From NCBI RefSeq assembly GCF_029767755.1, contig NZ_JARUQS010000003.1, positions 1 to 44,838 of the forward strand: a stretch of DNA of 44,838 nucleotides. Reading direction: 5' to 3'. Within the stretch, counting starts at the first letter, position 1, and each line of letters opens with the position of its first letter. The notes beneath the pieces were generated by a model that had not been told where the DNA came from, searched no databases, and saw nothing but the letters and a program-made list of their open reading frames with translations. This document shows, piece by piece, positions 1-44,838 of this stretch. The translations under genes and the position numbers were made by a program. Source of the DNA: Thiomicrorhabdus sp. zzn3. GTDB lineage: Bacteria > Pseudomonadota > Gammaproteobacteria > Thiomicrospirales > Thiomicrospiraceae.

Positions 1-30
1 CCGCGTATTATAGTGACCAATCAATCAAAC

Positions 31-36
31 TGTCAA
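31..36 (-). promoter_or_regulatory. Downstream stable-RNA promoter (-35 at 31-36, -10 at 7-12)
   Basis: On the minus strand TTGACA (31-36) is followed by an 18-bp spacer and TATAAT (7-12), then a GC-rich ACGCGG at the window edge. The bases just upstream (37-60) are A/T-rich, like an UP element. This is close to a perfect sigma70 promoter and transcribes left, out of the window. Paired with the promoter at 157-185, it resembles the tandem P1/P2 arrangement of rRNA operons. The RNA gene itself lies outside the window. Confidence 0.75.
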
Positions 37-156
37 CAATTTTTTCAAATTATTTTCAGCAGACCAATTCGTTCAAACTCACAATCAATACCGCTTCTAC
101 CCTTCTTAACTCGCCGCTTCCGTTTGTCGTCAGCGCCTCGTCTTGAAGAGGTGCGT

Positions 157-185
157 ATTATGCATTTAGTTTTTTTCGGTGTCAA
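157..185 (-). promoter_or_regulatory. Upstream stable-RNA promoter (-35 at 180-185, -10 at 157-162)
   Basis: On the minus strand TTGACA (180-185), a 17-bp spacer and CATAAT (157-162) are followed by ACGCACC. It starts 18 bp beyond the yhdP stop codon and about 150 bp upstream of the second promoter, a spacing like rrn P1-P2. Between the two, a 7-bp stem (133-139 with 148-154) and a GC-rich leader are visible, but no coding sequence is recognisable in 1-202. Confidence 0.65.
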
Positions 186-202
186 CATTTTTATCTAAAA
201 AA

Positions 203-3200
203 TTATTCAGTTTCTTTATTATTCTTTTTCTCTTTAATAGAAGGCTTATCCCACGGCCCTGTCACGCTATAACGATAGGTAATTAAATCTTCATTAATAT
301 CCGGTATCACTTTCATGAGCGCGTAGATTGCTAAAGCTCCGAGCGGAGACGCCACACCTGTAATAGCGCTCAATGCGGGCAACGAACTACCAAGAGCAGG
401 TGTCACCTCTGCATTGAGGTCGAATTCCTTATTTTGTAGATCCACTCTACCAGACAAACCAACCGTTGCCGAAGGGGCCTGCAATTTAAATGACTCTAAC
501 CGCAAATCCCCGGCTTTCAGAACTGCTCTTCCCTGAATTACATCATAGACCATCCCCTTGGTGGTTACATCCTTTAAGTCCAGTGACAGGCGTCTTGCGA
601 CAGAAGTGACATTCAGCAAGCCTAAAAGACGTGCAAAACCTGGCTCCACATCCTCAACTACACCGTCCTTAATCTCAAAAATGGCTCGCCCAGTCAGGGC
701 TTTAACTCCGAAACACTCCGGCCCACCCGTCCAAGCTAGGTTAGCTTTCATTTGTGCTTTTTTCCCACTAAACCCCTGCTTCAAACCCAATAGTTTAGTC
801 AGACTTTTAACGTTACTGGATTCCAGCTCTAAGCGCGTACTACTTTGATTGGCAAATTTATGAAAAAAATACTCACCTTTTAGCTGCCCGGCTTTATTGG
901 CAAATTGCGCATTCAAATTTTTAAAGTGCAACACATCTTTACTCTCCTGCAAATTGAACGTCACCGCCTGCACATCCACTTTATTCAAATGGATATTTGA
1001 TCCCTGAAAATTTATTTCAGGCCACGGAATCTTAGACGCCTTGGCCAACTTGCATGAAACTTCTTCTGAGCCTCCTGAAACAGGCGTTTTGTCATCAACG
1101 TCGCCTCCTTGCCATACTAATGCCAGTTTATTCACCGCTACGTCTAGCTTTTTCTCATCGTAAAGACTGGCAACAAACTCAAGAAAGTTTGATTGACCAC
1201 GGATATCGACCCTTCTCTCATCAGTACTTTGCCAAACCAACTCCAGAATCGGGTACGCCTCTCCAAGCAAATTCACTTTATTAAATGTAAGCTTAGAACT
1301 ATCCCACAGCATGTCATCAACCCAATCAAAACCGAACAGGCCTGTTGATTCGTTATTTTCAGACACCTTTTTCTGCCAGTCAGTCCAGGCGTCCAGATCC
1401 AATTCAGCCACCTGACCTTGAACAGAAAAAACACCGGATTCCAGTTTAGGCATTGTTGCCGCCAACTGACCCCACAACAAATTGCCTGCTAACAACTCCA
1501 CTCTATCTCCAGCATCGGACAGCATAAGCTGGGCTTTCCCTATCCCATCAACTTCCCCCTCAACCAAGACACGCTCGTCTTTAACATCAAGCTGTAAAAG
1601 AATGCTCTTTGTCAGGCCTGCATTATCAAAAGGCGCCGGCATTTTCCAGTTCGCATGACTCATATCCGCATTCACTTTGATCTGAACGCCGGTTTTTTCT
1701 GATTTGCGCATTGGAAGGCTCACCTGAGCCTGCCACTCAGCAGGACCGGAAACAATATCCGGATAGTCAGGTAGAGCCTTCCCCTCTCCCTTAATCAATA
1801 TCTGCTTATTCTTGAGATCCGTAGCCACGCGCAAGCGAGCAGAACCATCCTCAAACACCGCCTGAAGCAGATCACTTTTCACCGTTTTTTCAGTAAACTC
1901 GACACTTCCTTTAATATCATCGAATGTAAAGGCGTCATATAACAACAGATGATTTCCATTTAAATGTACTCTTCCCCTGACACGTTCAGTCTTTTGATCG
2001 TAGCCAGAAATCGGAATCCAAATCTCATCCAGGTCCACACTCAAGAAATCGCTTAAATTAAGCTTGGATTTATCCGCAATAAAGCCTTCTAGTGACACCT
2101 TGCTTGGCAAAGGAGTATTTAAAAGATAATCCAATACAAAATCACTTTCCCCTGCTGCTTTAGCCTTCACACGAACAGCAATGTCTTTTTTATTAAGATC
2201 ATCAATTAATACATCCACTGCAGTGGCGTTGACCCCTGAATTGAGAGAAATCGCATCACTGTTAATTTGCAACCGATAAGGCGAAAAAGTCAGTTTGGCA
2301 TCAAAGCCTTTTAAGGCCGGCCACTCTGGCTGAAATTTCAACTGTGCATTTTTAACCGTCAATTCTCCACCAAAACGCGCCCCATGCGTATCGGACAAAG
2401 AAATCTTATTTACATTGCCATCGAAAAAAAAATCCCCTTGAATGGAATCGCCGTCAACCAAAGCCGTTTTTAACCATGTTTGAAGCTTTTGCGACATTAA
2501 GGAATACGGCAAATACTGCTTAACCTTCGCCATACTCCCAGGTTTCACAGACAAGTTGGCATCGACATACCCATCAAAATCCCCAACAGCCCTTAACGTC
2601 AAAGGAATACCATCCCAATCCAGACTGATAGGATTCAGCTGCCAGACATTACTGGCAGGTTTATAAAGCCCATGAATCCGGTTAGACAACTGCACCCTCA
2701 TCGGAATCGGATGTACACGAGATTCCATCAGCCAAATCGGCTTATCCGCGATCAACTGAAACTGTTCCCCTTTTTTATCGAGGTACACTTTCTCCATGGC
2801 TAAACCGGGGAGATGGGTTACTGGAACAGCAAGCTTATCGATTTTCATGGAAAGTGAATTCATTTCCAAAGTTTCAATATCTAGTTCGCCCACAATATTC
2901 TGTAACGATAATTCCACCGCAGAACTAAACAAATCCGCCACACTTTCATAGCGCAAAACAGAATGCACCATATTCTTGAATGGCTCGATATTGAACTGCG
3001 TGGTTTCAAAATGAAGATTGCGATTTTTTGCCAGAGCAAGCTCTATAGGCGAAACCGTCTGTATATAGTGATTGTCGATCTGCATTTCGCGTACAGCAAA
3101 ACGCCAGTTTAACTGCGATTCGTCACGCAACTGTTCCTGATTTTGCCACTCTAAATTCACCCCAAACGTCTCAGGTAACACAGCTTGCTTATCCGGCCAC

Positions 3201-4018
3201 TTCAGTGCTTGCGCATATAAGTTCAAACTTAAGTTGGATAACCAGGTATCTGACAGCTCTCCTTTGGCCTCAAGCGTCAACTCGCCACGAGGAAGAACCT
3301 GCAGCCACTTATGAGGCAAAAGCTGAGCTAAATTCTGAATTTTAAGAGGATTAAACGAGTGGAGGGTAAACTCACCGTCTTCAATCCCTCCCCATACATT
3401 GGGTTGAAGCGACGCTTTCAATTGAAATGTTTCGTTTTGCAGTACACCCGCATAAGAAAATTCAAATTCCGAAGCCAAACTCCAATGCGCCCCTTTAAAG
3501 GCCTGAAAGGTGTTCACATAAACCTGTAATGGATAACCTCGACTGTAGGTAGAGAGTTGCAGATCCTGAACATCAACCCGTCGCCATAGGCGGCTGAGAC
3601 TGATCTCTTTAAGCTGTTGTCTTAACGCCTGAAGCTCAATTGCAGGTTTATTTTCAGGAACTTGTTCAGGCGTACTGAAATCCAAAAATCTTAAATGCCG
3701 AATTTCAAGAAAATCACCCCAACTGGTGTTAGGGATCAAAGGGGAAAAGAGATTAACATCGACACTGAAATGGCTTGCTTCCAGTGCCATCTTAGGATGG
3801 GTTACTTTCAAATCATCAAGATAAAGCGTCACCCCAAGCCAGTTTTGTTCAATGGTCAAATCTTTAAATTCAACCTCACTTCCAGTGACCGCGGCAATCA
3901 CGCCACCAAACTGGCTTGGAGCAACTTGAGCCCATGTAATCACCAAGCGGACAACCAACAGGTAAGCCACCAACAAAGCAAACAGCCAGTAAAGTAATTT
4001 ATTCGTTCTTTGAACCAT
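203..4018 (-). CDS. yhdP: YhdP family AsmA-like phospholipid-transport protein
   Basis: A very long protein (1271 aa), close to the length of E. coli YhdP. A single membrane anchor lies at about residues 8-29 (LLYWLFALLVAYLLVV). The rest is beta-rich and repetitive, as in AsmA-like bridge proteins, and the C-terminal part carries the typical VGLSGRVDLQNKEFDL stretch. YhdP, TamB and YdbH are known to act redundantly in moving phospholipids from the inner to the outer membrane, so a periplasm-spanning role is inferred. It is the last gene of maf-rng-yhdP, the same order as in E. coli, 54 bp after rng. The start is the ATG at 4016-4018. Two CAGGCCTG palindromes lie inside it. The stop is 18 bp before the -35 box of a strong leftward promoter. 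Confidence 0.9.
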   Translation of the reverse strand: MVQRTNKLLYWLFALLVAYLLVVRLVITWAQVAPSQFGGVIAAVTGSEVEFKDLTIEQNWLGVTLYLDDLKVTHPKMALEASHFSVDVNLFSPLIPNTSWGDFLEIRHLRFLDFSTPEQVPENKPAIELQALRQQLKEISLSRLWRRVDVQDLQLSTYSRGYPLQVYVNTFQAFKGAHWSLASEFEFSYAGVLQNETFQLKASLQPNVWGGIEDGEFTLHSFNPLKIQNLAQLLPHKWLQVLPRGELTLEAKGELSDTWLSNLSLNLYAQALKWPDKQAVLPETFGVNLEWQNQEQLRDESQLNWRFAVREMQIDNHYIQTVSPIELALAKNRNLHFETTQFNIEPFKNMVHSVLRYESVADLFSSAVELSLQNIVGELDIETLEMNSLSMKIDKLAVPVTHLPGLAMEKVYLDKKGEQFQLIADKPIWLMESRVHPIPMRVQLSNRIHGLYKPASNVWQLNPISLDWDGIPLTLRAVGDFDGYVDANLSVKPGSMAKVKQYLPYSLMSQKLQTWLKTALVDGDSIQGDFFFDGNVNKISLSDTHGARFGGELTVKNAQLKFQPEWPALKGFDAKLTFSPYRLQINSDAISLNSGVNATAVDVLIDDLNKKDIAVRVKAKAAGESDFVLDYLLNTPLPSKVSLEGFIADKSKLNLSDFLSVDLDEIWIPISGYDQKTERVRGRVHLNGNHLLLYDAFTFDDIKGSVEFTEKTVKSDLLQAVFEDGSARLRVATDLKNKQILIKGEGKALPDYPDIVSGPAEWQAQVSLPMRKSEKTGVQIKVNADMSHANWKMPAPFDNAGLTKSILLQLDVKDERVLVEGEVDGIGKAQLMLSDAGDRVELLAGNLLWGQLAATMPKLESGVFSVQGQVAELDLDAWTDWQKKVSENNESTGLFGFDWVDDMLWDSSKLTFNKVNLLGEAYPILELVWQSTDERRVDIRGQSNFLEFVASLYDEKKLDVAVNKLALVWQGGDVDDKTPVSGGSEEVSCKLAKASKIPWPEINFQGSNIHLNKVDVQAVTFNLQESKDVLHFKNLNAQFANKAGQLKGEYFFHKFANQSSTRLELESSNVKSLTKLLGLKQGFSGKKAQMKANLAWTGGPECFGVKALTGRAIFEIKDGVVEDVEPGFARLLGLLNVTSVARRLSLDLKDVTTKGMVYDVIQGRAVLKAGDLRLESFKLQAPSATVGLSGRVDLQNKEFDLNAEVTPALGSSLPALSAITGVASPLGALAIYALMKVIPDINEDLITYRYSVTGPWDKPSIKEKKNNKETE
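1333..1348. repeat. CAGGCCTG palindrome, copy 1
   Basis: CGAACAGGCCTGTTGA inside yhdP. On the coding strand it is read as the frame giving S-T-G-L-F. Confidence 0.7.
1609..1624. repeat. CAGGCCTG palindrome, copy 2 (core only)
   Basis: TTGTCAGGCCTGCATT inside yhdP. Only the 8-bp core is symmetrical; the outer arms do not match. Confidence 0.5.
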
Positions 4019-4072
4019 TTTTGTCTGCCGCCATTACCCCGTGCCTCGTGACGCTCTTACTCTCGCCCCTAG

Positions 4073-5542
4073 CTACATCATCACCACATCAAATTGTTCC
4101 GGTGCATAAGTACTTTCCGCTTGAAAACGAATACTCTTATCCAGAAACGCCTCCAACTCGGCAACACTGCTCGACTCTTCATCCATTATCCTCGCAACCA
4201 CGCTCTCTGCTGCAATCACCCGATATTGCTTGGCATCAAAAGAGCGCGCCATACGGGTAATTTCTCTAAAAATCTCATAGGCGACCGTTTCAGCGGTTTT
4301 CACCGTACCACGTCCATTACACATCGGACAGGGTTCACAAAGCGTGCGCTCTAGGCTTTCTCGGGTACGCTTACGCGTCATTTCCACCAGACCCAAATTG
4401 GAAATATTGCTAATGGACGTTTTAACCCGGTCCTTGGAGAGTTCCTTTTCAAGCGCCGACAGCACATGTGCCTTGTGCTCTTCTGCATCCATATCGATAA
4501 AATCCAGAATAATAATCCCGCCCAGATTTCTTAAGCGCAACTGACGTGCAATCGCCTGAGTCGCTTCCAGGTTCGTGCGATAAATCGTTTCTTCGAGATT
4601 TTTATGGCCAACAAACGCACCGGTATTAACGTCAATCGTCGTCATTGCTTCAGTTTGATCAATCACCAGATAGCCCCCGGACTTCAGATTGACCCGCTTT
4701 TCTAAAGCCCCTTGAATTTCCTGTTCAATGTTATACAGGTCAAAAATAGGGCGTTCGCCAGCATACAGCCCAAGAAGATCTGCCAACTCCATGACATAGG
4801 TGTCCACAAACTGCTTCATCTTTTGCAGAGTTTCCGTGGAATCAACCCGAATCTTCTCAATACGATCAATCGGGATGTCGCGCATAATCCGTAAAAACAG
4901 CGGCAGGTCTTCATAAATCACACAAGGTTTACGCGCATTTTTTGCTCTTTCTTGAACATCTTTCCATAAACGCTGTAAGAAAATCACATCCGCACGCAAC
5001 TCATGGAAATCGGCCCCTTCGGCGACCGTTCTGACAATAAACCCTCCTTCAGAATCCTTGCATTCGGGAATCTGTTTCATCAGTTCACGCAAACGTTCAC
5101 GCTCTTCCGGCTGCTCAATTTTTTGCGAAACCCCGAGCGCCTTTTCATTTGGCATGTAAACACATAAGCGCGATGGGATCGTGACTTGCATGGTAATCCG
5201 TGCACCTTTCGTTCCCAAAGGATCTTTGACGACCTGCACCATAATCTTCTGACCAGGGCGCAGCAGTTTGGCGATGTCCTCGCATTCTTCATCTTCATGC
5301 CCGATTGCCTTCTGACAGACATCGGAAACATGCAAAAACGCGGCTCTTTCCAAACCAATATTCACAAATGCAGCCTGCATGCCTGGAAGCACGCGGTCCA
5401 CTTTGCCGATATAAATATTACCAACCAAGCCACGTTTATTGGTGCGTTCAACCCAAACTTCCTGCAAAACGCCATTCTCAACCCAAGCCACTCGGGTTTC
5501 ATTAGGCGTCACATTGACGAGTACTTTTTCCTCATTATGCAT
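4073..5542 (-). CDS. rng: Ribonuclease G
   Basis: RNase E/G family endoribonuclease, 489 aa, the usual RNase G length without the long C-terminal scaffold of RNase E. The S1 domain lies near residues 38-110 (GNIYIGKVDRVLPGMQAAFV). The DNase I-like catalytic region has the metal-binding aspartates near residue 304 (TTIDVNTGAFVG) and near 347-350 (IILDFIDMD). The zinc-link CPMCNGRG follows. The known role is 5'-end maturation of 16S rRNA and mRNA decay. It sits 12 bp after maf and before yhdP, so the three are probably co-transcribed. The start ATG has a weak AAAGG upstream. The tandem promoters at the left edge of the window suggest an rRNA operon close by, but that link is only suggestive. 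Confidence 0.96.
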   Translation of the reverse strand: MHNEEKVLVNVTPNETRVAWVENGVLQEVWVERTNKRGLVGNIYIGKVDRVLPGMQAAFVNIGLERAAFLHVSDVCQKAIGHEDEECEDIAKLLRPGQKIMVQVVKDPLGTKGARITMQVTIPSRLCVYMPNEKALGVSQKIEQPEERERLRELMKQIPECKDSEGGFIVRTVAEGADFHELRADVIFLQRLWKDVQERAKNARKPCVIYEDLPLFLRIMRDIPIDRIEKIRVDSTETLQKMKQFVDTYVMELADLLGLYAGERPIFDLYNIEQEIQGALEKRVNLKSGGYLVIDQTEAMTTIDVNTGAFVGHKNLEETIYRTNLEATQAIARQLRLRNLGGIIILDFIDMDAEEHKAHVLSALEKELSKDRVKTSISNISNLGLVEMTRKRTRESLERTLCEPCPMCNGRGTVKTAETVAYEIFREITRMARSFDAKQYRVIAAESVVARIMDEESSSVAELEAFLDKSIRFQAESTYAPEQFDVVMM

Positions 5543-5554
5543 GTAAAAAACCTT

Positions 5555-6151
5555 TTACTCTTTAGTGTAAGCCGATTCACGCAAGAGCTGATCGAGCTCA
5601 TAAAGCGCTAACCCCATTACGCCCGAATAACTGCCTTCGATACGTTCAATAAAACGCGCACCTAAACCTTGGATCGCATAGCTCCCCGCCTTACCCTGCG
5701 GTTCGCCACTCAGCCAGTACTCATGAATTTCTGCATCCTCTAAGGCTCTAAAGGTGACGTCGGTCTGGTTCAACCGAGAAAACACTTCTCCGTCATACAC
5801 GACGGCCACCCCCGACAAGACACGATGCGTGGCGCCGGAAAGTCTGCGCAGCATGGCATGGGCATCGGCCTCGCTTCGAGGTTTGCCGAACACTTTATCA
5901 CCTAGCACCACTGCCGTATCACCCCCAACCACCCAGATTTGTTTACCGGCCACCTTGTTGAACCCGGCCAATGCCTTTTCAATCGCGATACGGCGCACAT
6001 AAGATTCGGGGCTTTCATTAGGCAGGGCCACCTCTTCAACCGGCGCCTCAATCACTTCAAAATTGAGGTTCAACTGGCGCATCAGTTCTTGTCGACGCGG
6101 GGAGCCTGAGGCCAGATACAGTAATTTTTTTGCTTCGCGCTCTGCTTCCAT
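5555..6151 (-). CDS. maf: Maf family nucleoside triphosphate pyrophosphatase
   Basis: 198-aa Maf/YhdE-type protein. The signature SGSPRR is at residues 15-20, followed by conserved VVGGDTAVVLGDKVFGKP and the region YAIQGLGARFIERIEGSYSGVMGL near the C-terminus. Members hydrolyse dTTP/UTP or modified pyrimidine nucleotides to monophosphate and pyrophosphate in the cytoplasm. The YhdE subgroup is favoured by the rng-yhdP neighbours, which match the E. coli order. It is the first gene of the leftward operon and is divergent from the HIT-like gene, with a 108-bp spacer that should hold both promoters. No clear consensus boxes were found in that spacer. Confidence 0.93.
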   Translation of the reverse strand: MEAEREAKKLLYLASGSPRRQELMRQLNLNFEVIEAPVEEVALPNESPESYVRRIAIEKALAGFNKVAGKQIWVVGGDTAVVLGDKVFGKPRSEADAHAMLRRLSGATHRVLSGVAVVYDGEVFSRLNQTDVTFRALEDAEIHEYWLSGEPQGKAGSYAIQGLGARFIERIEGSYSGVMGLALYELDQLLRESAYTKE

Positions 6152-6259
6152 AAAAATCTGCTATGATCGTATTTTTACGCTTAGTTCATCATTTAGCCAT
6201 TCTAACCTGTAAACAGCGTAAATGGGCGCTATACCGGTTCTTTTTTACAGTGGAACTTT

Positions 6260-6682
6260 ATGAAAAACACCTTAGACATTATCTTAACGGATCACTCTCG
6301 ACAACAGCTTGAAGAAACCTTTGACGCGGTTTATCTGTTTGACCACCCGCTTTTCTCCCTAATGGCTGAAAGAACCCAGCTTCCCTGGTTCTTAATTGTG
6401 CCCAAACAATCATTGGATGCCGAAAAAAATCCGGGCTATGCGGCACAGCTTTACGGCGAAATTTATCGCTTGATCGGCTTTATGCAAAAAAACAGCCTCG
6501 GCAACCATTTCAACCTGGCTAAGATTGGCAATAAAAACCCCTACCTGCATATCCACCTAATTTTTAGAGAAGAGAACGATGAAGTGTGGCCCGACGCGGT
6601 CTGGTGCCATGAGCCTTTGAACGCTTGTGAAGAAACGCCGCTTAAATTTAAACAGGCGTTAGCGGAATTCTTTGCAAACTGA
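6260..6682 (+). CDS. HIT-like domain protein
   Basis: 140-aa protein of the HIT superfamily. The histidine-triad region reads LHIHLIFR with H97 and H99; the third histidine of the canonical HxHxH pattern is replaced by isoleucine. The N-terminal half has the family features FDAVYLFDHPLFSLM and PWFLIVPKQ. Canonical HIT proteins cleave nucleotide phosphoramidates or act as nucleotidyl hydrolases through the middle histidine. This subgroup is common in gammaproteobacteria, but its substrate is not known to me. It stands alone on the plus strand. Its TGA stop is the first three bases of a palindrome shared with the stop of the convergent oxidase gene. Confidence 0.8.
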   Translation: MKNTLDIILTDHSRQQLEETFDAVYLFDHPLFSLMAERTQLPWFLIVPKQSLDAEKNPGYAAQLYGEIYRLIGFMQKNSLGNHFNLAKIGNKNPYLHIHLIFREENDEVWPDAVWCHEPLNACEETPLKFKQALAEFFAN

Positions 6683-6695
6683 GCAGGCCTGTTCA
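6680..6695. repeat. CAGGCCTG palindrome, copy 3, at a convergent junction
   Basis: TGAGCAGGCCTGTTCA. The left TGA is the stop codon of the HIT-like gene and the right TCA is the reverse-strand TGA stop of the oxidase gene. The palindrome is the entire intergenic region and no U-tract follows it. Confidence 0.85.
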
Positions 6696-9527
6696 GTGTT
6701 TGACTTGACCGTGTAAAAACCGGTCCAGCACTTGAGCAATATGCATGGCTTGAATCTGGCCTAAATCGGCAATCTGATGCCGGCAACTGGTACCGGTGGC
6801 CACGATCCAATCATCCGGTGATGCCTGCTGCACAGCTGGCAGCAACACCTGATTGGCGATGGTTTTGGAAACCTCATAATGCTTATAACCGAACTCGCCG
6901 GACATACCGCAGCAACCGGACGGAATCATCTCCACACTTAAGCCCGGCAACGCTTGCAACGCCTGCAAGGTATCCGCCGGTTTGGCCAAGGCTTTTTGGT
7001 GACAGTGCACATGCAGCCAAACTCGTTGATTGATTGGCGCCAATTCTTGCAATCGAACCGATTGCGACCATTCCAACATTAGCTCTTCCACACTTAATAC
7101 GGCATCACACCAGGCCTGTTGAGTTTTTGCGGAAGCGTTTGCCAATAAATCTTTCGCTTCATCACGCCAAACCAACAGCTCGGAAGGCTCGATACCGACG
7201 ATTTTGTCTCCTGCTTGCCACCCACGCAGTGCATGCATTGTCTGTAACAAGGCTTCCCGCGCTTCCGGCAACAGGCCTTTGCTGATCAACGCGCGCGGCG
7301 ATGCCCGCATCCACACCGGCTCCACATTAAAACCGGCACGCTGTGCCAGAGTTTGCAGGCTGCGCAACGCCGCCTGACCGACTTGCGGTTCCTGATACTG
7401 ACTGAACAGATCGCATAACACCCACAATGTCGGCAGCGAGTCATTATCAGGTTTGTTCTGGGTTTGCCCCTGCCACCAGGCTTGCAGATCAAAGGCGTGC
7501 GCTTGCGGCAAGGTACGGCGGCTGTCCACCCCCATGAGTTTTTTCGCAATGCCCAGATCTTGCACTCGGTTAAACAGCACCGGAAAACGCTGTCCCATTT
7601 TCAACAGGCCTGCATAGTGTTTTAACGCCCAAGCGCTCAAATCCAACCAGCGTCGCGTTTGATACAGCACCTCCGCCTTTAAACGTGCCATATCCACATT
7701 GGCCGGACATTCGCTTTTGCATCCCTTGCACCCCAGACACAGTTCCAAAGCGTCCTGCAACTGATGCTGTTTTAACGCTTTGCGCGGATCGGGCTCGGTC
7801 AGGGCGTAGCGCAGCAGGTTACTGCGCCCGCGGGTAGAGTAGTTTTCCTCACGCGTCGCCTGATAAGATGGACACATCAGGCCGGCCGATTTGCGGCACG
7901 CCGCCGCGCCGTTGCATTTTTCCACAGCGTCCATCAGCGAAAGGTCTTTTGACCAGTCAAAGGCCGTAGCCAACCTTTTTTGCGGCTGGCGATCCGCACG
8001 CAGATTTTGGGTAATCGGCGCATCGCCAATAATTACCCCCGGATTGAGCAAATTCTGCGGATCAAAGGCGCGCTTGAGTTCCTGAAGATAGAGATAGACG
8101 GTCTCGCCGACCTGCTCCTGCAAAAACGGCGCGCGCAATCGGCCGTCACCATGCTCACCGGACAAAGCACCGCGATATTTTTTCACCAGCTTAGAATTAC
8201 GCTCAGCAATCGTTTGAAATAGCTGTTTGCCCTCCTTAGTCGCCAGATCAAGTTCAGGACGGATATGAATCAGACCGACCGAAGCATGGCCATAATAGAC
8301 ACAACCCACCTTCAACTCCGCCATCAAGGCCTGCACATCCTGAAAATAATCAACCAAGCGATGCACCGGAACGGCCGCGTCTTCGATGACCGCCACCGCC
8401 TTTTTGCGCGTCACCTTGCCCATCAGCATGCCAAGGCCCGCTTTGCGTACCTCCCACACTTTGGCGGAATTGGCCGGTTCGATCAAAGGCGCAGCGTAAG
8501 CTCCGTGCGCCAACAACCAGGCCTGTTGAGTTTGCAAACGCGACTGCAAGCGCGCTTCATCATCATCAAACAGCTCGATCACCAAGACGGCTTGCGGATC
8601 GCCGTCAATCCAAAAACGGTTTTGCTGTTGCTGCAAATTGGCTTTGGTACCATCCAGTGTGGGCTTATCGATCAACTCAATCGCTGCCGGCTCGAACTCC
8701 AGCAGGTGCGGCACCACCTGCATCGCCGCTTCCACCGAATCAAAGTGCGCACACATCAACTGGCGGCATTTCGGCAGTTCCACCAGATTTAGGCAAGCCT
8801 GCTTAATCACAGCCAGCGTGCCTTCGCTGCCGCAGATCAGCGGCGCCAAATTAAAGGGTTTACCATGCGGGTTAAACGGCCGATGATGCCGATAGAGTTC
8901 GTCCAGCGCATAACCGGTGTTGCGGCGCTTGATGGTTGGATGCGGAAAATGGTCCAGAATGGCTTTGCCGTGATTTTCCAGCAAATGCAGAACGGTGCGG
9001 TAGATCTGCCCTTCAAAATTGGTCGCGTGACGCTTTTGCTCCAATTCTTCAGCGGATAAGGGACCAAAACGCGCTTCGGAACCGTCGGCAAGGATCACAT
9101 CCACCCACTTGACGTGCTCGCGCGTCGTGCCGTAATAGACCGAATAGGAACCGCAGGAATTGTTACCGATCATACCGCCGATCATGGCGCGGTTGGAAGT
9201 GGAAGTGTCCGGCGCAAAACGCAAACCGTCGGCTTTGACAAAGGCGTTCAAATCATCCTGAATCACCCCCGGCTCCACCACCACTTCTTTGAACTCGGGA
9301 CGGTATTCGACAATGTTAGTCAGGTGTTTGGAAACATCAATCACCACGCCCGAACCGATCGCCTGCCCCGCCAGAGAGGTACCGCCGGCACGTAGTATAA
9401 TCGGCAATTTATTTCTCAATGCCGATTGAACAGCCTCAACAAGCCTGTTTTGCGTTTCTGGCATTTCCACTTTTTTGAGCGTCAGCTCAAAAACGGATGC
9501 ATCACTGATCAGTCGATTCAAGGTCAC
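6693..9527 (-). CDS. FAD-linked oxidase fused to Fe-S/CCG domain (YdiJ/D-lactate dehydrogenase-like)
   Basis: 944-aa fusion protein. The N-terminal FAD-binding type 4 domain has RAGGTSLAGQAIG at about residues 44-56 and MIGGMIGNNSCGSYS further on. The FAD-oxidase C-terminal domain follows, with GEHGDGRLRAPF. A ferredoxin segment CLGCKGCKSECP lies at about 597-608, and a C-terminal CCG domain ends with GCCGMSGEFGYKHYEVS near residue 870. This architecture is shared by glycolate-oxidase and D-lactate or D-2-hydroxyglutarate dehydrogenase fusions such as YdiJ; the substrate cannot be told from sequence. The start is GTG at 9525-9527, because a TAG codon lies directly upstream in frame. It follows the epimerase gene by 25 bp and may share its transcript. 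Three palindromes lie inside it. Confidence 0.85.
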   Translation of the reverse strand: MTLNRLISDASVFELTLKKVEMPETQNRLVEAVQSALRNKLPIILRAGGTSLAGQAIGSGVVIDVSKHLTNIVEYRPEFKEVVVEPGVIQDDLNAFVKADGLRFAPDTSTSNRAMIGGMIGNNSCGSYSVYYGTTREHVKWVDVILADGSEARFGPLSAEELEQKRHATNFEGQIYRTVLHLLENHGKAILDHFPHPTIKRRNTGYALDELYRHHRPFNPHGKPFNLAPLICGSEGTLAVIKQACLNLVELPKCRQLMCAHFDSVEAAMQVVPHLLEFEPAAIELIDKPTLDGTKANLQQQQNRFWIDGDPQAVLVIELFDDDEARLQSRLQTQQAWLLAHGAYAAPLIEPANSAKVWEVRKAGLGMLMGKVTRKKAVAVIEDAAVPVHRLVDYFQDVQALMAELKVGCVYYGHASVGLIHIRPELDLATKEGKQLFQTIAERNSKLVKKYRGALSGEHGDGRLRAPFLQEQVGETVYLYLQELKRAFDPQNLLNPGVIIGDAPITQNLRADRQPQKRLATAFDWSKDLSLMDAVEKCNGAAACRKSAGLMCPSYQATREENYSTRGRSNLLRYALTEPDPRKALKQHQLQDALELCLGCKGCKSECPANVDMARLKAEVLYQTRRWLDLSAWALKHYAGLLKMGQRFPVLFNRVQDLGIAKKLMGVDSRRTLPQAHAFDLQAWWQGQTQNKPDNDSLPTLWVLCDLFSQYQEPQVGQAALRSLQTLAQRAGFNVEPVWMRASPRALISKGLLPEAREALLQTMHALRGWQAGDKIVGIEPSELLVWRDEAKDLLANASAKTQQAWCDAVLSVEELMLEWSQSVRLQELAPINQRVWLHVHCHQKALAKPADTLQALQALPGLSVEMIPSGCCGMSGEFGYKHYEVSKTIANQVLLPAVQQASPDDWIVATGTSCRHQIADLGQIQAMHIAQVLDRFLHGQVKH
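7107..7122. repeat. CAGGCCTG palindrome, copy 4
   Basis: ACACCAGGCCTGTTGA in the oxidase gene, read on the coding strand as T-Q-Q-A-W. Confidence 0.6.
7601..7616. repeat. CAGGCCTG palindrome, copy 5
   Basis: TCAACAGGCCTGCATA in the oxidase gene, read as Y-A-G-L-L-K, a different frame from copies 4 and 6 in the same gene. Confidence 0.6.
8514..8529. repeat. CAGGCCTG palindrome, copy 6
   Basis: CAACCAGGCCTGTTGA in the oxidase gene, again read as T-Q-Q-A-W. Confidence 0.65.
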
Positions 9528-9552
9528 CTACCCTTGGCTTGCCACAACAGCA

Positions 9553-10563
9553 TTACTGGTTATATTGCCGATACCAATCCACAAACTTTGAAATACCAGT
9601 TTCAATCTCGGTCGCCGGTTTAAAGCCAACATCGACCATCAAGTCACTGACATCTGCATAGGTTCTGGGCACATCTCCTGGCTGCATTGGCAGATTGTTG
9701 CGAACCGCTTGTTTTCCGGTTGCTTGCTCAATGGCGTTAATGAAACGCTCCAAGCTAATCGGTTGGTTATTACCGATATTGTATATCTTGTAGGGCGCTT
9801 GGGCGTGAGTGAATTCACTGCTTTGCGGATGAGGGACATGATCCATCACGCGCACCACACCTTCAACAATGTCGTCGATATAGGTAAAGTCACGCTCCAT
9901 CTGACCGTGATTAAACACATCGATCGTTTCACCCGCCAGAATCTTTCGTGTGAACGAAAAATACGCCATATCCGGGCGCCCCCAAGGGCCGTAAACCGTG
10001 AAAAAGCGTAATCCGGTGGTCGGGATGTTGTACAGATGGCTGTAGGTATGCGCCATCAGTTCATTCGACTTTTTGGTCGCGGCATACAGGGAGATCGGAA
10101 AATCCACACGGTCATCGGTCGAAAACGGAATTTTGCTATTCATACCGTAAACCGAGCTGGACGAAGCATAAACCAAATGCGGTGTCTGCTGCTGTCGGCA
10201 CCCCTCAAGCACATTAACAAACCCCACCAGATTAGAGTCCACATAAGCGTGTGGATTTTCCAGAGAATAACGCACCCCGGCCTGTGCGGCCAGATGAATA
10301 ACACGGTCAAAATCGTGCTTTGCAAACAGCTCGCTCATGGCTTTTCTGTCGGCAATATCCATTTCTATAAACTGATACGACTGCCCGCTTTCAGCACAAT
10401 CTTGCGCAAATCGTTCCAGCTCGGATAAACGTGCTTTTTTCAAAGCGACATCGTAATAATCATTCAGGTTGTCAATGCCAATGACCTGATGTCCCTGCTT
10501 CAACAGAGCCTGTACCGTATAAAACCCGATAAAACCGGCCGATCCGGTTACCAAAATCTTCAT
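9553..10563 (-). CDS. NAD-dependent epimerase, probably UDP-glucuronate 4-epimerase
   Basis: 336-aa extended short-chain dehydrogenase. The Rossmann motif TGSAGFIG is at residues 6-13. The catalytic set is the SSSSVYG stretch and the YAATKKSNE Y-x3-K pair, followed by LRFFTVYGPWGRPDMA. The insertion around DNLNDYYDVALKKARL is typical of UDP-glucuronate 4-epimerases (GAE/LpsL type), which interconvert UDP-GlcA and UDP-GalA. The gene upstream in the operon is ugd, which makes UDP-GlcA, so UDP-GalA production for the surface glycan is a consistent inference. A UDP-glucose/galactose epimerase is the main alternative. It is the penultimate gene of the leftward glycan run. Confidence 0.87.
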   Translation of the reverse strand: MKILVTGSAGFIGFYTVQALLKQGHQVIGIDNLNDYYDVALKKARLSELERFAQDCAESGQSYQFIEMDIADRKAMSELFAKHDFDRVIHLAAQAGVRYSLENPHAYVDSNLVGFVNVLEGCRQQQTPHLVYASSSSVYGMNSKIPFSTDDRVDFPISLYAATKKSNELMAHTYSHLYNIPTTGLRFFTVYGPWGRPDMAYFSFTRKILAGETIDVFNHGQMERDFTYIDDIVEGVVRVMDHVPHPQSSEFTHAQAPYKIYNIGNNQPISLERFINAIEQATGKQAVRNNLPMQPGDVPRTYADVSDLMVDVGFKPATEIETGISKFVDWYRQYNQ

Positions 10564-10597
10564 GATGCGTTTTCTTATCCCTTTACTAATTTCTTAA

Positions 10598-11764
10598 TCA
10601 GTCCTGCCCAAACAGGTCGCGAGTGTAAACTTTTTCGACAACATCACTCATTTCGTCCGTCAAGCGGTTTGCCAGAATCACGTCTGACATAGCCTTGAAA
10701 CTCGGCAAATCACGAATCACTTTCGAATGGAAAAATTCGTCTTCCTGCAAAACCGGTTCATAAACCACCACGTCAATTCCTTTCGCCTTAATCCGCTTCA
10801 TCACTCCCTGAATGGCGGAGGCGCGGAAATTATCGGAACCTTGTTTCATCACCAAGCGATAAATACCCACGACCTTAGGGTTACGCTTGATAATCTGCTC
10901 GGCAATAAAGTCCTTTCGCGTGGTATTGGCGTCGACAATCGCACGGATCAAATTATTCGGCACTTCCTGATAATTTGCTAACAGTTGCTTGGTATCTTTC
11001 GGCAAGCAATAACCGCCGTAACCAAACGAAGGGTTGTTATAGTGATTACCGATACGCGGATCCAATCCTACCCCTTCAATCACCTGACGACTGTTCAGAC
11101 CATGCGCTTCGCAGTAACTATCCAATTCATTAAAATAAGCTACGCGCATCGCCAGATAGGTATTGGAAAACAATTTGACCGCTTCGGCTTCGGTCGCTTC
11201 GGTAAACAGCACCTCAATCGACTCTTTTTGCGCCCCCTGAACCAGCAAGTCGGCAAAAGCTCTGGCGCGCTCCGAATCTTCGCCGACAATAATCCGCGAC
11301 GGATACAGGTTGTCGTAGAGCGCCTTGCCTTCACGCAGAAACTCCGGAGAAAAAATCAAGTTATCACAGCCAAACTCTTCTCGAATGCGTTGCGTATAGC
11401 CTACCGGCACCGTTGACTTGATGACCATCAAGGCTTGTGGATTGATCGCCATCACATCTCGAATCACCGCTTCCACCGAATTGGTGTTAAAGGTGTTGGT
11501 TACGGTGTCATAATCGGTCGGCGTGGCGATAATCACATAATCAGCACCTTCATAAGCGGCCTGCTTATCCAGTGTCGCGGTAAAGTTTAACGGCCTATCC
11601 GCCAAAAACGCTTCGATTTCGGGATCGGCAATCGGTGAGCGCTTTTGGTTCAACAGCTCGACTTTTTCGGGAACAATGTCTAACGCCACCACCTCATTAT
11701 GTTGCGCCAACAGCACGGCCAACGACAGCCCAACATAACCGGTTCCAGCCACCGCAATTTTCAT
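10598..11764 (-). CDS. ugd: UDP-glucose 6-dehydrogenase
   Basis: Oxidises UDP-glucose to UDP-glucuronate with two NAD+ in the cytoplasm. The protein begins [20 protein letters not shown] with the GxGxxG dinucleotide motif. [20 protein letters not shown] is the substrate-binding loop, and [14 protein letters not shown] holds the catalytic cysteine. The ATG at 11762-11764 is preferred to the ATG 6 bp upstream because GAGGAAGG lies about 7 bp before it. This gives 388 aa, the same length as E. coli Ugd. It lies between a glycosyltransferase and the epimerase, feeding the latter. Confidence 0.95.
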
Positions 11765-11777
11765 CTGCATCCTTCCT

Positions 11778-12728
11778 CTAATCTTGAATCGGCTTATTAC
11801 GCTCAGAAAGTTCCAGCGTTTGCTGCATTATAGAGCTTGGCCGTGAATCTTTTATTGCAACCCGAAAATGTTCCAAAGCACTCAACTGCTCTTGATTGGC
11901 GACCAAGCGCTTAAACTCCTCATAGAGTTTGCCACCTTCATAGAGACGTACCCAGCGGCGATAATGATCCCCCATGCGCGCATTCGGCAGTTTCAGAAGT
12001 TGCTGACGGTGCTGAATATTGGCTTCAAACTGCTCCCAGGAACGGATGGGATAGTGATAAACCCGAATCCCCGGTTCGTTGCGCGCACTCAGCCACTTGC
12101 ACCAGTGCTTTGCACGGTGATTACCGCCGCTCAGTTTGATCAGGCCTGTCGGATTGACGATCACCTTCGGACTGATCGGCACCAGCAGCATGGAGATTTG
12201 ATCGTCGGTCTTCTGCACCTCACGGTCGTAACAGATCGGGTAAAGCACACGGTGCGTCGCTTGCGAAAAGTGATAGCCTTTTTCCAAGGCTGCTTCCGTC
12301 AGCACCATATTGCTACGCGGCACCGTCACCACCGAATCACTGGCTTTTAAGTAATCTTTCAGGCTTCCCTGCTCCGGCAACCAGAATTCATCGGCATCGT
12401 TGCTGATCACCCAGCGCGCGTTGAGCGTTTTTCGCGCGTACTGCGCCAGCTGCGTCATCCATTTCGCTTGCTGATAGGTCTGCGAAGGCTGGTCAATCAC
12501 ATGGACTTCAAACTCTTTGGCCAATTCAGCCAACTTCTCCCGGGTGCCGTCGGTCGAACCGTTGTCCATCACGGCAAACGCATCAACCCCCAACGCCGCA
12601 TGCACGCGGATGTTTTCTTCGATAATATCCACTTCATCACGGCACAAAATAGTCATCACCAAACGGTCCGACTCGCTTACCGCTCTTTTCGTTTGCCACA
12701 AAAAAGGGATGATTTGAAGCATACTCAC
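11778..12728 (-). CDS. Family 2-type glycosyltransferase
   Basis: 316 aa. The fold is recognisable from [20 protein letters not shown], the NGSTDGT nucleotide loop, and the metal-binding region [12 protein letters not shown]. This pattern matches the GT2-related group often annotated as Glyco_tranf_2_4. The donor and acceptor are not predictable. The start is probably the GTG at 12726-12728, which forms a 4-bp GTGA overlap with the stop of the preceding gene; an ATG 6 bp downstream is the alternative. It is one of three consecutive glycosyltransferase-like genes between waaC and ugd, so a role in extending the LPS core or a capsule-like glycan is inferred. Confidence 0.8.
12137..12152. repeat. 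CAGGCCTG palindrome, copy 7
   Basis: TGATCAGGCCTGTCGG in the family 2 glycosyltransferase gene, read as P-T-G-L-I-K. Confidence 0.55.
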
Positions 12729-13813
12729 AACGTCTCTATCCTTTCTAAAACGGTCACGCCCATGTTACGGCTTAAATCCACAAAACGCTTCTGAAAGGCA
12801 TCCTGCGGATTGAGCCAAGCAATAACATCCATATCCGGCCGCAACCAGCGCCCGGTAAACAATGCGGTGCCTACATCGCCGATGATTCGGCCCTGCGATG
12901 TAAACGCCGGCAAACAAAATTCAAACGCCAACTGGCTGGGAATCACAACTTCCGCTCCGGCCCCCAACAGATGCAATACATCTTCGGAACCGCTGCGCGG
13001 GTGGTATTTAATGCCGACGCGCTGGCCCTGTTGTACCAAGCGCTGAACCAAATCCGCCATGCGCTCCCGGTAACCCGGCATTTTCTCAATGTTATGCGGA
13101 TGGGCAATCAAGATCACGTCATCCAATCCGGCCAGCAGACCAAGATCAAATCCCATCTCTTCGGCCACCCGTCGACTGAGTTCCAACATCGCATCCTGGG
13201 TAAACCACGCTCCCGGCAGTTCAAAACACGCTTTGGCTTTCAGCGCTGCGACCGCACTGTGCGGGCGAAACAACCAGGCCTGATCAATTAAACTGGACGC
13301 GCCAACAGTTGAAGGTTCTTCCCACCAACTACCATAAACCATTTTCTTAAGCCCGGCGTTTACAAGGTCTTTCCACCACACCGAAGGACGCCCGGCGTAA
13401 GAATAAAGGCCGTCATCCATATAAACACCCGTTGGCTGTTTGGCGCGCTGATGCAAGCGATGCATCACATACTGAAATTCAATGCGTCGGTCACTGCCTA
13501 CGGCAACGAAATCCGGATCATAATTTTCTAATGCCTTATCCAACTTCACAAACAGTTGTCGGCGTACCTTCCATTTACTTTGCACGCCGTCTCCCGTGCC
13601 AAACAACCGGACTCCGGAAAACGGACTCTGCGACCACTGCTGCAACGCATTGAAATATGGGTTATTTTCCTGATTTCTCTGATCGATCAGCCATAGCTCG
13701 GCCTGCTGATTCTCGCCGTGTGCCTGCCGTGTATTCAGCGCCAATGCGGCCGACACCAATACATTCAACGGAGTGGAAGGCAGATAAAGGCCTTTGCCTG
13801 GTAAATCGCTCAT
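12725..13813 (-). CDS. Sialyltransferase-superfamily (GT52/polysialyltransferase-like) glycosyltransferase
   Basis: 362 aa, weakly recognisable. The N-terminus LYLPSTPLNVLVSAALAL resembles the start of GT52 and polysialyltransferase-like enzymes. Two short motifs shared by bacterial sialyltransferases are present and correctly ordered: D/E-D/E-G as MDDG at residues 132-135, and HP at 271-272 (GIKYHPRSG). Such enzymes use CMP-activated nonulosonic acids. No sialic acid synthesis genes are in the window, so CMP-Kdo or another CMP-sugar is an open alternative. It overlaps the genes on both sides by 4 bp (ATGA and GTGA), so it is translationally coupled in the glycan operon. Confidence 0.6.
   Translation of the reverse strand: MSDLPGKGLYLPSTPLNVLVSAALALNTRQAHGENQQAELWLIDQRNQENNPYFNALQQWSQSPFSGVRLFGTGDGVQSKWKVRRQLFVKLDKALENYDPDFVAVGSDRRIEFQYVMHRLHQRAKQPTGVYMDDGLYSYAGRPSVWWKDLVNAGLKKMVYGSWWEEPSTVGASSLIDQAWLFRPHSAVAALKAKACFELPGAWFTQDAMLELSRRVAEEMGFDLGLLAGLDDVILIAHPHNIEKMPGYRERMADLVQRLVQQGQRVGIKYHPRSGSEDVLHLLGAGAEVVIPSQLAFEFCLPAFTSQGRIIGDVGTALFTGRWLRPDMDVIAWLNPQDAFQKRFVDLSRNMGVTVLERIETL
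13271..13286. repeat. CAGGCCTG palindrome, copy 8
   Basis: CAACCAGGCCTGATCA in the sialyltransferase-like gene, read as I-D-Q-A-W. Confidence 0.6.
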
Positions 13814-15003
13814 GCCTGCTCACTCAATCCCAACGCCAGATCATTTCGATACTGCAAAATCCAACGCAATTTCTGTTCGGCCGCCGCCCAATGTACGGCA
13901 CCCGGATTTTGCATCGCATTACCGGGCACCGCATAGTCGTTCTGCAAGTAACCGATAAAGCGCGCTGCCAAATCGGCGTCAAACGGCAGTTGTTGCAGTT
14001 TACGCAAATGAGCCAGCAGCATCGCCTCATCCGTAATCGGATAGCTAATGCACTCTATCGCAAATAGGGCATCGCCCAGCACCAGCACTTTCTTGCCAGC
14101 CATCAACCCTTCCAAACCGACGGTGGAATTGACCGTGACCACGGCATCGGCATGCTGAACCAGTTGCGGCGTTGGAATATCCTCAACAAAACACAATTGC
14201 GCTGTCTGCAACGCTTTCAGGTCGGAATAATCCTCATCGCAGGCCGGATGCGGTTTAAATACAAAAACAGTCTTGTCTCCCAACTGCTCTGCCATACGCT
14301 GACAAAGAGTGAACAATTGACGCATACTGCGAATCCACGGCGAGTGCAGGTAAATATTGCTGTCTTCCACCACCTGGAAAGGGACAAAAATATAATGTTC
14401 CGGTAAATCCTTGGGACGAACCGAACAGGCCGGTTCGGTTTTTTCGGCGTCGGTTTTTTCAGAATTGAGTTCAGTATAGGGCCGAGTATAGGCGCGGTAA
14501 AAACTGGCTTCTCGCGGAATGCTGCTGTAGGCATTCACCCCCTTGGGGTCAATGGCGGAAACGCCGGGCAAAGGCCCGGTTTCAAAAAAGACCGGCTGGC
14601 GGCCAAAGCGCTCAAGCGCTTCCACTAGAATGGCCTGACGAAATTTTTTGCCGTTCCACAGCCCAATAAACGGCGCTCGCTCACGCTTCAACCAATGAGC
14701 ATATTGTGCGTAAATCCAGCAGGCCTGTAGCCAGGACAAGACTTTAAACAACGGCCAGAACAAATTCGGATAATGCTTCCCCTTGCGGCTATGCCGCTTG
14801 CGAAGCGTCAACAGCGCCGCCTGCCGCCAAAGTTCCGCACCAGGAAACGAGGTAAACAAACTCGGCAAGCGTAACGATTTGTACCATTTAACCCGGGCGC
14901 CCAGGTGAGTATGTTTGGCCAGTTCCGAAAAATAACGGCGCTGGTCCCGGCTGGCGGCAAACAGAACTAAATTCGGCAATTTTTTAGAGGCCTCATCCGT
15001 CAT
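13810..15003 (-). CDS. Capsule polysaccharide biosynthesis (KpsS-like) transferase
   Basis: 397 aa, similar in pattern to the Capsule_synth family that includes KpsS and KpsC, which are Kdo transferases building the lipid linker of group 2 capsules. Visible elements are WNGKKFRQA at about 116-124, FETGPLPGVSA near 140-150, the KPHP motif at 250-253 and VNSTVGLEGLMAGKKVL at about 291-307. The last is the usual nucleotide-sugar site of this fold. A variable, charged linker near 180-196 separates the two halves. Direct Kdo-transferase activity is inference. It overlaps waaC and the next gene by 4 bp on each side. Confidence 0.72.
   Translation of the reverse strand: MTDEASKKLPNLVLFAASRDQRRYFSELAKHTHLGARVKWYKSLRLPSLFTSFPGAELWRQAALLTLRKRHSRKGKHYPNLFWPLFKVLSWLQACWIYAQYAHWLKRERAPFIGLWNGKKFRQAILVEALERFGRQPVFFETGPLPGVSAIDPKGVNAYSSIPREASFYRAYTRPYTELNSEKTDAEKTEPACSVRPKDLPEHYIFVPFQVVEDSNIYLHSPWIRSMRQLFTLCQRMAEQLGDKTVFVFKPHPACDEDYSDLKALQTAQLCFVEDIPTPQLVQHADAVVTVNSTVGLEGLMAGKKVLVLGDALFAIECISYPITDEAMLLAHLRKLQQLPFDADLAARFIGYLQNDYAVPGNAMQNPGAVHWAAAEQKLRWILQYRNDLALGLSEQA
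14419..14444 (+). terminator. Antisense intrinsic-terminator-like hairpin inside the KpsS-like gene
   Basis: On the plus strand AACCGAAC (14419-14426) pairs with GTTCGGTT (14433-14440) around AGGCCG, directly followed by a run of T to 14444. It has terminator shape but lies antisense within a coding sequence, in the variable linker. The centre is one base away from the CAGGCCTG repeat core. Confidence 0.35.
14716..14731. repeat. CAGGCCTG palindrome, copy 9 (core only)
   Basis: CCAGCAGGCCTGTAGC in the KpsS-like gene, read as L-Q-A-C-W. Confidence 0.5.
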
Positions 15004-16037
15004 AACGGCTTATCCATTTTGGCCAGCAGCGCCTGCCAGACCGATTCGCTTTCCAAGCCCTGCAAAGAGAGAGCTTCCTGCTGCAAATCCTTGAATTGCT
15101 TGATGTAACCCGGTGCACAAGGGGATTGCAAACGCGTCACCGCGGTTCCATCTGCTCCGACCAGTTTCGGATCGGTCACCCGATACAGCACCACCATCGG
15201 CACTTCGAGCGCAGCGGCGACATGCGACAGCCCGGTATCCACCGACACCACACCCTGCGCATTCTTCAGCACCTGCGCCATCTCGTTCAAACTGAGCATG
15301 CGTTCCGTCACCCAGACCTGTTCAGTTTTGGTAGCAGCCGACAAGCGCAAGGCGCGTTCACGTTCCTCATTATTGCCCCACGGCAAAACAACCTTATAAT
15401 CGGCCTGTTGCGCCATATTGAGCAGTTCCACCCAATGATCTTCCGGCCAGTATTTGGTGGTCCAGGTGGTGCCGTGCAGAAACACAAGGTAGTTTTCCTC
15501 CCTCCAAGGCAACACCTCTGGACGCGGCCAATCATCAGTTTGCAGACCATAAACAATCGGCGCATTGTCGGCGAGCTTATACCCCAGTGATTTGGCAAAC
15601 AGTTGACGCAAACGCGCAATGGCGTGCTGATCCTTCGGCACAGAGCTTTTATATTGATAAAACAGACTGGCCAACGGCTCTCGGGCGCTGGTGAAATCAA
15701 AACCGGCAATGCGTCCGTGAATGCGGCGCCCGACCCAAACACTTTTATACAGCCCTTGGGCATCCAGCACCAGATCGTAATGGGTTTGATTGACCTCATC
15801 AAAAAACGCTTTAATCGCCTGACGCGTCTCCCGGCTCAACAAACTTTTGCGCCACTTGCGCAGTTCGATCGGATAGATCTTATCCACGACCGGATGCCAG
15901 GCAGGAATTTCGGCAAACGCTTTTTCCACCACCCAATCCACTTTCAGATTCGGCAACGCCGCCTGTGCATCCGACAGGGCGGGAAAGGTATGAAAGACGT
16001 CCCCCATCGAGGACATTTTGATCAACAAAATGCGCAT
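15000..16037 (-). CDS. waaC: Lipopolysaccharide heptosyltransferase I
   Basis: GT9 family enzyme that transfers the first L-glycero-D-manno-heptose to Kdo of the LPS inner core, on the cytoplasmic face of the inner membrane. The 345-aa protein starts MRILLIKMSSMGDVFHTFPA, the characteristic WaaC N-terminus with the GD pair. It continues with DLVLDAQGLYKSVWVGRRI, FLHGTTWTTKYWPEDHW and the C-terminal SVDTGLSHVAAAL site for ADP-heptose. It begins immediately after the hldD stop with no spacer. hldD supplies its sugar donor. Confidence 0.95.
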   Translation of the reverse strand: MRILLIKMSSMGDVFHTFPALSDAQAALPNLKVDWVVEKAFAEIPAWHPVVDKIYPIELRKWRKSLLSRETRQAIKAFFDEVNQTHYDLVLDAQGLYKSVWVGRRIHGRIAGFDFTSAREPLASLFYQYKSSVPKDQHAIARLRQLFAKSLGYKLADNAPIVYGLQTDDWPRPEVLPWREENYLVFLHGTTWTTKYWPEDHWVELLNMAQQADYKVVLPWGNNEERERALRLSAATKTEQVWVTERMLSLNEMAQVLKNAQGVVSVDTGLSHVAAALEVPMVVLYRVTDPKLVGADGTAVTRLQSPCAPGYIKQFKDLQQEALSLQGLESESVWQALLAKMDKPL

Positions 16038-17003
16038 TTATTGAAAATCCAGCACCTTGGGATGAGCGTTCAACCAACTCAGATACTTCTTCACCCCTTG
16101 CGCGACGCTGTGGAAATCACCGTCATAGCCGGCGTTGCGCAAAGCCGTATTATCCGCCTGGGTAAAACTCTGGTAAGCGCCTTTAAGATGTTCCGGAAAC
16201 GGAATATACTCGATCTCCCCTTTGCCGTGAAACTCGATAACCGCCTCGGCAATGTTCTTAAACGGCTCGGCCTGGGCCGGCCCCAGATTGAAAATACCGG
16301 ACTTCTGCGGATTCTGCATAAACCACAGGTTAACTTTGACCACATCCTCGATATAGACGAAATCGCGGCTCTGCATCCCCGCTTCATAGCCGTCATAAGC
16401 GCCGAACAGCTTCAGCTTTTCGCCGGCCAGCACCTGATTGTGCAGTTTGAAGGCCACACTCGCCATATCACCCTTATGCTGCTCGCGCGGGCCATAGACG
16501 TTAAAGTAACGAAAACCGACTACCTGACTCTCCGCGTGCGGCAGGATCTGGCGCACATATTGGTCAAACTGGAATTTGGAAAATCCGTACACGTTCAGCG
16601 GCTTTTCATACTCGCGCGACTCGATAAACGTCGGCCCGTCGCCATACACCGCGGCAGAAGAGGCATACAGAAACGGTATTTTCCGGTTCAGGCAATAGTT
16701 CAACAGATCTTTGGAATATTCGTAGTTGTTGTCCATAATATATTTGCCGTCCCACTCCGTGGTCGCGGAACAGGCCCCTTCATGGAAAACACACTCGATC
16801 TCAGGCAAGCCTTCTTCAGCAAAAATCCGTGTTTGAAAATCTTCCTTATCCAGATAATCGGCAAAGTCGCAGTCGGCCAGGTTAATGAACTTCTTACCGT
16901 TTTTGAGGTTATCGACCACCAGAATATCGGTACGCCCCATTTCGTTGAGCGCTTTGACAATATTCGATCCGATAAACCCGGCACCGCCTGTCACTACAAT
17001 CAT
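16038..17003 (-). CDS. hldD: ADP-L-glycero-D-manno-heptose 6-epimerase
   Basis: 321-aa extended SDR that converts ADP-D-glycero- to ADP-L-glycero-D-manno-heptose, the last step of LPS heptose synthesis. The Rossmann motif GGAGFIGSN is near residues 6-14. [16 protein letters not shown] and [14 protein letters not shown] are typical of Hld[13 protein letters not shown] carries the catalytic Y-x3-K, and [20 protein letters not shown] follows. It directly abuts waaC, which uses its product, and lies 19 bp after dgkA. Confidence 0.97.
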
Positions 17004-17022
17004 TTTGTTACCTTTACTACTG

Positions 17023-17394
17023 TTAATTCATTAACTTTGAAATCAAAAACCCGCCCCATACCACGATGGCGACGAAAAAGGAGAGAAACACTGCGGCCGA
17101 TCCTTGATCTTTGGCGCGTCCCGACAGCTTATGGTATTCATCACCAATGCGGTCAACGACCGACTCAATCGCCGAATTAAGCAGCTCCACCACCAGCACA
17201 ATCAACAACACACCCAGCAGGATGGCGCGTTCCGAGGCGGTCTCTCCTAACCAAAACGCAAACGGGGCCAACACCACAACCAAAATCACTTCCTGGCGAA
17301 ACGCCGCCTCGTGCTTCCAAGTGGATTTAAACCCCTTCCAAGAGTAGCCGGCCGCATAAATAACACGCTTCAAACCACTGTGTGGCGACTTCAT
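17023..17394 (-). CDS. dgkA: Diacylglycerol kinase
   Basis: 123-aa integral membrane kinase, the usual prokaryotic DgkA size, with three transmembrane helices. The amphipathic N-terminus ([18 protein letters not shown]) is followed by EAAFRQE and the signature [17 protein letters not shown] with the catalytic glutamate and asparagine. It phosphorylates diacylglycerol to phosphatidic acid. Its ATG overlaps the TGA of the phosphoethanolamine transferase gene. This fits the chemistry, because transferring phosphoethanolamine from phosphatidylethanolamine leaves diacylglycerol. Confidence 0.96.
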
Positions 17395-19004
17395 TGTAAC
17401 CCCTTGTCGTAATCTTTACCGTAAATCACTCTCGGACTTGGCTGGTATTCCGCAGAACACAGCGAGTGGACAGGCCTGTTCAAACTGCTTTCCACCTGCA
17501 TAAAACAGAGACCAAAATGGAAATAATCGTCCAGCATAAACGGCTGTTGCAAACGTGAGCCGAGCCTGCGATCAAAAACCTCAAATGCAGATTGATACGC
17601 CGCATTACGCCAGAGCACAAACGGAATTTCAAGCATGTTTTTGGTCACCCCGTCCGGACCGTGGCCTTTAAAGTCTTTGCTGTCGTAAACTTCTTCGCCG
17701 TGATCGGCAAAAAAGCTCAACGCCGCCGCCTCGGAATGCGATTGCAACTGCGCCAAAATCTCCCCGAGTACAAAGTCGGTATAGCGCACTGAGTTGTCGT
17801 ACTCATTAATATATTGCAATTCGGTGTCGGATAATTCCTCTCGATAACCGCGAGCTCCGTCTGCATTATTAAATACGGAAAATTCTGGCGGATAACGGTT
17901 GCGATACTGAAGATGGCTGCCCATCAAATGCACAAAAATCACTTTATGCGTTGCCGAATCTTGCAGAGCCCGCTTAACATAAGGCAACAGATAACCGTCA
18001 TAACGGTGGTCTTCCACCCCGTGAAAATCATGACTGATAAAATGTGACTCATCCGCTAAAGAGGCAATCGCCGAGGTGGGAACCCGCAATGGCTGTTGAT
18101 TGGAAATCCACCAGGTTTTAAAGCCGGCTTTCTTAACCGCACCGAGCAGACTGATCGCCTCCTGTTCACGCATACCGTTTCTCAGAGAGGCTTCGGTCAA
18201 TGATACCGACAAAGAAGGCCGTGTCTGCGCAAACGCAGAGACCACGTTATCAAACTTCAGAAGTTGATCACTGTAACGTTGCAAGTTCGGCGTCGTATTT
18301 CGGCTGTAACCATACAGACCGAGATGGTTACGATTCATCGACTCCCCGATCACCACCACATAGGTTTGCGGTAACTCGCTGTTTTTTGTTGCCGTGAATA
18401 CTTTATTCTCATAAAGCCTTTGGCGCGCTTGGATCACCTCTTCCAACGAGTCGCGATTGTTAAAATAATCGATGCCTACGCCGGCAAATCCCGGAATGGT
18501 ATCAAATGTCCGGTCGCGCTGCACAATCTGCTGGATAGCGACCACCACCATTAACACCCCTAAAAACGCCACCACTTTTTCCCGACGACGCTCTATCGCC
18601 CTGAAGGTCAGCTTGCGTAATGAGAAATAGACTACTGTCAGGTAAAACGCCAACAACAGGACATTTTCCACCGACGCATAGGCAACCAGAAACTCCAACG
18701 CTTCATGGGTATCCGTTAGCACCATTGCTTCAAAGGTCGCACTGGTAAACACGCCGCCGAAGGTGACTGCATACAGAATGTCAAATGCCCCGGACAACGC
18801 CATCAGCGACATGACAAACAATAAAAACTTCTGCAGCACGGTATGACGAAATAGATACGCCAAACCACCGATCATCAACAGCCATCCCAGACGGGCATTC
18901 AATTCCGAACCACGCACAAACTCGACATAACTGTAGGTAACGACCAGCGGAAAAAAGAAGATGAAAAATACCGCCCACCAATGAGATTGGAATATTCTAC
19001 TCAC
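17391..19004 (-). CDS. Lipid A/LPS phosphoethanolamine transferase (EptA-like)
   Basis: 537 aa with the GTG start at 19002-19004, chosen because AAAGGA lies about 7 bp upstream. An in-frame TTG at 19065-19067 would add 21 residues without a ribosome site. Five hydrophobic segments occupy the first 180 residues or so. A periplasmic alkaline-phosphatase/sulfatase domain follows, with GESMNRNHLGLYGY near residue 220 (nucleophile region), HLMGSH, and the metal ligands in FADHGEE near 432 and KGHG. Such enzymes move phosphoethanolamine from phosphatidylethanolamine to lipid A or core sugars; which acceptor is used here is not clear. It is the first gene of the leftward run and overlaps dgkA. Confidence 0.85.
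   Translation of the reverse strand: MSRIFQSHWWAVFFIFFFPLVVTYSYVEFVRGSELNARLGWLLMIGGLAYLFRHTVLQKFLLFVMSLMALSGAFDILYAVTFGGVFTSATFEAMVLTDTHEALEFLVAYASVENVLLLAFYLTVVYFSLRKLTFRAIERRREKVVAFLGVLMVVVAIQQIVQRDRTFDTIPGFAGVGIDYFNNRDSLEEVIQARQRLYENKVFTATKNSELPQTYVVVIGESMNRNHLGLYGYSRNTTPNLQRYSDQLLKFDNVVSAFAQTRPSLSVSLTEASLRNGMREQEAISLLGAVKKAGFKTWWISNQQPLRVPTSAIASLADESHFISHDFHGVEDHRYDGYLLPYVKRALQDSATHKVIFVHLMGSHLQYRNRYPPEFSVFNNADGARGYREELSDTELQYINEYDNSVRYTDFVLGEILAQLQSHSEAAALSFFADHGEEVYDSKDFKGHGPDGVTKNMLEIPFVLWRNAAYQSAFEVFDRRLGSRLQQPFMLDDYFHFGLCFMQVESSLNRPVHSLCSAEYQPSPRVIYGKDYDKGLQ
17467..17482. repeat. CAGGCCTG palindrome, copy 10
   Basis: TGGACAGGCCTGTTCA in the phosphoethanolamine transferase gene, nearly a full 16-bp match. 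It is read as L-N-R-P-V, the third possible codon frame. Confidence 0.75.
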
Positions 19005-19123
19005 TGCAATCCTTTGACCAAATGACAAAAATATTACACCGCGAATTCTATCATTTAGCGCTTCCAAAAGGTTAAAATAAGCCCTTTATTTCCCTTTCGG
19101 AACAACCGGTAGATCATCATTAT

Positions 19124-19786
19124 ATGGAACAGTTGCAAAGCAAATGGGGTCGTTTTAAAGCGCACTTGGAAGCCTGGCTGGTTGATCATGAAATTTTGCG
19201 CGCCCTCTATCGCAACTTTTACCGCCTTTCCGGCAAGGCGTACCGCAGCAACCACCCCTCTCCGGCTTTCATTAAAAAACTGCATCAGAAATACGGCATC
19301 AAAACCATTATCAGCCTGCGACGTGCTGATGACAGTGGGCAATACAAACTGGAAAAAGAAGCTTGTGACAAATACGGCATCACCTTAATCAACCACCCGA
19401 TGTCATCACGCTCCCTGCCGGATGTCGAAAAAGTACTGCAAGCCAAACAGATTCTGGAGGCAGCGGAATACCCCATACTGATTCACTGCAAATCCGGTGC
19501 CGACCGGGCGGGCCTGATGAGCGTTTTCTACGAACTGTTTATGGAACATAAACCGATTGAGGAGGCTTTACAGCAGCTAAGCATGAAATACGGGCATTTT
19601 CGCTGGGCGGAAACGGGAAAATTGGATTACTTTTTTGACGAGTACTTGGCCTATCGTGCCAACCATCCTGAAACAGAGTTTCTCGACTGGCTGCAAAACC
19701 ACTATGACAAACCGGAACTCAATAAACGCTTTCATAGCGCGGGTTGGGCTAATATAGTGGTGAACAAGATTTTGAGACGCGAATAA
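19124..19786 (+). CDS. Dual-specificity/tyrosine-type (Cx5R) phosphatase
   Basis: 220 aa. The cysteine-phosphatase loop is HCKSGADRAG with C122 and R128. An N-terminal YRSNHPSP and IISLRRADDSGQY match the start of DSP-like folds. It is not recognised as a known named gene. Relatives act on phosphoproteins, or on lipid and sugar phosphates, as in the PTPMT1-type phosphatidylglycerophosphate phosphatases. Being 6 bp before msbA and divergent from the LPS genes favours a lipid or LPS phosphate substrate, but this is inference. No strong ribosome site precedes the ATG. Confidence 0.72.
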   Translation: MEQLQSKWGRFKAHLEAWLVDHEILRALYRNFYRLSGKAYRSNHPSPAFIKKLHQKYGIKTIISLRRADDSGQYKLEKEACDKYGITLINHPMSSRSLPDVEKVLQAKQILEAAEYPILIHCKSGADRAGLMSVFYELFMEHKPIEEALQQLSMKYGHFRWAETGKLDYFFDEYLAYRANHPETEFLDWLQNHYDKPELNKRFHSAGWANIVVNKILRRE

Positions 19787-19792
19787 ACCGGC

Positions 19793-21535
19793 ATGCTCGA
19801 TAAACACACATTAACCCTCTACAAACGTCTACTGACTTACATTAAACCTTACTGGAAAGTGGTTTCGGTCACGCTGATTGCCCTAGCCTTGGCTGCCGCG
19901 ATGGAACCGATGATGCCTGCCCTGCTCAAACCTCTGGTGGACGACAGTCTAATCGCCAAGGATCCACAGGCGATTACCACCATTCCCCTACTGATCATGC
20001 TGGTGTTTGTAATTAAAGGACTCGCCGAATACGCCAGCAAAGTCGCCAGCGAATGGGTGGCGCACAAAGCGATTTTGGCGATTCGTGCGGAAATGTTTGC
20101 CAAAATGAACAATCTGCCACAACAGGTTCACCATGACTACACCACCGGCAAACTGCTCTCTAAAATCACCTACGACGTCCCGCAGGTAGGCGCCTCACTC
20201 AGTCAGGCGTGGATCATTATCATCCGCGACACTCTGATTATTATCGGGTTGGTCGGTTTTCTGCTCTACACTTCATGGCAACTCACCCTGCTGATGCTGA
20301 TTATCGGACCGGTCATCGCCTTTATTATCGATCGCGCCAGCCGCTTGATGCGCCAATCCAGTAAATCCATGCAAAACAGCATGGGCGAGCTCACCCAGCG
20401 CCTTGAAGAAGGCCTAAACGGCCATAAAGAAATCAAGATCTACGGCGCCGAGCACTACGAACAAGCGCGTTTTCACAACACCGCCGAAACCCTCAGAAAA
20501 CACACTATGGATGTAGTCAAGGTATCCGCCGCCAATGTACCGATGGTGCAAATGCTGGCCGCCATCGCCCTGGCCGGTGTCCTCTATGCCGCGTCGGTGA
20601 TGTCGGCACAGGATCTCTTCACCCCCGGTGAGTTCATCGCCTTCATTACCGCTATGGCGATGATTTTTGAACCCATCCGCCGCCTCACCAATATCAACGC
20701 CACCATTCAGAAAGGTATGGCGGCGGCCGAGAGTATCTTCGAACTGCTCGACTTGGATGAAGAACCGAATACGGGTCACAAAGTATTGACCGAAGTGAAT
20801 GGCCAAATAGAGTTTAAAGAGGTGACTTTCCATTATGCTGGCAGTGACACCCCGGCACTGGCGAGCTTTAGCTTAACTCTGCCGGCCAAACAAACCATCG
20901 CACTCGTCGGACAGTCCGGTAGCGGCAAATCGACCTTGGCCAATCTGATCACGCGGTTTTACCAGCCTCAAAAAGGTCAAATTTTCCTGGACGGCACACC
21001 GATCAATGACATCGAGCTTCACCATCTACGCGATCAAATCGCCTATGTCAGCCAAAACGTGGTGCTATTTAATGACACGCTTGCCGCCAATATCGCTTAC
21101 GGCCGTGATGACGTTTCCGAAGCAGACATTATTGCCGCAGCCAAAGCCGCCCATGCTTGGGAGTTCATCGAAAAATTACCTGAAGGCCTGCAAAGCGTCG
21201 TCGGCGACCAGGGAGCGAGCCTGTCCGGGGGCCAGCGCCAACGCATCGCCATCGCCCGTGCGTTCTTGAAAAATGCTCCGATCCTGATTATGGACGAAGC
21301 CACCTCCGCGCTCGACAATCAAAGTGAACAGATGATTCAGAAGGCCATGGAAACACTACGCAAAGACCGTACAGTCATTATTATCGCTCACCGCTTAAGC
21401 ACCATAGAGAACGCGGATCAAATTGCCGTTTTGGATCATGGCCACTTGGTTGAGCTCGGATCGCACCAAGCGTTGTTGCAACAAAACGGGCTCTATGCGA
21501 ACCTCTATCAACAAGGGGATTCGATTAATGGCTAA
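19793..21535 (+). CDS. msbA: Lipid A export ABC transporter MsbA
   Basis: 580-aa half-transporter. An N-terminal six-helix membrane domain is followed by an ATPase domain with Walker [10 protein letters not shown] (373-381), signature [10 protein letters not shown] (from 477), Walker [13 protein letters not shown] (from 498) and the H-loop IIAHRLST. The homodimer flips core-lipid A across the inner membrane. The length matches E. coli MsbA (582 aa). The neighbouring lipid A acyltransferase gene overlaps its end, which supports MsbA over a general exporter. Confidence 0.94.
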
Positions 21536-22475
21536 ACAATCCACTTCACCACAAAGCCCCGACTTCCAAAAGCGGTTTTTATTGCCCCAGTTTTGGGGGA
21601 TCTGGTTAGGGGCAGGCCTGCTCAGATTGCTGAGCCTGATACCGTATCCCTTCAAGCTCCACACAGGCAAAGCCCTGGGCAAACTGCTGTTCTTGATCGC
21701 GGCAAAACGCAAGCGATTAGCTAAAGCCAATATTGACTTATGCTTCCCTGAAAAAAACGAAGATGAACGTCGCGACCTGGTCAAAAAGCACTTTGAATCG
21801 CTCGGTATTGGCCTCATGGAAATGAGTTTGGCTTGGTATGGCGCTCACAAAAAAGATCATGCCCATGCCGCGGAACGAAACCTTGTCCGCTACATGGGTG
21901 AGGAACATCTCAGGGAAGCACAAGCGAGAGGCAAAGGCGTACTGATTCTTTCCCCCCACTTCACCACCTTGGAATTGACCGGACTGTTTGTCTCCTTTTT
22001 GACCCACTTCAATGCCGTGTACCGCCCACATGACAACCCGTTAATGGATTATCTAATTGCCAAAGGGCGTACCATTCTCTATAGCAACCAGCCTGCCGGC
22101 GTCCCGATTGCCAACAGTAATACCCGCGGCATGCTCAAAACTCTGAAAGCGGGTGGCAGCCTCGGATTCCTGCCTGACCAGCGCTACCGGGCCAAAGGGC
22201 ATATTGAAGTCCCGTTTTTCGACCATGCGGCGAAAAGCAATCCCGCCACTTCAAAAATTGCCAAGCTGACCGGCTGTGCGGTGGTACCGACCTTTACCCG
22301 CCGCCTGGATAACGGCACCTATGAAGTGGAATTCTTGCCGGCCTTGGATAATTTCCCCTCTGGAGATGACTATGCCGACACCTTGCGCCTGCATCAGCTT
22401 TACGAAGCGGAAATTCGCCACAACCCGGCTCAATATCTGTGGGTACACAACCGCTGGAATTTAAAAAACTATTAA
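21528..22475 (+). CDS. lpxL: Lipid A biosynthesis acyltransferase (LpxL/HtrB family)
   Basis: 315-aa late acyltransferase. The start is ATG 21528-21530, which overlaps the end of msbA by 8 bp and has AAGGGG at a good distance; longer in-frame readings run inside msbA and lack a site. A hydrophobic anchor precedes the catalytic H-x4-E in SPHFTTLE. The LGFLPDQ and VPTFTRRL blocks follow, and the C-terminus WVHNRWN corresponds to the conserved family end. It adds a secondary acyl chain to Kdo2-lipid IVA at the inner membrane. Whether it transfers to the 2' or 3' position cannot be told. A terminator follows 45 bp later. Confidence 0.85.
21609..21624. repeat. CAGGCCTG palindrome, copy 11
   Basis: GGGGCAGGCCTGCTCA near the start of the lpxL-type gene, read as G-A-G-L-L-R. 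Confidence 0.55.
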
Positions 22476-22520
22476 ATTGAACTCACGTTTTCTCAACCAA
22501 AAACTGAGTAAACAGACATA

Positions 22521-22560
22521 AAAAAGCCGCTGAAGATGCCATTATCTTCAGCGGCTTTTT
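22521..22560. terminator. Bidirectional intrinsic terminator between lpxL-type and zinc-finger genes
   Basis: A 17-bp perfect inverted repeat (22521-22537 with 22544-22560) with stem GCCGCTGAAGAT, flanked by A and T runs, serves both convergent transcripts. Confidence 0.93.
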
Positions 22561-22577
22561 TATTGGCCCGTTAAAAC

Positions 22578-22593
22578 CCAACAGGCCTGGTCA
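22578..22593. repeat. CAGGCCTG palindrome, copy 12, at a convergent junction
   Basis: CCAACAGGCCTGGTCA in the spacer between the terminator and the zinc-finger gene, outside any coding sequence. Confidence 0.75.
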
Positions 22594-22605
22594 AAACGGT
22601 TGTGG

Positions 22606-22815
22606 TTAGTGGGCAGAATGATCCGGATCCCAATCCTTTAAAACATATTCCGCACCGCAGTAAGGACACTTCGCTTTGCCGGTCTCTTCAATCGGCAAAT
22701 AAACGCGCGGGTGCGAGTTCCACACACTCATTTCCGGGGTCGGACAATGCAAAGGCAGGTCGGCGTAGGTCACTTCGCAGTGCTTTTCTGAGTTGGTTCT
22801 GTTTTGTTCGCTCAT
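22606..22815 (-). CDS. CHCC-type zinc-finger protein
   Basis: 69-aa protein with the four probable zinc ligands C24, H35, C50 and C53 (HCPTPEMSVWNSHPRVYLPI, then KCPYCGAEY). This is the zf-CHCC pattern, related to the mitochondrial complex I subunit NDUFS6. The bacterial role is not established. The ATG has AAGGAGAA about 7 bp upstream. It follows ilvE, a pairing seen in other gammaproteobacteria, and probably shares its transcript. The shared bidirectional terminator lies beyond its stop. Confidence 0.88.
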   Translation of the reverse strand: MSEQNRTNSEKHCEVTYADLPLHCPTPEMSVWNSHPRVYLPIEETGKAKCPYCGAEYVLKDWDPDHSAH

Positions 22816-22838
22816 CTCATTCTCCTTTATTCAGCGAC

Positions 22839-23765
22839 TTAAGCCACCGTCGTCAACCACGCCATATGCTCCGGCGAGCGGCCATGAACAATATCAAAAT
22901 AGAGACTTTGCAGTTTTTCGGTAATCGGCCCACGGGAACCGGCACCGATCGGACGGTTATCCAGTTCACGAATCGGTGTGACTTCTGCGGCCGTTCCGGT
23001 AAAGAAGGCTTCATCCGCAATATAGACTTCATCACGGGTAATACGCTTCTCGCGTACTTCAATACCCTGCTCTTTGGCTAACTGCATAATGGTTTTACGG
23101 GTAATACCATCCAAACATGAAGTCAGCTCAGGCGTATACAACACACCATCTTTCACCATAAAGAAGTTTTCCCCCGACCCTTCAGACACATAACCGTCCA
23201 CATCCAGCAACAGCGCTTCATCACAACCATGGCTGACCGCTTCCTGCAACGCCAGCATGGAGTTCATATATTGACCATTTGATTTGGCTTTGGTCATAGT
23301 CACATTCACATGGTGACGCGTATAGGAAGATGTTGCGATTTTGATGCCGCGAGTCAGATTCTCTTCACCCATATAGGCGCCCCACTCCCAGGCAGCCACC
23401 ATGACATGAACTTTCAAATTGTCGGCACGCAAGCCCATCCCTTCCGAACCATAAAAGGCCATGGGTCGAATATAAGCCGATTTCAAACCATTTTCACGTA
23501 CCGCTGCACGCTGAGCTTCGTTCAAAGTCTCTTTATCAAATGGCATCGCCATATTCATAATTTTAGAGGAGTTAATCAAACGATCTGTATGCGCGTCCAG
23601 ACGGAAAATTGAGGTTCCCTGCTCCGCTTCATACGCGCGCACCCCTTCAAAGACACCCATTCCATAATGCAGTGTATGGGTCAACACGTGTACTTTAGCC
23701 TCACGCCAAGGTACCATCTCCCCATCCAACCAAATGAGACCGTCTCTATCCGCCATCGTTTGCAT
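22839..23765 (-). CDS. ilvE: Branched-chain amino acid aminotransferase
   Basis: 308-aa class IV PLP transaminase, last step of valine, leucine and isoleucine synthesis. Recognised from GLIWLDGEMVPWREAKVHVL, HYGMGVFEGVRAY, the lysine region TMTKAKSNGQYMNS, DGYVSEGSGENFF and FFTGTAAEVTPI. The start chosen is ATG 23763-23765 (MQTMADRDG) with GGAGTG 6 bp upstream; an upstream in-frame start would add 13 hydrophobic residues not found in the family. It is divergent from argD across 400 bp. Confidence 0.95.
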   Translation of the reverse strand: MQTMADRDGLIWLDGEMVPWREAKVHVLTHTLHYGMGVFEGVRAYEAEQGTSIFRLDAHTDRLINSSKIMNMAMPFDKETLNEAQRAAVRENGLKSAYIRPMAFYGSEGMGLRADNLKVHVMVAAWEWGAYMGEENLTRGIKIATSSYTRHHVNVTMTKAKSNGQYMNSMLALQEAVSHGCDEALLLDVDGYVSEGSGENFFMVKDGVLYTPELTSCLDGITRKTIMQLAKEQGIEVREKRITRDEVYIADEAFFTGTAAEVTPIRELDNRPIGAGSRGPITEKLQSLYFDIVHGRSPEHMAWLTTVA

Positions 23766-23973
23766 GCAAATCACTCCAAAAAATGAATACAAAATTAAAA
23801 TCAAGTCGCTTATTTTATCCTAATTCTCTTTGAATTTAAGCGCATAATTTCATCAATTTAGTGATTTTTTCTATTAAAAACCCATTAACCTCTTTTTTAT
23901 TCTGGCCAGGTCATAGCCAAGCCACAATGGCTCTTAGCATTCAACAGCAATCCCTCTGGCCCTCATCAGCCCC

Positions 23974-24001
23974 TTGATATTTCATCCAGTTACGATAAAA
24001 T
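23974..24001 (+). promoter_or_regulatory. Probable sigma70 promoter for the argD leader
   Basis: TTGATA (23974-23979), a 16-bp spacer and TAAAAT (23996-24001) predict a start near 24008, about 20 bases before the structured element at 24028. A partial dyad of TTGAA/TTCAA arms lies at the start site. The rest of 23766-23970 shows no gene or clear signal. Confidence 0.5.
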
Positions 24002-24007
24002 CATTCT

Positions 24008-24120
24008 TTTGAAATTTTAAATTCAAGAAAAAGCAACCTCATAGCCGAGTCATACTAAGCACTTCGTCTTTTTATGCAAATGATCTCCGCATCACTTGGC
24101 TAAATGGTTGCTTTTTTGTT
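24008..24120 (+). ncRNA. Structured leader or small RNA upstream of argD
   Basis: AAAAAGCAACC (24028-24038) pairs perfectly with GGTTGCTTTTT (24106-24116), followed by a T run to 24117. An inner AGCC/GGCT stem (24043-24046 with 24098-24101) and an ATGC/GCAT hairpin (24074-24092) sit inside. The arms end in T runs on either strand, so it could terminate transcription both ways. It may be an attenuator for argD-argF, an ilvE-side terminator or an independent ~110-nt RNA. It matches no riboswitch I recognise. Confidence 0.4.
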
Positions 24121-24165
24121 TTTAAGCGTTGCGTGAAAACAATGTTTAAGAGGAAATAAACGCTC

Positions 24166-25350
24166 ATGTCTGATCACCTAATGAAGACCTATGCCAGACT
24201 GCCCGTCACTTTTGAAAAAGGGGCAGGCTCACTGTTACAAGATACAGACGGTAAAACCTATCTGGATGCAGTCAGCGGCATTGCAGTATGCAGTCTTGGA
24301 CATGCTCATCCTGCGGTCGCTGAAGCGATCTGCGAGCAGAGCCAAACGTTAATTCATACCTCCAACCTGTACCAAGTTGCCAATCAACAGGCCTTAGCGG
24401 ATAGATTGACCGACTTATCAGGTATGGACCGTGTGTTTTTCTGCAACTCCGGAGCGGAAGCCAATGAAACGGCATTGAAAATCGCACGCAAATACGGCCA
24501 TGAACAAGGCATCGAAAATCCCGCCGTAATCGTGATGGAAAACAGTTTTCACGGCAGAACTTTAGCCACACTTTCGGCCACTGGCAACTCAAAAGTGCAC
24601 GAGGGCTTTACCCCTTTAGTGGAAGGGTTTATCCGCGTGCCTTACGACGACATTGAAGCCGTTAAAGCACACAGCCAAAATACGAACATCGTGGCTATCT
24701 TAGTGGAACCGGTGCAAGGCGAAGGTGGCGTTCACGTTCCTCAAGACAACTATCTGACTGAACTCAGGGCGCTTTGTGACGCGCACAACTGGTTACTGAT
24801 GATTGATGAGATTCAAACCGGAATCGGACGTACCGGAAAATGGTTTGCCTTCCAGCATGAATCCATCACCCCCGATGTTATGACTCTGGCCAAAGCTCTC
24901 GGCAACGGTGTGCCAATTGGAGCCTGCTTAGCCAAAGGAAAGGCCGCTGAAGTATTGGCGCCAGGCAATCACGGCACTACATTTGGAGGCAACCCCCTCG
25001 CTTGTGCTGCTGGTTTAGCCGTATTAAACGCCATGACAGTCCACAATCATATCGACCATGTAGCCAAGAAAGGCGAACTGCTTTTGCAACGATTTAAAGA
25101 GGCTCTCGCAAATATAGATGGCGTCGTACAGATACGCGGCAAAGGATACATGATCGGCATCCAGCTAGACCGGCCATGCGGTGAACTCGTTACTCAAGCT
25201 TTACAAAAAGGCCTACTGATCAATGTCACCCGTACGGATACAGTACGATTGCTACCGGCATTTGTTATGACAGCGGAGCAAACCGACCAGCTGGTCAACG
25301 AATTAACACAACTTATTAAGGCATTTTTGGCCCAACCTGCCAACGCCTAA
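24166..25350 (+). CDS. argD: Acetylornithine aminotransferase
   Basis: 394-aa class III PLP aminotransferase of arginine synthesis; the same fold can also serve the lysine pathway (succinyl-diaminopimelate). Recognised from [68 protein letters not shown], and [14 protein letters not shown] with the PLP lysine. The ATG has AGAGGAAA upstream. argF follows 29 bp later and uses ornithine, which supports the arginine assignment. A degenerate palindrome (TCAACAGGCCTTAGCG) lies at about 24385-24400. Confidence 0.96.
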
Positions 25351-25379
25351 AGCAAAATCAAAAACTAAGAGGTCATTTT

Positions 25380-26285
25380 ATGACTGTTAGACATTTTTTA
25401 ACCCTAAAAGACTTAACCTCGAAAGAGCTGAATCAATTGATGCTCCGTGGCATCGAACTCAAAGCCATGCATAAGGCTGGTGAGGTGTTCGAGCCGCTCA
25501 AAAACAAAACATTGGCGATGATTTTTGAAAAGTCGTCCACGCGCACACGCATCTCCTTTGAGGCTGGCATGACGCAACTAGGTGGTCACGCTCTGTTCCT
25601 GTCATCCAATGATACCCAGCTAGGCCGCGGTGAACCAATTGAAGACAGTGCACGCGTGATCTCAAGCATGGTCGACGGCATTATGATTCGTACTTTCGGA
25701 CATGACATCGTCGAAACCATGGCTAAATATTCCAGCGTGCCGATCATTAATGCGCTGACCGACGACTATCATCCCTGCCAACTGCTAGCCGACATGCAAA
25801 CCTATTACGAGCACCGCGGCAGCATTCAAGGCAAGACCGTTGTTTGGGTAGGCGATGGCAATAACATGTGCCACTCTTATATCAATGCCGCCAAACAATA
25901 TGACTTCAAACTCCGTATCGCCTGCCCGGAAGGCTACGAACCGCATGACGGCCTGGTTGAAGCCAATAAAGATCGAGTTGAAATCGTGCGCAATCCAATG
26001 GATGCCGCTGAAAATGCCGACTTGATTGTTACAGACGTGTGGGCAAGCATGGGACAAGAGGAAGAACAGAAGCTGCGCGAAAAAGCGTTTGCCGACTATC
26101 AGGTTAACAAGCAGATGATGCAACAAGCGGATTCCGACGCCCTGTTCATGCACTGTCTTCCGGCACACCGCGGTGAAGAAGTCACCGCGGAGGTCATTGA
26201 CGCTCCCGACTCGGTAGTCTGGGACGAGGCCGAAAACCGGCTTCATGCCCAAAAAGCACTTTTAGAGTTCTTAATGGCCAAGTAA
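25380..26285 (+). CDS. argF: Ornithine carbamoyltransferase
   Basis: 301-aa anabolic-type OTCase making citrulline from ornithine and carbamoyl phosphate. The carbamoyl-phosphate site [10 protein letters not shown] is in the N-terminal domain. [22 protein letters not shown] and the ornithine loop [12 protein letters not shown] follow. The ATG is preceded by AAGAGGT. It ends the argD-argF unit, and a strong terminator lies 23 bp downstream. Confidence 0.97.
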
Positions 26286-26307
26286 AAGCAAGCAACTTAC
26301 TCCAAAT

Positions 26308-26336
26308 AAAAAAGCCCGCATTTGCGGGCTTTTTTA
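26308..26336. terminator. Bidirectional intrinsic terminator between argF and the Ig-like lipoprotein gene
   Basis: Stem AGCCCGCA (26313-26320) with TGCGGGCT (26323-26330) closes on a 2-base loop, flanked by A and T runs, so it can stop transcripts from both convergent operons. Confidence 0.93.
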
Positions 26337-26346
26337 TTGGCTTAAA

Positions 26347-26366
26347 ACTGAGCAGGCCTGCTCAGT
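26347..26366. repeat. CAGGCCTG palindrome, copy 13, perfect 20-bp form at a convergent junction
   Basis: ACTGAGCAGGCCTGCTCAGT is perfectly symmetrical over 20 bp, the longest copy in the window. It lies between the terminator and the stop of the lipoprotein gene. Confidence 0.85.
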
Positions 26367-26377
26367 TGAAATTCCAA

Positions 26378-28219
26378 TTAATTAATTGGATCGGTAATGG
26401 TTACCGCATTAAACACATCCACACCACCAACTGCAGTACTCACCTTAACTTCCAAAGCACCGGTTGCAGCTTCTGCGTTATCACCCGCCGATGTCAGAGT
26501 GAAGTTAAATTCAAGGTGACCCGTAGTGTTCGGAATTGCAGAATAGGGAATGGTAGACAATTCACCAACATCACTATTAACAGAAATCGATGCCCCTGTT
26601 GGGGCTGATTGTCTGACGGCTACAATACAAGCAGCATCTTCTGGATCAACCACTCCAACAACACGATCACCGCCCGCAGTTAAACATTTGGCCGCAGTGT
26701 CTTCCACCATTACCCATAAGTTTTTAACATCAGTCCCTGCTGCAAAATCAGTGACAATATTACATTGACCGCCGCCGCCAACAGAAAGTTTTCCATTCGT
26801 ATCCAAACAGCTTGTATTTGTACCGTTTAATTCATAAAGATGAACCTTGGGTGCACTTGACGCCATAATAATCACACCGCTGTCACGCACATTCGTCAAG
26901 AAGTTAGAACGATCTGCAATATTATTCGCATCCGTCGGACAGTCCGTTGTGTGCTCACACGGCACCCCGTTATAAACACCATCTGCTGCTGTATAGGCCT
27001 CATCCTCATCATAATCAATAAGCTTCTCGTCCGCACTAAAACCATTGTTTGATGCAGGGTTATAACTGCCCGTTTCATCATCATCACGGAAAGCTTCACC
27101 GAGGTCATCAAACACATCACCGTCATCAAATACGCCATTCGCATTGTAGTCATAAAAAGTTTCATGGCCAATCGCATAAGCCATTACGGTTGAACGATGG
27201 TCAGCTGGCCTTGGCTCTTGGCTCGTCCAAACAACCGAACAGACACTATCAGAAGTTTGACAACTCGACTCAATCAAGCCGCCTTCAGTAGTAAAATTAA
27301 TCACGGTTCCATCTGGCACAGGATTGTTGAACCGATCCCCTACACGGACAGTCACATTCACTGTTTCACCATCATGCCCCCAGCCTTCCGGTGCAAACCT
27401 ATCCATCGACAGACTAATACTGTTTTGATCAGGAATGCCTGTCGTCACGGTTAAGAGATCGGATTGCACATAAATCAACTGACCATCCGACAAGGTGACG
27501 GAAGCCCCGACTCTCACCGGCGTAGAAATCGTCCCGGCCTGAACAGTAGTCGTAACAATTCCGGAAGAATTTGAGCTTGCACTGGACGGGGTCAAAGACA
27601 AACCTCCCACCGTCGTTGAAAGGGTAAAATTAACTGTTGCCCCTTCAATAGGGGACCCGTATATATCCACCACTTTAAAGCTGACTTGTGAAGTTTCACC
27701 ATAGCCTACACCACCAGTACCCTTTAAAGACATAAACTCGGGGTCAGCAGAAATAAACTGAATGGAACCGGCTGAGGAAGTGTTGGCACCATCATCACTG
27801 ATCGTAGCGGCAAACTGATAATTTAATGTCGAATTATCACCATCATAAGCAGAAGAACTCGCGGTAAGCGTACCCGGCGCGGTTCCGGAATCGATATCCG
27901 GGGCATAAATGGTAATGGAAGCTCGCCCTGTATGATCAGTTAACACCGAAGTTTGCGAAAGCGTCCCGGAGGTGGCGGACAGGTTGACGATTTCATTTTC
28001 AACCGGCATCATGCCCTCATCCAGAAAAACAATATCCACTTTCGCATTATCATTTGCCGGAATTGTCGTGGTCGACTCACCCGTTGAAGAGATCGACATG
28101 GCTAGATTGATTCCCGGTTCATAAAACTGAGCGTCGGCGTTCTCTCCACCGGCACTGCCCCCGCACCCTGATAATATCAGGAGCGAACTCAGCCCTAACC
28201 ATCCTAACAGCTTACCCAT
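26378..28219 (-). CDS. Ig-like (Big_1/invasin-type) domain lipoprotein
   Basis: 613-aa exported lipoprotein. The signal peptide GKLLGWLGLSSLLILSGC ends in an LSGC lipobox. At least two bacterial Ig-like repeats are visible (VDIVFLDEGMMPVENEIVNL and VSFKVVDIYGSPIEGATVNF, each followed by the TDHTGRASITIYAP or SNSSGIVTTTVQAG edge strands). A third starts at VNVTVRVGDRFNNPVPDGTV. A strongly acidic stretch from about residue 356 (DYNANGVFDDGDVFDD and following) looks like calcium-binding loops. The ATG at 28217-28219 has GGAGG upstream, inside the end of recR. Function is unknown; adhesion or surface scaffolding is inferred from Big_1 homologues. Confidence 0.75.
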   Translation of the reverse strand: MGKLLGWLGLSSLLILSGCGGSAGGENADAQFYEPGINLAMSISSTGESTTTIPANDNAKVDIVFLDEGMMPVENEIVNLSATSGTLSQTSVLTDHTGRASITIYAPDIDSGTAPGTLTASSSAYDGDNSTLNYQFAATISDDGANTSSAGSIQFISADPEFMSLKGTGGVGYGETSQVSFKVVDIYGSPIEGATVNFTLSTTVGGLSLTPSSASSNSSGIVTTTVQAGTISTPVRVGASVTLSDGQLIYVQSDLLTVTTGIPDQNSISLSMDRFAPEGWGHDGETVNVTVRVGDRFNNPVPDGTVINFTTEGGLIESSCQTSDSVCSVVWTSQEPRPADHRSTVMAYAIGHETFYDYNANGVFDDGDVFDDLGEAFRDDDETGSYNPASNNGFSADEKLIDYDEDEAYTAADGVYNGVPCEHTTDCPTDANNIADRSNFLTNVRDSGVIIMASSAPKVHLYELNGTNTSCLDTNGKLSVGGGGQCNIVTDFAAGTDVKNLWVMVEDTAAKCLTAGGDRVVGVVDPEDAACIVAVRQSAPTGASISVNSDVGELSTIPYSAIPNTTGHLEFNFTLTSAGDNAEAATGALEVKVSTAVGGVDVFNAVTITDPIN

Positions 28220-28223
28220 CGGT

Positions 28224-28817
28224 CTATACCTCCTTTCTGGAGATGAACGCCTGCGACAAGGTCCCAGAGTCGATATACTCAAGCTCACCACCAATCGGTA
28301 TTCCCTGAGCCAAGCGTGTCACCTTGATATTGTGCTCTTTTGCCAACTGTTGAATGTAGTGTGCGGTAGCTTCACCCTCAACAGTTGGGTTGGTAGCTAT
28401 AATCAATTCTACCACCCCTTTTGCGGATAAACGAGTCTCCAGTTGATCCAATCCAAGCTCCTGAGGCCCGATGCCGTCAATTGGTGACAAGTGTCCCATC
28501 AAAACAAAGTATTTACCACGGAAAATGCCGGACTGTTCAATGGCCATCATATCAGAAGGAGATTCAACGATGCATAGCTCATCACCATGTCGCGAAGAAG
28601 AGGCGCAAATAGTACAGATAGACTCTTCAGTAAAAGTTCGGCACTGCTCGCAGTGCTGCACTTTAGCAACGGCCTCTCCAATGGCATGAGCCAATTGTTC
28701 TCCTCCACTTCGATTATGCTCAAGCAAGTGGAACGCCATGCGTTGAGCCGATTTCACCCCCACTCCAGGCAAAACACGTAGCGCTTCAATCAGCTCAGAA
28801 ATAAGAGGGCTATACAT
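28224..28817 (-). CDS. recR: Recombination mediator protein RecR
   Basis: 197 aa, standard length. The N-terminal helix-hairpin-helix [20 protein letters not shown] is followed by the zinc finger [16 protein letters not shown]. The Toprim domain starts near [17 protein letters not shown] and includes [16 protein letters not shown]. RecR works with RecF and RecO to load RecA on SSB-coated gaps. The order dnaX-ybaB-recR is the common bacterial arrangement. Its stop lies 4 bp before the lipoprotein start. Confidence 0.97.
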
Positions 28818-28904
28818 AAAATAGTTTCACTTCTTTATCCACCGTTTTTTTTGCTAGAGTACGGTGAACCTACTTCGTCATCAAACGGGTTAAAAGACTG
28901 CAAT

Positions 28905-29234
28905 TTAGAATGGCATCTTCATTCCAGGCGGCAAGTCCATTCCACCTGTCAAACTGCCCATTTTTTCCTGTGAAACCTCTTCTACACGACGTGAAGCACT
29001 GTTCACCGCCGCGGCAAACAGGTCTTCCAACATTTCCTTGTCATCCATCAGGCTGTCGTCAATATCAACCTTAACCAGTTCATGCTTACCTGTCATGATC
29101 ACCTTAACCATACCGCCACCGGCTTCACCAACCACTTCCATTTCGGCGATCTCTTTTTGCATGGCTTGCATGTTTTTCTGCATCTCTTGGGCTTGTTTCA
29201 TCAAGTTACCCAAACCGCCTTTTCCACCAAACAT
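28905..29234 (-). CDS. ybaB: YbaB/EbfC family nucleoid-associated protein
   Basis: 109-aa DNA-binding protein. [20 protein letters not shown], with its glycine-rich start and coiled helix, and the core [20 protein letters not shown] identify it. Homodimers bind DNA and affect nucleoid organisation. It is located between dnaX and recR as usual. The 87-bp gap to recR shows no recognisable element. Confidence 0.96.
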
Positions 29235-29297
29235 ATTGATTGACTCCCTATTATTTTAATTTTGCATTAATCATTAAATACGAATTTCTAAACTGTT

Positions 29298-31625
29298 TTA
29301 TTGAGCCAACGGCGCAACCGTACTCGGAATCACTTCCAAGCCAAGCTCTTGCTTAAAGGCGGCAACCAACGGATCCTGTTGAATGGACACTTCAGCGGCT
29401 TGCTGGCGCGCCTCTGATTGCCGTTGTTCATGTTTTGCCGGCGTATCATATTCCAGACCTTGCTTCAGACCATCAATAAAACACAATTCAACCGGTACCC
29501 CAAGTGCAGCTTGCACACTCTGCTGCAAACGCTCTACCGCCTTATCCGTTTTGGCAAAGATCTGCTGAGGATCGACACTCAAAGACCAGGCCTGTTGAGA
29601 ATATTCAACCAAAACGCACTGTCTTGCCAACTCCGCCGCCATCCCTTCAGGCTGAATCTGTTCTAATAACGCCAACCAAACCTGCAATCTATTCTCATTG
29701 GTTAACGGCTGATAATCGATCTGCAGCGCAGTGGAAGATGCATTCACCCGACTGTCGGAAGACGCTTGCGACGTATCGCTTTCAGCCGCTTCTGTTGGCA
29801 GGAGTTCCAATACCGAACCTTGCTCTGCATTCGGTACGGCCAAGCCTTCATTCATAAAAACTCCGGATGACGGAGTAGCGGCTGGTTCAGGTTGAACCGG
29901 TTCCGAAAAAGATTGATTAAGCGTAACCGATTCACTCTCTTGCCACGCAGGAGAAGGCGTCGCTTTAAGCTCTGCTGTTTGCGCTAACAATGAATCAGCA
30001 GCGGGCTCTACAGACTGCTGCGTCGATAACGGCTGTTCAATGATTGTCTGAGGCTTTCCCAGCGGCTGTTTCAACCTCTCGCGTATCTGCGCCAAGTGAT
30101 CACTTCCCCCAGGAGGTTGTGATTCGTGGCCTGGAGATAAAGGGGCGGCTGGAGCGGCTGGAGCGGCTGAAGCCACCGAATCATGAGCATTATCCCATGG
30201 TGGCGAATCACTTGAGGTACTTGCACTAGCGGGCAGTGAAGAGCTTTTCGTTTGCTGAGATGCAAGCTCGAGTGCCATCGACGCATCTGATTGCAAGCTA
30301 GGATCCGCGTTCAGCTGCGATTCAACGTGCATTGCTTGCACAGGAGTGACTGATTGTTCAGCAGTATGATTTCCCTGCTCAGTAGGACTTGCAATGTCAT
30401 TATCACGGCTTTTGCCCATTAGTGCTCTTGCGGATGAAAGCCCCGCTAAAACCTCCTGAGGATTTAAACCTTCGGAAGCTTCCTCCTGTTCTGAACTCGT
30501 GTCATTAACACTAATATCAGGAGAAACCACTGTTCCTGACGCTACTGGCTCAAACGCCAGCATACGCAATAATGTCATTTCAAAACCGATGCGAATATCC
30601 GGTGCCAACAGCATATCCTGGCGGGCCTGCAATGCAATTTGATACAGCAGCTGTACGCGTTCCGGTGACAATTGCTGACTTAAAGCCCGCAAGACCTCAG
30701 CAGGCAGCGCACTGCCTTCTTCAATCGACCCTAAAATCTGATTGAACGCCAAAGCATGTAAGGTCTCAATCAGCTGTGACAGCAGGGCTGAATAATCGAC
30801 CCCCATTAAAGCCAACTGTTGAATAACTTCTTTAACCGCTTGCGGCGACTCTTCCGCCAGGGCTTGCAAAATGGCCACAGTATACTGCTGATCCACCAAG
30901 CCAAGCATGGTCTGCACCGCTTCAAACTCGATATTGCCTCCACCGTAGGCAATCGCCTGATCCAACAAACTCAAAGAATCGCGCGCCGACCCGTCTGCAC
31001 TTTTAGCAATCAAGGCCAAAGCGGCGGGATCATAAAGCAGGTTTTCTTGCTGCAAAATGTGTTCTAGGTGAGCCTGAATCTGCAGTTGCGTCAACCGCAT
31101 CAGATTAAACTGCAAACAGCGGGACAAGACCGTAATCGGCAATTTATGCGGATCGGTAGTAGCCAACAGAAATTTGACGTGCTCCGGCGGCTCTTCCAAT
31201 GTTTTAAGCAGCGCATTAAAACTGCTTTTGGAGAGCATGTGGACTTCATCGATCAGATAAACTTTGTAACGCCCCTGAGTCGGGGCGAACTGCACGTTAT
31301 CCAAAATCTCACGCGTATCATCCACCTTGGTGCGGGATGCCGCATCCACTTCAATCAGATCAATAAAGCGCCCTTCATCAATTGCGCGACAATTTTCGCA
31401 TACACCGCACGGGGTCGAACTCACCCCCTGCTGGCAGTTCAATGCTTTGGCAAAAATACGTGCAATCGTGGTCTTACCGACCCCTCGAGTACCCGTAAAC
31501 AAATAGGCATGATGCAGACGATTTTGATCTAACGCATTAGATAAAGCCTGCATAACATGGCTTTGCCCAACCAGTTCCGAAAAGTTTTTTGGACGCCATT
31601 TTCTGGCGAGTACGGTATAACTCAT
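29298..31625 (-). CDS. dnaX: DNA polymerase III subunit tau/gamma
   Basis: 775-aa clamp-loader ATPase. The ATG at 31623-31625 gives the conserved start MSYTVLARKWRPKNFSELVG; an upstream in-frame start would add 13 residues not seen in the family. Walker A GTRGVGKT is at 45-52, a zinc module follows (CGVCENCRAID), then the DEVHMLS box and the sensor region. The middle is low-complexity (S, Q, A and P rich, with an Ala-Ala-Pro run). The C-terminal domain (about 630-775) resembles tau domain V. No A6G-type slippery heptamer was found at a position that would make a gamma form. Confidence 0.95.
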   Translation of the reverse strand: MSYTVLARKWRPKNFSELVGQSHVMQALSNALDQNRLHHAYLFTGTRGVGKTTIARIFAKALNCQQGVSSTPCGVCENCRAIDEGRFIDLIEVDAASRTKVDDTREILDNVQFAPTQGRYKVYLIDEVHMLSKSSFNALLKTLEEPPEHVKFLLATTDPHKLPITVLSRCLQFNLMRLTQLQIQAHLEHILQQENLLYDPAALALIAKSADGSARDSLSLLDQAIAYGGGNIEFEAVQTMLGLVDQQYTVAILQALAEESPQAVKEVIQQLALMGVDYSALLSQLIETLHALAFNQILGSIEEGSALPAEVLRALSQQLSPERVQLLYQIALQARQDMLLAPDIRIGFEMTLLRMLAFEPVASGTVVSPDISVNDTSSEQEEASEGLNPQEVLAGLSSARALMGKSRDNDIASPTEQGNHTAEQSVTPVQAMHVESQLNADPSLQSDASMALELASQQTKSSSLPASASTSSDSPPWDNAHDSVASAAPAAPAAPLSPGHESQPPGGSDHLAQIRERLKQPLGKPQTIIEQPLSTQQSVEPAADSLLAQTAELKATPSPAWQESESVTLNQSFSEPVQPEPAATPSSGVFMNEGLAVPNAEQGSVLELLPTEAAESDTSQASSDSRVNASSTALQIDYQPLTNENRLQVWLALLEQIQPEGMAAELARQCVLVEYSQQAWSLSVDPQQIFAKTDKAVERLQQSVQAALGVPVELCFIDGLKQGLEYDTPAKHEQRQSEARQQAAEVSIQQDPLVAAFKQELGLEVIPSTVAPLAQ
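29583..29598. repeat. CAGGCCTG palindrome, copy 14
   Basis: AGACCAGGCCTGTTGA in the dnaX 3' part, read as S-Q-Q-A-W-S. Confidence 0.6.
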
Positions 31626-31761
31626 AAAGGATCGATTCACCTCGTCTCGGCGCAAAATCGCCAAGCCTTACGAACACAAAAATAGTCAACGAATGAATGT
31701 TATTTTAACGTGATTCAATCGAAATAAGAGAGAAGATTGTCAGAAAATTCGTTCCCAAAAC

Positions 31762-31777
31762 TCAACAGGCCTGGTCA
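31762..31777. repeat. CAGGCCTG palindrome, copy 15, between SRP RNA and dnaX
   Basis: TCAACAGGCCTGGTCA lies in the spacer between the SRP RNA 3' end and the dnaX start, outside genes. Confidence 0.75.
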
Positions 31778-31808
31778 ACAAGAATCACAAAAGATAAACA
31801 TAAGAAAT

Positions 31809-31921
31809 GGAGGCGACCCTACCCGCCCGACCCCGGCGCACGCGTCAGAAGGTACCGTTGCTTCCTTCCGGACCTGGCGGGGTTCCCAACCTAGCGTCGC
31901 GGGGAGACGAATAGAGCCACC
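31809..31921 (-). ncRNA. ffs: 4.5S signal recognition particle RNA
   Basis: On the minus strand the conserved SRP core CAGGTCCGGAAGGAAGCA, with its GGAA loop, is at 31859-31876. The ends (GGTGGCTC at 31921 and GCCTCC at 31809) can pair to close one long hairpin. The ~113-nt length matches the 114-nt E. coli 4.5S RNA. It binds Ffh in membrane-protein targeting. It lies between tRNA-Gly and dnaX; ends are estimated to a few bases. No terminator was seen after it. Confidence 0.93.
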
Positions 31922-31955
31922 ATATTGGAATTTTCTAACTCGTTAGAATAGAAAA

Positions 31956-32030
31956 TGGAGCGGGTAGGGGGAATCGAACCCCCCTCATCGGCTTGGAAGG
32001 CCGAGGTAATAGCCAATATACGATACCCGC
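31956..32030 (-). tRNA. tRNA-Gly (TCC)
   Basis: 75 bases including an encoded CCA at 31956-31958. The acceptor stem GCGGGTA pairs with TACCCGC. The anticodon loop CTTCCAA gives TCC, and the T arm GGTTCGATTCC is canonical. It is transcribed after tRNA-Ser, separated by one base, in the same direction as the SRP RNA. Confidence 0.97.
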
Positions 32031-32031
32031 A

Positions 32032-32123
32032 TGGCGGAGAGCGGGGGATTCGAACCCCCGATAGGCGATTAACCTATACCCGCTTTCCAGGCGAGCTCCT
32101 TCAACCACTCAGACAGCTCTCCG
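32032..32123 (-). tRNA. tRNA-Ser (GGA)
   Basis: 92 bases including encoded CCA. The acceptor stem CGGAGAG pairs with CTCTCCG. The anticodon loop CTGGAAA gives GGA, and the long variable arm (around GCGGGTATAGGTTAATCGCC) is typical of serine tRNAs. It is first in a tRNA-Ser, tRNA-Gly, SRP RNA series behind one strong promoter. Confidence 0.97.
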
Positions 32124-32135
32124 AAGGAATGGCGA

Positions 32136-32164
32136 ATTATACTGGTCGAATGCATTTTTTTCAA
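32136..32164 (-). promoter_or_regulatory. Strong sigma70 promoter of the tRNA/SRP RNA unit
   Basis: On the minus strand TTGAAA (32159-32164), a 17-bp spacer and TATAAT (32136-32141) lie 12 bp before the tRNA-Ser 5' end, so the primary transcript starts only a few bases upstream of the tRNA. Since 32165-32224 holds no clear terminator, the Tad operon may read into this unit. Confidence 0.85.
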
Positions 32165-32224
32165 ACAGAAATCCGCTTAATTACAGAATTTCGCTGTTAA
32201 TGCATGCATATCATCAACAACCCG

Positions 32225-33571
32225 TTAAACTTCTTGCCAGCCGCCCCAGAACCACCAGCCTTTGTATTGCATCTTTTGCATTTCACAATTCAAGCCCTCG
32301 TATGAGCGCTCCCAATCCAGCCACGGGCCAAAGAAAAAAGCCAACATGCGTTCAAAAAAGTTTAGCGACATTGAATCTCTTCGTTGGATATCCAGACAGC
32401 TTTCAAAGCGAGTTGTGCCACTATCGTTGTATGAAAGGCAGCTTTGAACAGAGGTTTCGCCGCTATTAGAAACGCAGGTTCCTTCATAGCCAATATAAAC
32501 TGCGTCGGAAAAAAACACCTGTTCTTTCGGGGACCAAAAAGAACCGCCACTTGCATCTGAACAGGCCTGAGCAGAGCTGCAACACGAGTTATCTTCGCAT
32601 CTGTATTGAGAGCGATCATCTAGATAAGAATTGTCATAATCCAACGCAACCGAAGCGTTGTCCTCACCATAGATTGTTCTCCCCCCAGAAGGCATACAAA
32701 AGCACGCACTGCTCGATTTATTCAGTTCGTCCTCACCATCAACCACTTCTACAGGTTTGTGATTGAGAACATCATTAAAAACATCCATATCCGAATAGCT
32801 TGTTGTAAAAAAAGAAAACGAATCCCCCGAGTTGACAGGCTTCCCGATCCAAGGATTATTGAATTCTGCGTAAGGATACTTAGTCACTCCTGGGGCTTTT
32901 GCACTGGTCCAGCCATAACGACAATATTTTTCTCGGGCTTGCGAATTCGCAACACTGACGTCCGACGCCGCAACGCCTAATGCAGACAAATCGGCTTCTG
33001 TAAGCTCTGCACTTAAGCAGCTGGCATAACGGTTTTTACAATAGCAGCCAGAATCTGCATTTTGTTCATCTACCGACAGCCCTAATAGAGCTTTTCCTTG
33101 TGGCGTAAACACACCTAAAAAAGAGTCACCACTAACCAATTGAACAGCCACTGCACTGAAGTCAGGAGGCGCTTGCCCATCAGCAACATCTCTTGGCGTC
33201 GAAGCGTTAGCGGTTAGTGCTACAAACTGTCCATTTTCATCAAAATTACCAAAGGTGATGTATTTATCCAGATTGTAATTATTGCCTTCGGCATCCAGAT
33301 ACAACCCCACCTGATTAAGCATCAAATCGATCTGAGAACGGGCCTCAGCCTTCTCGGCATCCGACATGTTCACAGTCAATGCTAGCTCTGTTCTTAACGC
33401 CATATAGGCAGCGGTTTTCGCGTAGTTATCCAGCTGGCGATCCAGCAGTTTAGCATTACCGAATTCGACCACTAAATTGAACGTGTATAATGACAACGCA
33501 ATAGAGGCCGCCCCCAGTAAGGAAATCGCCCCTTTCTGATTACGCAGCAGGCTGTGTTGTAAAAAAGCCAC
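32225..33571 (-). CDS. TadG-like pilus assembly protein, cysteine-rich
   Basis: 448 aa. The N-terminus (LLRNQKGAISLLGAASIALS) has the polar-glycine-hydrophobic arrangement of TadG/TadE-like proteins with one membrane helix. It lacks the glutamate at +5 after the glycine that marks processed pilins. The periplasmic part is unusually cysteine-rich (CYCKNRYASC, CFCMPSGG, CEDNSCCSSAQAC). The C-terminus is aromatic (KGWWFWGGWQEV). The start is GTG at 33569-33571, with TGGAGG 6 bp upstream and one base after the tadD stop. It is the last gene of the Tad operon. Disulfide formation or metal binding is inferred, not shown. Confidence 0.65.
   Translation of the reverse strand: MAFLQHSLLRNQKGAISLLGAASIALSLYTFNLVVEFGNAKLLDRQLDNYAKTAAYMALRTELALTVNMSDAEKAEARSQIDLMLNQVGLYLDAEGNNYNLDKYITFGNFDENGQFVALTANASTPRDVADGQAPPDFSAVAVQLVSGDSFLGVFTPQGKALLGLSVDEQNADSGCYCKNRYASCLSAELTEADLSALGVAASDVSVANSQAREKYCRYGWTSAKAPGVTKYPYAEFNNPWIGKPVNSGDSFSFFTTSYSDMDVFNDVLNHKPVEVVDGEDELNKSSSACFCMPSGGRTIYGEDNASVALDYDNSYLDDRSQYRCEDNSCCSSAQACSDASGGSFWSPKEQVFFSDAVYIGYEGTCVSNSGETSVQSCLSYNDSGTTRFESCLDIQRRDSMSLNFFERMLAFFFGPWLDWERSYEGLNCEMQKMQYKGWWFWGGWQEV
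32558..32573. repeat. CAGGCCTG palindrome, copy 16
   Basis: TGAACAGGCCTGAGCA in the tadG-like gene, read as A-Q-A-C-S; here the motif contributes one of the cysteines. Confidence 0.7.
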
Positions 33572-33572
33572 C

Positions 33573-34226
33573 TTAAACCTCCAGATTTTGCAACAGCTTA
33601 AGGTTATTCGACGCCTTACTGTTCAACGGATCTTGTTGTAACGCCTGTTCAAAAAAGCGTTTTGCACCCATAAAATCCTTTTGTAACAAGGCACTGAAGC
33701 CTAAATTATTCAACGCACTGACCTGCGTAGTTACATCGGAACGGGCAAGCCATGACTGATAAATCCGCTCCGCTTCTTGATAATGCTCCATAATCAAAGC
33801 CAGCCTAGCTAATTCCGACTCATCGCTCAATGAATGTCCAGAAATCTTATTGGCTTCTCGCCACGCGACCAAGGCACGATCCAGCTTCTTCTGACCTTCA
33901 TACACTTTAGCCAATAGGCGGTAAACTCGCAGATCGTTGCTGCGTTCCCGGCGTAACTTCTGCAATAACGGTTCGGCCTGAGCATAGCGCTGGTGCTCCA
34001 CCTGAAATCGCGCTAAATCCAACGCAAATTCATACTCTTCCTGCTCTCCTAACTCCGTTGCCAGAGGGGCCTCTTGCTTGGAGAATTTGGCGTAATCAAT
34101 CTGGCTTTGCACTTTAGTCGTGGCCGTGCTGCAGGCAGAAAGCAATAACACAAGTCCCAAAACACCTCCAATTCTGCAACCGTTCTTTATCCCACTTTTT
34201 AAACTCAACAGATCAAGCCTGCTCAT
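33573..34226 (-). CDS. tadD: TadD-like TPR lipoprotein
   Basis: 217 aa. The signal peptide ends in the lipobox LLLSAC. Tetratricopeptide repeats follow from about residue 60 (FALDLARFQVEHQRYAQAEP, LRVYRLLAKVYEGQKKLDRA, and the end LNNLGFSALLQKDFMGAKRF). TadD proteins are outer-membrane-associated lipoproteins required for Flp pilus secretion, probably as pilotins or scaffolds for the secretin. It lies between tadC and the tadG-like gene. Confidence 0.85.
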   Translation of the reverse strand: MSRLDLLSLKSGIKNGCRIGGVLGLVLLLSACSTATTKVQSQIDYAKFSKQEAPLATELGEQEEYEFALDLARFQVEHQRYAQAEPLLQKLRRERSNDLRVYRLLAKVYEGQKKLDRALVAWREANKISGHSLSDESELARLALIMEHYQEAERIYQSWLARSDVTTQVSALNNLGFSALLQKDFMGAKRFFEQALQQDPLNSKASNNLKLLQNLEV

Positions 34227-34254
34227 TTTTCAAATCCTATTTTTTCAATGCACA

Positions 34255-35154
34255 TCAGAATCCACGCCCCAGAGCGACCATTTTTTCACCCAGCAGCAAA
34301 ATCAGATACGGCACCATCAGAAACGGCATAATCACAATGGCCATTTTGGCGGAGGTTTTGGCCGCTTTTTCTTCCATTTTTTCTTCACGAATCTGGTACA
34401 TGCGGCGGGTAAACGCGGAAATGGCGTCACTGATCGAGCTACCCAACTTCTCATTTTGAATCAATACTTGAACCAGGCTTTGTATCTCCTGCGTAGGATT
34501 GCGTTCGGCAAACTGGCGCAACGCCTCAATTCTAGGCACTCCTAGCTGAATCTGATCCAACAGGTACTCAAACTCATAACACACTTCGGGGTGTATCTCT
34601 TTGAGCTCTTGGGCGACACGCTTAACCGCCACCAGATAACTTAACCCGGCATTCATACAGATATTGCACATATCCAGAAAATCCGGCAGGTGCTCACTGA
34701 TACGGTTTAAACGGCGCTGCCCCAAATAAATCAGGATTCGTTCCGGCGCCAAAAGCAAAATGATCGGCACGGCAATCGCTAAAACAGGAGAAATCGCCCA
34801 CCAGCTCCACAGTAAGGCCATTAACAGCGCCGAACCGAGCACTACTGCATATTTAATGAAAAAATAGGCGCCAATATGGCGCTCGTTGCGAAAACCGGCG
34901 CTGGCCAGCTGATGCTGTACCGTCGCGATCTCTTTGGCGCTTTTAGGCCCCAACGCCCGTCCCAGAGAGCACCACCAGCAGCCGTTGTAGTTTTTTTGCT
35001 GCTTAGCATAATCGTTAGCCAATCCGACACGCGCCTTAATACGCTCTTTCTGTAACTGGCCGGCCTGCATACTCAACACATGCTTTACCAACAAGAGTGT
35101 GATCACAAAACTGATCAAGGCAATAGCAGTCAGTAGCAACGGCAATGAATTCAT
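34255..35154 (-). CDS. tadC: Tad pilus inner-membrane platform protein TadC
   Basis: 299-aa T2SS-F domain protein with membrane segments at the N-terminus (LPLLLTAIALISFVITLLLV), in the middle (two around GSALLMALLWSWWAISPVLA) and at the C-terminus (MAIVIMPFLMVPYLILLLGE). The cytoplasmic GspF-like core contains HLPDFLDMCNICMNAGLSYL and LVQVLIQNEKLGSSISDAIS. TadB and TadC together form the platform that couples TadA to pilus assembly. It directly follows tadB. Confidence 0.93.
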   Translation of the reverse strand: MNSLPLLLTAIALISFVITLLLVKHVLSMQAGQLQKERIKARVGLANDYAKQQKNYNGCWWCSLGRALGPKSAKEIATVQHQLASAGFRNERHIGAYFFIKYAVVLGSALLMALLWSWWAISPVLAIAVPIILLLAPERILIYLGQRRLNRISEHLPDFLDMCNICMNAGLSYLVAVKRVAQELKEIHPEVCYEFEYLLDQIQLGVPRIEALRQFAERNPTQEIQSLVQVLIQNEKLGSSISDAISAFTRRMYQIREEKMEEKAAKTSAKMAIVIMPFLMVPYLILLLGEKMVALGRGF

Positions 35155-35156
35155 GC

Positions 35157-36101
35157 TTAAAACCTCATTTTCAACATCTGTTTGAGAATGATCGTTCCGG
35201 TGACAATTAGTACTAGCGAAATCACAAACAGTTTAAAACCAAGTGGGTCGTTCAAAAAGAAATCCATTGATTCACGGTCAAAGAAATATTTGTAGAGCAC
35301 ATACAGCACCGGGGCACCGCCAATAAACCAGGCGGTAAAACGCGATTCCGCGGTCAAGGTTTTCAGTTTCGCTTGAAAGTGCTCCCGGCGACGCATCAAC
35401 TTGGACAGTTCCGACAAAATCATCGACAACTGTCCGCCGGTTTCGCGCTGAATGATCAGCGTAATGACAAAAAATTGTGCTTCCGGCAAACTGACCCGAC
35501 GCTGAAACTCGCGCAGAATATCGCGCATACTGATCCCCAGGGTTAACTGTTTATTGACCTCTTTCATTTCCTGAGCCAGCGGTCCTTGCATGTCTTCGCC
35601 TACCGCCGCGATCGCGCCATCGATACCGTAGCCTGAATGTAACGACCGCACGATGGCGTCCAACATTTCCGGAAAATCCTTACGTAGCTGCGTCTGTCGC
35701 TGGTGAATCTTGATCAAAATATATGCCGTGGGCAGAAACGGAAGCATAATTAACAGCAGCACCATTTTGTCTGTCAGAACGGAGAATTTAAGCGCCGCTA
35801 TAAATACGCTAAAAAACAGCAGGCCTGCTTGAATCAACAGCACTTTTACAATGTCGCGCCGTTCGTGTATCCCGGCCTGTTTGAATTTGCCGCTCAACCA
35901 CATAAACCAGCGCTTTTCTTTCTGCTGCCCCCAGGCATCCTGCAACGTTTCCCGTTCACTATTAGGAAAGCCGATACGTTGCATTAAGGCATCTAACTGC
36001 TGTTTGCGCTCCAGTTCCCGCTTACGCGTCTGCGCTAATGCCAAAATTCCAAACGGCACAAAAATCGCCAGAGCCACTAATAAAAAAGCGGGATCCATCA
36101 A
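35157..36101 (-). CDS. tadB: Tad pilus inner-membrane platform protein TadB
   Basis: 314-aa T2SS-F domain protein, the partner of TadC. Membrane segments lie at residues 4-22, at about 90-135 ([18 protein letters not shown] and [17 protein letters not shown]) and at the C-terminus. The F-domain stretch [20 protein letters not shown] and [20 protein letters not shown] is conserved. It overlaps the tadA stop by 4 bp (ATGA). Confidence 0.93.
35816..35831. repeat. CAGGCCTG palindrome, copy 17
   Basis: ACAGCAGGCCTGCTTG in tadB, with a 10-bp symmetrical centre, read as Q-A-G-L-L. Confidence 0.55.
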
Positions 36102-37498
36102 GCCACTTCCCTGACAAAATTGAACAGATCTGACGGCAAATGGTAGCCTACAGCTTCACACTTCTTGCCGCAGCCGGGGCGCATGCCGGTGGCTTTAAAA
36201 GCACCCCGCACCGTACCGGAAGTTTTGTCCAAACGGTTTTCAAACACAAAAATTTCCTGCAACACCACATTATCTTCTTCCACCCCCACCACCTCGGTGA
36301 TCGACTCCACTCTGCGCTTACCATCTTTACCGCGATTTACATAGATAATCAGATCAATCGCACTGGCAATCTGTTTACGAATAGAGGGCGCAGGAATATC
36401 CACACCACTGAGATTAATCATCAACTCCAAACGGGCAATGCAATCTCGAGGGCTGTTGGCATGTAATGTTGCTAACGAACCATCATGACCGGTATTCATC
36501 GCCTGCAGCATGTCCAGTACCTCGCCACCGCGCACCTCGCCCAACACTATCCGATCAGGCCGCATACGCAGCGCATTTTTGAGCAGTTCTCGCTGGGTCA
36601 CTTCACCTACCCCTTCGGCATTAGGCGGGCGGGTTTCCAAGCGCACCACATGCGTCTGCTGCATACGTAACTCGGCACTGTCTTCAATGGTCACCGTACG
36701 CTCATTTTCCGGAATCAGTCCGGAAAGCATATTCAATGTAGTGGTTTTTCCCGAACCGGTCCCGCCGCACACCAGAATATTGAGTCCGGCCTTGACCGCA
36801 TAATCCAGAAACTGGAACATCTCCTCAGTCATCGAACCAAAGGCAATCAAATCTTTTGGACGCAGATGTTGTTCTGGAAAGCGACGAATCGAAACACTGA
36901 TGCCATCAACGGCAAGAGGAGGAATGATGATATTGATACGCGAACCGTCCGGTAATCTAGCATCGACTAAAGGTGAAGATTCATCTACCCGGCGACCAGT
37001 GGTATAGAGCATACGGTCTACTTTATTGCGCAGGTGCTCTTCACTGATAAACGTCACATCGGTTAATTCAAGTTGACCACGGCGTTCTACATAAATCTGC
37101 TTGTAACCGTTAATAAGAATATCGGAAACCGTTGGATCAGCGAGCAAAGGTTCGATCGGCCCCAGTCCGTAAATCTCATCCAACAGTTCCAAACCCAGTT
37201 GACGCACTTCAATATCAGAAAGCGGATATCCCATATCAGCAGCGACTTCCCGAACCAAGCCTTCCAAACGAGGCCTTAATTCCTGACGGGTTTCTTTGCT
37301 GTCGGCCTCGTAAAAAGCGTCATCTTCAGCTGCTTTTTTCTGGCAGCGGCTCTTAATTTCCAAAAAACTCGAATTTTGCAGCTTGTTTTTCTCGCCAATC
37401 GATTCTCGCGCTGCCGAACTTTGGTCTGCTACCTTCTCCAACTCACTAATAGACTGACGTTGTTGCTCTACCTGACGCAAACGATCGCGGATACTCAT
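36098..37498 (-). CDS. tadA: Tad pilus secretion ATPase TadA/CpaF
   Basis: 466-aa secretion ATPase of the PilT/VirB11 superfamily that powers Flp pilus assembly from the cytoplasmic side. Walker [10 protein letters not shown] is at residues 245-253, the Walker B region [14 protein letters not shown] at 313-326 and the His box [13 protein letters not shown] at 336-348. An N-terminal variable, charged region (1-80) precedes the domain starting near [15 protein letters not shown]. It starts directly after the tadZ stop. Confidence 0.96.
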
Positions 37499-38758
37499 TT
37501 ACGACACCACCACTTTTTTGGATTCAACACGAGAAGCAGTAGAAAAAACACGCCCTTGAAACATCTTTTGCAAAAAACTCTTTAAAAGACCTTTCGCGGA
37601 TTTAACCGGTTTGTTTGCTTCCGCGACCTCAACGCTCATGCTACCGTTATGCAGCATATTGGCTATATTAAACAGTTGCTGATTTACCACCGATTCAGGC
37701 TTGTATTCTTTAAGAAGCCGTCCTTCTTTTAAGGATTCATTTAAACCAAAATAATCATTGGCAACTCTCGCCACAGCATCAACTTTAAAGGCATCAACCA
37801 CTTCTTCCAGAGTTTCATCATCCTGACTGGTACTGCGATTAACCACCAGCTTGATCGACTCTTTCATATATCCGAGCTTTTGCGTTAACTGCAACACGGT
37901 ATTCACCGCACGGAACGAAGAGAGTGAAGGCTCTGCAACCAACACAATATTGTCAGATTCATCCAGGCAGCTCAGAGTCATATCCGACAGATCACTGGCG
38001 CAATCGATCACCACGTGATCGTAATAACGACGAAGGGACTGAATAATGGTTTTAATGATTTCACCATTCAAGCTGTCGAGCTCACCCACCTCATTAGGTA
38101 AAGAAAGCACATACAGCCCGGATTCATGACGGCTCAATGATTTATAGATAAGGTTTTCATCAAAACGGTTAAGGTTGTAGATAAAATCGGTTAACGAATA
38201 TAATCGCTGCCCTTCCATATTCAGATAGAGCGAGGTATCCCCTAATGGCATATTCAGATCCACCAAAACGGTACGGCCTTCGGTAATATCGTTCAAATGT
38301 GAGGCCAAATTTGTCGCCAGTGCCGTGCAACCGACTCCACCCTTAAGGCTAAACAACGAAGAGACATTGCCGTTTTTACCTTGACGCCGCCTATCCTGCA
38401 TATGCAGAATGGACAAAATGGAAAACACCTCATTCGGGCATTCGATAAAACCTTGCACGCCTTGATGATTGGCCTCAATAATAAAATCTGCGTCCTTCTG
38501 TTTGAGCAGTATATAAACTGGAACCCCTTTAGCTAAAGTCAGAATCTGATTGACCTGCTCCAGCACCGCATCGGCATTACCGTCAAACTCCATCAAAACC
38601 AGACTGATTTCATCAGGCCAAATATGTGGAACTTCCTTCATAGGTTCAAGTTCATACTTGGACATCACCGCAACACGCACCGCCTCTCGTAAATCATCAT
38701 CTACGCCGAGGTAGATCGCCTGCTTCAACGCCATAGATGTTGCCTGAATTGAACTCAT
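37499..38758 (-). CDS. tadZ: TadZ/CpaE family pilus localisation ATPase
   Basis: 419 aa. An N-terminal receiver-like domain (1-120) precedes a MinD/ParA-type ATPase domain. The deviant Walker A reads KGGVGCT at 139-145; the second lysine position of the usual KGGxGKT is cysteine, as in other atypical CpaE proteins. The switch region VLVDLNMPLGDTSLYLN (164-180) is conserved. TadZ/CpaE is thought to place the Tad machine at the pole. It overlaps the secretin gene by 4 bp. Confidence 0.9.
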   Translation of the reverse strand: MSSIQATSMALKQAIYLGVDDDLREAVRVAVMSKYELEPMKEVPHIWPDEISLVLMEFDGNADAVLEQVNQILTLAKGVPVYILLKQKDADFIIEANHQGVQGFIECPNEVFSILSILHMQDRRRQGKNGNVSSLFSLKGGVGCTALATNLASHLNDITEGRTVLVDLNMPLGDTSLYLNMEGQRLYSLTDFIYNLNRFDENLIYKSLSRHESGLYVLSLPNEVGELDSLNGEIIKTIIQSLRRYYDHVVIDCASDLSDMTLSCLDESDNIVLVAEPSLSSFRAVNTVLQLTQKLGYMKESIKLVVNRSTSQDDETLEEVVDAFKVDAVARVANDYFGLNESLKEGRLLKEYKPESVVNQQLFNIANMLHNGSMSVEVAEANKPVKSAKGLLKSFLQKMFQGRVFSTASRVESKKVVVS

Positions 38759-40353
38759 TGTGGGCTCTCCAAACCAATTTTGACATCCAGGTTAGGTAAA
38801 GCACTCTCTCCTTCCGGCAGGACTTCGGCAATCTTACCGAGCCAGAAACCATCAGCCGCACTCGGCCTGTCTAATCGTTCACCAGGCAACACAACCTTAG
38901 CGTCCTTATCAATGGGACTTACAAACTCCGGAGTAACTAAAATCGCCAATTCCGACTGATCCTTTTCATAACTGGTTGAACGGAACAATGAACCAATGAT
39001 CGGAATATCCCCTAGCAGAGGAATTTTGGAAATGGTGCTGCGCAGATTATCCTGAATCAGCCCTCCAATCACAAAACTCTGTCCTGGAGCTAACGTGATC
39101 GTGGTGGTGGCTTTGCGGGAACGGAAACCGGGCACCACAATCGATCCACTCTGAGCACCTGCACTTTCGTCGATATTGCTCACTTCGGGTGCCACCGTCA
39201 TTTGAATCTCGCCAGACTCAGTCACTATCGGGCTAAAACGCAAACGCACACCAAATTCTTTGTATTCTACGGTAATCGTATTTTCGTTCTGCGCGACCGG
39301 GATTGGCACCTCCCCCCCCACTAAAAACTCGGCTGTTTCGCCAGATTGCACAATCAACTCTGGTTTAGCCAAAATTCGTGAAAGGTTGTTTTCTTCCAAA
39401 ATCGAGAGCACCCCGAATAAATTCCCCTCACTAGGATTCAGACCTATCTGAAACCCGTCCGGATGAGGAAACACCATGCTTGCAGGTGTGCCAGCTGCAA
39501 CCTGATCCACATTCAGTAAAAAACTGGCGGTAGTGCCTAAATTACCTGGTGGAAAAATCCCGTAACGATCCTTTTTATCACGTGCAGCAATCCCGCTTCT
39601 AAACGGATTACCCTTAACCACTTCTGCAACGCGCACCGATAACTTCACCTGCTGCGGCCCGGTCACCTTGACCATATTCACCACACTTAGCCCCAAAGCA
39701 GAAATCACTGAGTGAATCCGTTTTTTCTGCGCTTTATTGGGGACCTCCCCACTCAACAGCACCATATAATTTCCAGCCAGCGGCTGAGCACTCAAGCTTC
39801 CAGAGGCCTGCTCAGTCTGCAACACCTCTTTATCCTGACGCTTATTTGTTTTAAGCATGGCATCATCATCAAACAGGCTACCGATTTCATCCACCTCTCG
39901 ACGAACTGCGCTTTCAGAATTGATCCAGATATTTTTCAACTCAAATTTAACCGTGCCCTGCGGATTTAAATCGACCAACAAATTGGTCAACGTTGTTTCA
40001 ATTTCTTCACGACGCGACTGATCCGGCGCCACATTTAACACCACCTGATGATCTACATTCGGGTTATCGCGATAGGTGACAATCAGCTGTGTTCTTCCTG
40101 CCCCCTTACCGGTAATCAATAACTCATTTTTACTCAACACCTTGACCGTAGCCAATTCCGGGTTGGCGATCAAAGCGCGCTTTAATGATTTATCAAATTT
40201 AATGATCTGACTGTCGGTTTCCGTCAGATGATAGACCTTTTCCAGTGCCGCATAGGATTCTGAAGGCAACGCAGCCAAACCGATTCCTGAAACCAAAGCG
40301 GTTTTTAGACAAGCCTGTCTAATCCAACCTGCCAAACTTTTCGTTGCGTTCAT
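38755..40353 (-). CDS. rcpA: Tad pilus secretin RcpA/CpaC
   Basis: 532-aa outer-membrane secretin. The signal peptide covers about the first 34 residues (cleavage near SYA). The N-terminal pilus-assembly domain (EKVYHLTETDSQIIKFDKSL) is followed by a BON-like region. The C-terminal secretin core runs from GFQIGLNPSEGNLFGVLSIL through IVVPGFRSRKATTTI (VPGF motif) and LAPGQSFVIGGLIQDN to FRSTSYEKDQSELAILVTP. It forms the pore through which the pilus exits. It overlaps cpaB and tadZ by 4 bp each. A degenerate palindrome (CCAGAGGCCTGCTCAG) is at about 39800-39815. Confidence 0.95.
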   Translation of the reverse strand: MNATKSLAGWIRQACLKTALVSGIGLAALPSESYAALEKVYHLTETDSQIIKFDKSLKRALIANPELATVKVLSKNELLITGKGAGRTQLIVTYRDNPNVDHQVVLNVAPDQSRREEIETTLTNLLVDLNPQGTVKFELKNIWINSESAVRREVDEIGSLFDDDAMLKTNKRQDKEVLQTEQASGSLSAQPLAGNYMVLLSGEVPNKAQKKRIHSVISALGLSVVNMVKVTGPQQVKLSVRVAEVVKGNPFRSGIAARDKKDRYGIFPPGNLGTTASFLLNVDQVAAGTPASMVFPHPDGFQIGLNPSEGNLFGVLSILEENNLSRILAKPELIVQSGETAEFLVGGEVPIPVAQNENTITVEYKEFGVRLRFSPIVTESGEIQMTVAPEVSNIDESAGAQSGSIVVPGFRSRKATTTITLAPGQSFVIGGLIQDNLRSTISKIPLLGDIPIIGSLFRSTSYEKDQSELAILVTPEFVSPIDKDAKVVLPGERLDRPSAADGFWLGKIAEVLPEGESALPNLDVKIGLESPQ

Positions 40354-41234
40354 CGTGTAATCACCTCTTGTACCTTGTCACCCTGCATAATCTGAATCAC
40401 CTCTCGATTCTGCTTGGGCTTGTATTTTGGCGGGCGCTGCTTGCTACGTTCGATCACTTTGACATTGACGCCATCCGTTTCCACCAACGCCACATCAGCT
40501 GGCCCGCGCAGCGCCAGATGGATCGCCCCCACATTCATGGCCAATGCAAGCTGCTCGGCCTGCCTGGTATTCACATTAAGCGCCACCATGGAGGCCTTAA
40601 CAAACGCCTCACCCTGTTTATTTTTGGCCGACTCCTGTTCCTGCTCTTTTTTCATTTTGCCCATTCGATTAGTCTGGCCAATCGACAACACTTCAATATT
40701 CTGCAAAATGGTACGACTGATCATGCGTTTGCCGTCCGCGCTCTCAAACACACTGATCACATCCACATGATCGCTCGGATTCAACATCCCCAACAGACCG
40801 CTTTCTGCCGAGACCGGAATGCGAATGGCGCGCATCCCCTTTTCCAAAAACGCTTCAACGCCATTTTCCGTTTCTTCCTGAAGGCCGACTTTCTGATCAA
40901 TCAGCCATTCTCCGGCAAAAATATGCTGCTTGGCCACATGACCGACCACTGCGTCCGGCTGCGTGATGACGCCGTTGGCAATGACGCCTTCGGTTGGCAC
41001 CATCAACACTTTAATGTCATCGACTTCAATTGGTTCACCGCGATAAATTTCTCGGTTTGCCACGACCACCGAACGCAATTCTGGCTTCTCAACCACGGTG
41101 ACGGTTTTAATTTCAGTGCGACTTTCGGCTTCAGCCACTCGGTTTTCCACATAGCCATATACCATGCCGACCGCCAAAATGGCAGCCAGAAACGCAACGC
41201 CATACAGAACCAAATCACTGCGCTGGATTTTCAT
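40350..41234 (-). CDS. cpaB: Flp pilus assembly protein CpaB/RcpC
   Basis: 294 aa with ATG 41232-41234 (MKIQRSDLVLYGVAFLAAIL), an N-terminal membrane anchor. An in-frame ATG at 41280-41282 would add 16 residues but lacks a ribosome site. The SAF domain starts near VVVANREIYRGEPIEVDDIK, and the RcpC domain follows (AIRIPVSAESGLLGMLNPSD, then VDVISVF and TILQNIEVLSIGQ). RcpC/CpaB is a periplasmic partner of the secretin. It lies between the tadE-like gene and rcpA. Confidence 0.9.
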   Translation of the reverse strand: MKIQRSDLVLYGVAFLAAILAVGMVYGYVENRVAEAESRTEIKTVTVVEKPELRSVVVANREIYRGEPIEVDDIKVLMVPTEGVIANGVITQPDAVVGHVAKQHIFAGEWLIDQKVGLQEETENGVEAFLEKGMRAIRIPVSAESGLLGMLNPSDHVDVISVFESADGKRMISRTILQNIEVLSIGQTNRMGKMKKEQEQESAKNKQGEAFVKASMVALNVNTRQAEQLALAMNVGAIHLALRGPADVALVETDGVNVKVIERSKQRPPKYKPKQNREVIQIMQGDKVQEVITR

Positions 41235-41284
41235 ACACAAAACTCTTGATTTAAAAAGAAAAACGCCTAATAAGACGTTCATTA

Positions 41285-41788
41285 TTAAGGAGTGCAGCTA
41301 TCTTTAATACTGACAATCGTATCAACATCCATCGGCAACCCCTGCTCAAACATATCTGGCAAGACCAACGGGGTTGCAGTGCCTGTAAAGTTAATGACAT
41401 AAACATCAAAGCCACCCACTATATTGGAACTAATGGTTGCTGTAGGCTGCCCAACAAACGTAATACCTTTTGCTTCCATTGCCTCTTTCGCATGTGCCTG
41501 CAAAATAGCGTCGGAATCAGGAAGCATAACTACCTTATCGGTATCGCAAAAGACATAAACCGGGGTAGGACTTACAGTCTGTCCCGGCTCTTTATTGCTA
41601 ACTGCTTCCACTTCACTAACAATTGCTGCATGCACATCTGTCAGCACATCGTTGGCAGCAAAACTATTTAACGCATAGGAAGTAGCTTCTATTAAAAATA
41701 GAATCACACCAATCATAACGGGAAGAACATATGCTGTTTCTAACAAAACAGCACCTTTTTCCCGTTTTTGATTAAACTTCCTATTCAC
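41285..41788 (-). CDS. tadE: TadE/TadF-like pseudopilin
   Basis: 167 aa. The N-terminus KREKGAVLLETAYVLPVMIG has the prepilin-like glycine followed by a hydrophobic helix with glutamate at +5 (A-V-L-L-E), as in TadE and TadF pseudopilins processed by a prepilin peptidase. A C-terminal pilus-tip-like domain carries two cysteines (FCDTDK, DSCTP). The start is GTG at 41786-41788, five bases after the flp stop. Whether it is the E or the F type cannot be decided. Confidence 0.78.
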   Translation of the reverse strand: MNRKFNQKREKGAVLLETAYVLPVMIGVILFLIEATSYALNSFAANDVLTDVHAAIVSEVEAVSNKEPGQTVSPTPVYVFCDTDKVVMLPDSDAILQAHAKEAMEAKGITFVGQPTATISSNIVGGFDVYVINFTGTATPLVLPDMFEQGLPMDVDTIVSIKDSCTP

Positions 41789-41793
41789 AAAAA

Positions 41794-41982
41794 TTATGAT
41801 CCTATCGCTGATGTTATCTTGGTTTGAATACTATCTCTTACGGTTGTATCTGTAGTGAAAACGAATGTTGCAATTGCAGCCACTCCAGCAATCAATAACG
41901 CATACTCAATCATTGAAGCCCCTTTTTGTTTTTTCTGCTTTTGGGCCTTAATCATTCTCAAAACTTTTGCTTCATCCATCAT
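41794..41982 (-). CDS. flp: Flp major pilin
   Basis: 62-aa prepilin. A long positively charged leader (21 residues ending KQKKQKG) precedes the class IVb Flp signature ASMIEYALLIAGVAAIATF with glutamate at +5 and tyrosine at +6. The mature pilin would be 41 aa. It is the first gene of the Tad operon. GAGG about 9 bp upstream and two successive ATG codons mark the start. Confidence 0.95.
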   Translation of the reverse strand: MMDEAKVLRMIKAQKQKKQKGASMIEYALLIAGVAAIATFVFTTDTTVRDSIQTKITSAIGS

Positions 41983-42027
41983 ATCTTAAATCCTCATATT
42001 TACTTACCCAACTTCGGGCGAGAAGCC

Positions 42028-42056
42028 ATTTAATCGTAATAATTCGTACCCTTCAA
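42028..42056 (-). promoter_or_regulatory. Possible sigma70 promoter of the flp/Tad operon
   Basis: On the minus strand TTGAAG (42051-42056), a 17-bp spacer and TTAAAT (42028-42033). The predicted transcript starts near 42021, about 40 bp before the flp ATG. The surrounding AT-richness makes chance matches likely. Confidence 0.33.
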
Positions 42057-42318
42057 TAAAATTTATAATCTTTTATAAGTGAATTTTTTAATCTCTTAAT
42101 AAGTAAAGTTTCTTACCGCCATTTAATACCCCCATAAAGGCAATAAGCCATTGATATAAAATGATTTAATTTTTCTTTTAGGGGTATATTGGACAATTAA
42201 TATTAGAAAATTAGAATATCCTTATAGATGGAATAAACTTCGAGAAGAGAGTGCTAGGCAGATAAAAATCAGAGAATTTAAGAAGAATGATTGATAACTT
42301 TTAAGAAGTTAAAGATAA

Positions 42319-42348
42319 AAAAATAGCTCCACAGGGGAGCTATTTTTT
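42319..42348. terminator. Intrinsic terminator after the GlcG-like gene
   Basis: Stem ATAGCTCC (42323-42330) with GGAGCTAT around a 5-base loop, flanked by A and T runs, 50 bp beyond the stop codon on the minus strand. The symmetrical flanks would also allow use from the plus strand. Confidence 0.85.
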
Positions 42349-42398
42349 AGACATTATTCGCTCAATAGTTTTGAACGATAGAAACGAAGTGCAGCAAA

Positions 42399-42902
42399 TT
42401 ACATCATTTCCAAATCATCTTGGACTGACTCAACTCCCGCAACCGCACACGCTTCATCATCCATACCATCCGGCGCGCCACTGACACCAACAGCACCATA
42501 CAATTTTCCGCCAGCCTGAATCGGTGTAGAACCTGCCATAAACGCTAGACCTTCACCCATCGTTTGCAACGGACTGTTAGCACGATCACCCAGCTGAGAT
42601 CCTTTTACGTTAAACATTACGGCGGTATAAGCCTTTTTGTTACTGATGCTCAATGACACAGGAGGGGCAATAGTATCACGCAACTGCGCTTGGACAATGC
42701 CGTTTCGGTCCACAACGGTAACACTGACAGGAATACCTTTTTCACGGCAAGCCTTGATAGTATTTACTGCAATCGTATTCGCCACATCCATCGACAAGCG
42801 AGGGATATTCACAGCCATCGGTTCTTCTGCCATAACCGGCGTTGTCATTACCGTCGCTGCGGCCAGCGTTAAAAGTCCCTTTTTGATTTTACTTTTTAAC
42901 AT
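42399..42902 (-). CDS. Secreted GlcG/HbpS-like protein
   Basis: 167 aa with ATG 42900-42902, chosen for GAGGAGA about 6 bp upstream. A signal peptide (KKGLLTLAAATVMTTPVMAEE) gives export to the periplasm. The mature domain matches the GlcG/HbpS fold: VTVVDRNGIVQAQLRDTIAP, ISNKKAYTAVMFN, and GGKLYGAVGVSGAPDGMDDE near the C-terminus. Relatives bind haem or cobalamin-like ligands, or belong to glycolate and diol operons; the ligand here is unknown. It is a single gene with its own terminator and two dyad sites upstream. Confidence 0.85.
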   Translation of the reverse strand: MLKSKIKKGLLTLAAATVMTTPVMAEEPMAVNIPRLSMDVANTIAVNTIKACREKGIPVSVTVVDRNGIVQAQLRDTIAPPVSLSISNKKAYTAVMFNVKGSQLGDRANSPLQTMGEGLAFMAGSTPIQAGGKLYGAVGVSGAPDGMDDEACAVAGVESVQDDLEMM

Positions 42903-42941
42903 TGTCTTCTCCTCAAATTGAGTCAATAGGGTCAAAGCAAC

Positions 42942-42955
42942 TGCTTACTTAAGCA
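42942..42955. promoter_or_regulatory. Dyad TGCTTA-N2-TAAGCA upstream of the GlcG-like gene
   Basis: Perfect 6-bp arms with a 2-base spacer, about 40 bp before the ATG. It is a candidate repressor operator or 5'-UTR hairpin; the regulator is unknown. Confidence 0.35.
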
Positions 42956-42957
42956 AT

Positions 42958-42975
42958 TTAGAATTCTCATTCTAA
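42958..42975. promoter_or_regulatory. Dyad TTAGAAT-N4-ATTCTAA, Fur-box-like
   Basis: Perfect 7-bp arms around TCTC. On the minus strand it contains AATGAGAATT, close to the core of Fur boxes, and overlaps the putative -10 of the GlcG-like gene. The match to the full 19-bp Fur consensus is only partial. Confidence 0.33.
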
Positions 42976-43215
42976 CAGGATTTTGCAATTAATAAATACT
43001 TCCAAAACGGCTTACACTTTAGAACAAACCAATTTACCCTCACTATATCACCAACATAAACTTCCTAAGCATTCCTTAAAAAAATTCTTCTAAATGAACA
43101 AACAGAAAACCAAACATCCACTTAGGACTTCAATCGTTGCATTAAAAAATTTTACGGCCTTACGCATTTTAAACACCTAGAATAGTCAAACTTTATATAA
43201 ACACACCTAAAACCA

Positions 43216-44706
43216 ATGAAACCTATAACATTTAAAACCGAAGTCATGCCCTTTATATTCATCCTATTAGGCCTATCTTTGTTGCCAGCATTTCATTTGA
43301 CTATCTTCATCCACCCATATGATGAAAAACGCCTATTTATGGCATCATCACTCATATTAGTGTCTGTCATGCTACTTTTTTCAAAAAACACTCTGGTTAA
43401 TGCTATACACCAATACAGTTCTCTCACCATATCAGTCAAAGCAGCGATATGGGGTTTATTTGGACTAGGATTGCTATCAGCCACCTTATCCCCGTCCCCC
43501 AGCAACGCTTTTCTAGAGGTCTCATCCTTTTTTCTGCTGGCAACACTGTCGACATATCTTTCAGAACGATATTACCAACACCGTGGAAAGTTTAATGAAT
43601 ACCTGCTTTCAGTATTTGTAATAGCCGCAACCCTTATTCTTTCAGTCTTTCTGGTCCAGCTTTACCATGTTTTATCCGGTAATTTAACAGCAAACTTTAC
43701 ACATCTTTTTCCAAATTTTTCTCAACCTCGTTTTTTAAATCAATGGCAAGGCACAGCAATTCCTCTCATCATCGCCGCCGCACTGATCTATAGAAAAGAA
43801 TCGCCCAGAGCCAGTCTTTTTATTTTTGGGGTCAGCGCATTTTTATGGTTAGCAATTTTTGTCTCAGGTGGTCGAGGAGTCATTATTGGATTAGCAACAG
43901 GTATTTTTTTGAGCGGCCTGATCCTAAAGAAAATTCGATTCGCATGGTGGAAATTCAATCTGATCGTTTTTGTATCAGGAGTTTTACTGTACCTGCTTCT
44001 TATCGGAATACTCTATATCAGTACAGGTTCACTGTTATCAGATAATCTTGGCCTGTCGAGAATCTTGACCAACGATAGCTCATCCGGACGATTTGCTATT
44101 TGGAGTCACGCACTGCAGCTCTTTTGGCAAAGCCCCATCTTTGGAATTGGCCCGATGCATTTCGCTTTTGAAAACTATTTCAATCACGTCCCAGGGCATC
44201 CCCACAATTTCATAATACAGTTTTTAACCGAATGGGGCTTACCGGCAACCATGGCGCTGCTTTTCATGTTAATTTATGCCGCATTGAAATGGGTTAGATT
44301 TTGCCGATCAGACCCATTTAATGATCAAGAAAATAAAATCTTAGTGATTGCCGTGACGACATCCTTTATCGCCTGTAACACACACGCTCTATTTAGCGGA
44401 GTGTGGGTCATGCCGCTTAGCCAAATAACCTTATTCCTACTTGCGGGTTGGATGCTAGGGTTATACAAATCACCTCAAAACCACTTTAAATCAGCTACAA
44501 AACCATCCCCAACTTCCACTGCAGTCTCTAAAAAACAATTATTGATAGCCAGGCTTATATTGGCTTGCATGCTATTCGCGTTTATTTACGGAATAGTTCC
44601 AGATTTGTGCAGTTACACTCCAAGACTAGAACAAGGGTTTTATCTGACAGATATACCAGTGTTCTGGCCAAGATTTTGGATACAAGGCTCAATATTTAAC
44701 TTCTAA
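43216..44706 (+). CDS. O-antigen ligase (WaaL/Wzy-C family) membrane protein
   Basis: 496-aa polytopic protein with about 11-12 hydrophobic segments. The Wzy_C-type motif is visible as VSGGRGVIIGLATGIFLSG in the middle, and the large periplasmic loop ends in GIGPMHFAFENYFNHVPGHP with the catalytic-type histidine before HNFIIQFLTEWGLPAT. Such proteins join O-antigen or other glycans to lipid A-core, or polymerise glycans; which one applies is not clear. It stands alone, more AT-rich than the LPS operon 24 kb away. The ATG has no strong ribosome site upstream. A terminator follows 27 bp after the stop. Confidence 0.8.
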   Translation: MKPITFKTEVMPFIFILLGLSLLPAFHLTIFIHPYDEKRLFMASSLILVSVMLLFSKNTLVNAIHQYSSLTISVKAAIWGLFGLGLLSATLSPSPSNAFLEVSSFFLLATLSTYLSERYYQHRGKFNEYLLSVFVIAATLILSVFLVQLYHVLSGNLTANFTHLFPNFSQPRFLNQWQGTAIPLIIAAALIYRKESPRASLFIFGVSAFLWLAIFVSGGRGVIIGLATGIFLSGLILKKIRFAWWKFNLIVFVSGVLLYLLLIGILYISTGSLLSDNLGLSRILTNDSSSGRFAIWSHALQLFWQSPIFGIGPMHFAFENYFNHVPGHPHNFIIQFLTEWGLPATMALLFMLIYAALKWVRFCRSDPFNDQENKILVIAVTTSFIACNTHALFSGVWVMPLSQITLFLLAGWMLGLYKSPQNHFKSATKPSPTSTAVSKKQLLIARLILACMLFAFIYGIVPDLCSYTPRLEQGFYLTDIPVFWPRFWIQGSIFNF

Positions 44707-44733
44707 AGCATAGAAAAAAATAATTCAAGAAAA

Positions 44734-44767
44734 AAAACGCCCCGAAAAATTTTCTTCGGGGCGTTTT
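44734..44767. terminator. Bidirectional terminator after the O-antigen-ligase-like gene
   Basis: A 13-bp stem AAAACGCCCCGAA (44734-44746) with TTCGGGGCGTTTT (44755-44767) around an 8-base loop, with A and T runs for both strands. Confidence 0.92.
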
Positions 44768-44803
44768 AGTACCAAAGACACTTAATATGGTGTCAGGTAA
44801 AGC

Positions 44804-44838
44804 TTATGATTGAGCGGCTTGGCGCTCACGCTCTTCCT
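44804..44838 (-). CDS. C-terminal end of an unidentified gene, cut by the window edge
   Basis: On the minus strand an open frame enters from the right edge and ends at TAA (44804-44806) with the residues EERERQAAQS. It faces the terminator at 44734-44767, as expected for a real gene end. The protein cannot be identified from eleven codons. Confidence 0.4.
   Translation of the reverse strand, partial: EERERQAAQS

Follow-up and report, generated by a model that had tools for sequence, protein, structure and literature searches.

A highly iterated GGCC-centred palindrome of Thiomicrorhabdus, its dialects among relatives, and its possible role as a DNA-uptake signal

Copies of the core word in the window

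The window (the whole 44,838-nt stretch of DNA analysed, from the sulfur-oxidising bacterium Thiomicrorhabdus sp. zzn3) contained a YhdP-like ORF, msbA, argD, an ornithine carbamoyltransferase ORF, dnaX, a small SRP RNA gene, and a Tad pilus locus, and the palindromic octamer CAGGCCTG was found at 17 sites among them, listed below without strand:

1337..1344, within YhdP-like ORF 203-4018(-); sole window copy with AACAGGCCTGTT
1613..1620, within YhdP-like ORF 203-4018(-)
6684..6691, between the convergent ends of ORF 6260-6682(+) and ORF 6693-9527(-); AACAGGCCGGGT in T. cannonii
7111..7118, ORF 6693-9527(-); core kept in T. chilensis, CCGGCCTG in T. cannonii
7605..7612, ORF 6693-9527(-); core kept in T. 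chilensis but not in T. cannonii
8518..8525, ORF 6693-9527(-); core kept in five relatives (L002, L015, L004, L005, and L014), CCGGCCTG in T. cannonii
12141..12148, ORF 11778-12728(-); not conserved in T. chilensis
13275..13282, ORF 12725-13813(-); core kept in T. chilensis and T. arctica
14720..14727, ORF 13810-15003(-); not conserved in T. chilensis
17471..17478, close to the 3' end of phosphoethanolamine-transferase-like ORF 17391-19067(-)
21613..21620, within ORF 21423-22475(+), downstream of msbA
22582..22589, noncoding by ORF calls, between ORF 21423-22475(+) and ORF 22602-23081(+)
26353..26360, convergent junction of ornithine carbamoyltransferase ORF 25380-26285(+) and ORF 26378-28294(-); hairpin z -3.66
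29587..29594, in dnaX (29298-31664,-)
31766..31773, noncoding, between dnaX and the small SRP RNA gene
32562..32569, in ORF 32225-33571(-)
35820..35827, Tad pilus locus, T2SSF-domain ORF 35157-36101(-); final window copy

The coordinates of all 17 cores in the initial annotation were correct, and 100 dinucleotide shuffles gave few copies (mean 0.56, maximum 3). The degenerate copies that it placed near argD (24386) and rcpA (39801) were present as 3-mismatch matches. Its extension of the core to a 12-16 bp dyad held as a graded consensus but was overstated for "most copies": perfect dyads of at least 12 bp, read by eye, were seen in 3 of the 17 (1337, 26353, and 35820), the 16-mer TSAACAGGCCTGTTSA had zero exact copies in the window and was a consensus only, and AACAGGCCTGTT occurred once, at 1335-1346.

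Abundance and flanks in the genome

In the whole genome containing the window (G000), CAGGCCTG was present in 859 copies, compared with 21 for the reversed control word, and in 327 kb of this genome 252 both-strand counts stood against 17.0 under a trinucleotide model, an excess of about 15-fold; the count near Markov expectation that the initial annotation had named as speaking against its finding thus did not occur. Such great genome-wide over-representation is expected of DUS/USS uptake signals. The longer genome-wide consensus AAAYTSAR-CAGGCCTG-YTSARTTT was symmetric over 24 bp, and its left and right flanks varied independently (r -0.02 over 144 G000 sites and -0.01 over 111 sites in relatives). 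A hidden-orientation model gained 14.0 log units at the G000 sites versus -8.2 to 10.3 in five nulls, and at the G023 sites the symmetric model was better by 54.3. The 144-site set counted the 10-kb overlap of loci L066/L249 once, and locus L078 (1,183 bases, all N) was left out. Flanks that behave as two independent halves are unlike a directional uptake signal and count against an uptake role, as does the non-palindromic nature of the known DUS and USS described in PMC1939737. Among viral contigs, seven stretches contained the 16-mer, with one site apiece.

Dialects among relatives

The 37 family genomes were divided into 18 rich in CAGGCCTG, two rich in CAGGCCGG (533+578 counts in G020 and 315+318 in G004), one rich in CCGGCCGG (G023, 1217 versus 22 for the control), and 16 with none of the three words. 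GGCC was constant across the dialects, and their distribution was compatible with a GspF tree covering 17 of the 37 genomes. Conservation between sister species was also checked, as the initial annotation had proposed: the core was kept at 10 of the 15 sites aligned to T. chilensis, against an 8-mer baseline of 0.167 (likewise computed with the L066/L249 overlap counted once), while CAGGCCGG replaced the core at three of the four sites aligned in T. cannonii. The words of G000 and G023 were palindromic with palindrome-preserving extensions, unlike those of G020 and G004. CAGGCCGG, found in G020, G004, and T. cannonii, was non-palindromic with a one-way extension to the long form AAAACTCAACAGGCCGGGTA, which was present in T. 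cannonii too; in G020 it was directional, flanked by a one-sided A tract, more sharply so at 25 noncoding sites (T-3 0.92, G+1 0.92, and T+2 0.96).

As for the word-less genomes, a dominant alternative word was absent from the 80-120 kb each of G003, G010, G012, G013, G019, G024, and G031; poly-C led in G016 and G029 (20 kb each of G016, G026, and G029 examined); and less than 10 kb each of G001, G011, G022, G028, G032, and G034 was examined for other words. A 1.1-kb piece of G004 had a GC of 0.00. These wholesale dialects among relatives are what is new here, and repeated whole-genome replacement of such a word within a single genus needs a driver, even if the word is not an uptake signal.

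Genomic placement, folding, and spacing

Among the 144 G000 sites, 86 (60%) were located in genes and 58 were not; a separate count placed 51 of 126 sites in noncoding DNA or at an edge, a compartment making up 9.9% of the bases. Such an excess outside genes, alongside many genic copies, is a pattern of DUS/USS uptake signals. A share of 65% is cited in PMC1939737 for uptake sites in genes of H. influenzae. Outside genes, the G000 sites gathered at gene 3' ends, with a density of 6.50 per kb at convergent and 0.35 at divergent junctions, and 18 of 32 convergent junctions had a site. Six folded stretches (single copies and pairs, including four site pairs) were all better than the shuffle mean, with z from -2.6 to -8.6. 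Coding CAGGCCGG sites lay in both orientations, 25 with the gene and 31 against it (n=56).

A prophage in G020 had no sites and the adjoining 9 kb had seven; a 15-kb site gap in G000 spanned an integrase/tRNA island. From 246 to 279.5 kb, G000 had four sites in 33.5 kb at ordinary GC, and this sparse stretch was only partly island. Even spacing, a feature reported for uptake words, was not established and is not used as support for uptake: P was 0.21 over the first 100 of the 859 sites (95 after merging), and it fell to 0.008, over 87 sites, only when the sparse stretch beyond 230 kb was omitted.

Candidate explanations of the word

Among the roles proposed in the initial annotation, the uptake signal fitted best because of the dialects, the conserved positions, the 3'-end hairpins, and the site-free prophage and island, and HIP1-like methylation was weakened. 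Judging from sequence, we put at just under even the odds that Thiomicrorhabdus and its family use the word as a DNA-uptake signal, with a pilus plus ComEC as its reader. Binding by an intracellular dimeric protein (a nucleoid organiser, a gyrase- or condensin-associated protein, or a transcription-end factor), with dialects following changes in the protein, is rather unlikely: a symmetric 24-bp consensus with independent halves would suit such a dimer, as would the strong preference for convergent 3' ends, where positive supercoils meet, but most G000 sites were genic, the CAGGCCGG word was directional, a single genus had three words, each dominant in some genome, and one clade, its genomes otherwise normal, had lost the word. 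As the main role, genome-wide intrinsic terminators or REP-like mobile repeats are very improbable, with termination perhaps a secondary use; the occupied convergent junctions and the six favourable folds speak for them, but the directional dialect ran both ways in genes, and REP elements would be intergenic only and spread by insertion, while 86 of 144 sites here were genic and copies at aligned positions were kept or altered in place.

A HIP1-type iterated palindrome, which an orphan DNA methyltransferase would create and maintain in concert with mismatch repair, is improbable, though less so than terminators or REP-like repeats. The palindromic octamer with alternative words in relatives resembles what Elhai described for cyanobacteria, with a GGCC-specific D12 methyltransferase named in Anabaena (PMC4390886), and G000 had one PF01555 match, in a 1125-aa frame. 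Against it, seven of the 21 word-bearing genomes and eight of the 16 word-less ones had PF00145 above cut-off (G000 and G023 did not), and PF01555 reached the cut-off in 6 of 21 and 4 of 16 (matchless in G014, G018, G020, G021, G023, and G025); neither family tracked the word. Moreover, every HIP1 extension listed in PMC4390886 preserves the palindrome, whereas the word of two genomes was non-palindromic and, in G020, extended on one side only. HIP1-like methylation was thus weakened with respect to PF00145 and PF01555 enzymes; a further, weak negative is that one D12 (PF02086) protein used as query matched only itself in the sequence searched, 453 kb of G000 included.

Machinery and proposed mechanism of uptake

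For the uptake signal, ComEC was present in 33 of the 37 family genomes, a PilT-family ATPase match above cut-off in 32, and an MshL-type secretin in G035. Counting against uptake, ComEC was also present in 14 of the 16 genomes without any of the three words, and G035, with 840 sites, had no PilT-family match above cut-off. Also against it, PilP of classical type IVa pili was found in none of the 37 family genomes, though the same model gave none in 14 control genomes either. One candidate pilin was tested and a receptor pilin for the word was not found, again a point against uptake: the lone pilin encoded beside a xerC-like gene, with 63% identity to its T. chilensis counterpart, was rejected as general receptor, its strong orthologues occurring in word-less G003 as well as in 9 of the 21 word-bearing genomes. 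Comparison of two paralogous minor-pilin sets (16 loci, nine genomes) revealed set A-like proteins in word-less G003 and G024, so that presence of a set alone fails to separate the groups. A four-pilin cluster, considered as competence minor pilins, was reassigned to type II secretion pseudopilins from neighbour size and order, with a GspF-like gene ahead of it and GspK- to GspN-like genes behind.

The inferred chain from receptor and uptake to recombination and drive would run as follows: a surface pilin would bind free DNA bearing the word, retraction of the pilus would draw it inward, and ComEC would pass a single strand to the cytoplasm, where recombination would swap out the resident copy, so that molecular drive would gradually convert imperfect copies into exact ones. 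Sites would come to rest where they are least harmful, namely in tolerated reading frames and just 3' of genes, where the word's dyad may double as a terminator-like hairpin; promoters and new mobile DNA would be avoided. A shift in receptor preference would shift the site set and thereby give rise to dialects (CAGGCCTG; AAAACTCAACAGGCCGGGTA; ACCGGCCGGT; perhaps CAGGCCTT).

Comparison with known systems

To our knowledge, uptake tags of this sort are known so far from only two other bacterial families. The word shared with the DUS of Neisseriaceae (i) hundreds to thousands of genomic copies, (ii) clade-specific dialects around a constant inner core, and (iii) some paired copies able to form hairpins, but it was a GGCC-centred palindrome in most word-bearing species, it belongs to a different family, and no ComP-like receptor was found for it here. 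As in the USS of Pasteurellaceae, the core was joined by an A/T-rich flank (on one side only in the CAGGCCGG dialect) and a comparable share of sites lay within genes, but the USS cores AAGTGCGGT/ACAAGCGGT are non-palindromic, and the flanks of the main word here were two-sided and independent. Dialects of DUS and USS, as presented in PMC12616744 and PMC3630211, retain the inner core; PMC12616744 also includes structure modelling of ComN. HIP1 and alternative HIPs of cyanobacteria are likewise iterated palindromic octamers with other words in relatives, but no shared PF00145 or PF01555 methyltransferase was found here, and one dialect was non-palindromic and directional. The word here also had a strong 3'-end bias.

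Searches of the open-access literature found nothing linking Hydrogenovibrio to an uptake signal sequence, Thiomicrospira to an uptake sequence, or Thiomicrorhabdus to natural transformation, which leaves absence from print unproven in each case; among the matches listed for the CAGGCCTG letter string, none concerned Thiomicrorhabdus, Thiomicrospira, or Hydrogenovibrio. The palindrome mentioned alongside Thiomicrorhabdus in PMC6501319 refers to CRISPR.

Half-sites

A more specific and distinctly less probable form of the uptake reading is that the word represents a third, independently evolved uptake-signal family, that arose in the chemolithoautotrophic genus Thiomicrorhabdus and its relatives and is recognised as two half-sites changing singly. 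This would imply a receptor with two subunits or two domains, carried perhaps by an MSHA-type rather than a classical type IVa pilus and forming a species barrier to recombination. On this reading, the half-sites were (i) CCTG+CCTG in most word-bearing species, (ii) CCTG+CCGG in T. cannonii, G020, and G004, and (iii) CCGG+CCGG in G023, with UBA650 possibly having CCTG+CCTT. If true, non-pathogenic cultured species, at least three complete dialects in one genus, and the loss of the ancestral word from one clade would make it possible to test directly how such words originate, switch, and vanish, and whether they isolate species. The CCGG arms of G020 and G023 were alike but non-identical and lay on separate branches.

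Abundance of the word in the window and the genome

All 17 copies of the 8-bp palindrome CAGGCCTG claimed by the initial annotation for the window were found at their coordinates, compared to a mean of 0.56 and a maximum of 3 in 100 shuffles of the window. The genome containing the window (G000; 2,366,806 bases in six contigs) had 859 copies versus 21 of the reversed control word. The 16-mer claimed around the core held as a consensus but had no exact copy in the window.

Dialects across the family

The three words CAGGCCTG, CAGGCCGG, and CCGGCCGG were counted in one set of 37 family genomes, of which 21 were rich in one word (word-bearing) and the other 16 (word-less) had none of the three in high number.

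Table. Family genomes rich in one of three words (word; genomes; copies; control)
CAGGCCTG; G000, G002, G005-G009, G014, G015, G017, G018, G021, G025, G027, G030, G033, G035, G036 (18/37); 236-1173 each; 21 in G000
CAGGCCGG; G020; 533+578; 43+40
CAGGCCGG; G004; 315+318; 18+26
CCGGCCGG; G023; 1217; 22

Several word-less genomes had CCGGCCGG at two- to fivefold over control (55 versus 12 in G012 and 35 versus 14 in G024). Among 21 genomes from other families of the class, CAGGCCTG reached at most 222 copies and at most about sevenfold its control where the latter was nonzero (e.g., 108 versus 15 in G049; G052 had 10 versus 0). The Hydrogenovibrio sp. UBA650 locus L008 harbored seven copies of CAGGCCTT within 15.7 kb, possibly a fourth dialect.

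The CAGGCCGG dialect was non-palindromic: 25 noncoding G020 sites gave the consensus AAAACTCAA-CAGGCCGG-GTA with a one-sided A tract (T-3 0.92, A-1 0.92, G+1 0.92, and T+2 0.96), and a 15.5-kb T. cannonii locus contained seven CAGGCCGG, four of them in the long ACTCAA form, and no CAGGCCTG. The 56 genic copies in G020 pointed both ways (25 with the gene and 31 against), so an RNA-level signal was disfavored for this word.

Phylogeny and site conservation

In a tree of a single protein, GspF, covering 17 of the 37 family genomes (with long branches for G035, G036, and G023), CAGGCCTG was present in the outgroup genera and across the greater part of the genus, while a seven-genome clade (G010, G012, G013, G019, G023, G024, and G031; support 100/98) was without it. 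The CCGGCCGG-bearing G023 was nested in this clade, and the CAGGCCGG-bearing G020 was on a separate branch. The simplest reading would be an ancestral CAGGCCTG with independent shifts to CAGGCCGG and CCGGCCGG, plus loss.

Site conservation between sister species, a check set by the initial annotation, was observed: across 54 kb aligned to T. chilensis at 74% identity, the core was identical at 10 of 15 G000 sites versus 16.7% of all 8-mers. The four sites aligned to T. cannonii had all lost CAGGCCTG, and three carried CAGGCCGG at the same place; at sites 7111 and 8518, the half adjoining TTGAGTTT was retained and the other half altered.

Extended motif and genomic placement

The consensus AAAYTSAR-CAGGCCTG-YTSARTTT, a graded 24-bp dyad, was derived from 126 sites with complete flanks in 326-327 kb of G000, and the flanks matched it more strongly at noncoding than at coding sites (A-1 0.84 versus 0.64 in G000). 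Left and right flank scores were uncorrelated at 144 G000 sites (r -0.02) and at 111 sites in relatives (r -0.01), so each half of the dyad contributed separately; at the 144 sites, the T tract was present on both sides in 36 (36.5 expected) and on neither side in 35 (35.5 expected).

Crude ORF calls on 374 kb of G000 placed 86 of the 144 sites within genes and 58 outside genes or across an edge; 51 of the 126 sites lay in noncoding DNA, which made up 9.9% of the 326-327 kb sample. The 86 genic sites used the three reading frames 44, 35, and 7 times, two being favored and the third shunned, and the most used encoded Q-A-W or Q-A-C. Site densities at gene junctions were as follows: (i) 6.50 (convergent), 1.54 (tandem), and 0.35 (divergent) per kb in G000, with sites at 18/32 convergent and 2/33 divergent junctions and with 23 of 31 tandem sites closer to the end of the upstream gene; (ii) similarly, 5.40, 1.14, and 0.59 per kb in G020 (upstream-gene end in 9/11 tandem sites); and (iii) more weakly, 4.19, 1.81, and 1.13 per kb in G023 (11/21). 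Predicted RNA folds gave z of -8.6, -7.8, -2.6, and -6.5 for four close site pairs and -8.0 and -3.7 for two single dyads.

Spacing was tested on the first 100 of the 859 G000 sites, merged to 95. The gaps had a CV of 0.887 versus 0.966 at random (P 0.21), and only an exclusion picked after the gaps were seen (the part after 230 kb) gave a CV of 0.755 (P 0.008); even spacing was therefore not established.

Mobile DNA and sparse stretches

Word depletion in mobile DNA was seen in two examples, a G020 phage and a G000 island, rather than in a survey; the third entry below is a sparse stretch next to the island:
L262:340-9827 (G020), comEC frame adjoined by phage genes for a baseplate hub, a tail fibre, and a D12 methyltransferase
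L328:1671-9900 (G000 contig 1), low-GC island with no CAGGCCTG
L329 and L330 (G000 contig 1, 246-279.5 kb), next 33.5 kb, of ordinary GC, with 4 sites versus about 12 expected

The phage part (L262 340-7968) had no dialect words, versus seven in the neighboring 9 kb. The G020 comEC frame, at 592-594 aa, was shorter than those of most family genomes (834-957 aa in 29/33), and comEC may be interrupted at the phage junction. In G000 contig 1, a 15-kb site-free gap opened with tRNA-Met, a tyrosine integrase, and DNA of 34-40% GC. RuBisCO- and carboxysome-like genes were recognized by eye after the island.

Uptake machinery and receptor candidates

ComEC was found in 33/37 family genomes, including 14/16 word-less ones, and the G000 protein scored above the ComEC/Rec2 cut-off. 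PilT-family proteins above cut-off were found in 32/37 (two adjacent genes in G000); G035 had no such match despite 840 sites, and its MshL-like secretin with PilB- and PilC-like neighbors all scored below curated cut-offs. PilP was detected in 0/37 family genomes by a model that also gave 0/14 in control genomes.

In Neisseria, the minor pilin ComP serves as receptor; for Pasteurellaceae, ComN has been proposed (PMC12616744, in excerpt). A solitary pilin whose C-terminal half was highly conserved was found at two loci:
L249:6958-7575 (G000), solitary pilin
L254:5155-5676 (T. chilensis), solitary pilin

It adjoined a xerC-like gene (by eye) and had strong orthologues in 10/37 family genomes; since these comprised only 9/21 word-bearing genomes plus the word-less G003, it was rejected as a general receptor. 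Separately, large proteins resembling minor pilins fell into two paralogous sets (L248 and L075 in G000, L199 in G023, and L191 in G003): G003 carried both side by side, adjoining a MiaB-like gene, and the stretch examined in G023 showed only one.

Interpretation of the word

We tentatively read the word as a DNA-uptake signal, a reading about as apt to fail as to hold; it was favored because of the abundance, the dialects with constant GGCC, the in-place switching, the 3'-end hairpins, and the two site-free mobile regions, and, of the kinds of word known to us, we judged uptake words to fit this evidence best. Real difficulties for it lay in the palindromic form of the word, the independence of its halves, spacing that was not shown to be even, and the lack of a receptor among the candidates. 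As excerpted from PMC1939737, uptake words lie within ORFs at 65% in Haemophilus influenzae and 35% in Neisseria gonorrhoeae, are non-palindromic with about 10% in inverted repeats, and mostly show no bias to downstream of genes; the present word differed from them in its palindromy and its downstream bias. Sites for an intracellular DNA-binding protein were considered unlikely, and terminators or mobile repeats highly improbable. Targeted searches of open-access literature yielded nothing on uptake words or transformation in Thiomicrorhabdus, Hydrogenovibrio, or Thiomicrospira.

A mechanism like that of HIP1, which together with its substitutes was linked by Elhai to word-specific methyltransferases (PMC4390886, in part), appeared rather improbable: PF00145 matched above cut-off in 7/21 word-bearing and 8/16 word-less genomes but not in G000 or G023, and PF01555 in 6/21 and 4/16, being absent from the word-bearing G014, G018, G020, G021, G023, and G025 and represented in G000 by one match within a 1125-aa frame. 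The genome-wide search comprised these two families, and the GGCC-specific methyltransferase of Anabaena is a D12 protein (same source, in part), so this explanation was lowered but not closed.

Other observations

The window RNase G shared 79-94% identity with Thiomicrorhabdus loci, on which basis the organism was assigned to Thiomicrorhabdus (Gammaproteobacteria). A Tad pilus locus (window 32225-41788: RcpC, secretin, TadA-like ATPase, and T2SSF protein) was also seen, and the last CAGGCCTG copy in the window ended at 35827, within its span. Poly-C/poly-G runs were very frequent in some word-less genomes (L050 of G016, L058 of G029, and L009-L012): CCCCCCCC occurred 33 times in 20 kb of G016 and 20 times in 20 kb of G029, versus about 0.4-0.6 expected (both strands, overlapping). 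Such runs might serve phase variation, represent a further iterated signal, or have arisen as an artefact of assembly.
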